A stretch of DNA of 64,000 nucleotides from Poronia punctata. Lineage: Eukaryota; Ascomycota; Sordariomycetes; Xylariales; Xylariaceae. The stretch covers positions 52,345 to 116,344 of the forward strand of contig MU401554.1 of NCBI GenBank assembly GCA_022579005.1. Reading direction: 5' to 3'. The notes under the pieces are model-generated. The model made no database searches. It saw only the letters and a list, made by a program, of their open reading frames with translations, and was not told the DNA's origin. This document shows positions 1-64,000 of this stretch, in pieces. The stretch's first letter is position 1; every line of letters starts with the position of its first letter. The position numbers and the translations under genes were made by a program.

Positions 1-669
1 CTTAGCTAGTTGATGTGCTTCCTCCTCCTTCCGGTTGAAGACGGTGAAGTATGCATCCACCATGGCCTGCACCGCGTCGTTGCCTGGATACGACAGTTTA
101 TTGTGTGCTTTCAACCATTGACTACCAAGCTGTGGGACACTGGAGTCTACCCCTTCGCCCCAGACGGGATATTTCTTGGTTTTCTGGAGCTTCTTAACAG
201 CCTTTAAGACGAGGCCAACGCTTTTTTCGTCTGCTAGCAAGGCGATGGCGGAACTGCCGCTTCGTTGTAGCTCTCGAGTCCATGTCTCAGGAAGTTCGGC
301 AGCAATCTCCTCCTTTTTGTTTTGGACCTCCTCCTCCTCTCTCTTTCTTTTCTTGTGATGCTTGGCTAGTCTTTCGGCTTGGGCCGGCTCGTGGGACACT
401 TTAGTTGTTCTCCTTTCTTGTTCGAGGGTGACGCTCTCAAATCGGCCAGCTCCTACGAGGCTCGAAAACAGTGCGCGAAAATGCGCTTCAGTGCTGTCGG
501 TTGGGACGTTTGCCAGGTACAGACTTCGAGCATCGTCTGGTGTTGCGATTTTGGGCGCATTTCGTCGCATATATATGTAATGTGTTGCTTGGATAGGATA
601 CGATGGCAGTGGGGGGATTGTTATAGGAAGAGTGGAAAATTCCTCGGAAGAATTAGTCTTTTCGGGCAT
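1..669 (-). CDS. rrp7: RRP7-like ribosomal RNA-processing protein, C-terminus cut by window edge
   Basis: Reading leftwards from an ATG at 669, the frame stays open for 223 codons to the window edge, so only the N-terminal part is present. Early residues contain a proline-rich start, then ATHYIYMRRNAPK and DDARSLYLANVP, an RNP-like strand of the divergent RRM found in Rrp7. A basic, coiled-coil-prone stretch (KHHKKRKREEEVQNKKEE) follows around residue 110. In yeast Rrp7 acts in the nucleolus on pre-18S rRNA cleavage and 40S assembly, as part of the UTP-C module. The family assignment rests on recognised sequence similarity; the basic C-terminal domain expected of Rrp7 lies outside the window. 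No intron is needed. It is divergent from the transporter at 1466. The plus-strand ORFs over this stretch are shadows. Confidence 0.85.
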   Translation of the reverse strand, partial: MPEKTNSSEEFSTLPITIPPLPSYPIQATHYIYMRRNAPKIATPDDARSLYLANVPTDSTEAHFRALFSSLVGAGRFESVTLEQERRTTKVSHEPAQAERLAKHHKKRKREEEEVQNKKEEIAAELPETWTRELQRSGSSAIALLADEKSVGLVLKAVKKLQKTKKYPVWGEGVDSSVPQLGSQWLKAHNKLSYPGNDAVQAMVDAYFTVFNRKEEEAHQLAK

Positions 670-1465
670 TTTGGCTCGCAGGCATTCGCATGCGCAGAGA
701 ATTGAAGATTTGTTTGAATGATATACTCAAATATTTCAGCTTAGAAACCCAAGTCGATCAAGATTGCTATTCAGTCTCCCAGTCAAGAAAATCTCAAGCC
801 GGCCAAAGTTTTAGTGGGGCCGGCGTTGGGGAAAACATCTAGTCTAACCTAAACCTAACCTAGAACCTGGTGGGCAGATGGCAGCCCTTATCTTTGGCAC
901 CTGCCTCGGTATGTATGCAACGTGCCCTGCACAAATATGTACTCGTAGGTTAGGTGTACTCGTATGCGCTTCTGTGCACGTTCTACTCCGAGTAAATTCT
1001 CGAAATATGAGAACATCAGACGACATAAATGTTGATAATAGAGTCATAACTGAGAAAGCGAACCGGCAGGATAACGTATACCTGGTTAGAGTGCCTAGTG
1101 CAGGCATAAAACATTCAATCAACCATCGTAGCCTTGAAAAAAAAGTACCCGTAATATTGGAGATGCTTGTCTTGGCCGCAAACCGAGGGCGCCACTGACA
1201 TGCAATAGTCATCCACTACTGATAAAAGTGATCCATGACGATTATTTAGCTAAATATGAGTCTTCTCTAGATACGTTCAAACTAACATGGCGATGCTTGT
1301 CTTTCCTAGATAATCTTCCTCTAACCCCTTTGTCATCTCTGTGTGTCCTCATTTTTTAGGACATACGCAGACAAAGGATGCTTGCTGTTATACTCGTACG
1401 TCTGGGAAACATACGGATAACCTCGGGTCAAGTTTTTAATATTGCTGCTTAGTAAGTAAAGGATT
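670..1465. other. Divergent intergenic/promoter region
   Basis: This spacer separates the 5' ends of the RRP7-like gene and the MFS transporter and presumably carries both promoters. Three copies of TACTCGTA occur at 940, 957 and 1391. Opposed 106- and 122-codon ORFs over the same bases show no recognisable protein and look like chance. No clear TATA box was seen. Confidence 0.6.
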
Positions 1466-3189
1466 ATGGTCAGGTTCAGGCATATCTCCCAGTTCCTCTC
1501 GGGAGCGAAGACGAAAGAGGCCAACAAACCGCCATATTTACTATCAGTCCGGTCTTCTACGGCGCTAATAACTATAACTGGTACGTCATGTCATTTCTGT
1601 CCAATTCTCGGTCGATATATTTCTCTGTTTCTATGTCGTCCTAGATACAATGCAACGACACTGCTGACGCGCCGGCGCTTTCCTAGTCAACTTGGCCATA
1701 TTCACTGACATCTTCTTTTACGCATTAATCGTCCCTGTGCTTCCATTCGCACTGCCAAGTCAGGTCGGGATCCCTCAAGACCAAGTCCAGTCATGGGTCT
1801 CTATCCTATTGGCAGTGTATAGCGCCTCATTATTTGTTGGTAGCCCTATTGCTGGCATCTATGCCGATCATACGTCGTCGAGACGATGGCCATTGCTCCT
1901 AGGTCTAGTGGCTCTTGCGGGCTCGACCTTTCTATTGGCCTTTGGCAATTCTGTCGGCCTTTACGTCCTAGGGAGGCTGCTGCAGGGAGTGAGCGCCGCC
2001 GTCGTCTGGAGTGTAGGATGTGCCCTTCTCGTTGATACCATGGGCGACTCGGTTGGCGTCGCCATGGGTTATCTGAATATTTCCATGAGCGTGGCCTTGC
2101 TTATTGCTCCTGTGGTCGGTGGGGTTGCCTACAACAATGCTGGGTATCTTGCGGTTTATTATGTTGCTTTCGGCATTGTGGGACTCGATATATTGCTACG
2201 TCTGATCATGATCGAAAAGAAGGTCGCTAGGCAATGGATCGCAACCCCAAGCCAATCTGAGGTCGCTTCCACCGAACAGACTGTAGAGAAGACGGTGTCT
2301 ACGAGCCCTGATGAAGAGACTCCAAGGCGTCCGAGCGACATGTCCGGTCGTCATCAGAGCGCTCCTGTGCAACTACGTGTAGCCGGCACAGAAGACACTA
2401 GAGCCCCTGGGCCTGACGACAATGGAGATGATGCTCCACGAGAGGCGAAAACTAAACACAGAGGACGGCGCATAATAGTGCTTCTAAAATCACCGAGGTT
2501 ACTTGCTGCTATGTACGGCATCGTCGTGGAATCGGGTATTCTGTAAGGATAGACATCCAGATCCGTCACACCAGAGGTAGGTAACAACTACTGACATCTT
2601 ATACAGAATGGGGTTTGACGCTGTCCTGGCCCTCTTCGTCAAGCAGTTATTTGGATGGAACTCCACAGCTGTAGCAGTCCTCCTTTTGGCCCTGTTCATT
2701 CCCGGGTTCACAGCACCGTTAGCAGGGTGGTTGTCGGACAAGTACGGAGCCAAGTGGCCATCGTTTGCTGGTTTCGTTGCCACTGTTCCGATATTGATAT
2801 GCATGCGGTTTGTCACGCAGAACACCATCCAGCACAAAGTCCTCCTTGCGGTTCTGCTTGCGTTGGCAGGTTTCACGCTCCCCTTTTCCATGACGCCCCT
2901 GATGGCCGAGATCAGCTATGTCATAGACGCCCAGGAAGCTGCCACCCCGGGAGTCTTTGGTAAGAACGGGGCTTACGGCCTGGGATACGGCCTGTTTAAC
3001 ATGGCCTTTGCGTTAGGCGGTATTATTGGGCCGATCTGGGCGGGGTATGTTGTTGCCTCGGCAGGTTGGGGTACACTGACGTGGAGTTTCGGGCTCTGGT
3101 CTGCTTCTGCGGCAGTGGTGGTCTTCTTCTGGGGGGTTAGCAAGCGGGCAACACCCGTACGCGAGGAATCCGATCTAGAAAATACCTGA
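1466..3189 (+). CDS. MFS transporter, DHA1/vesicular-amine-type
   Basis: Three exons at 1466-1580, 1687-2542 and 2607-3189 give 517 residues. Both introns are GT-AG and the joins restore VNLAIFTD and VESGILMGFD, which read straight through transmembrane helices. The protein has the twelve-helix MFS plan with a long charged, poorly conserved loop at about 215-305 between the two halves. The loop after helix 2 (GSPIAGIYADHTSSRR, about 90-105) matches MFS motif A of drug:H+ antiporters. Fungal members resemble vesicular amine transporters and are usually annotated as multidrug exporters. Substrate is unknown. The start is the first ATG giving a short cytoplasmic N-terminus with the usual basic KPPYLLSVRSS lead-in; a start further upstream is not excluded. 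Confidence 0.85.
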
Positions 3190-5253
3190 GGGGTGTTTTT
3201 GTGTATATATATCAACGCACTCTTCGACCGTGGGATTGACGTAGCCAGAAGCACGAGAATACCTAACTGAAACAAACATGTCTGATCATCTATAAGAGTC
3301 AGGATCATCAAACTGCCATGTCGTGGCCTATGACAGTGAAAGTGTCCGTCTAGATACCGGGTTCGGACATCCAACGCCGGATACAGCGCAAAGCTCAGAC
3401 GATTTCCTGTACTGCCATTAGAAATACTTACTGTCGAGGATCCTCTGGCGTACCAAGCAAAGCGACTTGAAACGCATAACTTTTGTTACATTTATTTTCT
3501 TGCCTTCTTTTCATATACATACCTACTCGAATCCGAAGCCGGTTCGCGTCGGCAGGATGGGGACGAGTCAGCCCACCATTAGAAGTCCATATGATACCAA
3601 ATCGAGGGCCGAGGATTTAGTGTACACACTACGAAATGTGATTCCTGATACATAAAAGTTTGGTCTCAACGACCGCACATGAGCATGAAGAGGACGCAAA
3701 TAGCAATGTACTTTTTTGAAAAAGCTTACTCTTTATGTTTATGAGCCAATGGAGAAAAAAGATATTGACTTTATACCGTGTACTCTTTCTCTCTTATGGT
3801 ATTGTTGTTCGCTGCAGGAGCTATTTCACGATGGAGAAGGCCTGTGCATATTTGGCGGGGGGCCAGTGGCAGCCAACTGAGACCACCCGCTCCTCAACCC
3901 ATCTCAACCGAAGATGATGGTAGGCAACATACACGACCGACAATTGCATTCCCTATTTACACATGCGATGTCGTAAAACCCGAAAAACTGATAAGGGAGA
4001 TGGCATGCACGTAGGTATGAGCCATTAACTTTTTAAAGCCACGAAGACGAAGTAGGCAGTCCGTTACAGTTGCGCCATGCCACTCTTGGAGTGGTGACGA
4101 CTTCGTGTTAAGCTTGGCAGTTTGGTCTCGGTTATAAATGGGGATGATTTTTTTCTTGGCTGTGCGCGTACCTGAGCTAGGTATGAGGACTTTGGCTCAC
4201 CGCCGTACGAGTAGCTAAAACTGAAACTGAGAGCCGAGACACAGGCTGAAATATTCCCCTCTTGTCCGCCACGAGACGGTGAGGTGAGAGGCGGCGTCGT
4301 GCACGTGATCGCTTACCAATGTAATTATTTACCTAGCATTCCTCTTAACTTTTGATCACGGGACCTAGTCTAGTCTACAAAAGTACAAGGCAAGTTTCAC
4401 GGCATACCTAATCGAGTTGAAGATATGTGTGGCGCCTATAATTTGGATATGTTTGGCATTTTCAGCACGAGGCGGTATGTTTCTTAGGTTCAAGGCGGGT
4501 AGAAATCTCCAAACCCCCCACGCTAGAAATGTACCTGTAGAGAACCGGTCCGATGCACTAGGTAACCTAACACGATGCAAGTAAGTTTGCTGCAAATACA
4601 TCCAATAAGATTTCTTTGGGCGTCTCTTTGCAATGCCCACTCCAAGCCCAGAGATGGGTCTTCCATCGGGTATGCTCGTACCATACGTCTTGGATTGAAG
4701 TATTTTCCTCTACTCGTAATACACGCTATAACCCCAGCTCTCTCACCTAGCCTTACGTGATCTATCTAGATGCGGGTTAGTCTAGTTGCCGGCGACGGGC
4801 AGGAACGGGTACCTTTCGTAGCACTAACAACCAAGACTTTTAAATAGTAAAAGCTCATTACGGTGATCATGAAAACCGGTTTTGATTGGAAGGATGGCCA
4901 GAGTGAAATTTGTTAGTGACATCTCAAGTGCCGGTCAGCCCCACCTAGATATCCACAAAGAATGAAACCATTGGAGGAAAGACGACACGACAGAGAGACC
5001 AGCTTGTTGTCCTGTCGCGCTCTTGTCCTCCGTTCATCCTAGCCCAAAAAAGAGAGAGAGGGTGAGCCGCTTTTCTGTCTGGAAAACATGCCGACTTGGC
5101 TGGAGATAGATGGTCTCGACAGTAACGAAAGCTACGAGTATATCTCTTGCAACATTTTTGCGTCGTGTAAAACTGCGCCCTTGTAATCGAATGTTCAACT
5201 TATTGCCGTAAAAATCGCCTAATCCTAGGTGGGGGTGTGAAGACGCAAAGGAA
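3190..5253. other. Gene-free spacer
   Basis: About 2 kb in which no ORF shows a recognisable domain, signal peptide or convincing splice structure. It holds TACTCGTA-class octamers at 4206, 4711 and 5133 and a short purine tract near 5050. It includes the presumed promoter of the membrane-protein gene at 5254. Confidence 0.6.
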
Positions 5254-6805
5254 ATGTCGCAGCTGCCCGAGGGCACGCTGGGGGATGCAATCGGAGTCCT
5301 CATCTTCACCTTTGCCTGCCTGTTTGCCAATATCCTCCTCCTGTGGCTTTACTGGATAAGCCACGAACGGTTGAGTTGTAAGATGCTCATCATCTCCCCT
5401 GCCTGATCATCATCCACCGCTGACCGACGTGTCCGTGACCTTGTCTGCAGATGTGGCACTTGTAGGCTACTTTGCCTTGCTGTGCACCGCCAGCAGCATC
5501 ATCCAACAGATCTACAATTATTCGTGGGTTTCCCCCCCTTGTTGTCTGGAAACGTTGTATGGGCAATTGTTGACTCTTTCTAGCCTCTGGACCGATCTCC
5601 TTTGGGCTCAACTGCACTATATCAAGGCCAACTTTAAGAATGCCGATGTCATATTCAACAATGGCAACTTTGGCTTCATGCGAGTGTTGGCCGTCATACG
5701 TGCGTTCAGCATGCCCATGCTCTGCGGCTCTGCGGCTCTGCAGCTCCCTTGCTGACTGGGGTTGATAGGTCTATTCTGTTACATCGTCGAGTCAAGCTAC
5801 CTCTTGGCATAGTAAGCTGCGATATCAAGTCCAAGCCACTCGTTCTATTCTTTCTAACAGGGATCCAGCTGTATCCAAGTTACCTTGACGATATTCCAAC
5901 TGGGGCTGGTAAAACGCAACACGAAACGCGTTTTTGCCGTAGCCGGTAGAATACTACCCGTTGTGTTGGCAGCAATCACCATTGGCTTGCTCCAAACACC
6001 ACAGGTTCAAAGCAGTTTTGCTGCGTATATGGTTGTAGCAAATGCACAATGTAAGCAGGGCGTCGTCGTATTCCAACTCATCATCCGCTGACACGAGAAA
6101 GCCGTCACGAGCTGCACAATTAGCATCGTTCTGCTTACGCTGGTTATACGCCAATATATCATATCCAAGCTTCGGTGGAAACGCTTGCAAGCGAGTGATG
6201 AGAGCCACGAGTCGACAAGCTTGTGGTCACGCATAAGAAGCAACAGCTCTACCAAAACACCATCTGATTCTACAATAACCCCAGCATACGCAGCACAGGG
6301 GACTGTTTTTGACGATAACTGGGTAGTGGTTCGGCTATCCATTGCTGTACTTCTCATTTCGTAAGGCCAGACCAGACCCTGTTGCGTGATAAAGAGGCCA
6401 CAAAAAAAGGATGTTGGTGCTAACAATAAGAATTTTAGTGCGTTTATCTTGGCGAACATCGTGACACACCTGCCCCAACGTGACGATGTGGAGCGTGATG
6501 CGCAAGCGGACAAGCCTGACCTTGGCCCCGAACGAGCTAGGTCGAACATCGTAGGCTATACATTTGGCGTCACGCCCGGCTTGGCCTTATGGATCGTCTT
6601 TGGCCTTACTAGGACGTTTCGAAAAATAATGTACGACACTTTTGTGCCGCGAAAATGGAGGCGGAGAGGATCAAGGTCGTCAACATCGCTACCAACCGCC
6701 TGGGATACGCCAACCGGCATAGAAGGCAGGAACTTCTTTGGCATAACCCTTGATCCTGCGTTGCAGATGGACAACCTGAACCGCAGCCCTAATAAGATCA
6801 CCTAA
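5254..6805 (+). CDS. Fungal orphan seven-transmembrane protein
   Basis: Seven exons (5254-5377, 5451-5523, 5584-5699, 5769-5811, 5869-6050, 6102-6360, 6439-6805) give 387 residues. All six introns are 51-78 nt and GT-AG, and each join preserves frame inside hydrophobic helices, for example LSYVALVGYF and LLAYCIQVTLTIFQ. Seven hydrophobic segments can be counted: near the N-terminus, around YVALVGYFALL, around FGFMRVLAVIRLFCYI through LLAYCIQ, around RILPVVLAAITIGLL, around ISIVLLTLVI, around VVVRLSIAVLLIS, and around GYTFGVTPGLALWIVFGL. A long hydrophilic loop lies between helices 5 and 6. The SIIQQI motif recurs in uncharacterised fungal integral membrane proteins. A receptor or channel role is only a guess from topology. 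The 43-nt fourth exon is easily missed by gene finders. Confidence 0.75.
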
Positions 6806-9130
6806 GGGAGGAAATAGATCTCTTGGGCTCTTGATACAAAAGGTTCTAGACGCCGGCGTCGGGAGAAACCGTAATTAAACTGTCGCTATAGCGTACAGTA
6901 TGAAGAGAACTTAATGGTTGAAACAAACAAGTTAGCAAACCCAAGACTTCTACAACAGAAAAAACAAATGAAATGAACCAGGTGAAGATGAACAACTCTT
7001 AAAGCCGAACCACACGCAGGGTCTGTCTCTAGTCATTTCGACTAACAATGCACAAGTATTCGTAGTCTCATTGGCAAACATGCAACATGGTATTTAGCTT
7101 CCGGTAATTACCGCATAGAATTGAGGATTACCCGCTTACCTACTACATACGAGTACATAAGATAGTAAGAATACGCACGTAATATGTATGACAAGGATCA
7201 TTCGCGGCAGGAACAACAGGTAGATAGCCGGCCAACCACGTTTTTCCGAGCTGAAAATTAGGGCTTTTATTATACCAGGAGCGATGGAATGGAAGTGGCA
7301 GATCCGGGCTTGCTTGCTTGCATTTTGCATGCGTTTTTGCTGTAAGGACCAAAGCAGGTCATCTTGTCTAACCTTGTATCGGATGTACGTAAGACACATA
7401 ACCTACCTAACAGCAGACGCGTAAAAATAGTAGTTTACATAAGCGTTCTGAAATTCTGGTGGAAGAGAAAAACAAATCTGCTTTCGTACCAATTTGCTTC
7501 CCCTTATACGGAGAATTTATTTCTACCCCATGGGGGACCGTCACTCCAGATTCATTGCAACCTGGATAGGTATCATTTAAATAGGACGGGGGAGAATTTG
7601 TCCCGAAGAAATGGTTCAGCAAGACAAGGACATGTCCCAGATATAGAGGGGTTTTCAACGCAATCAGTTGGGGGATTGGCTCGTTTTCGGGAGAAATACG
7701 TGAAACAAGCCGAGTCTAGATACGAGTATTTAGGTTAAGGTATATTACACGTTAGACGAGAAAGATACTTGTAAGATGATATTGTTTCGTAAGCCATTAC
7801 AATGTACCTTTTACTGGAGTGGTGATATGGACAGTGGTACTATGGCAACCTGTTGAGCCGGGTTATCGGGCAACATAACCGGTTTTTGCTTATGTAGCAT
7901 AGGCAAGAATTTGGCCGAGGGGTATGATTTAGATATACGATGGACCCGAAGGATCGGGACCAGAACCAGTAAGATAACTTTGTTGGAAGGCCTGAAAAAA
8001 GCTAATCTAGGTAATCAGTCAGTCAGGCCCAAGTTCCAACTGGAAGGGGGCCGACAGTTAGGTTAGAAACAGGCAACCTACGTGTCAGCTCGGTGGTAAG
8101 ATTTGTTCGGCTAAGGCTCCGACTAGGTTAGACTAAGCCTGACCTAGTGTAGTTCTAAAGGGTAAGCAACGCGGACTGCGGCAAGACACCAAGACGCCTT
8201 AGTTATCCATTTTCAGACAAGGGCCGGCACAGATACACGGGTGGCGGACTGCCAACATTCGCTAAGAAGGCTTGTGTTGATGCTTGTTCAGACCACACGC
8301 ACACCATACCATATATATATCGGCAGAAAGAGTACGTTACGCTTGAAATGTTGCAACACTGATATGACTACACTAGGAACCTTGCGCTTTCCCAAGACTT
8401 TTACGCCGCAGAGTTGCTTATATTATATTACGGATGCAAAGCGGAGAAAAAGCACATCTCCGAGTTCTCGCTACGTGGATATTGTGTGTATGTGTGTGTG
8501 CGGAGAGTTACATCGCGGGTCGTGTCGGTGGATTGTTGAGCCCATGTTCCCCCAAGTTGTTGTCCCTTGTCTAGAGAGCCTTCTAGCACGCGATTTGTTC
8601 CTCCAATTAGGGTAATAAAAATGGGACAGGAACCGTTGGGTTGGACACTTCTTTCCCTTCCATGGGGGTGTTCTCTCCATGGGGGAAGGGGCAGGGGAGG
8701 GAGGAGGGGGGTTGTCGTTGTGGGTACCCGATACGACTTTAACCCCAGCTTCAAGGACCAAGTAACGGCTCAGGCGCGCCGGCTAAATAGCTCTACACGA
8801 TTAAGCGAAATCCTTCGAAAAGAGTTCATTTGTTCCCAAGGGTCTCAAGAATGGAGAAGTCCAATATCTGATTACCCGCTATCGGGCCGGCCCACGAGGT
8901 CGTTGCGATAGGTGATATATGAATGTTAACGGCGCCCTATCTCTTGCTGTTGCTGCTGACCGTCTCTGCCCTTTTGCTGCCTCTTGCCTATGTCTCTAGG
9001 GTGAGGTGAGATATTCTTTAGATAGAACTCGTCTCCGCTCAAGCTCAAGTACCTACTTGGGTCATAGGCAAATCTCTCTCTCTCTCTCTCTCTCTCATCG
9101 GTAAACGACTACAGAGAGCAGAAAGACAAG
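6806..9130. other. Gene-free spacer with sugar-transporter promoter
   Basis: No supportable gene was found. ORFs of 60-125 codons here lack recognisable features and several lie antisense to one another. Octamers of the TACGAGTA class lie at 7148 and 7721. The last 150 bases form the leader of the transporter at 9131 and include a long CT tract. Confidence 0.55.
9072..9099 (+). repeat. (TC)n pyrimidine tract in transporter leader
   Basis: An uninterrupted TC dinucleotide run ends about 30 bases before the ATG of the sugar transporter. Pyrimidine-rich tracts commonly lie near transcription starts in filamentous fungi, so this may be a core-promoter or leader element; it is also a microsatellite likely to vary in length. 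Confidence 0.8.
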
Positions 9131-11199
9131 ATGGTCGGCGCTACAGTGTCGTCGGACAACCCTGTCCACCGCATGGCGGTGGACGATCCTGTCCCCTGGT
9201 ATCGCAAGAAGAATCTACGATATCTCTACTTCATGTTGTTTCCCTGTCTGATGGGTATCGAGACGACGTCGGGTTTCGACTCGCAGATCATCAACGCCGT
9301 TCAAATCGTGCCTGCCTGGACTGCCTGTGAGTTTTTGAGACCTCGAAAGAGAAAAGACAAGATAGAGGACGAAAACGACTAACTGGGAATGACACACCCA
9401 CGCAGACTTTGGAAACCCAAAGGGTGGCTACAAGGGCATTCTAGCCTCTGCTCTTCCTCTCGGTTCCGTCATCGGTCTCCCTCTGATTCCCATGATCAAC
9501 GACAGATTCGGTCGAAGATGGTGTGTTATGACGGGTAGTATAATTATGATTATCGGTTCTATAATCCAAGCCTTTTCTGTCAACGGTAAGCTCTATGATT
9601 CCTTCCGAAACAAGACGATATACATGTATATGCTAAACACCTGTTTTAAACAGCGGCCATGTACATCGTTGCTCGACTTATTATCGGATTTGGTCTTCCT
9701 TATGCCATTGTGGCCGGCTCCAGTCTCATCTCAGAACTTGCCTATCCCAAAGAACGTGCTGTCCTCACTTCGTTGTTCAATGCGGCCTACTTTGTTGGTG
9801 CTATCGTCGCCTCGTGTGTCACATATGGAACGCAGACTATTCCTTCCGACTGGTACGTTGAATCGAAATTGCAATATTTACCATCATCATAGTTATAAAC
9901 TAAAGCTAACCATGTCTTTTTGAATAGGTCCTGGAGGTATGATACTGTCGCTGGGTGTCGATGGATTTTCAAACTTTGAGCTGACTGTTTTTGACATATA
10001 GACTCCCCTCGCTTCTACAAGCGTCGCCATCTCTGCTCCAGGTTATCTTCATCTTGTATGTTTTCTTTCCACAATAGGCCGAAACCGTTTGATGGAATAG
10101 ACAAAGAATCTAATACATTTCCTCTAGCTTAATCCCAGAAAGTCCTCGATACCTCATCAGCAAGGACCGTCATGAGGAAGCATTCAAGATCATCGCGGAT
10201 TATCACGCCGAAGGCGACGTCAACTCCGAGTTCGCCAAGGCCGAGTTCGCCGAGATCAAGGCGACCATCGCCATCGAGATGGAGTACTCGAAGCAATCGT
10301 GGATGGACCTGATCAGCACCAAGGCCAACCGTCGTCGTCTCCTGATCGGCTCGCTCGTCGGTGTCTTCACCCAGCTGTCCGGCAACGGCGTCATCTCGTA
10401 CTACCTAGGAGACATCCTCAAGCTCGTCGGCTTCACCGACCCGTCCTTCGAGGCCCAGTACAACATCGGAAACCAGGTCTGGGGTCTCGTCTGCGCCGTC
10501 ATTACCGCCCTCGTCGTCATGCGCTTCCGTCGCCGAACCATGTACCTCTTCGCCATCGCCTGGATCCTGATCGCCTACGTCGGCTGGACCATCTCCGCGG
10601 CTAAAGCCATCCAGGATAAGAACGACACGGCCGCCAAGCTCACACTCTTCTGGATCTACTTCTACCAGCCCGGTTATAACATTGGTTTCAACGCTCTCAC
10701 ATATAGTAAGCGTCCATCACTCATGGTCCATCAGTGGCCAAGTTATGCAATTTGTACTAACCCCCCTCAACAGCCTTCCTTGTCGAAATCTTCCCATACG
10801 CGATGCGAGCCCGCGGTATTACGGTATTCCAATTCTTCGGAAAAGCGTCGCAATTCTTCGGAACAAACGTCAACCCCGTCGGTCTCGACCCGGACACCGG
10901 TATCGGCTGGAGATTCTTGATCGTGTACTGCATCTGGATCGCCATCGAGGGTGTCCTCATTTACTTTATATGGCCCGAGACATCTGGTCATACTTTGGAA
11001 GAACTTGCGTTTTGTACGTTTTCTTCTTCCTTTTCTTTCATCCCCATTTCAGATTTACTAACACAAGTACGTCACAGTATTCGAGGACGACGAAAGAGCC
11101 CAGACGGCCGCAAAAGCTGCCGAGCAAGAGGTTCATCACGAAGAGTCTGTTTCTGATGAGAAGGCGGGTGGACATGTCGATACTAGAGAGACGGTTTAA
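9131..11199 (+). CDS. MFS sugar transporter (SP family, hexose/lactose-permease-like)
   Basis: Eight exons (9131-9326, 9406-9585, 9654-9852, 9928-9936, 10002-10055, 10128-10705, 10774-11013, 11078-11199) give 525 residues. The joins restore QAFSVNAAMYIVARL, IPSDWSWRLPSLLQ and NALTYTFLVEIFPYAMRARG, all typical of fungal sugar porters. Family signatures are DRFGRRW after helix 2 (about 100), the RLIIGFG segment of helix 4, PESPRYL at about 216 after helix 6, QLSGNGVISYY in helix 7 (about 295), and FIWPETSGHTLEE near the C-terminus. It would sit in the plasma membrane and import hexoses or a disaccharide with protons; the substrate cannot be read from sequence. The fourth exon is only 9 nt. The C-terminal tail is charged and cytosolic. 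Confidence 0.9.
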
Positions 11200-12631
11200 A
11201 TTGGGTATCTAACTAGGAAAGGGGGCAAGTAAAAGTAGGTTAGTCAGTCATATAGTTTCTACTCGAACTTTGTTTGTTCGTTGCGGGATTATTGTATACA
11301 AGTAGATAGTCCCCGGAAAGAAAGAAAGAAAGGTTTATTGGGTAGCTTGTCTTTACCCCGCCCCCCCCCCCCCCTTTTCTGATTATGAATTGGTTTAATC
11401 CTTAAGGTGTTATTATGAAATTTCTGATCTGGTTGCGGGTTACGTACGTGCCTACATGTACTTACGGCCATAAGACCCCCAGGAATAATCGTGTCTGTCT
11501 AAGGGGCGTAGGTCCGGACTTTTGAAGCCTTGTTGTAGTAGCTTGCATTAGTACAGGGATTGATTGATTGATACGGTTTCTTTCTTTCTTTCTTTCCTTC
11601 TACCTCTGTGGAAATTACTTGTAGGTACCTATCCTGATCGGAAAATGTAGGCCCGAAGTTTTGTGTAACACTCGCAAAAAAAACTGGGCGGTCTGTCTGA
11701 TTCTCCTATCTTGCCTAAATTACCCGCCGGGAGAAACTAGGTAGACTAGCTGACTAACTGGCTGGGTACGAGAAAGGTAAGTCGAGTGAGTGGAAAACTA
11801 CACGTAACTTCCATCCTCCTCAACCCTCCATACTAGACTTACCATGTACACAACACGTATAGTAAGGTATCTATCTAGTCCTACCACATGAGGTTGGTAA
11901 TACCTAGGTAAGGTATATTACATTGGCGGTGAGGTGAGGTGATACGGTAACAAACAAAAAGGACAGGTGTGCAATACTCGTAGATGAGCGGCTATTTGTT
12001 TGTTTGTTGTTGTTATGTATTAACTGAATCGGCATAGAGAGAGGGGGTGGGGGAGAGAGAGAGAGATAGATAGATATCGCAACATTATTTATATTTTATC
12101 TTTTGAAGAGACATGGCTGAACACGACAGTAGACTTTCTTCTATTGGCAATCAGAAAGAGATTGGAAGGAAGTAAGTGTCGAAGCCAACGAGTATGGCAA
12201 ACACTTGTTAACCAGGGGTACCTTTACCACCCTTGACGCAATCACGACGTTGCGTAGGCTTGAGAATCAACTTGGTACCTATCAAACTTCCGATATACTA
12301 TACTCTCTCTATTGCAATGCCCGGCCTTGGGAGGTCATGGGCCTTGGGAGATCATATATACGTATATGCAAAGTAAACTCATGCCTGGCACCGTCTTCTT
12401 TACACAAGAGGTATCTTCAAATAACGTCGTAACACAAATATTATTAAGAATTATCTAACCGCCTTCTAATCCCATCGTGTTCTTTACCCTTGGAGAGACG
12501 CCTGTCTTGACCCAGACGTCCGTCCATGCATTATTTTCCTGCTATACTGGCTTCATCACGGCGTCTCCATTGTTTTTTATCCTCCACGTTAAGCCATGAA
12601 CCGAGCCATAAGAATGAACTTTTAGTTATAC
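11200..12631. other. Gene-free spacer with homopolymer and microsatellite tracts
   Basis: It contains a C run of 14 at 11361-11374, TTTC repeats near 11580-11600, GT/TGTT repeats near 11995 and a GAGA/GATA tract near 12040-12075, plus one TACTCGTA at 11975. No coding potential was recognised. It covers the 3' ends of two converging genes. Confidence 0.6.
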
Positions 12632-13881
12632 TCAGAATGTCGTAGGAAGTTTCGGATAATCCTTAGCACGGGCATCCAAGTCGGCAAAGATGGCGGTAGA
12701 GTCATCCCCCTTCAGGTCTTCCATCCTATGAGTATCTTCGTCTTCTAGTTTCTCTAGTTCCTCCACCGGCTTTTCTTTGTCCTCCCCTTCGTCTTCCTTT
12801 TGCGGCTCCGTGGCCTTTTCGAGACCGCTCGATTCGCCAACGAGTAAGAACTGCGTAGAGACGTAATCGAGGTGATTTGGCTTCGATGGCAGCCAGCGTA
12901 GGTTTCGGAATTCGTCTTGTACCCTGAATTCATACAGGTTGGTTAGTATGTACCGTTATAGTCAGATTTCCGCCCAAGACTCGACTTACTCCTTGGGATA
13001 CTCGGGACCCTTGGGAAGCGCTGTTCCCCTCGGCGCATCATATTTAGGATTTCTCGTGCTAAGGATGAAACTTCCTTTGTCTTTCAGTCCCAGATCCTTT
13101 TGCACTTCACCAAGCTCAGACGGCAACGTGATCATGTACGCGAGATGAGTTTCCCGTCCCGTCGTGGTGATGGCGTAGACACCTTCGGCAGCCGGGGTAA
13201 CCGCCGGCGTGTGTCTTGTACCCTTGGTCTTCGTCTCGTACTCTGAACCCGAGAGGAATTCGTCCTTGAGCGTCTTGAATGACGCGTCAGACTTCTCCAC
13301 GAAAGCGATCCATCTATCCCTGCCGCTGCGCGGGAACACTTTCTTCGGTACCGCGATTAGTCTCGTGTTGCCGGCGTCTTGGATCGTGCCCTCTCCTAGC
13401 TTGGCCTCTTTGTCTAGAGGCCGCAACACCATGTAACTGCGCTGGATCTCGTCGACGTTGCTCGGTTCGGTTATCTCTACGCGGCCGCGGAAAAAGAAGT
13501 ATATGAGTCCCTTCTCCAGGATGTTGGACGGGACTATTCCTTGACGGGCATTGGGTTGTTCGGCATTCTGTATATGGTTTCCATTTGCGCGGCCATCGAT
13601 ACTGTCGGATCCACTCTCTTGTGATTTCGTAGGGACATGGCCATTTCCATATGCCTCTGTGGGACTGGGATTGGTTTCAGCAAGGGCGCATATACGCTTT
13701 TAAGGAAGGAAACGTGGATTATGATATACCTTGGTATTCTGTCTTCGTCGTCTTCTTTCTTGGTACGTTTCGGACTTGGTGACGCCTTATCTTGGATCTG
13801 ATGTTTCGAGCCCGCCCCGTCTTCCTTCTTCTTGTCACTATTTGTAGCGCCGTTCTTCTCGGCGGCTCTAGTGGTAGGCAT
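12632..13881 (-). CDS. Conserved fungal protein of unknown function
   Basis: Three exons (13730-13881, 12990-13664, 12632-12923, read leftwards) give 372 residues with introns of 65 and 66 nt. The ATG at 13881 was chosen because the in-frame codon further up (13905) is GTG and this ATG has A at -3. The N-terminus is lysine/acid rich (KRTKKEDDEDR, nuclear-localisation-like). A compact conserved core runs from ILEKGLIYFFFRGRV through a KKVFPRSGRDRW segment, a GTRHTPAVTP segment, and SELGEVQKDLGLKDKGSF to the GPEYPKE-VQDEF splice join. The C-terminal 60 residues are acidic and low complexity. Homologues are widespread in ascomycetes and some are labelled as BTB-domain transcription factors, although no BTB fold is evident to me here. 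A nuclear role is inferred only. Confidence 0.75.
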
Positions 13882-14569
13882 CGTGTCAGGAATCACTCTA
13901 TTCACTTCCAGTCTGAATTCAAGGTGGGCTTGTTACTAGTTGGGAATCGCGACCAATGGTATGTAATAATGGTTGGTTATTTTTGCAATTGGTAGAAACT
14001 TGGATTAAGTTGTAGATGGGCTTCTATACATTATTTCTTCACCGCGACTCCCCATTCATCCCATCTCTTGGTAATGACGACCTGAGAGTTCCCAAAGCCA
14101 CCTCCGTAATGAGCTCATCAATCTGATGTCATTGCAGGGTCCAGGTACCATTGCGTTTACTAGGCTAGCGCCAGGGCCAACAGCGCTAGTCCCCCGATGC
14201 TGCATCGTACCTGAAGGAGGTAGAAAATTACCTAGAATGTCCAGGTACATTTAAGTACTGCTTCTGCGTGGCAGGCTACAACGTTACTTGTAAATACATG
14301 CCAAGTAGGGGTCACACATGCTGTTACCTACGCGCAACGACTAGACTTAGACTACCTAGATGTACGTGTCTGTGTATTGTACAATCTGTTAGAAATACAA
14401 AAGAAGAAATTATTGTCTCTAAGGTACTCGTAGGTAGCTGCTTACATGACATGTCCTCTATTATCTGTTTGGAACAATTGTTAGTCCATAAATATCAGAG
14501 TAAACTGCACGTGTATCTACGAGATCTAATCGTCATAATCTTGATATACAAGGGTTGCAAAAAAGACAA
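13882..14569. other. Intergenic region upstream of the conserved fungal protein
   Basis: This holds the promoter of the minus-strand gene and the DNA downstream of the tRNA. One TACTCGTA lies at 14425. Nothing else was recognised. Confidence 0.5.
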
Positions 14570-14677
14570 TGTCCCGTGTGAGGATCGAACTCACGACTTC
14601 CGCATTTCGGTATAATCTCCTCAGTATTTCCCAAGGAATTATAAGAACGGCACGCTAAACCACTGCGTCAACGGGAC
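14570..14677 (-). tRNA. tRNA-Ile(UAU) with intron
   Basis: Read on the minus strand, the gene starts GTCCCGT and ends ACGGGAC plus an A discriminator, a perfect 7-bp acceptor stem. The D arm (ACGC/GCGT) and T arm (GTGAG-TTCGATC-CTCAC) are canonical and supply A and B boxes. The anticodon loop reads CTTATAA, giving anticodon UAU at 14643-14641. An intron of about 34 nt follows position 37 (about 14639-14606), as expected for the canonical nuclear tRNA intron site. The anticodon stem is CCGTT against TGCGG, with one G-U and one U-U pair, so the exact intron boundary or isotype carries some doubt. A UAU tRNA reads the rare AUA codon and often carries an intron in fungi. Confidence 0.8.
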
Positions 14678-15382
14678 TTTGTGTGATTTGTGATTTGTGC
14701 TTCGCGCCGTTTTCTCTATTGTACCTAGAAGAAGAAGAGGAAGATAAACAAATCCCGTCCCTAGTGCATTATTTACTATCTAGCTTGAATGTCGATATAC
14801 AAACGGTAACAAATTGACCCCCAAAACAACTCTTTCTCCCCTTTTCTAACTGTAGGGTAGGTTGTACAAGAGGGGGGGGGGGAGGAGGAGGAGGGAGAGG
14901 GGTCTTTTATACGTATGAGGCATTTGCACGCGTCAATTCCATATGCCCGGCAATTGTATCTAGTGCCTGCCGAATAGGGATTCCGCTCCAGCTTGATAGG
15001 GTATGTATTCTTTTCAAGAGCAGGTCGATGGAGTTTTTGATCCTTGGCACCAGCGATTCATGCAGGTAACCGATGATTTACCGGGCGATAACTTCAATTC
15101 CCTACCTACCGCTTGCCGTCTACTTGGCTGTCAATGAACAAGATGAGCGTCGAAGAGAGGCATTCCATTCCATTTCCTATTCGTCTCCGAGCTTACACAT
15201 AGGTAATGATTAGGGGCACACATAAGCGTGGTAAAAAGGAGGCCTATCTTGGTGAGATTACTCCCTACCTCGATCCAAGTTAAGAGATATCATTTAATTA
15301 TATTACTCGGTTAAAAATATATATATGGTAAATATGTACTTTATGTAGTAAAGCTGCCACAAAACCTTGCCCAGACATTCCG
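14678..15382. other. Intergenic region with G-rich tract
   Basis: A run of 11 G followed by GGA repeats lies at 14872-14896. The rest has no recognised feature. It covers the tRNA upstream flank and the 3' flank of the GH89 gene. Confidence 0.5.
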
Positions 15383-17907
15383 CTATATAGTGAATAACGA
15401 ACCGAGGGACTCAACTACAGCAGCTATGACTGCTTGTAGATCCTCTGTAGGGTCTTCCGGCTCATTGTCATCCGTCGTCTGGTAAACCCACTCCGATTCC
15501 CACTCCAGCAATTCGCCCGCAAAGACCTTCTGGTTATACTTATCCGGCGGAGTAGCTACAAGGTACTCGACAAACTTCTGCCAACGTGGCAGATAGTATG
15601 TCGAGACCAGACCGCTCCAGGCACGTGACGCATAATCCGATATCTGTCCTGTCGGTCCCCAGAGCGTCACTTGGTTGCGGGCGTTGTACTCGAGGAAATC
15701 CGCAATGACGGCGTGATCTGGATCGGACGCGTTAGCAGTGGCCCGGGCCGCAGAGATCCAGGTTGATAGTCTAAAGTTCTCATTCGTCGCTAGGACCGAG
15801 TCGAGCGCGGATAGGAGTTTGTCAAATTTCTTCCCCTGCGCCTTGAGTGCACAATCCCGGAATTCCGAGTCTGCGGTTGAGGTATAGGTTGAGATGAGTT
15901 CCTGGTAGTATGGTATAAAGGCGTTGGCGAGTAGCTGGCGTGTAAAGTCAACGAGGTCGTACTGATAAGCCGGGTTCGAGAACAGCGTCTGCTCTTCTAG
16001 GCCTGCGCGGTATAGCCTGTCCCAGGCCGCGACCACGTCGGCGGGATCGTAGTTGATAAGGGTGGGGTGGTGGCCTGTGCGGTTCAACAACCCCTTCATG
16101 TTGGGTATGAGTTCGTAAATGCCCTTGGGCACGGCGTTGGCAACTAGGTTGGTGTTGTTAAAGACTGTCGGCCGTAGGATCTCCCACGCTTCGTAGAGGC
16201 CCTCGGGAAGATTGCCGTTGCTTGCACCGTACCGTGTGCTCACCCAATTTTGGAAGTAAGCCTCGGTGTCGATTGGAGTTTTGCTCCAAGCCTGGTCTAG
16301 AAGGAGGTCGTACATGATTTCATTACCTTCGAGACCTTCAGGGGTTAGACCGAAGCCCACAAGCGTTTCGCTTGCTTCGACCGCTTCTATCGCGTTGACG
16401 GTTATGTTCATGATCTGGCCATACTATGAAGAGACATGTGTGAGTACGGTAGAAAGCAATATGGGGGCTGCGGGAGGCTCTTACCAAGCCATAGTTCCCA
16501 CCATAGTCGTGTAACTGGCACCATATCCAAGGCTTGCCGTAGAATGAGCTAGTCCGCTGCCATTGCGGCTGGGACTCGGAGAACAGGTCAAGAATGAGCA
16601 TGTCGGAGTCGACGGTTACGCCACCCAAGAAGGCCTTGACGCGTGCATTCGTCCAAAAAGCCGAATTGGACGAGAACAACCAGCCTTGCATGAGCCAGAT
16701 GGCACTAGGATCTGCGGCTTTGAGAGATTTCCACGTGTTCTTACTGACGCTCTCGAGATAACCCAGATCGCCCGATGCTGGGTTGTTCTCGTTAAACTGG
16801 TCCAGCGTCCACAGATCCGTGACATTTCCGTAATACGCCTTCTGTTTCGACACGAAGCGGACCTGGAGTTCCTCAAACAGGGGGTCAAAGGGGTCAAGGA
16901 AAGTGGCGTTTGTATACCGGGTCGGGAAATCTTCCCAGGTCGAACCATTCGAGACGTTGGCGGTGGGGTAGACATGTGTGATAGCCCGAGGGGTGTATCC
17001 CGGGAACGCAGGAAGGATGGGCTTGATGCCGAGCTCTACCATGCGCTCTACAATCTTCAATTGCAGTGCGAACTGGTCCTCAATCCACGACTCCGGCATC
17101 GAGCCACCCCAGGAGCCCTGGATGTTGCCGAAGTGGTTCCAGGCAAGGAAGGCCGGGCCGCTTACAAAATCTTCGAGGTCAGCATCTGTGAAGCCCATTT
17201 CACGAAAGACTTCGATGTAGATCTTCTCAAACCCGATCCAGGCCAGAGCGATATTGATGCCCCGGATCGCCATCCAATCCAGATGCTCTTCCCATTCCTC
17301 CCAACTCCAGAAGGCAGATGTGTAAGAGGTTGTCACTATGAATACTTTAGTTAGCAAGATGAAGCTGTAAACACTGTCCAGCGGGTGATGTCAACTCACC
17401 TGTGTTTAGGTAGTACCGGTAAGGCACAATGCTCGAGCCCGTTAGTGGGGTCTTGAGCGAGGGTAGTTCACTAGGGGCATTGTGTAACTGGCTTCCAACA
17501 AACCACCAAATGTCGACATGAGCCTCATTTGACAAGTAGGCATGGAGACTAAAGTACGAGTAGTGCTGCAGTTAGCCACATCGTATATTTGCCTCGCCCG
17601 AAGGAATCAACGCATGTAACACCCACCCTGCAAATAGACCGCCCACCGTATTGCCTTGCACAAGGATGGCGCCGTCGCTCGTGCTTGAGACGTTATAGCT
17701 ATCGTTTACAAGCCCTGTGTCAACTTCGTCAAGATCGGCTTCGCTGTCCGATTGTAAATCTACGACCTCGAACTTGAATGATCCTGCATGCTGTGGCAGA
17801 CGGCGGTGAACAAAAGATTCAACACCAGCTGTGGATGCTGCGGTTCTTATGGCGACGACGCCGGCGACCACTGCGGTCCATCCGACGAGGATGTTGAATG
17901 TACGCAT
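15383..17907 (-). CDS. Secreted alpha-N-acetylglucosaminidase, GH89 (NAGLU family)
   Basis: Four exons read leftwards (17627-17907, 17400-17548, 16485-17335, 15383-16423) give 773 residues; introns are 78, 64 and 61 nt. The N-terminus is a signal peptide (hydrophobic ILVGWTAVVAGVV core), so the enzyme is secreted or vacuolar. NAGLU hallmarks are WSWEEWEEHLDWMAIRGIN, WNHFGNIQGSWGG, the acid/base motif DQFNENNP (Glu about 326), CQLHDYGGNYGLYGQI, and GFGLTPEGLEGNEIMYD with the nucleophile-region Glu about 456. The family removes terminal alpha-linked GlcNAc; in animals this acts on heparan sulfate, which fungi lack, so the natural substrate is open. In intron 1 the acceptor TTTAG was preferred over an earlier CAG because it keeps frame (GLFAGGLHAYL) and sits properly after a CTAAC branch site. 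Confidence 0.9.
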
Positions 17908-20900
17908 GGCGGGCGACCTTCTTGGGCTCCGAGTCCCAGCACGTTAGGTCTACGTCGACCTAGCAGAATGTTGCTGGAAAACAACAAGAAAATTTACGTG
18001 TGGAAGTGAGTGACGTCGCGGAGAGACCATCCTGTAGGCCCCGTTTACAATGTATCCTACCTACTTTATTTTACCAAGTACGAGTAATACTTGCTTGGCA
18101 ATGCCTTGCCCTATCAAGACAATCTCGACTAAACATTGTCGTGATTTCCGACACTGCAAGAAAAACAGGGGTTAAGGTTGGTGGGTAAAAGTGTGTGGAT
18201 CAATCATTTCCCCCAATACCTACCTTACCTAAAAGAGGATAAATTATTCCTTCTGATTTGATGTAACGTCACTGACCCAATATACCATAACTAAATATAT
18301 CTGATAAAGCGATCACGATTCCCGTAAAAAAGATAGCTTATACATATTTCTATAAGCGCTAGCAGCCACCCTATTTTGCTTTTCTTTCTTACAAGTACCT
18401 AGTTCTTAGTATTACCAAACAGCACCGACGACAGACTACCCTTCCATTGTCCAAGGCCTTCTATTCGTAAATAGTATTCCTACACCCGAAGCACGTATAT
18501 TGTCTATTATCAAACACTTGTACCTACTTGCCAACATAGGACCTTCGTACCTAATTCCTTTCACTACGATCCTGACGGCCGGAACGATTTGTTTGTTGGC
18601 CCAAAGTGGTCGCATATAAGGTAAGATATAGCTTGGCTCATGACTAGAAAGAACGGAGCCCGACTCAGATAGCGACTTAAATGGTAGGGGATATGCCGAA
18701 CAAGGTCCTGTCAATTTTCTAGCACCAAGAAAGGCGCATGAGCAGAGACTATATCATTAGCCAAGGATGTATCGCCACAACTGCAGACGGGGGAGTGCAT
18801 ATGTCACTCCTGAGATCAGTCAGTACTTGCCGAAACACTCACACATGAGTGATCATTCGGTGCTTTCTAGTTGATACAGCTATGAAACCATATTCTAGGC
18901 GAGCCCGCGATCCCGTATCGACGGTAACCAGCAAAAAATCAGCTGACCATCCAGTCCTTGTAGTAAATACCGGACGCTGCAGCTACGGCAGTAAAGGAAG
19001 GGGAGGTAGATAGGTCGATTCCATCCAGGGCAGCCAACCGGCGAACACTGGCGAGACAGCAGATAGTAAGCAGTAATAGCAGGAGTGTCTAGACCCAAAA
19101 TGAAAATTCACGCAGCGACTTGCATGCTCATGGCGAGTTTATATCGATTCCGACTCGGTTGACCTGTGATTGTCGCAAGATGTGTTTTGGGTTCGTAGCC
19201 CGCACAGCTCAGGGACAGAACCACGGCTCACCCACGCATTTCAATACCATAATCAGGCTGGCGGTAATAAAGAATGCGAATCAATTGAGATAGGCGACAC
19301 TGGGAAAGGTTTGAAAAGGGGCAAAAAAGTGCTCAGTCACAATGTACGTGAGATATACCGCACGATTCTGGTAGGAAAAGAGTGACAGAGGACATGGCTG
19401 TCATCAACGGCCAACTCTAGGAGAAGGAAAGAATACTCAGCTATAATCTTGCCATAGACCAGCTCCCGTAACCTAACAATTAGAACCTATCAATGTCTTC
19501 ATTTGCGTATTCGTACAGAAGCGAAGACTAAGTTGCCCAACCCTCCTTGACTGTAATAATAAGGGAACTTTTGCCCCTTAATCAAGCGCCCGTCGCGCCA
19601 GTTAACCCTCATCAAAGTGGAATAAAATAACTGAGCCCACCGGAAAGATGTAGACCGTTTAATAATACCTGCGATAGCGCATTTTTGAGGCAGCATGGCG
19701 ACATTGGACGGGGGGAGGAAATCTCCGTACATGCGAAGAGAGACCGGAGGGTATTGTGTAACGGTTGACATGGCAATAGGCCACGACAGTGACCACGGTT
19801 CGAGGGGAGGTGTAAACCAATTCCCGAGACCATTACCGAACAGTACCTAAGCAACATCAGAAACACCCAAGCTCATCTATCACAAATTGTCCAGTCAGGC
19901 GATAACTAACAAGGGTAGAGTAGAGTATCAATATTCAACCCCTCCTGAGCTGACTGCATCGTAACAGCTGGCATCGTAAGATGGTACTAACCATCGATTC
20001 CTCGGAGAGGCTGAAAAGAAGAGATAGCGTCTCGATCTACCACCTCAACATATGTTTAGGGTCTCGGAGTCGGGGCATATCAATGCTTGTTTGCCGGCAG
20101 AAAGCAAGCCTTCCGCTCAGAATGGTTAGGTTAGGGCCCTAGAAAAGCAGATCGAAAAAGGGATTGGCAGCTTTGTTACGTGATGAAAAAGCCCTTTCTG
20201 ATTCGCATAGAACCATGCGACCTGACCTGGGGTAGTACTCTAATGCACTCCATGGTTTTACCTAGTCTATTGGCCCCAAGTGTCGAGACCGAAATCACAA
20301 TCCCCTCTTTTTGTGTCATTCCAAGGCGACATGGTGGAATTGGGAAGCGGTGGAGTGACTGGAGTCCGCTGTAGTCTAGAAATACCCCAGGTTCGCCACA
20401 ATATCAGACCAAGATTGAAAAACCAAGACTATATTACCTACTAGTTTAGCATGTGTGGTTCAACGTAGAACAACTTTAAAGGTGGTTTCATACCTACCTA
20501 GGTATAGGACAGCAAACCTTAATAGGTCGACAGTGGCCAACAGGGAAGGGTGCCTTCGAGCTCCCACGACGTAATGCGGATTTGTTCAACTAATTGACGT
20601 ATGGGCAACGATGAGTCCAGCCCCAGCCTTGTCTGATCATCACGGCTGTCATAGCGAGTGATGACACTATTCGGGGAGTCTAGTTTTGCCGCCGCCTAGG
20701 AAAATGATATAACACTTATCGGGTGTTACGACATTTTCCACGGACCCGAAGAGGGTCATCGACCCGGCGGACCCGGAATCCTCTCTTCCATCGTCGCTCG
20801 TTCGCCCTTCATCCTTGGCCGGCTTCAGTCAACACTGTTGGTCGATCCAGGTTAAAGAAGAATACTTGCAGACGATATGCCGGGAAATTAAGCGTTGCTA

Positions 20901-23582
20901 GGTATAGCCACCCGGTCTTTTCCTACTGCAGTACCTTGCATAGCAGATCAGTATACTAGTGATGCAACAGGTATTTATCCTTATGTCCCTTGCTGTGTTA
21001 CAAATAGGCTACATAGTATGATAGTAGTACCTCCAAGGTTAGCATGCATTCAACGTGTAGAAACATTACCAGACCCCAGATAGTCTAATGTATGTCAAAT
21101 TTAGCTTTATCTCTTGCTCAGTAAGGTACCTAGGTTCAGTGCTTAGTTAGACTACGAGACTGGCAAGAGCTGAAAGAGCAACAATGACACTCATACCGTA
21201 ATAGGTAGCCCCATGATGTCAAATATGGAGATTAATACTATGCGTACCTACCTACTTAGGTAAGAATTGTGTACGTGCGTAGATAAGGGAATGAGACAAG
21301 GCAATCTAGCAATGTCATCATTTTGAATATTAAAAGTTCCCCGTTTGTCTGCTTGACGTACTCGTACATCTATTGTGTATTAATAAGAGTCATGTACGTA
21401 CGTGTAAGAAGTGTACGAGTATTTCTAGGCCAAAGGTAATGGTAAAGTGCACCGGCAATTAGGCGAATGCTGATTGGATGTAAAAATTATGTAAGAGTTG
21501 GAGATGTTACACCACAAACCGGGGAAAAGTGCAAAACAGCAGTTGTGGCCTGGTTTTCATGCGAGGATGCTCTTGCTACTTGTTGTGCAGGTGCAGGTGC
21601 TGCTGCATGCCTACCTTACGTACATATTTACTGCTCATCCCTAATCTAAAATTATTAAAAGGTAAAATAGGCTGGTTACAGGACAACAGACAGCACGTCT
21701 CTGTCCTATCAGACCCCCGATCCCATGTCCCTCCTTTTCCTCGAACAGAAACAGAACAGGGCTAGGTGGCTAGGTATCTTGGATGAAACTCGGCGTCATT
21801 ACTCCTCTGAAGATCATTGCTAACTGTATCACGGTGGATTCTAGAAGGTAGAACAAGAGATTTCTATATCGGGATTGGTGGCGCGCGCACGTAATTCTCT
21901 TCTACCATTCTCTTCTCAGACTCTTCTCACCTTAAACCCTTGTAGGGTCGATGACGATGAATTAGGCAAGTATTCAAAGTATTCTCAAATTAGCCATTTA
22001 GTACTGCTTCATATACCGTGGTAGAGGAAGATCCCCTGTCGATCGGCGCCGATCCAAGTGCCGGCGCTAATGATGGCAGAAACAGACCCAGCAGGCAAGC
22101 CAAGAAGGCCCAAACCCACTCCAAGAGTCCAAGACCCCCCCCCAACTTCCAAGCCTTTGCCCCAAACACGCAATTGTTCCTATTCTCTCGCTGACGAAAA
22201 GAAGAAAAATACCACTGTTCCGCCCAATCCAGCTCCATCTAGACTGAATACCCTTAACCCACGAGGGGGCCACGAGGGATTGTGGACTACGGTATTTGAA
22301 TTGTGGATTGTGGAGGTCTTGACTCTTACTCATACCGTATTGGTAACTGTAGGTACCTAATACCTAGTACCATGGACAGTACACAATGGGTTTTGTTGAC
22401 CTGCGCCACGACAATATTGACACTGACAACCAAGGTTATGTAATAATCATATGAAAAAAAAACGATAGTCCCTACCTCTACCTTTGGACCAGCCTCGCTA
22501 GCCTCTCAATAATCAGACAAATGATTTGATGAGACTGTAAAAAAACACAATCGGCCGTGGTCGGAGAAGCGTGGTGAGCTCATATAACCCGCACATGGCA
22601 TTATCTTGTTACAGCGGTGAGATGACGGGAAAAAGGCACGACGACAATGCAGCTGATGGGTTGATTCGAATATTCAGCCGTCCACAGCATGCAGTGCATT
22701 TTCTGCAAACAGAACAACGAAAGCTGAAGGTGCAATATACTTCTTCCGCGACTAATCTGTTAGGTTTACATGCTGATCGGCGCAAAACACTCGGATCGGA
22801 TGGATGGAGTTCTTATCTCGACATAGCGGGATTTCAGTTAGATAGGATGGGCAGACGATGAGTTCAGATACTCATCTCTCTGTCGGGGGATAGGGCTGCC
22901 CTAACCGCGGCAAGTCACGATGTAAACGCCATGTTGAGTTAATCAGGGCCGGCGATCGATGCCCTGCCCAGAGATGGTTCCTGCACCTGTACTCAATGTA
23001 TAGGCAGACCGTAGTCTATTCTAGGTAGTCTGGCAGTCTGGCACGTCTGGTTCTGTCTGGGGTCCAAAGCCAAAGAGGATGCACACCTTGGTGCACGCAA
23101 CGAGACTCGATGGCAGGTCAAACAAACTAGACAGGAAAAACTGGAGTGACGGCCGGGTTCTGAACAAGCCTACGCCGATCACACAAGAAATATGGGGATG
23201 CGCCACAACACCAACAACCATTCCTGAAGCTTGTCCACCGCGAAGCGGAACCGGGGCATCCTTGCACTTGTTCATCCCTAAACTACTGATCTTCATTGTC
23301 ATAGCCCTCGGGCAGACCCTCGAAGGGAAGAAGGGAAGAGAATTGGATCTCCTTCGAGGTGACTTACCTACCTTTCTCAGTTCAGATAACCGGGGCCTAT
23401 GAACCGGCTCGAGGTAGTTATATATCGCCGCTCCCTCCCGTCTTCTCTACCCATTCTTTTCCACTCATCAAGCACAACATTGCAAGCTGGTCTTCTGCAT
23501 CTCATTTGAAACAGGTTTCACTCTCTCTATCAGATCAACAAAACACTCTTTTACTATACATAAAAGATTTATCACCGCCAAA
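17908..23582. other. 5.7-kb gene-poor region
   Basis: No ORF in this stretch shows a recognisable domain, and ORFs of 60-107 codons overlap on both strands without a consistent splice structure. TACTCGTA-class octamers lie at 18079, 21359 and 21414, with several ACCTACCTA/TAGGTAGG clusters near 20495 and 21245. No terminal repeats or transposase fragment were recognised. The last 170 bases form the promoter of the gene at 23583. Confidence 0.5.
23419..23425 (+). promoter_or_regulatory. TATA-like element
   Basis: A TATATAT element lies about 160 bases before the ATG of the secreted repeat protein and is followed by a CT-rich leader and a good start context (CCAAAATGG). This makes the plus-strand reading of that locus the likely one. 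Confidence 0.55.
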
Positions 23583-24056
23583 ATGGTCCGTATCTCGATC
23601 CCTCTCGTCGCCGCGGCCCTCCTCCAGGTCGGCTCGTCCCTCCCCATTGAGGAGCGACAGGAGCCTCCCATCTCCTTCCCCTTCCCCACGGGCTTCCCGA
23701 CCGGCTTCCCTACCGGGTTCCCTACTGGGTTCCCTACCGGCCCACCAGGCGGCGGCTGGCCTACCGGCTTCCCCACCGACTTCCCCCCTCCTCCCACGGG
23801 CTGGCCTACCGCCTTCCCCCCGCCTCCGGTAGCCCGTGATGTCGGTGACGATGTGCCTCCCCCGCCACCCACCGGTTTCCCCACCGGCTTCCCTACCGGA
23901 CCCCCAGGCGGCTGGCCTACCGGCTTCCCCACCGACTTCCCTCCTCCTCCCACGGGCTTCCCTACCGGCTTCCCCACGGGCTTCCCCACCGACTTTCCCC
24001 CTGCTCCCACGGGCTGGCCTACCGCCATCCCCCCTCCTCCTCCCGCCCGCAACTAA
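23583..24056 (+). CDS. Small secreted FPTG-repeat protein
   Basis: A single exon encodes 157 residues. The first 20 or so form a signal peptide (MVRISIPLVAAALLQVGSS), followed by EERQE and then almost nothing but proline-glycine-rich repeats: FPTG tetrapeptides (12-bp units), GWPTGFPTDFPPPP and WPTAFPPPP blocks. A larger block is present twice, each copy ending in PPPP-x-AR followed by D or N, so the gene grew both by short-unit slippage and by block duplication. There are no cysteines in the mature part. A cell-wall, surface or matrix role is plausible from composition but no family was recognised. Two long antisense ORFs (194 and 228 codons) are by-products of the GC-rich repeat. Confidence 0.8.
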   Translation: MVRISIPLVAAALLQVGSSLPIEERQEPPISFPFPTGFPTGFPTGFPTGFPTGPPGGGWPTGFPTDFPPPPTGWPTAFPPPPVARDVGDDVPPPPPTGFPTGFPTGPPGGWPTGFPTDFPPPPTGFPTGFPTGFPTDFPPAPTGWPTAIPPPPPARN

Positions 24057-24626
24057 ACTGGGCAAAGGCGAGGGTTGGGTAAGAGTATGAACCGAGTCGG
24101 GCGCAACACCACGGGGGTGGGAAACAACGACCAAGCCCGGCCGACGGCTTCCTGTTCTATGAAGCTGGAATTTATGTGATGTGAGGGAAGGATCGAGTTG
24201 GAAAAAAGGGAATTTCATCATTCACTTCGCCTTTTAACCAAAGTGTATTTGGTTCCATTCTTTATTCGAGTGCAGGAACCCCCCTTTAGGGGTCAAACCC
24301 CCCTACTGTATAGCAAAGTCTCAAAACCATGGGGGGTTTGGGAGAAGTGGATGAGCTTTTTTTGAGGAGGATGTTTTGGCGCGTATATATATTTCAACAC
24401 AAAAGAACATAGCCCATTTCCTACTAAAATATGTGTGTCTGCTTGATAGATTAAATGTGAATGTTATGGGTATACAACGTGACATATCTTTGTTTGTCGG
24501 ACCTGTCATGATCAAGGCCTCTTAACTCTAGCTGGACTACTCCAGCGTTGATGTTATATAATGGCCTCGGATAATAACAGCCAAAAACCCTAGAGGAGGT
24601 ATCCGATATAACACAACACCGAGTAT

Positions 24627-24881
24627 ATGTCCGTAGAGAAATGTTTAGAGTTAAAAAAGTTAAAATCTAAACGGCCACTTGCTTGTTTAGGCGGGCTGCA
24701 AGTCAAAAAACTAAAACAAGATGACCCTCAGCTTAGACACTTAGTTATTTATCATACAACACCTTTAGGTCTGAGTTCCAAGAAATGTATATTACCTAGC
24801 TCCGTTCTGTTCGAAGGGCAGATAGGTACTTTAGTAAACCTACCTACCATACCCTTAAGACGCGTTAAAAGAGTCGAGTGA
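24627..24881 (+). CDS. Orphan AT-rich ORF, possible mobile-element remnant
   Basis: An 84-codon ORF begins at an ATG and encodes a basic protein (MSVEKCLELKKLKSKRPLA at the start, LRRVKRVE at the end). Leucine is mostly TTA, unlike every other gene in the window, where CTC/CTT/TTG dominate. Upstream, GTTAT and ATAAC segments near 24552-24577 form a weak inverted arrangement; just downstream (24892-24918) a C-rich then T-rich then AGGGG-T6 stretch could fold as a hairpin ending in a T run. The protein family is not recognised. It may be a fragment of a transposable element or a chance ORF. Confidence 0.3.
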   Translation: MSVEKCLELKKLKSKRPLACLGGLQVKKLKQDDPQLRHLVIYHTTPLGLSSKKCILPSSVLFEGQIGTLVNLPTIPLRRVKRVE

Positions 24882-25097
24882 GTTTTAGTAAGGCCCCCCT
24901 TTTTAGGGGTTTTTTGCTCTTTCTTCTAACACGAGAGAGAGACAATTGAGCCTGGTTAGGTATTTTCCCAGTTATCAAATTTTCAAATTCAAATTCATAT
25001 TTGAATAATCCAAGTATGAGAAATGTATCCACCATTCGCCCTTTACTCCCTCCTAACAACGATATATATACATACATACATACCACCCGGGCCTCGA

Positions 25098-25099
<2 letters not shown>

Positions 25100-25136
<37 letters not shown>
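25100..25136 (+). repeat. (CA)n microsatellite
   Basis: About 18 uninterrupted CA units in the gene-poor spacer, with interrupted ATAC repeats (CATACATACATACC) just upstream. Confidence 0.9.
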
Positions 25137-25140
<4 letters not shown>

Positions 25141-26262
25141 GCAAACACAAACCAGCAGAGGAGGATGTACCTATAAGAACTGCAATGTTCCGGGTATATA
25201 TGATCAAGCATACCTATGAACTAGTTAGATTCTTGTTTTGCGATAGATAACCCGACTGCTTCTTCTTCTTCTTCTTCGTCTTCTTCTCTAGTCTTACTTA
25301 CTTACTTTACTTTACACACTAACCTTAACGTACGTATTCTCCCGAAAATGTATGATTGTATTGTGCGGAAGTTAGGTATGTACCTATAGCTCTTCCCCAA
25401 ATTTTGAAATCCACCTACTTACCTCCTTATTAAATAAGGGGAATAAGACGATGTCCATGTCCTACAATAAGAGGTAGGAGGGTTTCCATCTCTTTATATG
25501 AAAAAGAAGAAGAGCAAGAAGAAACCCGGCAAGACAGAATGAATGAATGGGCCATGATAATCATAACATCCAAGTTGAGTTTGAGTTAGACGAGCTAGAA
25601 AGCCCCTAAGATGCTGGGATATTTATACTCGTATGTATGAGCTTCTAGGTTCTCCCCGTAGAGTCAAATAATGATAGTTTTGCAGACTTGAGTAAATAGG
25701 TACTAAGAGGAAAGATGAAGTTGCAAGCAAATGTGTATTTTTCCTGTTCCTGCGTCGGGGCGTCCTAAACGCCATGTTATTTATATTCCTCTGATCAAGT
25801 TCACATATGGAAATATGTGTTCTCTATGTGTTTATGAATGGTAAACGTGGTTTGTGCTTCTGTTAACTGTCATCAGAAGTCATCCTCATGTTTCGTCCAA
25901 TGAAGTCCGAGGTCACACAGCATTGGGATTTCATTATAAGAAACGAACTGCGACTGTGCGCTTTTTTCTTCGAGTTAAAAAGATGAGCTTATCCGTGAAA
26001 TCAAAGCTTTAGGTATGTAGTCTTCAACCCGCACCCTTACTCAACGACACGTGTGAGTGTAGCGTTTTTTTATACCAAAATCGCTCCCAACGCCATGCTC
26101 CGCCTGATAAACCACAGTTGCAACACCGGCAAACATGTTTCTTTTTGTCATCCCAGAAATAACCAAGGAGCAACCCAAAGAACAAGGGAAAAGAGTAAAC
26201 CGAGGGGGCAAGATATGGAAGGCGGGTGGGTGCCTGTTACCTTGCCTTCCCACTTGCCCACT

Positions 26263-27589
26263 CTAATTGAAGCCGCCAAAGGACATTGACCGAGAGAGAC
26301 CTGCTTGTGCCCACCATTCGTCAGGAATATCGTCCCGGGATGCGAGGGCTGCTACGATCCTATGCATTCCAGACAGCCATTCCAATCTCCCACCATCATC
26401 CGCGTCCTCATCTTCCTCACCCTCAGACTCGTCATTGATCGGGTCGCAGGGGGGTTCCAGCTCGACCTCCATCTCATCATCCGGAGATGTCATCGACCGG
26501 TTCCATGAGTTGCCGCCGCGGGCCTGGACCTGCGAGGCAGTTGCAGACGCTGTAGTCGATGCAAACGACGACCCAACACTTGGCGGCTGGGGGTCTGGCG
26601 TCAACGTGGACTGGAGCGTGTACCAGACTCGATCGCTATCGGGACTTAAACTACGGTCCCGGTCACCAAGTCCATCCATATTCCGGACCGGCGGGGTGCC
26701 CGCACGAAATGCCACCATACGTGGAGTCTGCATCAAGTGGACTTGGCGACGGTGATGATGATACACCTGTTCAGCTCGTCGTTCGCGTTCGTATCTTGCC
26801 CGAGGGCCTTGGGCTGTGCGGTTTGTCAGGCGCTCACGATCACGCTCACGCTCACGCTCGCGCTCACGAAGGGGATCGAGCTAGTGATTCAGCTGTCAGT
26901 AAGTGTCCACTACATAGTATGCTAAAGAGGGAAAAGGTCCTGGACTTACAGTCTGCGTGGCCGTACGTTGAGCTAAGCTATCTTCAATTATAGCATCATA
27001 ACGCCGTGCTAGCTCAAAGTACTGAGCAAGCTGCGAAAACCCACTTTCAAATCCCGGGCCCGGGCTTTGGCGTTGGTCCCGGATACGATCGGATGATCCA
27101 GTAGATGCGGCTGACGAACGTTCACCCAAAGGACTATTATCATCAGCAGTCCGTGGGACAGCCGGACGCTCTCGGTCAGTAGATGGGACGTTGGGCCTGT
27201 TGCCGGTACTAGAAAGCCATGAAGTACTTTCTTCCTGCGACACAAAGGGTCGAGCTGGGGCGGACGGTAATGAGGTGTTCCCCTCAGTATGTGCCTGCAA
27301 GGCAGCCAATACGCGAAGCCGCTGTTCGCGCGTTTCATGAAGCTGGCGTCGCCGGTCAGCCCGGCGAATTGGCGAGCGCACATGGTCTACCGAGCTTTTC
27401 TGACCCGCCTTGGACGGAATGTCGGATTCGACAGGAGGAACGAAGAGCCTATGAAACCTCGGCGTTAGTCAAAATTGCGCCGATGAACGGGAACGGGTAG
27501 ACATGATTGCCTAGGTGTGCAAATTGGTAGGTTTTAGCTCGGAGCATTGTGCAGTGAGCATGGGGGGGCTCTACCAATTCTTACGCCAT
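26263..27589 (-). CDS. Conserved fungal low-complexity protein
   Basis: Exons read leftwards are 27585-27589 (provisional, only ATGGC), 26950-27448 and 26263-26880, giving about 373 residues. The second intron (69 nt) is clear: the donor GTAAGT follows QRTATQT and the acceptor CACTAG leads into LDPLRERERERERDRERL, an alternating Arg/Glu stretch. The first intron has a convincing acceptor (GACTAAC branch, then TTCATAG), but the donor and start were chosen because ATGGC|GTAAGA is a perfect donor in the right phase; another start is possible. The protein is disordered-looking, with SPIRRADRRR near the N-terminus, an acidic EGEEDEDADD patch, and a conserved C-terminus DDIPDEWWAQAGLSRS. Function is unknown. 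Confidence 0.65.
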
Positions 27590-28915
27590 TGAAAAGAATA
27601 TGGAAGGTATCGTTATCGAGCATCTAACAACTTAAGTCGACGGCAGCACAAGCGCACGCATGGCAAGCGGCGCGTGCGAATGCGAATGCGCGATGGAAAT
27701 GAAATACGTGCAGGGCGCGTAACTGCGCTGGGTGTACTTATAATGCGATGCGATGCGATACGACGCGATACCATTTGGCTAATGACTTACGGAAGACCCA
27801 TTTTGCTAGACGTTGGCCTAGTTGGTTTCTTTGCGCGTACGTGTGCGTGTATGCGTACGTGTAAATAAATGCCTTGTGGCAAATAGCACGGGAAGCGATG
27901 GATAAGGCGACAATGCAGTAAACGGTCACTAGTCCAGGTGTAGGTGACACCAAGTTCAAGTGGAGGTTGAGGCTTTGGTTCGCACACCAACTTATGACAA
28001 GTTGCGGTCGCAAGGGGCCCTGATTCCTGATTCGCGACGAATCAAAATGATCAGAGTGAAAGAGAACTAGATTAGATAGAGGGAACAAGGGGCGTGGAAG
28101 AAAAACTGGAGATGCAAAAAGTGTGAGATGACCAAAAGGCTGATAAGACTAATTGCGCAAATGATGAAAAATGTTGCGACCCCGAGAATGGTTTATTTGG
28201 CAGGGTCGTGAATCTGGAGATAGTCGACGATTGAAATAGTGGTTTTTGTCGAGGGGTCCTCTTCGTCACGGAATGAGAGAAGAGGTGGGTAATCCCAGGA
28301 AGAAAAATCAAAACAGAAAGAGGAAGAGTCGCCCCACCCCCAAGACCGACCAAATACGAGCAGGTACAAGACTCTCCAAGGATGGGGGAGAGGCCCAGCC
28401 CTCCAATAAGATTTAGCGAAGAGGGGAAAAGATGCAGAAGGCGCCGAAAGTTTAAACAGTGACGCGTGATGGCTTCTGAAGAGGCGCTGAAGAGGTTCCG
28501 TGCGTAGATACTGGCAAGGATCACGGATCTCTGTAAAGGTAGGGACCCCGATAAATGGTTTTACTTTGCGACAGCCGCAGGATTCCACCTGTTTATAGGC
28601 ATGCCAAGCTCTTTAGGGTGATGCAAGACCGATAGCTCCGGGCAAATCGACAGGTCCAGATTGACTGGCATCAGCCCTTTTGCACGTACATATCGAACCC
28701 TTGAAACAGCACCTAAGATAGCTACAACCCAGACCTACTCGTATACAAATGGGTACGAGTAGATGACTCACAGTTTGTTGTTGTTCACCACTCTGAGATT
28801 TCACTTGGTAGCAAGCTATACAGACCCACCTTGGCACTCAATACCGTCGTGACCGTCTCTTTGGCCGGTATGAAGTACAGATGAGCATCCGTCGGCCACT
28901 AATCACACAGGAAAG
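27590..28915. other. Divergent promoter region with GCGAT-type repeats
   Basis: This spacer separates two divergent genes. Around 27660-27775 short GCGA/GCGAT units repeat imperfectly. On the minus strand much of 28070-28450 is pyrimidine-rich, as expected for a promoter or leader of the minus-strand gene. Two TACTCGTA-class octamers, one in each orientation, lie at 28736 and 28754. The 116-150-codon ORFs here lack recognisable features. Confidence 0.5.
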
Positions 28916-30127
28916 ATGATCGAGCTAGGTCTGGCGCGTATCACCGCCCTCCTCAAGAACACCCCACAATCATGGAAGGCAATCCATGTAGCGGGCACAA
29001 ATGGCAAGGGTTCGATATGCGCGTACTTACATGCCATGCTACGGGCCAACCAAGTGCCTTGTGGTAGGTTCACATCGCCTCATTTGGTCGACAGATGGGA
29101 CTGTATCACTATCAACGACAGCGCCGTGTCCGAAACCCAGTTCCGTCACTTTGAGCAACTGGTTAAGAAGCGCAACGAGGACCAGCGTCTAGGGGCCACC
29201 GAGTTTGAGCTTCTTACTGCCACTGCTTTCGAGATCTTCGAGGCTGCTGAAATCAAGGTTGGCGTTATCGAGGTCGGCCTTGGTGGGAGACTTGATGCGA
29301 CAAACGCCTTGAGACACAAAGCCGTAACCGTCATCTCCAAGATCGGTCTTGACCACCAGTCCTTTCTGGGCAACACACTAGAAGAAATAGCTATCCAGAA
29401 GGCAGGCATTATACGGCCTAAAGTGCCTTGCGTGGTAGATGCGAGCAACTCCACATCCATATTGGATGTCATCCGATCGCAGGTTGAATCCGTAGGTGCC
29501 AATGTGAAGTTTGCCGACTTGCAAACTACCTCTCTCCGACACGAGCTTCCAGGCCAGCTCGAATCGCACCAACAGCAGAACCTTCTCTGTGCGTATGAGG
29601 CCTTTTGCCTAGCTTATCCAGGACATTCCATGCGCTCGGCCGAACTCCTCCAGGCAGGCGCCAACGCCATATGGCCGGGTCGGCTGCAGTCTATCAGTAT
29701 CAACAAGGTTACAGGCAGGACGACGCCCGTCCTTCTAGACGGGGCTCACAATCCCCAGAGCGCCAAAGTTCTGTCCGATTACGTCGAGAAGCGCATGCGG
29801 GATAGCAATAACCCGGTTACATGGGTACTTGCCGCGTCGGCGGGAAAGGATCTGTCGGAGATATTGAAGTTGCTGTTACGTGACGGTGATCATGTCGCCG
29901 CAGTAGAATTTGGACCCGTCGATGGTATGCCCTGGGTCAAACCAATGAAGTCCAGCGCCATCCTTGAAACCGTTGCAGAGAGCGGGAGCTCAATAGCGGC
30001 TTCTCAAGACGCTCAAGGTGATATCATGATGGCGCTTGATTGGGCCAGCCGAGTTTCCAACGACGGCCCGCTTGTCATTGCAGGGAGTCTCTACCTGGTT
30101 TCTGACATGCTCAAAATCCTAGGTTAA
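28916..30127 (+). CDS. fol3: Dihydrofolate synthase (folylpolyglutamate synthase family)
   Basis: A single-exon gene encodes 403 residues. The ATP-binding loop HVAGTNGKGS is at about 24-33, TSPHLVDRWD is the folate-binding region, TEFELLTATAFEIF and VIEVGLGGRLDATNAL are Mur-ligase/FPGS signatures, GLDHQSFLGNTLEEIAIQKAGII follows, and the C-terminal ligase domain has LLDGAHNPQSA and VDGMPW. The VDGMPW segment and the N-terminal IELGLARI resemble yeast Fol3 (dihydrofolate synthetase) more than Met7 (folylpolyglutamate synthase). It joins glutamate to dihydropteroate using ATP, the last step of de novo dihydrofolate synthesis. The 403-residue length suits Fol3-type enzymes. Confidence 0.9.
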   Translation: MIELGLARITALLKNTPQSWKAIHVAGTNGKGSICAYLHAMLRANQVPCGRFTSPHLVDRWDCITINDSAVSETQFRHFEQLVKKRNEDQRLGATEFELLTATAFEIFEAAEIKVGVIEVGLGGRLDATNALRHKAVTVISKIGLDHQSFLGNTLEEIAIQKAGIIRPKVPCVVDASNSTSILDVIRSQVESVGANVKFADLQTTSLRHELPGQLESHQQQNLLCAYEAFCLAYPGHSMRSAELLQAGANAIWPGRLQSISINKVTGRTTPVLLDGAHNPQSAKVLSDYVEKRMRDSNNPVTWVLAASAGKDLSEILKLLLRDGDHVAAVEFGPVDGMPWVKPMKSSAILETVAESGSSIAASQDAQGDIMMALDWASRVSNDGPLVIAGSLYLVSDMLKILG

Positions 30128-30519
30128 GCACATATACGGGCTCTCTGTCTGCCTTACTTCTCCTTGGTGGAATGACCTTTGGGTACTATCTCCAGATACT
30201 TACTAGGTTACTCATTTAATGATTGGGCAGCCCTTCACATTTCGAATACATGTTAATTCCTACATGAAGTCGTTCAGGGACCGGGCAAGTACATACATGG
30301 TCTAAATAGTTGAAATGAACTTGCAAATACCGGGGTTATTGAATTATTACCCTTCTGTATTTCCAAGGTTGTCTACAGTGTGCTTTAGACAACTCCTCAA
30401 TTCCTACTCCGACGAACCTGCATGAAACTTTACGAGAACGCGGGCATGCACGTGCTAAATTACTGCTGCCTATACTGTATGCACCGGGCATACACCTTTT
30501 AAGTCACGGAGCTGTCATA
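30128..30519. other. Short intergenic region
   Basis: About 390 bases with no recognised feature. It holds the 3' flank of the folate gene and the promoter of the DUF218 gene. Confidence 0.5.
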
Positions 30520-31356
30520 ATGTCGGCACACCCTCCGGAAAATCTCATCATCGTTTGCTGCCATGCAATATGGCTCGGCGGGCCTACAGGGGGCTTCGAT
30601 GAATCGGAATGGTTGATGGCAGACTTTCAAGCTGGCGAAACACCAACATTCATTGAACATATCAAGGCTGGACTCTCCGTATTGGCAGAAGATGCTAGTA
30701 GTTCCGTGTTGATGTTTTCTGGGTTAGTACCGCCCCCCCTTAGTTACTTACCTACGTGCCTATTTAAAGTTAACGTTACTCTGAAAAAAAGAGGCCCTAC
30801 ACGTGAAGAGACACGCCTGTCCGAGGCAAGGAGCTACGCAAATCTAGCAGCTGCTAATTCCTATTTCGACTTGGTTTGTGAAGAAATTGCTCGTGAGAGA
30901 GTATTGTGCGAGGAGAACGCGCTTGATTCCTATTCCAACGTACTCTTCTCCATTCTTCAATTCTGGTCTAGCTATGGTGTCTGGCCGAAGACGCTGACCA
31001 TCGTAAGTCATGCATTCAAACGTGCGCGTCTTGTCGATTGTCACTGCGGGGCGATTCGCTTTCCTTTGGAGCGCGTCCGCTTCGTAGGGGTTGACCCGCC
31101 CGGCATGGTAGATGGTTCCAACACGGCCGCAATTCAGGGGGTCGAGAAGGCTGTCAATCAATGGAGATCGGATCCGCATGGAAGAGGAGATGTTCTATCT
31201 TCCAAGAGGAGGCGAAGAAATCCGTGGAGTGTGTCTCAAGCCCTCTTCTCCACAGACGAGGACCGCAGCCGCAGCCGAGTACGCTGCGAAATACTGGACG
31301 ACGGACAGGAGTATCTCATAGATGGAGCGCCTCAGCCGTGGTCAGACGCATCATGA
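30520..31356 (+). CDS. DUF218/YdcF-type domain protein
   Basis: Two exons (30520-30722 and 30792-31356) give 255 residues. The 69-nt GTTAGT...AAG intron is a multiple of three and has no stop, so an unspliced reading also stays open. Splicing is preferred because it removes a hydrophobic insert and restores [19 protein letters not shown], where SGG plus the downstream E-x-x-S-E-A-x-S-Y is the DUF218 signature. The N-terminus [11 protein letters not shown] matches fungal members. C-terminal VSHAFKRAR and [10 protein letters not shown] complete the fold. YdcF-like proteins are Rossmann-type, with some bacterial members binding S-adenosylmethionine; the fungal role is unknown. The stop is 36 bases from the stop of the converging hydrolase gene. 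Confidence 0.8.
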
Positions 31357-31392
31357 TCCCTACCACGAACCGCGAGCCCTGCCGCGCCTAGT

Positions 31393-32614
31393 TTAGATTT
31401 TAGGGGACGACACCCGGGCTGATGCATCGAGGGAATGCACCGTGTCTAGTACGAACCGCACAGCATCCCGACGCATCTCATCGCTAAAGGTATGCCCGAT
31501 ATCTGGGTAGATGTTGTTCTCAACATAGACATTCCCGTCCTTGTACCACTCGGCAGTAGCTTTCTGGAAAAAGTCCATGAACTGCCGGCCGGCGTCGTAC
31601 GGTACCAACCTATCCGCGCCTCCCGAGAGGACCTGGAACCTCTTCCCCCGAATCTTGGAGTTGAATACCGCCCGCAGGCTTTCCTGTTCGGCGACGGATG
31701 GCGAGCTGGGGACGTCAGCGGTGCCAAACAGGATGGCTTTCGGATCGAACTTTCTGCATGTGTTTATGAGTGGTTTGGGGAAATCACTGCTGCCCAGAAA
31801 CGTGGCCCCGTTATCTGCGACGAATGTCTGCAGTTTGGAACGTCCCGCACGACCGCGCATCAGATCTAACCGGCAGCTCCGTCAGCCAAAAAAGTCTTTA
31901 CTTTTTCTTCATCATTTGTGAAAATAGCGATCTTAGTTTTGTTTTGCATCGTCCGTATTTTATGCTCTTGTAATTGTTGTTGCATGATGTGTGCCGAACC
32001 AGTGTTTGCTTTCATGGGAACATGGACTTACTCATATAATCCGGACACCCGATAACAATGACACCCGCCGTTATCCTAGGCTCGTTGAAAAGCAACTGCC
32101 AGGCACAATGGCCCCCTAAGCTCACACCGAGGACCAAGTTTGAATCGATACACCTATTCCCGCCGGGAAAAAGGTAACCCTCGAGCAAGTCGAGCAAGTG
32201 TATAGTATCCATGACAGTGCCAGAAATAGTACCAAACATGTCCTTGGCATGTGTACTATTCCCCTTTTTCCACGAGTCGTTCCTGATCTCGCTGATTAGT
32301 CGCGTGCCATGATTTCGCTGGTCGAAAGCCACGGCGATCATGCCCCTCGAGGAGGAAGAGGAGGAGGAGGAGGAGGCATTAAAGGCGGAAATTATCTCCT
32401 TTGCGATATCACTCATGTCTTCCTTTCGACGGATTCGCGGATGATGTATCCAGAGACAAGATATCGAAGTCGCTGTCGCTTGTAGCTCGTCGAGCCCGTA
32501 CACGTCGACATGCAACCCCGCGATAGGCAGTGTTGTCTTTGACACGGCGGGGAAACCACCACCGCCTCCTCCTCCTCCTGCCGAACGCTCCGCTAAGGGA
32601 TTGATTTCCGGCAT
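31393..32614 (-). CDS. Alpha/beta hydrolase
   Basis: Two exons read leftwards (32032-32614 and 31393-31865) give 351 residues, with a 166-nt GT-AG intron, longer than most here. The ATG at 32614 (MPEINPLAERS) was taken because earlier codons in frame look like leader sequence. The nucleophile elbow GVSLGGH places Ser about 165, the acid lies in SGGADRLVPY (Asp about 279), and the base in DIGHTF (His about 319), a complete triad. A central AFDQRNHGTRLISE loop matches uncharacterised fungal hydrolases. Two homopolymeric stretches, eight Gly near residue 14-21 and nine Ser near residue 95, come from GGA/CCT-type codon runs. Substrate is unknown; no signal peptide, so probably cytosolic. Confidence 0.85.
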
Positions 32615-32871
32615 TGCGTTTTTTTTCTCTCTAGATATATACAATGAGTAATTGGGATTTGCAGTATAATTATCAGAATTGAACACTTGGACAAAATCAC
32701 TTGATATAGTTGTTGGTTTAGCTTGACCTCGGTAGATTTTACACGCGACGTACAAGTATGTATCTACCCAGACTACCTCTAGTTCTAGATCCCGTTTCGA
32801 TGTGTTAAAAGTAGAGCGATGAAGCGGGGCTGCGACATTACCTACTTACCTACCTCTACGTGGGGCTCACC

Positions 32872-32913
<42 letters not shown>

Positions 32914-33074
32914 CGAAGCTGACAAGATATCGCGTTTAAAGGTCCATTGCTACCAAGAAATCTCATCGACAACCAAGAAATCGCAATAGCCTACCTCGTC
33001 TCGAACAGAGAAAAGAGATGCCGCGAGTGAAGAAGTAAGAGATAAATAAAAAGCGACAATAAAAAGAATAATCT
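32615..33074. other. Promoter region with microsatellite
   Basis: Upstream region of the hydrolase gene. It carries a TC tract at 32877-32911 and ACCTACCTACC units just before it. Confidence 0.5.
32877..32911 (+). repeat. (TC)n microsatellite
   Basis: An uninterrupted TC run of about 17 units, lying between the hydrolase promoter and the tRNA-Thr gene. Confidence 0.9.
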
Positions 33075-33146
33075 TGCCCACTACTGGAGTCGAACCAGTT
33101 ACCTCCTCATTACTAGTGAGGCGCTCTACCGATGAGCCAAGCGGGC
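33075..33146 (-). tRNA. tRNA-Thr(AGU)
   Basis: On the minus strand the gene begins GCCCGCT and closes with AGTGGGC plus an A discriminator, one G-U pair in the acceptor stem. The D arm GGCTCATCGGTAGAGC, the anticodon arm CCTCA-CTAGTAA-TGAGG with anticodon AGU (read as IGU), and the T arm ACTGG-TTCGACT-CCAGT are all canonical. It is 72 nt and has no intron. A T-rich stretch for Pol III termination follows on the minus strand within about 25 bases. Confidence 0.95.
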
Positions 33147-35053
33147 GCCGAGTCATGACAGTATTTGGTCCTAGACAAATTTATAGATATGACAAGGATA
33201 TGACTATGCACCTAATCTTAGTAACTAACCACTTAACCTTAGCATATTAGCCAGCAGATACCACAAGTAGAAGAAAATAAGAAACAACACGGTCAGATCA
33301 CATAAAGAAAGCGTACGCGCTTCACCGCAAAAAACATTTTATCGATCGTGTTAAACAGGGAATCCTGATTGCGAGCCTTTAAAAGTTTGATTCGAATGGG
33401 ACTACCTACCTACCCACCCCAACCTCTTCTTGTCTGAGTCTGAACAGGCAAGCTGTACCGAGCGGTATACCTAGTGGCCAAAACACAGATGCAACAATAG
33501 CCGAAGTTATTAATGTAACTCCCTTAAAAGAATGAAAAAGGGGGGAAGTAAGGTAGGTAGGTACCTACCTTAGGTAATACGTCGTCGGCCGCTAGATAGA
33601 AAAGAAAGCCCCGGTATCAGGCAGCGTTGTCAGGGGGGAAAGGAGTAGGTTAGGGGATTAGCCTTGTTGTCTGGTACTGGCATTTCGGTAGGTTTGGGTT
33701 TTGTGTACTGTCACTACCAGAATGTCCGGCGTAGTTGCTCACTCACTCTATATTACTTGTACAAGTATGGTTTTACTTTTTTTTTTTTTTTTCTGTTCTT
33801 CTCGACAGTGGCGAATGATATTTTCGCTTTTTCGTTTGACATGTCGGAGGGGAAGACTACTCGTAGGCGTAGGGGAACGGACTTTGCATTGTCATTTCGA
33901 TTCGTCGTGTGAGAGCTACAAGTAAGAATCGGACTGGGTTGGCTGGTCGATACCTACTTACTTTATCATTGGAGCCTAACAAACGAATGAGAACGGACGT
34001 TTAATCTTGCCTTTTGTCCCAATTCCTCAATCAGATAGGCTGGCTACTGGACTAAACCTACAGATATTTCCCCTAGAGATATGCGATCTCCGAACTTGCG
34101 AATAAGTAGGTATCTTCCCCCTTTTTTTATAGCTTATGTTCGTTCTTTTCTAAACATAGGACGGACGGAAGGACGTGGGGTGTTCCTTCAAGTGCCGACA
34201 ATTTGATGAAGAAGAAGAATAATAATAGGCCATGGGGGTTAAAGGAATGTAATGCTGAGACTTCCTTTGCAAACACCTCACTTGTTTGTTTTATTGCAAC
34301 AGTCAGACCAGACAGACAGACATACATACATCGTCAGCTGAGGCCATGTCAGCTGTATCGTAGCATTCAGTTGAGTCAGGTAGGTTGCAACCAATCAATC
34401 CCACCTAGCTAGACCGATTCGTTGTTCTGGCGCCTCCAATCATCCATCGTAAGTAAGCATTTGGGTTCAGAGACAAGCAAGAAAAATCAAACGAGGAAAA
34501 AGGGGGGAGGAGCGTTTTTACGCCCATACACATGCAAAGCAGGGAAAAAGAGAGAGAAAAAAAAAAAAAGGTCTCGGGACGAGATACCCGAAATACGGAC
34601 GTAGGGCTGGAATGCATGTTTGGGGAGAGCTGACTGATACACAGGGCTTTTGTTTGATATGGACGATCAGGCAGCAGGCAGAAAGACGGGAGGCTGCAGA
34701 CAGGCGGGAATCTACGTTTTCCAGCTTGATGTCTTGCTGGCCACGGATACTACAACATGTACGTGTAGGTACATACATCATGCTTGGGCCGCAGGTCGCG
34801 GTTTCGTTTCCTACCGGACAAAGGAAGAAAAAAACCAAGTCACACCGCAATTTCGGTGTTTGGTCTTGACGCTACCAACCGTCTGGTTCCCCCTTACATA
34901 CACAGGTCAAGAGCAGATTTTCTTTTCGTCGTAAAAAAGTGATTCATGGCAGTGAAGCGCGTCTAACTGTCCTGTTGGTTTAAGGGGTTTTGGTGGCCGA
35001 TGAATTTGATAGGTCCCGACACCGCAAATCAGGAACCGCGTAGAAAGTCTGGA

Positions 35054-35081
35054 GTATCGTGGGGTGCAATCCCGACGATAC
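35054..35081. repeat. Perfect-stem inverted repeat
   Basis: GTATCGT at 35054-35060 is matched by ACGATAC at 35075-35081, with GGG and CCC continuing the stem inward past one bulged G and a loop of about 7 bases. No adjacent gene explains it. Confidence 0.6.
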
Positions 35082-38000
35082 GGATCGGACGAATTGTTGG
35101 AAGTGCAATCTGGCCCCTTTCCTGGAGTACCTGGGACATACAGATTCGGGGTTCTAAGGAGTCACCTCAACAATGACATAGTCAAGGGATGAGTTGTCTA
35201 ATATCAAGCTGGCTGTGCTTTGTCCTCATAAACCAAGTAGTAGCGCGAGGGACGACGCGACAAAGTTGGAAAGATGGGTCAAGTTGGTCTCAGGTACTGT
35301 AATCGGTCATTTTAGAAGGAGAAATAGATATTTGTGAGTGAGGTCTTTGCACCAATCGAGTTACGGCACCAAAGCCTACGAGTAGGACTTGGTTGAAGAA
35401 GGTTTAAGCTGGGGAAAAAGAAAAAAGACCGGGACTTCTGTTCGCATACGAGGTGTGTGGATGCGTGGTGCTGTCACTGCCCTTACCTTAAATAGGAAAG
35501 AAGCCTGTCTCCTTTGAGAAACATTACCCCAGAAACGGATGTGAGCTAGATCTTCCCGCCGCACACTACGCCACGTGTGCGAGTCGCAGGCGTAGTGAAC
35601 GTGTTTTACGATGCTGCCTGACGCAGACCGATCGAAAGGCGATGTGCATAATGCTTCGTTCTTCTCTTCTTCTGTCTCTTGATTAGTTGTAAACAGGTGT
35701 ACTGCATGTCATATCACCTTAGAGGGTTACAACGCTGGAGCCAAGATATGCAGATTAAGTACCTTTAATGTGAGACAACCAAGGCCGGGTGAGTCAAAAC
35801 ATAAGAGAGAAAAAAACTAAAATGGATATTGGTTACCAGGCTTGGAGTGATACGTGGCTTTCTAATCCCATGCCTTTATTTTCCCGATAGAACTGACGGG
35901 GTAGGTGGTTGATGGTGTTGGCTGTTGTTAATATCGTCTACCTCCTATTTGTTTCCCATCTGGTTGGGATCGTCTGCTAACTAATACTTCAGGGTAGGTA
36001 ATAAGTGCCTTACCTGCAGTCAGTCCGAGCTCGTGGGGGTTTCGGCTTCTCGGAGGATTGAAAGGAGTGATGGGAGTAAATAATATTAATAACCGCAACG
36101 TGATTATTATATCCGTGTAAGAAAGAAAGTAATGTGTACTTGGACATTCCGGTGGATTTTTAGTAAGCTCTGTATATTGCATAGTGTAAAACCACCGTCC
36201 CTTGGATGTACATAAACCTGGGAAGGAGTCGCACGTCTAAAGATAAAAGTGAGCGGAAAGATTCCAGCGACTCGTATCAACGTACCTGCTTGACAGCCCA
36301 CGGCATGTAACGTACCAAACTTGGATGAATGGGTAGTAAGAAAACATCTGGTAGGAGTAAAAAGAATACACAGCCAAGCCTCGAAGACTTCTAGCTGTGG
36401 TGTGCATCGTTCCAGAATGCGCGAGGTCGCGGGAGTACAACATAGCAAGCATACCAATTCACTCTGCGCAGCTGAGTTAGGAAGGACAAGTTCCTGATTT
36501 TCATAGTAACCCTTGCTGTTTTGCTATTTGGCCCTTGTGCTTTGACTTGAATCTTCTGAAATGGGCACTGGTAGCCGTTAGGATGTACTAAGTATGCATG
36601 GAAGCTTCTTCGAAGGAAAATCTGACCGCTAACTTCTAAGCAGCCGGGGTCTGTGGCACCTTGGCAGTGTCTAAATTGCGCATGCCCCGGACGCATGGAC
36701 GGCTCGAAGCGCGTCCTTCAAATCATGACGATCTTGAGCAAAAAAATATATTTTTGCTCAGATAAAATGAACTTTGTGGATATTAATATGTGTTCCGGGA
36801 AGGTTCGATGTGGGAGAAGGATCTGTCCAAATACCCAAATAGCGGTTTTCCGAGCTTGTTCACCGACCACTGGCATATCATATCCAGGCAGCCCAGGCTG
36901 TACTGTTTGGCTGGTGCGGCGGGTCGGGCTGCCCGGATAGCCTGCATTGGGCAAGGGTTCCAGGGGTTGGAAACCAAACCCACTTTCCCCCAGTTTGACT
37001 GTTTGTTTGACAGTTTTCTCCAGTTTTGGGGGCTGTTCGCTTGTTTCCACAAGTTTACCTACTTGTACAGGTACGGTGATTATGTACAGTGGTCTACAGT
37101 ACTGTAGCCTCTGTCTTGGAACCACCTTTCCGGATGGCCTCAGCGTCCAGAATGAGTGACAGATTTGCAATCTGTGCACGGCGAGTTTCAGCACATGAGA
37201 ACTTGGCTTACCGCTGTTACCAATTTGCCCTGCGTCCTGGAGACGAGCTATCTTGGAAATGCGGAAAAGAAACTAGGTACGAGTACGATTCGAAGGAAGC
37301 AGCACTGTGAGTCGGAAGCTGGGGTACAGCTCTCCGACAAACCCTGGGGCTGGGCAGAGGGCCGGGAGAGATTGCTCGCTTGGTAAATGTCTTTAAGGAG
37401 ATCTGACGTCGCTCCCCATACCGTCCCTCCGCACCTATAAAGTGCATATACAATAGATTGATCGCGAGTTTGCTAAGAATGCCTAGCTAATAATATTGAT
37501 ACACGCCTGACGTGGCATTTTCCGGGACTAGAAGGTGTATCGTATTTCCATACAGAGGCAATATGCGTGGGGTAAAGGGCGTAAATACGATACCTTACGT
37601 AGGCCGTTATTCCTCGGTAACAAACCAATTCCTCCCGACCGCCAAAGGGATTTCTTCTCTAAATACCTATAATAGACTACCTAGCTTATATTGGTTTAGG
37701 CAAACTCAGTCCGCTCATCAAGCTCTTTCACTTTCAACCTTAACCCCCTCGACGAGGCAATCCATCAGCGTGGTGTGGTAGGACATTCATATGTTATTTA
37801 TGTAGGGTTAGCTAACCTAGTTTATTGTCCATCCTACCTAAACACTGCAAGATATGCAGGTAATCTAATAAGTTACATGTATCTTTAACCCCTTCCCACT
37901 AGTAGGCATTAACGTAGCACTGGCGTGCCTGGCCGGTCCGGGGAAAAACGTGATTTGCGTCGACTGCAGGGCCGCTTGCTCATTTAGTATGTTTGATTGT

Positions 38001-38226
38001 CAGGACTCATCAGTCCACATCATCGCCAAAGGGTCGGTGCCGGGCAAGCAAGGTGGATCAGGAAGAAGACACAAATGTGGCCGGTCATCGTAATAATAAA
38101 ATCCTAATAAGGAGAAGGACTACTAGGCAGGTACTCGATTACACAGAATTACACGTGTACACGTAAGCTTGCCAACGTACTTTGTCAGAATGGCCCCCTG
38201 TTATCCTGAGACGTCAGGAATCCTTG

Positions 38227-38250
38227 ACATGTCATGTCATGTCATGTCAT
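38227..38250 (+). repeat. CATGT pentamer tandem repeat
   Basis: Four to five copies of a CATGT/GTCAT pentamer in tandem, in gene-free DNA. Confidence 0.8.
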
Positions 38251-41200
38251 CTTGGTATGTGTGTGTTGCTTGAGGGCCCCTTATATGAAAGTGCGACGTC
38301 GAGTAGTTGCGAAGGAGCCCCGTACTTGCCACGCTCCGCAACCCAGAGGCCCTGAATGAATCGAAAATAGGATTGGAAAGGCTGCCTTCTAAATCCCTAC
38401 TTTAAAAAGAATGCAGAAACCTGGGGTCCGGGTACTTTTAGACTGGGGTTGGAGTTTTGAATTCTATCTTGCAAAATAACCAACCTTTCTAACCTAACCT
38501 AGCCATCTCAGCGGCTCAACCTGGTCCATCTGCCTGCTAGGTAATCCACGTACACGTACCCGTAGAGCTCCTAAGCCGCGAGATATTGCCGACAATGGCC
38601 AAATTACGAGATCCTTTTTCCAGAATAATTGCACCGTATGCTGTTTTCGCCGACAAAGGATTCATGCACGGATCAACAAATCCTGCTAAATCCCGCTACC
38701 TACATAAACGATCGCCTTGGGCACAAGCTTTGCGACAGACAGGCATGGTGCAGACGGGATTGTGTCATTACACCTTCAACAAGGTACGGACAGACACGGC
38801 TCGATTCCCCAGCCAGACCGTCCGGATCGATCAAGCTGATCAAATTGTTCATTCAAACCATGGATATTTCTGGACATGGCTGGAAGGGGTGGGTGCGGTG
38901 AGTTGTAATTGTAACAACAAAAGTGCCCGGTTGACTGTGTAACTGGCAACGCAGTAAGCCTTGGGGGTATCTACTCGTACTGATGGTGAATGGACAACCT
39001 GCTTATTACCAGATTCCCTCCCCTGTGACGCTTTTCATAGCACAATCGTAGCCCCAGCGACCACTGACGGTAGGCTATGGGGGTTGCTTATTGGCATGCT
39101 GAGAAGGACACTGATGTGTGCCCGAGATACCGCCACACGGGGAGCGTCCGAGGTAAATGCACGAATGAAAAAATTGCATCGCTCTGGGGGATGAGTACCT
39201 GTGCCGGGCTATTTGTATCTACATCCTATATTGGCCATGTTCCGCGCTTGAACTTTTTTTATTTTATTTCATTTCATTTATGACGGCCAGAAGAAAATAC
39301 CTAGCCCCAGGTTTTCCTCCGTTTTAGTCACTCTTGCCCTTTTTGGCTTCTGTCTGGGGCAATTGGCCGGGGCAAATGGGGTCTAAACGTGCCGACCCTG
39401 TCCAGGCTAACAGGTAACTAGTCGGTAACAGATTACGTTGGGAATGAAACAAACCAACCGCAAAGTTGGCTGGCTACGTGTACGTACCTATTTACATCAT
39501 TTCGACGCCTATTGGTACCTATTCTTCCGGTGCAATCTTACTTCCATTATTTGCAACTTTTTGCAGAAGGCCGGCCAAGCAAAAAGGAAACGCAAATATT
39601 GGGGTTGTCTCTGTTCATAATCTGATAGGGAGTCTGTCGTTCGTCGCTGGGCCAGCTGTGTCGATCCAACTGTGATGGGACAGACACGTATCTCAGGTAA
39701 TGACAGGTACAGTACGCGTGTATTTTTTAGGTCCGGTCATTACCTAGTCCATCTAGATAGTGTGTCACTTTGTGGGATACGATTGCGGGCTGCTATCTGC
39801 AATAAGGGGACTCAACAATCAAAATTGGTAGGAGTCTACCAATGGACAATTAGGAGTAGGGAGACGTACGTAGGTACCTGGTTTACCTACTTTATTTTGA
39901 GATTGCTTTCCCCGGCGCAAGTATCTTGATACATGTTATTTCGGTCATACAACGGAGAGGTATGGGGGTACTCATAAACAGACTAGATAGGTAGTTTGTT
40001 CAATCTTTTACCCCCTTCCTAGCTTGTCTCTAGGTTAGGATGCCACATAAATAAATAAAAGTGCCTAGCATTCCTCGGGGCCTGATGTGCCTTCACTCCT
40101 TACTTTCCAAGTTCCCTTCTCCCTTGCTCAAAGTTCAATTGTATGTGATAACCTATTCTGAACCATACGCAGCCCGCCCTGACTTCACCGTGCATTCTAC
40201 GCTGAGCTTTCACCTGCCCTACTTGCGTCGAACACGAAGCAAAAGAACAGGGAAAAACTTTGTCGTAATCGCAATAAATCTATCTACCTAAGCGAACAAT
40301 CTGTCGTAGAAACCTGACGTCTGCCATCGAGTTCGGAATCCGACAGGTCATTCTGGTAAAGGGCCCAAGACAATATACAATTGCTGCCGTGTCCAGTTCA
40401 TCCACACGGCGCCTTACAACAAACCAGATCGAGCCAAGAAAGGGCCAAGCGAAAGTCCACCCGAAGCCCAGCCTTCCTCTCCAGATTCTTTAGGGCTTCC
40501 CCGAGTTACGGCATACGGGATACATGCAGCGGCGCAGTGTTGTGGTTTCTGGCAGTTACACGTACACCCTCTTCATATTACTCCAAGATAGCCAGATCCA
40601 GATCTAGGATCATCTAGGGTCGACTCGCGTGGGGGGGACCATCCGCATCTCGACATTTGTATTATTGGGGCTGTGGTTTGTGACTTATACACGTTACCCA
40701 CCACGCACAACGCACAACGTACGGCACACAGCACAGCACAGCACAACGCAACGCAACGAATACATACAGCACAAAACCCTAGGTTAAACCCTACAGCTTT
40801 CGCTTTCCAAGGGCCAGCTGTTTAAAACAGCCTACCTTTTGTACACCGGCTGGGAAACTTCTGTATTGCGATACATCCTTACATCCCTACATACTACAAG
40901 CCTACCAAGTACCACTTATCAGCAAACTGAGGTACCGATACCTCGGGATCGACGGACACAAATAAGCTCGGAGTACCTGCAGTGGTGTAAATACCCTGAT
41001 TACTACCTGCCTCCTTCCAATTGCCCACTTACCTACTCGTACCTGCCCGGTACCTTGATATAGTACCTACCTTACTCAAGTGGTCAGACCCCTAACCATA
41101 CATCAGACGCATCCACCGCTCTTTCCAGCATAGAGCGATACTGTCCCAACACAAAGCAGCGTCAGAATCCCGACTCGATCTGATTCACCATATTTCGAAA

Positions 41201-41502
41201 AGACTTATTTTAACAACCGGTTTCTCCCTCCGACCTTCCCCGTCTTCTGGTCTTCTCTTCATACCCAGCCTCAACACTCACTTACTGCCACTGCCACCAC
41301 CACCCCGTCTTCCTACAACAACACATCGTGATATACATATATCATACAGTAGGGAGCCTCTTTTCCGCCCAAACTGTTTACATTTCCCATACCAATCCCG
41401 GGCCGCAATACAAACCTGTTTGCTGCCACATCTCTATCTGCGCTGGTCAGACACAGCCTTGCTATATTTGGGGATCCGCCAGAGCATAACCCAACCTTTC
41501 TT

Positions 41503-41564
41503 GTAAGTGACTACTGCTATGGCATCATATAAAAATCCCGCTCATGATATTAACTTTGCTGCAG
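41503..41564 (+). other. Predicted intron in 5' leader
   Basis: A GTAAGT donor at 41503 and a GCTGCAG acceptor ending at 41564, with an ATTAAC branch-like site about 12 bases before the acceptor, form a 62-nt intron lying 29 bases before the ATG at 41594. An upstream ATG at 41519 would be removed by this splice. The 340 bases before it are rich in C/T with few ATGs, consistent with a long leader. Confidence 0.6.
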
Positions 41565-41593
41565 GTCAAAGCATAAGGCACCTCATTTTCAAC

Positions 41594-41827
41594 ATGCCTG
41601 GACAAATCTTCGCACCTATTCCTGTCACACCTGGAAAGAGCAGTAGTCGTACGACCGGCTCGTCGGATCTGTTCGCTAGTCTGAACGCTACTCTCCAGTC
41701 CAAAGACAAGACACTCACCACGCCGGTGCGCTCTATCCAAGAGCGCGACTGGGACGTCCCGGCACCTCCGCCGCCTAGTCCCGTCAGCTTCCACCCTGAT
41801 CATTGGCAACACGGCTTGCGTCGTTGA
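41594..41827 (+). CDS. Small proline-rich protein, 77 residues
   Basis: A short single-exon reading frame begins MPGQIFAPIPVTPGKSS and ends in a proline run followed by FHPDHWQHGLRR. There is no signal peptide or membrane segment; the protein is Ser/Thr/Pro rich and likely disordered, with a short central LFASLNATL helix candidate. Support comes from the predicted leader intron just upstream, an AACATGC start context and codon use resembling the neighbouring real genes. No family was recognised. The minus-strand 95-codon ORF over the same bases is a shadow. Confidence 0.6.
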   Translation: MPGQIFAPIPVTPGKSSSRTTGSSDLFASLNATLQSKDKTLTTPVRSIQERDWDVPAPPPPSPVSFHPDHWQHGLRR

Positions 41828-43579
41828 TCTCCTGCTTGACTACGTTAGGTCCTGGGAGGTGCGCGAAGATCCAGTTCGGATGTCTCGGCCCGAGGAATAA
41901 TAAGCATTCTTCTACATGTAATAGTATTGCGAGCGAGCGAAGTCACGTTTCTTGTCGTTCCAGGAGTTGAGGATATGGCACTGAGGGTATTGTACAAAGG
42001 GATGGGAGTACCGGGTCTACACAAAAGCCAAAGGGAAGGCATATACGCATGGATCGGTCGCCCATTTCGTTAGAGGGTCGAACCGTTTACTCTGGTTCGG
42101 GACGGGGCATAGGGCCTCGTCGTTTGTACTATGATGTCGTCTTGATGGGCTACTTGAATTCATCTTTTAATTACTTTAATGAAGGGACGGGCTAGTTCCG
42201 AATTCCATGGGCGGGCGGGCGAACGGGTTTAGACACCTGCTTTATCCTGTGTCTCACTTGATGTCGGTGGGCGACAATGCGAATCAAGCTTTAAAATCTA
42301 TGCCGAGGCTCCGACAAGACGTGAAGAAATATGGGATTCTCCAATGATCAAGGAAAATTCTGATGTGTTTCTGGCGGTTCGGTTGATACCGGTAACAGTT
42401 GGCCTATGCAGGGCTTATCGATGAGAAACACTCCACTGATCCCTACATGACTGCGTCATCATGACTGATGGAGCATATAAGCGGTGTGGGGCCTGGATCA
42501 AGGGATTTCCTCTTCATTTTAAACGTGAGGTTATACGAGATAACCTTGAAATACGTACACGGAAAACAATTGGATACAATGTCGGCCAGAAGGGAGATGT
42601 CGGATAGTAAGGAAGCCAAACAGCTATTAGTAGCATCACTCGACCCTCTTCTTACTTTTATGTTTCGAGTCTGTAGCCGAGGCACTCTTGGTTGGGGGAT
42701 CAAAATCACATGGGACATCACATGGGAACCTCGCAGAGCGACCTGTACAGAGTTAAGAAGTGTCTCTAGGAGTTTGCTAGTATATCTTCAAACAACCCCC
42801 TATCGTAGATATACGCGTAGCGATGCACTCATGTTGTTGTACGTTACAAGGTCCCTAAAATGGTGACTCCTATGACGATATTTTCCCGGATACCAGTAGA
42901 ATTAGTCTAGGTTGCGCAAAGTCTCGATTCCATCTTTTGGTCCTGTTTTCTGCGCCATGTCAATGCCACGCTATCGATAAAAAGAATGTACAGACGGGTA
43001 TAAATCTCGACTTGTTTGGTATACAGTATGACTATGGAACTATGGACTGAAGCCCGCCCAGTGTCGAAGAAAAAACGATCCTGTCTAAGCTGTATTGAGA
43101 AGAAACATTTGTCGTTGATGAGGAAACAAGAAACTTTAATTTGCGACCCCACACTTGTAGGCTTTCTGGGGCTGCGTCTCAGCGTCTGTACAGGCTTGGC
43201 GTGAATTCGGTAGGCCTTTTACGAGTTTATAGGCTCTCTTAGCGCTAAGACACTTTACGCGTTTGGTATTTCCCAAATCGCGTTGTATAAGTGGGACTCG
43301 ACGCGTTTATGTCTTCTCGACACGCTACGATCGTGACCCGTGCGCGACCCACGGCTCTAAATATTGAAAGGGTACTTGGTACATCACCCTTACCCCGGTG
43401 TCCCAATGTTTACCGCACTTTCAACATTGCTCTGACCATTTTTGTTGTTCATCGCCTTCGTAGTCTCCATTCTCAATTAGTCTGTGCGTTCGAACTTGCC
43501 TCTCAAGGTCTTACAACTACTTCGTGCATGATCAATTGTTTGGAAATCGCGTCATCAGTGAACTGTTTCCTTCTTTACA
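41828..43579. other. Spacer before the Cdt1-like gene
   Basis: No supported gene. A 132-codon plus-strand ORF at 42468-42866 lacks any recognisable feature. The 200 bases before 43580 are the presumed promoter and leader of the replication factor. Confidence 0.5.
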
Positions 43580-45070
43580 ATGCCTCTGACGAAGCAGCAG
43601 CGGAAGGCCGCAGCCGCCTCCAAAGTCAAGGCTTCTCAGCAACACGCATCCCCAAGTATCAGCAGTTTCGCCCGAGTCTCCAAGACTGTTCCCAATGTCG
43701 GCGGTAAGAAGGAGGTCGTGACTTCAACCCCGAAGAAAGACACTAAGCTCGAGGCCATCACACCCGCGTCGAGGAAACGCAAGGCCGTTGCTTCCGTTGA
43801 AGCCGACTCTTCCTCAGCCGATGAGACGCCGGTAAAGCGTACCAAGGCCCCCATCCAGCCCGTCAAGCGCGGTCGCGGTAGACCATCCAAGAAAGCGCGT
43901 CCCGAACCTGTTCCTCGCAAACGTGTGCGAAGTCCTAGTATATCCGACTCCGACGCGTCAGCTGTTGATGCCGGGGTATTGTTCAAAAAACTTCGACTCG
44001 AGTCCTCACCCTCGAGATGTTCGTCGCCTGTCACTGTCGCCACATCAGTTGCCGAGTCAGACGCCGAATTCGACGCGAAGCCTTCCGCGCCCGACCAATT
44101 ACCACGAGAGGTCCTGGACCTCATAGATTTATACGCCGGTTTTCTCAAGACGCTCACTTTACATTATGCCCACAATGGCTCACATGTACCAGCCGACCTG
44201 CGGGTGCTGTGTCCGAATGTGGCCCGCGCTTGGGGCAAGAAGAAGGTCACGAACGGTGATATCCGGGTGTGTCTAGGTGTGCTTGGGAAATCTGCGGAAA
44301 GCAATCCGCTCAGCCTGGTCAACTACGGACGGGGCAAAGTCTGCATCGAGAGCAGCAAGTCTCGTGGCAGGGGACCTATGAACGAGAATAAATTGAACGC
44401 TACTTTCCGCACAACCATAACCGCTCTGTGGACGGAATTCCTCGCTGACGGAAAGTCCGACGTAAGCGAATTTCTAACTACGCTACCAAAAGCCCCCATC
44501 GCGCTGTGCGAGTCTGTCGCCAAGGCGGCGCCTATCTTGCTGAAGGGTCAACAACGTCTCGAAGACCTCAAGCACGGCATCGAAATCAAGAAACAGGAGA
44601 AGGAAGCCAAGTCCCAGCCCTCGGCCACGATCGATAACAAAAACCCAACGACAAATCCAGATGGCAGCAAAATGAGCCTCCTCGACCGTATCCGTCTCAA
44701 GTCTCTACAGAAAGCCTCTATGCCCGCCGGTCTCACCCCCGCCCAGCTGGAGCGTCGCGCAGCGCTACAACGCGCGGAAGAAGTCTCTGCTCTCATCGGT
44801 ATGCTCAGTCGCGCTACGAGCGACGGCATGGGCGGCCGCGTGAGCTTCACCATGCCCTCCCTGCTCGAGAAACTGAAAGATTCGTTCCGTATGGGCATCT
44901 CTAAACCCGAGGGCGCCGCTTGCATCCGCCTCCTCGCGACAGAAATCGTCCCTCAATGGATCCGCGTCGTCACGCTCTCCGGACGCGAGAACGTTGTTGT
45001 CGAAGTGGAGGCTCAGGTCGGCAAGCCCGAGGTGGCGAGACGGGTGCAGGATATCTTGGCCCGTGAGTAA
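43580..45070 (+). CDS. cdt1: Cdt1-like DNA replication licensing factor
   Basis: A single exon encodes 496 residues. The first 170 are basic, Ser/Pro rich and disordered, with TPVKRTK-type phospho/nuclear-import motifs and an AT-hook-like VKRGRGRPSKKARP near 97-110. SPSISSFARV near 24-33 resembles a degenerate PCNA-interaction peptide. A central winged-helix-like segment starts at PREVLDLIDLYAGFLKTL (about 174). The C-terminal domain (from LLDRIRLKSLQKA, about 373, through IGMLSRATSD and MPSLLEKLKDSF to ARRVQDILARE) matches the Cdt1 C-terminal winged helix that binds MCM. Cdt1 loads MCM2-7 at origins in G1 in the nucleus. Fungal Cdt1 proteins diverge greatly, so assignment rests mainly on the C-terminal domain. 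Confidence 0.8.
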   Translation: MPLTKQQRKAAAASKVKASQQHASPSISSFARVSKTVPNVGGKKEVVTSTPKKDTKLEAITPASRKRKAVASVEADSSSADETPVKRTKAPIQPVKRGRGRPSKKARPEPVPRKRVRSPSISDSDASAVDAGVLFKKLRLESSPSRCSSPVTVATSVAESDAEFDAKPSAPDQLPREVLDLIDLYAGFLKTLTLHYAHNGSHVPADLRVLCPNVARAWGKKKVTNGDIRVCLGVLGKSAESNPLSLVNYGRGKVCIESSKSRGRGPMNENKLNATFRTTITALWTEFLADGKSDVSEFLTTLPKAPIALCESVAKAAPILLKGQQRLEDLKHGIEIKKQEKEAKSQPSATIDNKNPTTNPDGSKMSLLDRIRLKSLQKASMPAGLTPAQLERRAALQRAEEVSALIGMLSRATSDGMGGRVSFTMPSLLEKLKDSFRMGISKPEGAACIRLLATEIVPQWIRVVTLSGRENVVVEVEAQVGKPEVARRVQDILARE

Positions 45071-45887
45071 ACAGGCAGGGGGTTGTCGGGTTTTTGTGTT
45101 ATGTTTTTCTCTCTGGTGTTTTTATTCACAGGGTGGCGCATTTACTGGCTTAGGAAAGATCATTGGGTGTCTGGAAATGGTTTCATGGTTTGTTTCTACA
45201 TAGCGTGGGACTGGTACTGGCGACGAGTGTTTTTGCTGGGTTTGTATTTCTCCAGATACCACTTGTACATTTCGTCGAGAACTAGGTACGCTCTCTGATT
45301 TAGTTCAGGGGTTTGTGCTTCATATAGGGAAGAAGTACCTGAATACAAGAAATAACTCGCAGAATCATTTTGCTTGAGGTTACCTGAGAGAGGAAAGCAT
45401 TTTGCACGGATTACTCTGCATCATTAATCACAGTAGTCGACGTAAATAAAATATGAATATGTGATGGCTTTGTCTATTACTCTATGGGAATCGTAAATCA
45501 ACGCCTCTCTGTAACAGCACTCAGGCCGCACAAAACCGACAACATCGATGCATTTGAAAACACCATGCCCAGCTTTTCTGAAGGACCCAACGCATTCCGA
45601 ATTGCCCTCGTAACCAGCCGAGGTGGCGGCATGCATCCATCTGCTCCGCACTCTCGTCATACTTTCGTCGACTGACTGTGACTGGTTATTTTATCTAACG
45701 TCTTTTGCTAAAGACCCGCTCGTCTCGTGTTTAGCCACTTGCGTGTGTTTTTGTTCGTGGGTATGTCATGTCATCCGGTGTATCTTTAGCCATACCTCTA
45801 CTTTATAAGAGGTAGGCAGGCAGTAGGAAGGAAGGAAGGAAAGGGAAGGAGGTTAAGATTCTATCTATCAAGACATGAAATCTTAAT
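45071..45887. other. Tail-to-tail intergenic region
   Basis: Separates the 3' ends of the Cdt1-like gene and MBF1. GGAA repeats occur near 45826-45850. No other feature was recognised. Confidence 0.55.
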
Positions 45888-46634
45888 CTATTTTCCCTTG
45901 GGCTTGAACTTGGGCTCTCCAATACCAGTACCCCGTAGCTTGACGTTAAGCACACGCTCCATGGAGCTGAGGACCTTTTGGTCAGGGACGGCGGAGCCGC
46001 GCTCAAACTCGGCGACAACCGATTGTGTTGTGTTGCACTTGGTGGCTAGATCTTTCTGTGTCATCTTCGGCTCCATCTTCTGACGGGCCTGGCTGATGGC
46101 GTCTCCGACCACCTTGCCGACCGTGTTGGGCTTGATAATGTCGTCGCTGCGGTCGACTTTTGTGAGGTGCTGACCTTCGGGACCTTTACCGATCTGTGAT
46201 GATGAGGGGGATGAAAGTTAGTACCGAATATCAAGACTTGGAGGCTGTTGGTTCTGATAACGCAAGGACAGCAAGAACGGGAGCTATCGGGCGCCCGAAA
46301 CCTCGCTGCATGAAAACTCCATCATCGGATGTGGGCGAGTAGTCTCGGGCGCAAATCTTGCAGTCTCATAGACCGCTGTATAACGGAACAATGATCTTTT
46401 GTTGTCCCAAGTGATGTTTCAAGAGACGAGAAGGGTGAAAAATAGATTGCAGACAAACAAAGTGAAATTGCTTACCTGGTTGGCTGACGAGTACTTCTTC
46501 TCTGTTGCGACAACACCACCACTGCGCATCGCAGCATTCAAGGCAGACTGGCCTCGAACAACCTTCTCTCTTGGGCCACCGCCGCCGCCGCCAACCCGCT
46601 GGCCAATCTTGACGGCTGTATCCCAATCAGACAT
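45888..46634 (-). CDS. mbf1: Multiprotein-bridging factor 1
   Basis: Two exons read leftwards (46476-46634 and 45888-46193) give 154 residues, the usual length. The N-terminal MBF1 domain starts [23 protein letters not shown] and continues across the splice site ([18 protein letters not shown]). The C-terminal Cro/C1 helix-turn-helix has [21 protein letters not shown] and [11 protein letters not shown]1 bridges TBP and bZIP activators such as Gcn4, and also suppresses +1 frameshifting on stalled ribosomes. The single intron is 282 nt, phase 0, far longer than the other introns here; no coding exon was seen inside it. The glycine hexamer near residue 15 is slightly longer than in typical homologues. 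Confidence 0.95.
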
Positions 46635-47502
46635 CTTGATTATGGTGTTTTGTGATGATGTGTTCTTTGGCGGGGTACGATGCACGGTAAAAGGGGGGGG
46701 TGAGAGTTCGGCGGAGATGTTGAGACTCGAAAGCGATTTTTCAAGTGGATAGTGGTGAATGTTTTCTGTAGAGAGTTTTTGTTATATTTGGTGTTGATAT
46801 CACTGAACTATTAAGAGAGAAATGGGGTTGACAGTTGAATTCGCCGCAGAGTGCCAGATGTGTCGCTTTATTTAGGTGGTGGAATGTCAAGGAATCGGGA
46901 TGGCGTAGGAGAGTGGGCTGAAAGCGGATCCACCGACAGGGGCCGCTGACTCAATCGGCGGCGGGCAAGCGTTCTCTGACAGACGTGCCAGATGGCACGC
47001 TAGGGCCGCCCGAGTCCTGTTGGCTGTTGGAAGGAACTTGACACATGGTACATTCTCGTTCCTGCCGTGATATAAGCATTTCGTTCTCCTGTGTATTCTA
47101 CATGTAACTGAATCGTATTAGTAGTAAACTTTGGAGAAACGGACAAAATGTATGTAGGTAAGCATGGATGACGGATCTCTGGTTCACCTGTTCCTCGGCC
47201 AGGTACATTCGGCTGCAACTACCCTTCATCACCCTTGGGCCTTCACGTTGCCTCTGTAGGTTACCGTGTCCACACCAGAAACAAGACTAGTGCGTGGCGT
47301 CCCTTTGTGGCGATGTGGCGTCGGAGTTAAGGCATCTGGTGACACTTTTTGAAGTCTCTTCTGCACGTCTAATAAGGAGGAGATCTCGTACGAGAGAACG
47401 AAGAGATTCTAACCTAGCCGACGTTCTTGACTGACTGTACCAGAAATAAATACTCATCAGCGGATGGTATTTCGGTCAAACTGTTAATACTGTTTGTTGG
47501 AG
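46635..47502. other. Divergent promoter region of MBF1 and DUF1365 genes
   Basis: About 870 bases between two divergent starts. A run of G near 46693 and pyrimidine-poor leader sequence were noted; nothing else is recognised. Confidence 0.5.
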
Positions 47503-49303
47503 ATGTCCACATCTCTGGTACTAAAAACAGCTTGTCTGATATTGCTTGCAGAATTTGGCAACTCCCATGATGCTACTGCCGTCATTCTTTTGCTATTGTG
47601 GAAGACGGGATACAACTGTATAGCATCTTTCCTGCAAAAAAACTGGCCCATACTTCCACTTGTGGCCGTGTTTGGCCCTATCTATGCCGTCATAAAGCGA
47701 GTCGGCAACCGAGATGGTGAGGATAGGTTGCCGTCCTGGTTAGGCCCAAACCGTCCAGCTCTGTTCCCGTGTCGAATATCACATTCTACATTACACCCAA
47801 ATAAACGCCGCGTTCAGTATTTACGCTATTTTGTTGGAGTACCTCTGGGTTGGCGCGGTGTTGTTGGTGGCATCGTATCTGTAGATTGTCAGGCGGATAG
47901 CACCATATCATGCTTCGATATCAATGCCAAAGATTATTTCACTCAAGGATACAAACACCTAATACTGTGGGAAAGGCTAGATTTATTTCTCAACTCTCAG
48001 GTAAGCTATAATCCCGCCCATGAAATCAGGCTGTTGCGGACGGAATACACAGGGCATTGACACAACTTCCTACCCATTCGCATACCTCTTGGCCACCCCT
48101 AGAGTTATGGGATTCCACTTTAATCCTATATCGATATGGTATTTGTATTCGGCGGACGGGGACCTTAAACTTGTAGTCACCTCATTCAATAATATCCTGA
48201 GCCAGAGCGTCTTATGCTTTTCGGGCCAAGAAGGTAATTATATCGGTGATAATGATGACACGAATCACACAGTTCGTGTTGGGCCGTCGGGGGACCTAGA
48301 CCAGAGGGAGGTTTGGCATCAAGGCTCCGTGACTACCCCTTTCGAGTCGCAAAATGGCGCGTACCGTCTGGTCGCATATGATCCCCTCTCTCCAAATATG
48401 GAAGGTCTTGGGCTTATCGACAGCACCATTACCCTCATGTCCTCGGACTCCCATGCAAAGCATGTCGATCACATCTTCGCAACGCGCAAGGCAATTGACA
48501 TTTCTGAGATTTCATTAATGCCCAAGCTGTGTGTCTTGATACACTGGCTGTGGACCGAAGTTGTCGCATTGTTCCGGATCTCGCAGACTGCCGTTATCGT
48601 ATTCTGCAAGCGAAAAGCCGAAGAATGGCGCCGCATCAGGTATGCGGACGGACGCAATTGCCGGGATGCTACTAGGGAGGAAAGTGAACTTGAGTTGGTC
48701 TTCAGAAATTACCTGAGATACTTAACTAAGCAATCGCCGGCGTCTCTCAAGTTGCGATACGTGCCGAGCGGCGTGTACCCTGCTGTCAGCGAACAAATGC
48801 TATCAGCCGCGGCCGAGGGGGAGCCGGGAACTGCAGAAGAGTTGGAATTCAGTGTGTTGACCCCTGCTTTTTACTCGAGGTTCGTACACTACGCTCACGA
48901 CTTCGAGGCGATGTTTTGCGAACTCAACGAGAGCTGCACCATTTCGGTATCAAACCCTCGCCTTCTGCCGAAGCTGGTCCTTAGGAAGCCGCCGGCCCCA
49001 TTAACGACAAGCAATTACCTTGACTATGCGTACTTCTCTGTCATCAAGGACTTGCGTAGCCGGCCTCGTTCTCATGGCCAAATAGTTTCAGCGCAATCTC
49101 CCGCAGATATTCGGGGGTTTCGGCTCTCGTCCATGGACGGATACGTGCTAGCGAACGAAGGGGCGAAGACTCGACGCCGGTATGGACAAATCGTATTGAA
49201 GCTTTTCGTCGCGGACCGAATCGCACGCGGTAACGTCAGTATCTTGAAGGTGCAAGCTCTACTTCTCCGTGTAGTTGTTGCCACGATCGTCCTTTGGCTA
49301 TAG
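47503..49303 (+). CDS. DUF1365 family protein
   Basis: Two exons (47503-48000 and 48053-49303) give 582 residues. The 52-nt GTAAGC...CACAG intron joins LFLNSQ to GIDTTSYPFAYLLATPRVMGFHFNP, the DUF1365 core. An N-terminal hydrophobic segment (LVLKTACLILLAEFG, then ATAVILLLLWKTG) and a second near KNWPILPLVAVFGPIYAV suggest membrane anchoring. Later family segments are HFNPISIWYLYSA, QGSVTTPFESQNGAYRLVAYDPLSP, ITLMSSDSHAKHV and the C-terminal KLRYVPSGVYPAVSEQML. The start was set at 47503, the first ATG in frame. Bacterial DUF1365 genes often neighbour cyclopropane-fatty-acid synthase genes, but no such partner is in this window, and the function is unknown. Confidence 0.85.
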
Positions 49304-51808
49304 CGCCCTTCCGGTGCGGGAAAACGTACTAATATCAAGATCTGACCGAATTACGTTGGCTCAGTTCTATCTGAACGAATCTAGAAAGCCATGATAACCT
49401 CATCCCGTTAGCATAGGCGAGCGTAGACCGCCTATTCGTTCTCAAATCACCATATTTCTCGGCGGTTACATATTAAATAACATCCCTCGAACCCCCTTGT
49501 CAGGTGTATTTGATAATTCGCGATCCTTTGGAGACGTCAAGGAGAAAACGGATTAAGCAGGCCGGGGTCCTTTTTACACTACTATGGGTCTACATGCTGT
49601 ATGTAGCGCCTGTTTTAGATGCCGATGATACTCTACTTTTGTTTGACGAGAGATGCGGTGGTCCGGGATTCCCTTATTGGTCGGCCTTGCAGCATGGTAT
49701 GTTTACATTCAGAGTAAGCAAACCCAGTTGTGCAGATCGGGGGGGTGGGTTTGCCGTCAAGGCATCTACGTTGCATTCAGGAACATCTCCAAATTCTAAC
49801 CTACTCCGGAAGAGGAAAAAAAAGAGGAGGGGCAGTTATCCTGAAGAAGTTCGCATTGGGAGTCCAATTCGTCGACTCGGCTAGAAAGTCATAATTGCAA
49901 AGCCTCGCAATTGATGATAAATAATCATTAAATACATGGGTCATTTGGCGTGAAGCTAAAGTAGAGGGAAAATATCAACCAACTCTTTCAGATAGGTACA
50001 TAGCTTGCACTTAGAGGGCCTAGCTGTCGATCTAGGAGAATTACAAATCTCCTTGGCCCCCCTGCCTTCAAGTTGACAGCATGGGTTCCCACCAGCTCTA
50101 AATATATCATATCTGCGGTGATCTACGAGTACCTACACTGCATGTTATTTATCGACAGCAATGAAACCCATGATACCTAGCCCGGCTCTGGTTACATTGA
50201 CATATTACAAAGACGGCGCCAAGAGACGCTATGATTGGACAATGAAATGACAAATCGCCAATCTTGGGACCAACAGAATCTGCAATATCTATCGATCTGA
50301 AGCAGATTTGGATGAAACCCCTTGCCGGGAAGATAACCCAGGATAAGTTGCCTGCCCCTTCAGGGGGGCATACCAAACCAACACACAGTTCCCTCCGAAT
50401 GATGCTGCAACAGCGTACGCACGTACACATCCGTGTAGATAGTTTGACATCGAAGTAAATGCTAGACTACTTGTTATAAACAAGGCAAACTTGTATCCCG
50501 GGCAAGCGCAGGAAGTAAACTTCAAATATCAAGCTAACCTAGGCACTAGACTACTGAGAAGATAGACGCGCAAAAGATGCCAGTATTTGGGTAGCCGGAG
50601 AATTACATAAACGTGTCCAAACTAACTATCTTGGGCAAGGGACGTTCAAAATAGCTCAAGTTTACAAATATAACCAAGATTACCTAATGTATAGTAAACG
50701 CAGCGGGGCTACTTTACGTACAACATGTACGTCGTCGATGCCTTTGCAGCGCTGTCAAAAAATTACGTCTACCTAGAACAGTCTGTTAAGCGAAACGAGC
50801 AATTGGGCCAAGAAACTGCATCTCAGTTTTAATTCAAATTTCTTGCATATTGACTGCGAGTCTCCCTTTAGCCTTAGCTCGCCCCTAATGTTTCCATCAC
50901 CGTTGACGTACGAGTAGAAAGCGCCATGCAGGGCCGCCCCCAATGATTTGATTACCCCACCATCAATCTCAGACGATACTTACCTAGTCGAAAGCAGCCC
51001 CGCGCCCTGCGCCCCGCGCGTCGAGAAGGGTCAAGGGTATGTAATAAAAGGTAGGTAGGTAGGTAGGAGCAGACGAATGAAAGGGACGATTGGTCGATCG
51101 ATTCTTTTAACAATCCCAATTGCCCGGCATGTTCCTGTCAAGTGGGAACAGGGGCATACTAAACCTGACAGTTTTACAGTAAACGCGGGAAATATGGTGG
51201 CGACGCTGACTGGACAGCCCACCGCCTTCCCTGGCGTCGCTTTTTTTCGCATAGTAACTCCCTAGGAAAGCCGCATAGTAGGGTAGGTACTTTGCTGACG
51301 TTTCTTTGTGGGATTTTCCTCTGCATGTCAGACGCCTTCCCGTCGTACTAAGTCATCTAGGACCCCTCCCAATGGGCAAGACCCCTCCACCAAGCCCAAG
51401 CTTCAAGATAGCTCCTGCCTTGCCGTAGTTGTTGCTTTCGTCCTTGATACCGTAGATCTAGAATTGCCTTGGGGGCAAGACGAGGCGAGAGAGAGAGAGC
51501 GCCCTACCCTCTTTTCCCGGCAATATTCGCCCGTTTTCCGTGGGGACAGATAGATGCCTGCCCGAAATGCAATCCGATGGCATATCTCTAATGCGTAGTG
51601 CGCATTAGATTCACGTGGCCGGGCCCATATTCTGAAGGACCCCATCCCTCCTCTCCCACTTACTATTATTTAAGAAGTCGAAAGACCTCTTTCATTATAC
51701 CTCTTGTCTCTCCTCTTCCACACACTTCATACCAACACCAGAAACTCGAACCAAACGAATAAACCACACACCTTTACCAAACTTTCACCCTTCACACCAA
51801 TCTTCAAA
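49304..51808. other. Gene-poor spacer
   Basis: No supported gene. A 126-codon ORF at 49504-49884 has one hydrophobic segment (VLFTLLWVYMLYVAPVL) but no start ATG (it begins GTG), and looks like chance. Octamers of the TACGAGTA class lie at 50125 and 50909; TAGG tandem units occur at 51050-51066. The end is the promoter of the GFA gene. Confidence 0.5.
51667..51673 (+). promoter_or_regulatory. TATA-like element upstream of GFA gene
   Basis: TATTTAA lies 136 bases before the ATG and is followed by a strongly C/T- and CA-rich leader without an upstream ATG, typical of a well-expressed fungal gene. Confidence 0.5.
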
Positions 51809-52365
51809 ATGGGTCTCTCCGGTCACTGCCTCTGCGGCCAGGTCAAGTACACTGTTGACTCTGACCCCTTCACCGTCGCCTACGACCACTGCGACGACTG
51901 CCAGCGCCAGACCGGCTCCACATACTGTATGTCCGCACCTCGATATCACCCTCCCTCTCCATGACACATCGGGATTCGGTGACTGACATTGAATACCTCG
52001 TTATACAGCTCTCGTCGCCGTCGTCCCCAAGGACAAACTGAGCATCTCGGGCCCTACCAAGAGCTTCGCCGGCGTCGGTTCATCCGGCAAGGCCGTCCAC
52101 CGCGTCTTCTGCGGCGAGTGCGGTTCCCCCATCTACCACGACCCTGAGGCCGCCCCCCCGATCATTGCCCTAAAGGCCGGTACTCTCTCTGTTGAGGACA
52201 AGAAGGCCCTCAAGCCCGTAAGTCGTCCTTCTATTTCTCCTTTTTCTTTCCCGGACAGATTTGCTAATTCAACACACACAGACCACCGAGATCTGGTGCG
52301 CCAGCAAGCTTCCCTTCATGACTGAGAAGCTCGAGAACGCTTTCGAGCACATGCCCGGCCACTAA
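51809..52365 (+). CDS. GFA/CENP-V domain zinc protein
   Basis: Three exons (51809-51926, 52009-52217, 52282-52365) give 136 residues, with introns of 82 and 64 nt. The zinc ligands of the GFA fold are all present: GHCLCG (Cys 7 and 9), HCDDCQRQTGS (Cys 28 and 31) and VFCGECGSP (Cys 74 and 77). The family includes glutathione-dependent formaldehyde-activating enzyme, but most fungal members are of unknown substrate and are simply called GFA or DUF636 proteins. The start is set by the CAAAATGG context, and strongly biased codons (GTC, CTC, AAG) suggest high expression. Length is normal for a one-domain member. Confidence 0.9.
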
Positions 52366-54165
52366 ACGATTTCCGTCTCGGGATAAGAAAAGATTAAAAA
52401 CAATGTGCAATTAGTATTATGATAAACCGAACATCAAAAAGGAAGGCGGATTCCTATGTTCTATATTAGCCGTGGCAGATACACATTTCTTGGAATAAAA
52501 AAACAAGTAAAAAAGATTAGCTTCAGTCTTTGGCGCGATTGCCCTTGCGATGAAATTGCCGTCCCGTGGGCGTGAGAATCCCACTTTGAACTGTTGCGTC
52601 TGTCCAAACTGCCATGTTGTGCTCTGTGTCCTCCTATGAATCGGATATGTGCACTGCCTCAGTAGCAAAACAGAAAAGTGGCAGCATCTTTTCACTGCCT
52701 CTCTTTTTTCGGTTGATTGACGGCAACGAGACTGCGGTAGGTAGTCATCTTAACCAACCCTGCCCGACCGTCCGACCGACCGACTGTAACTAGGTAGCGA
52801 CTTGAAGATACCCCGAGGTATTGGGCAAGGCAGGACTGACTCGAGGGGATGTTTTGGTAATAAAGCTCTTAAGCCTCCTCCCCCTTCCATGGGATGGGCA
52901 AGAATACATGAAGAAGAAGAAAAGTCAAGGAGGGGGAAGGGAGGAAGAGAGAGAGAGAGAGGGGAAAAGTAGGTTCCAAGTAAAGTGATGAATGATTTTA
53001 AGTGAGTGGGGTTTGGCCATAAGGGTACCTTTATGTTATGTTACGGTCACGCTTTTCTATTATCATCTTTTTTCTTTATTTAGATTATGGACAAACGTCC
53101 CGTCCCGTCTTATCCCGTTCTGTCATATGTTCATCTTGGGGTAGCTAAGGTAAGGTAAGTAGGTAGGTAGTCTAGACTCCCTGTGTAGGTATGTGTGATA
53201 GATCACGACAGATCACGACAGAGACAAGGTAAGGGTAAGGGTAAGGTAAGGGTATCCACTGCTTGCTTTCTCCCACGTGCTAGGTACCTACCTGTCCCGT
53301 TTCCCTGGGAGGGGAGAAGTGGAAGTTAGGATTGCATGGACGGATGAGTAATCAATCAATCAATATGTGTCTGTCTGTCTATCTATCTGTCTGGCTGGCT
53401 GGCATACGTGTAGAAACGACAAAAATAAAACAAAGTTATAGGCCCAAGAAGCATTTCTGTCTTTCTTTCTTTATTTGACTTGCTTTTACTTTTCAAGGCC
53501 ACTCACTTACTTAGTTAGTCCTAGGTATCAAGGGGGAGTGGTACCTGTATGTAAGTACTCTTTCCCTTTTTCAACCCAACCACATTGTCGAGCACTGTAT
53601 CCCGAGACGATGGGGGCCGTATTTGGGATGAACTGAGTTACCGGTACCTAAAAGCCCGGGCGTGAAAGGGAAGGATTGACTTTTAAAGAAATCCCCATGC
53701 CTTTAAGTTGGTCAATCCTAATTCTTGAATGGCCCTGTTGCCGCCGGGTAAGATGTTCTTCTCATCAAGGTGAGAGGGGTTTCGTCGGCTTTGCACATCA
53801 TTGCATTGACGAGTATTTGGAGGTAGTGTACTTTCTCGAAAGCAAAGCCAGTAGATTAGAGAATGGGGTTAAAAAGGATGAAAAGGAAAGGGAGGAATCT
53901 AAAGTTATGTGAGAGACGTAACTGTCTCTCTTATTTCTGTCATGTTGGGATAGTAGGTAGTGAGTGGTCTATGAAGTAAGATTGATGGAGACTTTTCCGT
54001 CAAGTCAAGTGCAAGTGAGACAGACTTATGGAATCATCATGTGCATTTTATTGTACTTACTATACAGCGTAGGTAATTGATGAATAAATGCATAGTTTGC
54101 CACATACTAATTTCCATTAGGAAGTTTAATACTAGATCCCTCCCTTGTTCGAGAGAATGGATATA
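52366..54165. other. Gene-free spacer with short tandem repeats
   Basis: Contains CCGA units near 52767-52782, a GAGA tract near 52945, TAGG units near 53155, a duplicated GATCACGACA near 53199, GTAAGG units at 53227-53250, and GTCT/ATCT/GGCT tracts at 53370-53401. No gene was recognised. Confidence 0.55.
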
Positions 54166-54468
54166 CTACTCGGGCACCTCGGCGTAGAAATACTGCATGG
54201 GTGATGTCCAGACAGCATCCAACTCTCCACTCGGCTTGCCTACGAGCTTGTTATCTTTGTGATTCACCGTGTGGCAAAGAAACGTAGGCTCATATCTGAT
54301 GTACGGTCTGAAAAGGGGCTGGTAGGAAAGCCTTGTCGTAAGAGGCGTGATGAAAAGTCCTAGTTGGTCTGTGATACGCAAGAAGCGCGTGGTTCCCTTC
54401 CACCTTCCAGAATAGCTCTTCAGTTGCCCCAAGACACAAAAAGACCATTGCACCAATAGGTAGCACAC
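54166..54468 (-). CDS. Possible hypothetical protein or terminal exon
   Basis: A 100-codon frame ends HKDNKLVGKPSGELDAVW...YFYAEVPE, which reads like a genuine protein C-terminus. It lacks a clear ATG (the frame start is not a good start codon) and no convincing upstream exon was found, so it may be the last exon of a small gene or a gene fragment. It is divergent from the small secreted frame at 54587. No family recognised. Confidence 0.25.
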   Translation of the reverse strand: MCYLLVQWSFCVLGQLKSYSGRWKGTTRFLRITDQLGLFITPLTTRLSYQPLFRPYIRYEPTFLCHTVNHKDNKLVGKPSGELDAVWTSPMQYFYAEVPE

Positions 54469-54586
54469 AGGAGGTTTAGAACTATAAAAGTGATTAATTT
54501 GCCGATGTCCTCAAGCGTACAAAGAGGGGTTCTTGGGAAAATCACAGACGGCGACTACCGTCTTTGAAAATAAAAGCTCATCCACC

Positions 54587-54896
54587 ATGCAGTTGAAAGG
54601 AACCGTCTGCATTTTGTCCCTGGTGCTCGCTTGCCCCTCTGCCATTCCAGTAGCCAAGGGCGGTAATATATAGCACCAGATTCCAAGATTTGGTTATCTT
54701 ATACTGACCTTTTCTTTAATAAAGTATTGATGTCACATAGTACAAGAAAGCCACAGCCACCAACAACGTCTGGCTGGATAAGAAAACAGGCCCCGATGAT
54801 CTCTAGACGCGTTAAGGGGCTCAAAGCTCCGCAGCAAGTGAGCGTCGGGCTTCTCTCATCTTTCTTGATTTCTTTTCTACTATGTAGAAAAGCTGA
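54587..54896 (+). CDS. Possible small secreted basic peptide precursor
   Basis: Exons 54587-54662, 54725-54837 and 54888-54896 give 65 residues; if the second intron is retained the frame ends at 54927 with about 92 residues. The ATG has a consensus context (CCACCATGC). The first 20 residues form a signal peptide (GTVCILSLVLACPSA core), and the mature part is small and basic (STRKPQP, WIRKQAP, SRRVKGLK). The first intron is well formed: GTAATA donor, ACTGAC branch, AAG acceptor, 62 nt. The second (50 nt, GTGAGC to TATGTAG) adds only two codons and is uncertain. No cysteine pattern and no family recognised; a secreted effector-like role is a guess. Confidence 0.4.
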
Positions 54897-54927
54897 TGCT
54901 GGCTATCTGCGGCAGACTAGAGTTTAG

Positions 54928-56282
54928 AAGGCTTCTCCCCTGTTGAAGGGGGTCTATGGAAGGGACGATGGGTAAGCCTAGTGATGTTTTTGACATTCAG
55001 GGGTCAAAGGGAGGATCATATGTGGATTCATACCCATCCGGCACGTGCTGTCTCCGAATAACGCGCTCTTTTGTAAATATAACGTTGCGATTTCATTACT
55101 TGTAAATGCTTCTTTCTTACACTTCAAGCCCAGTCGATTCATTGTGACAGGTATAATACGATCAATATTGTGTAGATTGTACCTATATTTGGTTCCGCGG
55201 GGCTCTGAATAACCATGATTCTTTATGTGAGCTTGGGGTTCTGCGTGATATCCCATGCATTTCTTGCCCACGCCAGATGGTAAAGATGATTATCTAACAT
55301 ATCTACTTGCAAACACACGTCTTGCAGACGTACGCAGAACTATTGCATCATGTACTCCCTTTCCAATACTGACTAATGCTGAGATAGGTGCAAGGGTTGG
55401 CACTTCTCTCTTGTGAGTTTTAAACAAACAAGGTTGGGATTTCTTAGTATAACCCAAGTGATAAAATGTTGTCGGATCAGAGCTATCAAAGCACGTGGAT
55501 AGAACAGTGGCCGCAAAAGAATGAGGGAAGAAAAGATGAGTCGTCCTGCCCACAAAGTTTACGAGTAGGCGTTCTTACCCGTCCGCCCCCTAAAACTCAT
55601 CGTTCCGATTGGATGTGGCTAACGGCTGGTGGACCGTGGAGGGGCCAATATGGACTTTGATTGGTGTGAAAGCCCTCATGTACAGTGCGTGGTACTGTTC
55701 TTGTGGGGTGTGCTGCGAGCAAAATGGAACACCATGTTTTCGACGAGTAAGTTGTAATACATACTCGTAGGTAGGCAATCTAGATGTGTCGTTAGAGAAA
55801 ATCTTACTCTTACATCTTTCAAAACCTGATCGATGTAGGTAGGCACGTAACTTGGTAAATGACGCCCTTCCTTCCCTCTTCGCTAACCTAATGGTCTCTA
55901 ATATTATAACCACAACATTCATTAATCGGCAGGTGCGTCGTATGTTTTACCCGTGTCGGTCCCGTGTCGGTCCCGTCATTCCTTCAAGGTCATCGGTGGG
56001 CTAGATGGAAGAGAAAAGAATATGAGAACTAAGAGATCATTTAAACTTGACACATTATTCTCTACGCATAAGGTCGGTACATGTATCTTGCAAGTACGAG
56101 TACAATCTACCTACGCCAATCACTCTCGTATTCTTACCTCGGAAAAATACGAAGAACGTTCCTTCTACGATACGATGACCGGATTACGTAGGTATTCAGA
56201 GGTAATTGCTGGGTACTACCTAGACTAGGCGCCATAGAGACGTCATATACAGGATCTTGCCTAGTAACAATGAAGCGACAGG
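54928..56282. other. Gene-free spacer
   Basis: No supported gene; ORFs of 60-110 codons lack features. Three TACTCGTA-class octamers lie at 55560, 55762 and 56095, the densest cluster in the right half of the window. Confidence 0.5.
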
Positions 56283-57064
56283 TTACTTGGTAACGTCCAT
56301 ACAATAAAATGCGGCCGGCCATTTGGTCCCGTCGGGCTTTACGAGTTCTTGCTCTGCTACGACAGAGAAACCCTGGCTTTCGTAGTATCTGCGATCAAAC
56401 AAGTCAGCAACCATACTTACTGCTTATTACCTGTCCTCAACCACATGTTCGTTATTCGAGGTAGGTACACGACTCACTTGATAAGTTTTCGGTCGTTGCC
56501 TCCAAAGGAGTCGCAATGAAGGGCCCGATGCCCTGTCTCCGCAGTCAGCCGCCGAGCATGTTGAATCAGCGCAGCGCCGGCGCCCTTGGACCAAGACCCT
56601 GCACGGGGGTCCGTGAAGAGGCCTTCGACGTAGAGAAAGTCTGTCGTGCCGTCCAGTGCCTCCTTCACCTCGGCCTTTCCGAATAGCTGCCTCAAGTATT
56701 CGGGGAATCTAGCTTCGGAGAGTGTTATGGAGCCGACAGCCAGGTATGTCTTTCCGTCCTCCCCGGTCCGGATATGCACGGACGCGGGTAGGTCGTGTGC
56801 GGCCGACGGAGGGATCTCGACTTCGGCGGTAAAGATCCAGAAGGGCTTTCCTTCTCCGGTTGTCTGAAACCTCTTTGCCTGATCCCACATGCTGAGCATG
56901 TCTTTGTGATTCGGCCTCTCGAGGAACGTCTTCGTTCCCCATTGGTCATTGCTTCCGAGAGCCGCTAAGCGAGGCAATGAAGCATCGTACGAATCGATGG
57001 CGACTTGGACGGCGTCCAGCCCTTCGATCGGACCTCTAATGTGGAACACTGGCTTGACCGACAT
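56283..57064 (-). CDS. GNAT-fold N-acetyltransferase-like protein
   Basis: Two exons read leftwards (56478-57064 and 56283-56388) give 230 residues with an 89-nt intron. The ATG at 57064 (MSVKPVFHIRG) is the first ATG in frame; the codons before it begin with GTG. The acetyl-CoA-binding part is late: VEGLFTDPRAGSWSKGAGAALIQHAR carries the R/Q-x-x-G-x-G/A loop, followed by LHCDSFGGNDRKLIK-YYESQGFSVV, where the splice join restores the conserved N-x-x-x-x-x-x-Y-x-x-x-G-F motif. Similar fungal proteins are annotated only as acetyltransferases. Acceptor substrate unknown; probably cytosolic. Confidence 0.85.
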
Positions 57065-57999
57065 GGGTACTTCTAATCTAGCGTCGTATGCTGGTTGATT
57101 GCCTGCAGGTATCCCTGAAGCTGCACAGCTGCACTTGTTACGGCTGATAAGGAGGCACACCTAAGATGAAATGGTACAAGTTGTGCTGGATTTCTTCATG
57201 GTCTGCGAGGGCTTTTGTTTATTAACCATGGACTCATCTCATGACACGTATGGTATAACTATTTCATCGTCGTCATTCAACGAGGCAGTGCATCCATTCT
57301 GTGCTGTTGCCTGGCACGGCTGACTTTTAGTCTGTCTTAGTCAGATTTGGAGAGGTCGAGGTGCCTTATCTATGTCCGATTACCCCAAATGGACATGCAT
57401 ATCCGTCGGGCTCATCGTGCAGTCGACGAGGGTGACCCACTTCCTGATAGGGGTCAAATACGCTTTTTGTCTCGATGTGGCGAGCACGTCAAAGCCGGAG
57501 AATAGGGAATATAATCTAGGCTCGCCCTCGTCACCAAACGCCTGCAAGTCGCAGCCTACTTGACCAGTCGACACGCGGAAATACCACCGACTGTTGAACA
57601 AGCGGCGGAACTACACGCGCTGCATCAAGCATCGGCGGAAAGACGGACCATTACATCTCTCACCGTATCATGTATTTTATGGCGGAAGAAGGAAGGCGAA
57701 TTTCCGCCGTCCGCCGTCCGCGGCGGTACAAACCGGTAGCGGCGAGTTGCGTTTGCTCCGCGGCGGTCGAATGCGATCCCCATCCGCGCGAATCCTGCGA
57801 CGTATAGTACACTTTTGCTGTAAACAGAACGAAGCTCTCCAAACTTGCAAGCGCGAGACGGGATTTGTATATATTTTGGATGACGGGCATTGCCTTTTGA
57901 CCTTTTGCGTTCTCGTCGGGCATCTCACAGCATCATTGGTAGTGTCTTCTAGCTTATCGAAGATCCGGCTCCGGAGGTGAAACAGCCCCGCCCCGTACA
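57065..57999. other. Divergent promoter with CGG-triplet cluster
   Basis: Between the acetyltransferase and the NmrA-like gene. Between 57600 and 57790 many CGG/CCG triplets occur in direct and inverted pairs (for example CCGCCGTCCGCCGTCCGCGG at 57704-57723), the half-site bound by Zn2Cys6 regulators. ORFs over this stretch look like chance. Confidence 0.5.
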
Positions 58000-59339
58000 A
58001 TGGTCAAAATAGTTGTGGCTGGTGGTTCTGGCCGTAAGTCAAAGACTACCCCTTGCTTGATGGCGATTTTGAGATTGACTAACCTTCTGCAGAGGTTGCT
58101 CGAGAAGTCATCGATGCGCTTATAGCCGCCAAGAAACACGACATTACCGTATTCAGCAGGAGTGTGAGTCTACCCCATATCCCCGGCGTTCGCTTGAACA
58201 TGTAGGTTAGTTCAGTTAGCATGGTGTTCACATTGTACTTCACCTTAGCCTCTGCCGATCATAGCGATCACAGCCTCCGAGGTCGAGTGGAAAGCCGTCG
58301 ACTATAATGATAAGGCAACTCTTGTCGAGGCACTCCAGGGGACTCATACCGTCCTATCCTTTATTCAGCCACTTGCGGATCAGGGGCAGAAGACGCAGAA
58401 GAATCTCATCGATGCTGCGATTAGCGCCGGTGTGAAACGGTTTGCGCCGAGCGAATACGGCAGGTAATAATTCCGGTTAGATTCCCGCGGCGATCGATCC
58501 ATCTGTCAACTAACAAGACAAATGCGAAAACATAAAGTCGAAAGACAGACGATATGGCTTGGTGGAAAGGCAAAGAAGAAGTGAGAGAATATCTGAGGAA
58601 AGTGAACGAGAATCAACAAGTACGACTGCGGCCACGTCACCTGCCCTTTGGAAGACGGCATGGACTAACTAAGAAAACCCCCCATACAGGTGCTCGAGTA
58701 TACCTTGTTCCAACCGGGTCTATTCTTGGACTATCTTGCATTTCCCCACAAGACGGCGAAATATCTGGAGCCATTGCAAACCGTCTTCAACTTCAAGGAC
58801 AGACGAGCGATCGTAGTCGACGGATACGAGGATGCCGTCATGACGCTAACTCCGGTGGCAGATGCCGCAGAAGCTATTGCCCGAGCCATTGACCACGACG
58901 GCAGATGGCCCGTCGTTGGGGGCATCGTCGGCAACAAGGTCACGGTGTCTCAACTACTAGAGATTGGCGCCAAGGTCCGGGGTACGTTGCCAAGACCCAA
59001 TGGCTGCACATTTTTACCTTTACGTACATGTACTCGTACAGGCCCTATACTGACTTATGCCGGCTTTTACACGTAGGAGCCTGTTTTGAGGTGGAAAAGG
59101 TGCGGATCCAAGACCTCGAGGCGGGAGAGCTCAAGACATCTTGGGGTTTGGAGGCCGTTCACCAGGCAGTGCCCAAAGATCAAGCTCAAGCTCTTCTCAA
59201 GGCGGTTTGTATCGGTACGTTGTTGAGCACTTGCAAAGGCGCATGGGAAACGACGGACGAAATCAACCAAATACTGCCGGACTATAATTTCGCCCCTATT
59301 ACGGAGTTTCTGTCCAAGGCTTGGCGCGACAAGGCTTGA
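58000..59339 (+). CDS. NmrA-like/isoflavone-reductase-like NAD(P)-binding protein
   Basis: Six exons (58000-58033, 58093-58163, 58249-58463, 58538-58619, 58690-58981, 59077-59339) give 318 residues. The first exon encodes the Rossmann strand MVKIVVAGGSG; later signatures are ITVFSRS, VEWKAVDYND, TVLSFIQPL, KNLIDAAISAGVKRFAPSEYG, VLEYTLFQPGLFLDYL and the C-terminal substrate domain with TPVADAAEAIARAI. This is the atypical short-chain dehydrogenase class containing NmrA, isoflavone reductase and phenylcoumaran benzylic ether reductase. The catalytic Lys of true reductases is not clearly aligned here, so reductase activity is uncertain. The exon 3 acceptor was chosen as CTTAG at 58248 for phase. 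Introns are 59-95 nt. Confidence 0.85.
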
Positions 59340-59912
59340 AGCGATCTACCCTAAAACAAGGCACCGATTCCATGGTTGCGACGACTTGGTCGGAGAATTA
59401 CAAGAGCATAGCGGCACATTGGGCTTTTTCCCGGTGGACAAGTCACAACTGGCGCGAACTGGTTCCGGTGGACGCAAAAACGTGTCGCCTGTTTCGCCCA
59501 AATAGGCTAAAGCGTGCCGATCTTTCGCGTTCGGGAGATCTCCTTGGTGGTCTTGATCTCGTGAGCGATACTTCAAGGGCAAAAAAGAGTAAAAGGTCCA
59601 GTTTCAAAGAATTGCCGATCATATGTCGGCAAATCGTCAGTTACTAAGAGAATAGAGAACGTTTACCTGTTTACTCGTCGACAGACTCTTGGTCTATCTT
59701 GGCAGGACGTAGAAAGTTGGAACGATGCCGATACCGAGCTTGTATAAAGAGAGGGCGAGGTTTGCGTCGATGATAGATTCTCAGAAGCCACAGCCGTCTT
59801 GAAAAGTCCCAAGTCTCGCCTAGACTTCCAGCTCTACCGTCTGACTCGTCGCTCGCACTCAATCCCTCTTCTTCCCAGAACACGCGAAGAAAGTTCGAAA
59901 AAGGGCGCCAAA
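59340..59912. other. Promoter region of feruloyl esterase gene
   Basis: A TATAAAG box lies at 59743-59749, about 165 bases before the ATG, followed by a C/T-rich leader. No other feature was recognised. Confidence 0.55.
59743..59749 (+). promoter_or_regulatory. TATA box
   Basis: TATAAAG at a typical distance upstream of the secreted esterase start; inducible cell-wall-enzyme genes in filamentous fungi commonly carry one. Confidence 0.6.
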
Positions 59913-60758
59913 ATGAAGTCTTTCGTGACAACCGCCGCCGTCGCGCTCGCCTCGGTGCAAGGCATCCTCGCGGAGAACTCGGCCGGGTGCGGCAAGGATC
60001 CGACCATCTCGAACCAGCGCTACCAGATGACCGTCAACGGCAAGACGCGCGAGTACATCATGAAGATCCCGGATGACTACGACAGCAGCCACCCGTACCG
60101 ACTGGTCTTCACGTGGCATCAGCTAGGCGGCAGCGCCCAGAAGATCGTAGACGGCGAGAACCCCCAGGCCGGCGGTGCGCTGCCGTACTACGGTTTGGAG
60201 GCGATTTCGGAGGGCAGCGCCATCTTTGTCGTCCCCGATGGACTAAACGCCGGCTGGGCCAACGAGGGCGGCGAGGACCTGACCTTCTTCGACCAAATGT
60301 TGGAGGAGGTGGAGAACGCGCTCTGCATCGACACCAACCTGCGGTTCTCGACGGGCTTCAGTTATGGTGGTGGCATGTCATATGCGCTGGCCTGTGACCG
60401 GTCCGACCAGATCCGGGCCGTCGCCGTCATCTCGGGCGCCGAGCTGAGTGGCTGCCAAGGTGGTAGCTCGCCGGTGGCGTACTACGGCCAACACGGAACC
60501 TCGGACTCGGTCCTCAACGTCGATCTCGGCCGTCAACTGCGCGATCGCTTCGTCACCAACAACGGCTGCCAGGCCGTGTCCGAGCCCCAGCCCAATGGCG
60601 GCAACTCGGTCAAGACGGAATACCAGGGCTGCCAGGAGGGTTACCCCGTCACTTGGGTCATTCACGACGGCGACCACAACCCGTCCCAGGTCGACCAAGG
60701 CCAGAGCACTCCTTTTGCTCCCCAGAACAGCTGGGATTTCTTCACTCAGTTCACTTAA
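59913..60758 (+). CDS. Secreted feruloyl esterase (CE1 family, FaeB-like)
   Basis: A single exon encodes 281 residues, beginning with a signal peptide (FVTTAAVALASVQGILA). The catalytic triad is complete: nucleophile in STGFSYGGG (Ser about 150), acid in HGTSDS (Asp about 198), base in HDGDHNPSQ (His about 255). Several cysteines (SAGCGK, ENALCID, LACDR, LSGCQGG, NGCQA, YQGCQEG) suggest disulfides as in fungal CE1 esterases. The family releases ferulic or p-coumaric acid from arabinose side chains of plant cell walls. There is no cellulose-binding module. The start ATG has an AAAATGA context. The gene faces the GH93 gene tail-to-tail across about 890 bases. Confidence 0.9.
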   Translation: MKSFVTTAAVALASVQGILAENSAGCGKDPTISNQRYQMTVNGKTREYIMKIPDDYDSSHPYRLVFTWHQLGGSAQKIVDGENPQAGGALPYYGLEAISEGSAIFVVPDGLNAGWANEGGEDLTFFDQMLEEVENALCIDTNLRFSTGFSYGGGMSYALACDRSDQIRAVAVISGAELSGCQGGSSPVAYYGQHGTSDSVLNVDLGRQLRDRFVTNNGCQAVSEPQPNGGNSVKTEYQGCQEGYPVTWVIHDGDHNPSQVDQGQSTPFAPQNSWDFFTQFT

Positions 60759-61651
60759 AAGAACATTGGGGTTGTTTGGGGTACTGGGTTTGCGTTGGCT
60801 TCTTGGTTTTATTCGTACCGGTCGGTGATTCTAGTATTGTTACTCGAATCTCTTTTAACCCATCAGGGGATAGATAACCAGAGACTGGGCAGAACGAGGA
60901 CGAATACTCTTTCCATATGAAGTTAAAAATAAAAACACTACTACTTTGAAGTTGGGATTAGTGTACGAGTCCTGAAGCGTGCCTAAGTACTTGTATGAAA
61001 TCTTACTTAACCGCCCAAGGTGATGTGAATATTCTCAAAACTCAGTACTATTCAGGGCCCGCCGTTAAAGTATAACCACATTAGAATTGGTATGCATTGA
61101 CATAAGCCGATGTACGAACAAATCCAAAGACGTTGTTGGTACATACTTGAGTAATCCAGATGCTACCGATTGTGCACAGTAGAAACATTATAGACAACCT
61201 GTATTATCCCTTATAGACTACCTAAAGAAAGAACATGAGCAAATGAACATACAATGCGGGTTTGATTTTCTAATCCCCCGTTATTAATCCAACGGCATAG
61301 ACGAGCAGACGACTTCCAGTGTTTCTGTGTCCTATAATGCACCGTCAGGGGATATAATACCTTTGGCTCCAGACAGAAATACATACGACCTAAAACCAAG
61401 TCGAACGACCAAAACAAAACAAAAATCTCGGGCTACAAGTTTGTCATATCACTTTACCTTCTTCTTTCCCCCCTATTTAAACCGGATACCCATCCCCATC
61501 CCTATCCACAGACACAACAACAACGAATCCCAAGGATTTTCTGCATTGAATTTGCATTGTCCCTAGATAAGTAGGTAGTTGTACTAAATATTTATAGGCT
61601 AACCCAGATACTTTACCTACGAGTAGATAGAGACCAGAAACATGTTCCCCT
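60759..61651. other. Tail-to-tail intergenic region
   Basis: It holds the 3' flanks of the esterase and GH93 genes, with an AATAAAA-like signal near 60928 and one TACGAGTA at 61618. No gene recognised. Confidence 0.55.
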
Positions 61652-63066
61652 TCAAGGAAACTCGGTAGCCGACGCTTTAAGAATCTTCTTGAGATCGACA
61701 ACGGTAGCGGAAAAGGGGGTATTCAACCCAGCATCCATATCATCAAAAGTCTCGCCACCGTAAATGAGTAAGTGATCGGGGTGGTTTTTGAATATCTGGA
61801 TCGCTCGACTGTATACGGCTCCAGCTGGAGTCATGCTGTATTGTTTGTTTTCCCCCGTCATTAGTAAAAACAAACGAATCACCGATACAGAGAAGGGGGG
61901 GGAAAAAAAAAAAAAAAAAAAAAAACTCACTGCTCCTCCCAAGAATCCAAATCCCCCCCATTCCTATTCGTCCAGACCGTCCTGCGATCGGCGTCGGAAA
62001 CGACAATCGTCCCATTCGGTCCACCCAACGGACTCCAGACCACGTACGGCGAAGCGTTGGGCACGCGCTTCTCGTCCACGACAATCGGTCTCCCCTCATT
62101 CAATCCGAAATCCAGCGGGCTATCCGCCATGACGTAATAGACGGGATAATTCGACCCGTGGGAGGACGAGTTCCCCACGGGCAGTTCGTGCACGAGGACC
62201 CATTTGTCGATGGGCGGGATGTGCGCTATGACCGTCATGCCCGGCCGCGCCTCGTATAGGTCGTAGGCGACGTCGTCGACGGGCGGGTCCCAGGATTTCA
62301 GGTCGTCGGATACCTGGTGCGCGAGTTTCTGTCCGTGTAAGGGGTCCCGTTGGTCCGAGTAGTAGACTACGACGGATTTTTTGTAGGGTCTTTTTTTTGT
62401 TCCTTTTGTTAGTTCCTTCCCCATTTTCCCCCTTTTAATTTGAAGAAAGAGAAGAGAAAGAAGGAAAAGAAAAGAAAAACCTTACAAAATAAACGGCTCC
62501 CAAATAGGCGTAGCCCCATTCGTAGTATTCGGCTTCCCACCTTCGGCGACATGACTGACAAACTCCCACGTCCTCGCGCGATCCCTCGAGGCATAGATGT
62601 CGATCCGGGTCCCGTTATCGCTCCAGCTATTCCCCGCGCCCAGGATCGTGCCGGCCTCGTAATCGCCCACCCTTTCCGTGAGTTCCGCGAGGGCCGGTTG
62701 GGCCGTCATGCCCCACCCGTTGACCTGGTCGGTGAAGTTGGACGTGTACGTCCAGCTGGCGCCGCCGTCCCCGCTGGTGAAGATGGGGAAGTAGGCCGGG
62801 GACGGGCCCCGGAAGGAGGCCGTCGCGATGATGGTGCCGTCGCAGAGCTCGACGTAGCGTGGGTATGTCACGCTCTGGTTCCCCTTTGTCTCGAAGATGG
62901 TGTTGTTGCTGAAGAAACCCCATGGTTTCGGGTCGTTGCCCGGGTGAGGGGGGTGGTCGGGGTGGTCGGGGTGGTGGGGGTGATGACCTGGTGGTCCTCC
63001 TTTTCCGGGAGGTGCGGCGATTACATGATGAGCTAGGAATAAACCTAGCACTGAGAAGAGATGCAT
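61652..63066 (-). CDS. Secreted exo-alpha-1,5-L-arabinanase-like enzyme, GH93
   Basis: Three exons read leftwards (62486-63066, 61931-62389, 61652-61835) give 407 residues; introns are 96 and 95 nt. A signal peptide (HLFSVLGLFLAHHVIAA) precedes an unusual His/Pro/Gly linker (GHHPHHPDHPDHPPHPG, about 27-43). The six-bladed propeller has sialidase-type repeats, with FTSGDGGASWTY and YASRDRARTWEF as Asp-box-like turns, plus VTYPRYVELCDGTIIATAS, SNFTDQVNGWGMTAQPAL, VVVYYSDQRDPLHGQK and YVVWSPLGGPNGTIVVSDAD, all characteristic of GH93. GH93 releases arabinobiose from linear arabinan. The second intron carries a very long T run directly after its GTGAG donor. Several N-x-S/T sites fit a secreted glycoprotein. 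Confidence 0.9.
61895..61925 (+). repeat. Homopolymer run (8 G then 23 A) inside GH93 intron
   Basis: On the coding (minus) strand this is GTGAG followed by 23 T and 8 C, lying from just after the 5' splice site of GH93 intron 2. Confidence 0.9.
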
Positions 63067-64000
63067 CTTTTCTTTTTCTCTGCACGCAGCAGAATAAAAA
63101 TAGACTAGGTATCTAGTTGGGTTGTTTCAGACCTGTCTGAGAAAAAAAAAAAAAGGATTTGGAATAATCAATCCCTCTCGACGAAACAAAAAAGTAAATA
63201 AAAAGAAATCCTTCGGTATATCAACCGAAAGGAACCCCATGGGGAAGGAGATCAGATATCTTTTGTATTTATCCCCTCCATTTCCCCTCCTCCCCTCCTC
63301 CCTTCCCCCTCTCCCCCTCCCCCGGGTCCCCCTATTCAACCTTTTTCATAAAAGAGGAGAGTCCTCGCGTCCTCGCGTCATCAGCCAGCAGCCAGTCCCA
63401 TAAACTACCTAATTACAACGAAGAGATTACTCACTTAAGCCAAGTATTCTCTTTTCTAAGTAGAATCGGGTGGATGAAAAAAAGTCTACCCGAACCATAA
63501 GCATATCCGGGCCGCCCATCCTCTCGGGAAGGATGAGGTAGGTACGCGATATGAGCGGCTAATAAGGTTGGGCATTTTTGCCCTTGACCCTTGTCAGGTC
63601 AGCTCAGGTGAGAGCCAAGACAACGGCGTTGGGTTGATGATTGGAGGTTGCGTGACGACCAGGGTCCGCCCCCGCAAAATACCTCCTACTCCAATGTAAT
63701 GGATGTGTGCTGCTAAACCTAACTTTAAATCCTGCTCGCTTCCATCTCCTGTTTCAAGGTTGTAAGGTTGCTTTGAAAACAGAGACTCGGGGACTGGGTA
63801 GCAACGTGCGGGAATTTAATGGAACCCAAGATGGAACCCATCCATCGGGTTTTTGTTACACCCCTCAAAATAAGGCCGAGGGGGGGGGGGGGGGGGGGGA
63901 AGGGGGCTGAGGTTGTTGGACACCAACACAATTGCAAAAATATACTAAATTTAATAAATTCCCCAGAAACATAACACGTAAAGCACCACAGGCAAAATGA
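63067..64000. other. Promoter and flank of GH93 gene
   Basis: The minus-strand promoter region of GH93 includes an A run near 63140-63153 and purine-rich stretches, and a run of 20 G at 63880-63899. No coding region was supported up to the right edge. Confidence 0.5.
63880..63899 (+). repeat. Poly-G tract
   Basis: Twenty consecutive G, followed by AAGGGGG. Potentially quadruplex-forming and a likely site of sequencing length error. Confidence 0.85.

Follow-up and report, generated by a model that had tools for sequence, protein, structure and literature searches.

A sharply defined, over-represented octamer in the non-coding DNA of Poronia punctata, with features of a protein-recognised dyad

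The octamer TACTCGTA, along with its opposite-strand form TACGAGTA, is strongly over-represented in the genome of Poronia punctata, an ascomycete of the family Xylariaceae. It is probably the core of a predicted site for an abundant, dyad-recognising DNA-binding protein and, judging from the sequence, its copies would be kept by purifying selection. The predicted site may be written approximately as A-Y-V-TAC-[T/a][C/t]-GTA-B-R-T, in which TACTCGTA forms the core. An abundant sequence-specific protein would contact both TAC half-sites, one on either side of a 2-bp centre, and the recognition would be indifferent to orientation. About 11,000 such sites, approximately one per 4 kb, would lie in promoters and other non-coding DNA, with purifying selection preserving the exact word and near-misses remaining at background.

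Abundance and location of the octamer

The octamer was noticed in a window of 64,000 nucleotides (contig MU401554.1, positions 52,345 to 116,344, assembly GCA_022579005.1). A preliminary description of this DNA had counted 29 copies by eye. An exact search of both strands recovered all of them (14 TACTCGTA and 15 TACGAGTA), with 28 of the 29 starts exact and one shifted from 50125 to 50124. The random expectation of about 2 given there also holds, as Markov models of orders 1, 2 and 3 predict 1.43, 1.90 and 2.16 copies, respectively. The expectation rises to 3.3 (order 4), 7.0 (order 5) and 24 (order 6), the last because a model of order 6 largely re-uses the octamer itself. Permuted words do not share the enrichment, since the octamer is first among all 1,680 words that can be made from its letters, far above the runner-up (12 copies) and the mean (1.7). 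When all 8-mers of the window are ranked by their Markov-1 score, only AG/GA simple repeats stand above it; in a 264-kb sample, four words do so, all of them homopolymers or T/A runs. The excess extends to the whole 45-Mb assembly, where 5,545 and 5,455 copies on the two strands (11,000 in all, about one per 4 kb) are found, against 1,137 (559 and 578) for the reversed control word, a difference of about 10-fold. Thus, the over-representation is confirmed as real.

The copies are scattered along the window. Those on the forward strand lie at 940-947 and 957-964, which form a pair, and at 1391-1398, 4711-4718, 11975-11982, 14425-14432, 21359-21366, 25626-25633, 28736-28743, 33858-33865, 38972-38979, 41034-41041, 55762-55769 and 59031-59038. 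Those on the reverse strand lie at 4206-4213, 5133-5140, 7148-7155, 7721-7728, 17555-17562, 18079-18086, 21414-21421, 28754-28761, 35377-35384, 37278-37285, 50124-50131, 50909-50916, 55560-55567, 56095-56102 and 61618-61625. The copies at 28736 and 28754 make an inverted pair, the former lying upstream, by about 0.13 kb, of the gene at 28880, whose Mur-ligase matches are below threshold. Two copies had been placed in introns, and both placements stand, with splice sites that are approximate. The copy at 17555 lies in the GH89 (NAGLU) gene, between the NAGLU_N exon (17638-17895) and the NAGLU-domain open reading frame of the same gene; the copy at 18079 lies upstream of this gene, about 0.2 kb from its predicted first exon. 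The copy at 59031 follows the coding pieces of an NmrA-like gene and is probably intronic. A Pfam match to NmrA covers 58264-58461, the pieces at 58753-58980 and 59085-59336 have no Pfam match, and from our reading of the frames the latter appears to continue the gene past 59031.

The copies were also said to be confined to non-coding DNA. This was borne out in 224 kb of normal-GC sequence, in which coding regions were called by an HMM with coarse gene models: all 69 copies fell in the 148.5 kb of non-coding sequence and none in the 75.5 kb predicted as coding. Permuted words predict only about 1.6 copies in that coding portion; therefore, the absence denotes a lack of enrichment in coding DNA and not its active avoidance.

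With respect to genes, the octamer shows no preferred orientation; within 1 kb upstream, 16 copies are on the same strand as the gene and 20 on the opposite one. Among the 48 of 69 copies covered by a classification of intergenic gaps, six lie between convergent genes (25.6 kb; 0.23 per kb) and 42 in tandem and divergent gaps (72.2 kb; 0.58 per kb), a bias found post hoc on the coarse HMM gene models, with a one-sided p of 0.018. The position thus points weakly to promoters over terminators. Close pairs show no orientation preference either (226 direct, 135 convergent and 108 divergent). Within the unbiased sample of 69 copies, clustering is mild, with another copy less than about 50 bp away in 8 cases against 4.0 +/- 1.9 at random. 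In the same sample, no excess of TACTTGTA or TACATGTA was observed near the octamer. Fifteen word sets (the octamer, its variants, TACCTA, CCAAT, TATAAA, CACGTG, GATAA, TGACTCA and others) were screened for co-occurrence, and nothing convincing emerged; TACCTA within 150 bp (40 of 69 copies against 31.6 +/- 3.9) and TGACTCA within 50 bp (2 against 0.3 +/- 0.6) are both weak after 30 tests.

Dyad symmetry, tolerated centres and near-miss words

The flanks carry a weak preference that is symmetric under reverse complementation, A-Y-V-TACTCGTA-B-R-T, as seen in 134 copies. Between positions -1 to -8 and the complemented positions +1 to +8, base preferences are correlated (r = 0.76, a value reached in 1 of 2,000 permutations), against r = -0.04 for the uncomplemented mirror. 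At -3, A is present in 67 of the 134 copies and T occupies the mirrored position in 64; the two occur jointly in 27 copies against 32.0 expected, with no excess of co-occurrence. Position -1 holds C 49, G 43, A 32 and T 10 times, and its mirror, when complemented, gives C 48, G 48, A 22 and T 16. The extended word ANNTACTCGTANNT has 2,033 genomic copies, or 18.5% of the 11,000, while the corresponding flank occurs in 65 of 1,137 copies (5.7%) of the reversed control and in 7.5% of sample 8-mers in general. Part of this flank signal may come from a separate over-represented word, TACCTA.

The centre of the octamer is restricted. Among all TAC-N2-GTA words in 148 kb of non-coding DNA, only those with TAC[AT][CT]GTA centres are clearly enriched. 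The centres TC, AC, TT and AT were observed 69, 35, 25 and 18 times, respectively, against expectations of 3.6, 3.6, 5.5 and 2.5 at Markov order 1 and of 5.2, 4.7, 9.0 and 4.1 at order 3, the TT excess over the latter being less than 3-fold. For the remaining six centres, 0-8 copies were counted where 1.2-4.9 are expected. Genome-wide, TACACGTA (6,480 versus 1,186) and TACTTGTA (4,428 versus 1,264) are enriched as well. Deamination of CpG does not account for TACTTGTA in full, because it should also yield TACTCATA from the opposite strand, which is much rarer (10 against 25 sites in 264 kb) and stands near background. A dyad or defined motif with tolerated positions, as in a transcription-factor binding site, is thus present.

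Beyond these centres, the word is sharp. A change at any of the six outer letters brings the count back to about background. The 22 other one-mismatch neighbours were observed 134 times in 264 kb, against 136.5-138.9 expected, and genome-wide their mean is 1,191 copies, compared with 1,369 for the neighbours of the control word. By our estimate, some 70 further neighbours would be expected in 264 kb if copies decayed neutrally at a steady rate. With these words at background, no decaying relics are seen, which indirectly fits a constraint on the copies.

Competing explanations for the octamer

Earlier, three options had been listed: a protein-binding site, a recognition site linked to DNA methylation or breakage, and a short-repeat seed that some mutational process had spread. 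The first is favoured by the dyad flanks, the restricted centres, the free orientation and the lack of decayed neighbours, and the last has lost ground. Binding by a protein, a role as a transcription factor or general regulatory factor site and maintenance by selection are inferred from these features. Several points count against the binding-site reading: transcription-factor sites are seldom so sharp or so frequent, the promoter bias is modest, the clustering is mild, A at -3 and T at its mirror are not coupled, TACCTA may contribute to the flank signal and the TT excess over order 3 is small.

Neutral mutation or copying, for instance by slippage, templated repair or micro-insertion, could have seeded a functionless octamer in non-coding DNA. 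This is unlikely, although it agrees with the restriction of the sampled copies to non-coding DNA. The octamer also has TA-ended words in common with the TACCTA/TAGGTA family, which is locally repetitive. In close pairs a spacer of 2 bp is favoured (26 of 200 among the matches listed), an excess that may itself arise from the separate TACCTA word. A very recent burst would, likewise, leave few relics. Such seeding is nevertheless disfavoured, because the 22 neighbours are without excess and the most AT-rich blocks (GC < 0.30; 27.5 kb) contain no copies. At the non-coding rate, about 13 would be expected there, though only about 0.1 from base composition alone. Nor would seeding predict dyad-symmetric flanks or restricted centres, and the lack of TACTCGTACTCGTA tandems in the 264-kb sample also speaks against it.

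It is rather improbable that the octamer is a signal in DNA mechanics or chromosome biology (nucleosome phasing, a replication or recombination site, or the site of a modification enzyme) instead of a transcription-factor site. The TA steps at its ends and in its flanks, the 10-bp centre spacing of close pairs and the density of about one copy per 4 kb are in line with such a signal. Mechanical signals are degenerate, however, whereas here every outer letter matters, and the modest promoter bias also speaks against it. That a mobile element, for example a Starship, uses the octamer as its target or carries it as a terminal repeat is scarcely credible: the analogous Aspergillus word TACGGAGTAG is given as a predicted Tardis Starship target in the available text of PMC12153272, but the 134 copies here have distinct flanks with little signal past about 5 bp, and use as a target would not generate 11,000 copies.

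Several other origins were rejected. The differing flanks had already been taken to exclude one dispersed transposon, and the 134 distinct copies, which share little past about 5 bp on either side, uphold this for a transposon or MITE. A microsatellite origin fails on the absence of tandem arrays of the unit from the 264-kb sample. Elsewhere in the genome, overlapping octamer pairs do occur, a few in number. RIP as the main cause of the pattern was also rejected; the octamer contains neither CpA nor TpG, so RIP would not directly destroy it, and the GC < 0.30 blocks still lack it. An RNA-level element was also rejected, since no strand bias is seen.

Related words and candidate readers

Exact words of this abundance have precedents. 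HIP1 of cyanobacteria is an octamer hugely over-represented genome-wide, the function of which has long been debated. It is a perfect palindrome and is also common in coding DNA, unlike the present octamer, a pseudo-palindrome with none of its 69 sampled copies in predicted coding sequence. The sites of the yeast general regulatory factors Reb1, Abf1 and Rap1 are sharp, abundant promoter words; the octamer is similarly sharp and abundant, though unrelated to them in sequence. We know of no factor for TACTCGTA, and neither TACTCGTA nor TACGAGTA appeared as a fungal motif in the titles and abstract beginnings among the matches listed. A paper on a Trichoderma lncRNA (PMC6948969) is among the matches listed for TACCTAGGTA.

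The closest relatives come from Aspergillus fumigatus. According to the accessible parts of the sources, TACTCCGTA/TACGGAGTA is the ChIP-seq and EMSA motif of SomA (PMC7667024), a Flo8/Som1-type protein with the site GTACTCCGTAC (PMC7667024; PMC10900910). Like the octamer, this site has TAC and GTA arms and a TC-containing centre and lies in non-coding DNA; it is promoter-associated, as the octamer may be to a modest degree. The two differ in the centre, which is 3 bp (TCC) in Aspergillus and 2 bp (TC) here. The arms of the SomA site extend outward by G on the left and C on the right; position -1 of the octamer prefers C or G and not G specifically. TACTCCGTA/TACGGAGTA is not enriched in P. 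punctata (138 copies against 237 of its reversed control; none in the 148 kb of non-coding sequence), which makes the octamer another word of this type. In the consulted text of PMC12153272, CTACGGAGTA is a k-mer of A. fumigatus Af293 with extreme over-representation, possibly a transcription-factor site, which overlaps the predicted C6 zinc-cluster motif JASPAR UN0291.2 and the function of which is left open. Both are short, non-repetitive words far above genome-wide expectation, but CTACGGAGTA is a predicted Tardis Starship target from Eurotiomycetes and the octamer a different word in Sordariomycetes. The available portion of PMC9910802 yielded no Som1 site in Verticillium.

The P. punctata genome encodes a Flo8/SomA-like LUFS/LisH exon (L035; G000:C56:63572). 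Its LisH score was 22.9 bits, over the cut-off, in one search and 19.7 bits against a cut-off of 21.6 in another, and it has weak matches to SSBP2/Ssdp chains in PDB (E 0.0045-0.017). Among named candidates for the reader of the octamer, the foremost, albeit a doubtful one, is either a LUFS protein of the Flo8/SomA type or a C6 zinc-cluster factor; SomA itself could hypothetically bind it. Such a candidate would be predicted to bind TACTCGTA and TACACGTA only, and not TACCCGTA or TACTCCGTA.

Tentatively, TACTCGTA may mark a general regulatory or architectural factor that has gone unrecognised in filamentous ascomycetes, with about one site per gene and a lineage-specific centre (TAC-TC-GTA here and TAC-TCC-GTA in Aspergillus). 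As the words of the two lineages are one centre base apart, a shift in the spacing preference of the protein would have had to re-tune thousands of sites jointly. A sister word of the A. fumigatus k-mer is now available from a distant fungal class; its dyad is quantified, its permitted variants are defined and no relics of decay are seen. This makes testable which protein reads the octamer and whether thousands of sites shifted their spacing together. To our knowledge, general regulatory factors are poorly known in this large group of fungi, and such a site would provide a handle on its promoter architecture. In a separate search for APSES proteins, three KilA-N matches were observed in the genome.

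Abundance and location of the octamer

The preliminary description had reported 29 copies of TACTCGTA and its reverse complement TACGAGTA in the window, and exactly that number is present; 28 of its 29 start positions are correct, and one is shifted by one base. The random expectation, put there at about two, is 1.4, 1.9 and 2.2 under Markov models of order 1, 2 and 3. The over-representation also holds among the 1,680 words of the same composition, which the octamer tops in the window with 29 copies against 12 for the runner-up. In the whole assembly (45.05 Mb, 573 contigs, the window included), there are 11,000 copies, against 1,137 for the reversed word.

The main sample comprised the window and 20 stretches of 10 kb (17 contigs), 264 kb in total. 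Four of these stretches (L016, L023, L024 and L026) are AT-rich, with a GC of 0.21-0.33, and are probably RIP-degraded repeats; the remaining 224 kb are referred to as the normal-GC sample. For all the location statistics, coding DNA was defined by HMM calls rather than by gene annotation. A self-trained coding HMM assigned 75.5 kb of the normal-GC sample to coding and 148.5 kb to non-coding DNA. As had been claimed, the octamer is restricted to the latter, with 0 of 69 copies in predicted coding and 69 in non-coding DNA. Permuted words occur in coding DNA at about 0.021 per kb, which predicts just 1.6 copies there, and thus coding DNA simply lacks the enrichment. The 500-bp blocks below 30% GC (27.5 kb in total) hold 0 copies, where about 0.1 would be expected by base composition and about 13 at the ordinary non-coding rate.

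Of the space between predicted genes, the 25.6 kb in convergent gaps contain 6 copies, against 42 in the 72.2 kb of tandem and divergent gaps, and 21 of the 69 copies fall outside the classed gaps. This lower density in convergent gaps (one-sided binomial p = 0.018) is only suggestive, as the gene models are coarse and the comparison was chosen after looking. The copies show no strand preference relative to predicted genes. The copy at 17555, previously assigned to a GH89 intron, indeed sits between the NAGLU_N exon and the NAGLU ORF of the alpha-N-acetylglucosaminidase (GH89/NAGLU) gene (window 15383-17896, minus strand; NAGLU_N, NAGLU and NAGLU_C domains). As also described before, copy 59031 probably lies in an intron of the NmrA-like gene; it comes after NmrA-like coding.

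About 11 kb of the window (32.6-43.6 kb) is without HMM-predicted coding and contains five octamer copies and one 184-aa open frame. It lies upstream of a gene for a Cdt1-C-terminal-domain protein (window 43565-45070, plus strand), whose best named relatives are from Xylariaceae, many of them Xylaria, the top one being Xylariaceae sp. AK1471 (74% identity), which places the fungus in that family. Two 10-kb stretches chosen for copy density are also devoid of predicted coding: L030 (C2:103001-113000; GC 0.46), with 16 copies, and L033 (C4:130001-140000; GC 0.42), with 10.

Dyad symmetry, permitted centres and missing relics

The flank analysis covered 134 non-redundant copies, and for this purpose alone five extra stretches selected for high copy density (L030-L034) and the small loci L029 and L035-L038 were added. 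The flanks carry weak preferences that are the reverse-complement mirror of each other. T is seldom found at -1 (10/134), T or C occupies -2 in 90/134 copies, and A occupies -3 in 67/134; the other side shows the complementary letters, with T at the mirrored third position in 64/134. One flank, read over eight positions, correlates with the complemented opposite flank at 0.76, a value equalled in 1 of 2,000 permutations; without complementing, the correlation is -0.04. A at -3 and the mirrored T do not co-occur in excess (27 copies against 32.0 expected). Of the 11,000 copies in the genome, 2,033 take the form ANNTACTCGTANNT. The flank signal among the 134 copies largely fades after about five bases, so the octamer is not a piece of a longer repeat, in keeping with the earlier view that the flanks differ and that this is not one dispersed transposon.

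Non-coding DNA shows a clear enrichment of four TAC-N2-GTA words out of the ten that are distinct. The TC centre was observed 69 times (expected 3.6 and 5.2 at Markov orders 1 and 3, respectively), AC 35 times (3.6 and 4.7), TT 25 times (5.5 and 9.0) and AT 18 times (2.5 and 4.1). The six remaining centres were observed 0 to 8 times against 1.2 to 4.9 expected, CG having the highest ratio (5 against 1.8). Genome-wide, TACACGTA (6,480 against 1,186) and TACTTGTA (4,428 against 1,264) are enriched as well. For the other 22 words that differ from TACTCGTA by one mismatch, 134 occurrences were counted in the 264 kb, with no excess over the 136.5, 138.9 and 137.9 expected when the octamer is masked (Markov orders 1, 2 and 3, respectively); their genome-wide mean is 1,191, against 1,369 for the neighbours of the control word.

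Owing to its dyad, exact arms, tolerant two-base centre and weak symmetric flanks, together with its orientation-free use, non-coding location and lack of decayed relics, the octamer is quite probably a conserved site, here a predicted one, to which a protein recognising targets of two-fold symmetry would bind. If the copies had spread in a very recent burst, relics could likewise be few, yet dyad-symmetric flanks would not result. Neutral birth and decay at steady state should give about as many one-step relics as copies, with some 70 of 78 falling on the 22 neighbour words, and none was seen among these words in the 264 kb.

Comparison with the SomA site of Aspergillus fumigatus

As PMC7667024 describes, SomA ChIP-seq in A. 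fumigatus yielded an 11-bp motif, GTACTCCGTAC, in 119 of 476 peaks, backed by EMSA with a mutant probe. A separate study, PMC12153272, states that CTACGGAGTA exceeds the 99.99th percentile of Af293 k-mers and overlaps a predicted C6 zinc-cluster motif, and that TACGGAGTAG is the predicted Tardis Starship target. The arms of the Aspergillus word and the P. punctata octamer are identical, whereas the centre of the latter is one base shorter. Membership of the octamer in the exact Aspergillus SomA-site family was rejected for want of a defining feature, because the P. punctata genome shows no enrichment of the Aspergillus word (138 copies against 237 for its reversed control). The octamer may nevertheless work like the Aspergillus site.

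The locus L035 encodes a LisH/LUFS exon, which is hypothesised to be of the Flo8/SomA type; Flo8/Som1 includes an N-terminal LUFS domain, according to PMC4631450. The exon matches SSBP2/Ssdp chains in the PDB weakly (E 0.0045-0.017), and its Pfam LisH score is over the cut-off in one search and slightly under it in another. Hence, orthology of L035 to SomA and binding of the octamer by SomA are both offered as hypotheses.

Close pairs and the word TACCTA

Octamer pairs with a 0-30-bp spacer comprise 226 direct, 135 convergent and 108 divergent cases, near the 2:1:1 ratio expected without orientation preference. An even genome-wide spread predicts about 83 pairs in all by hand calculation; local clustering is mild in the unbiased sample. 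Spacers were tallied for 200 pairs among those listed (100 direct, 50 convergent and 50 divergent), and in 26 of them the spacer is exactly 2 bp, which places the centres 10 bp apart (13 direct, 6 convergent and 7 divergent). Such pairs frequently create TACCTA/TAGGTA, words over-represented in their own right; therefore, cooperation on one helical face and plain word overlap are not distinguishable here as sources of the excess. With these 26 excluded, even spacers outnumber odd ones by 104 to 70 among the listed pairs (hand count).

TACCTA/TAGGTA is a second over-represented word, with 394 copies against 135 expected in the 264 kb of the window and stretches L009-L028. In the normal-GC sample it occurs 358 times, 351 of them outside predicted coding DNA, and it has no upstream preference.
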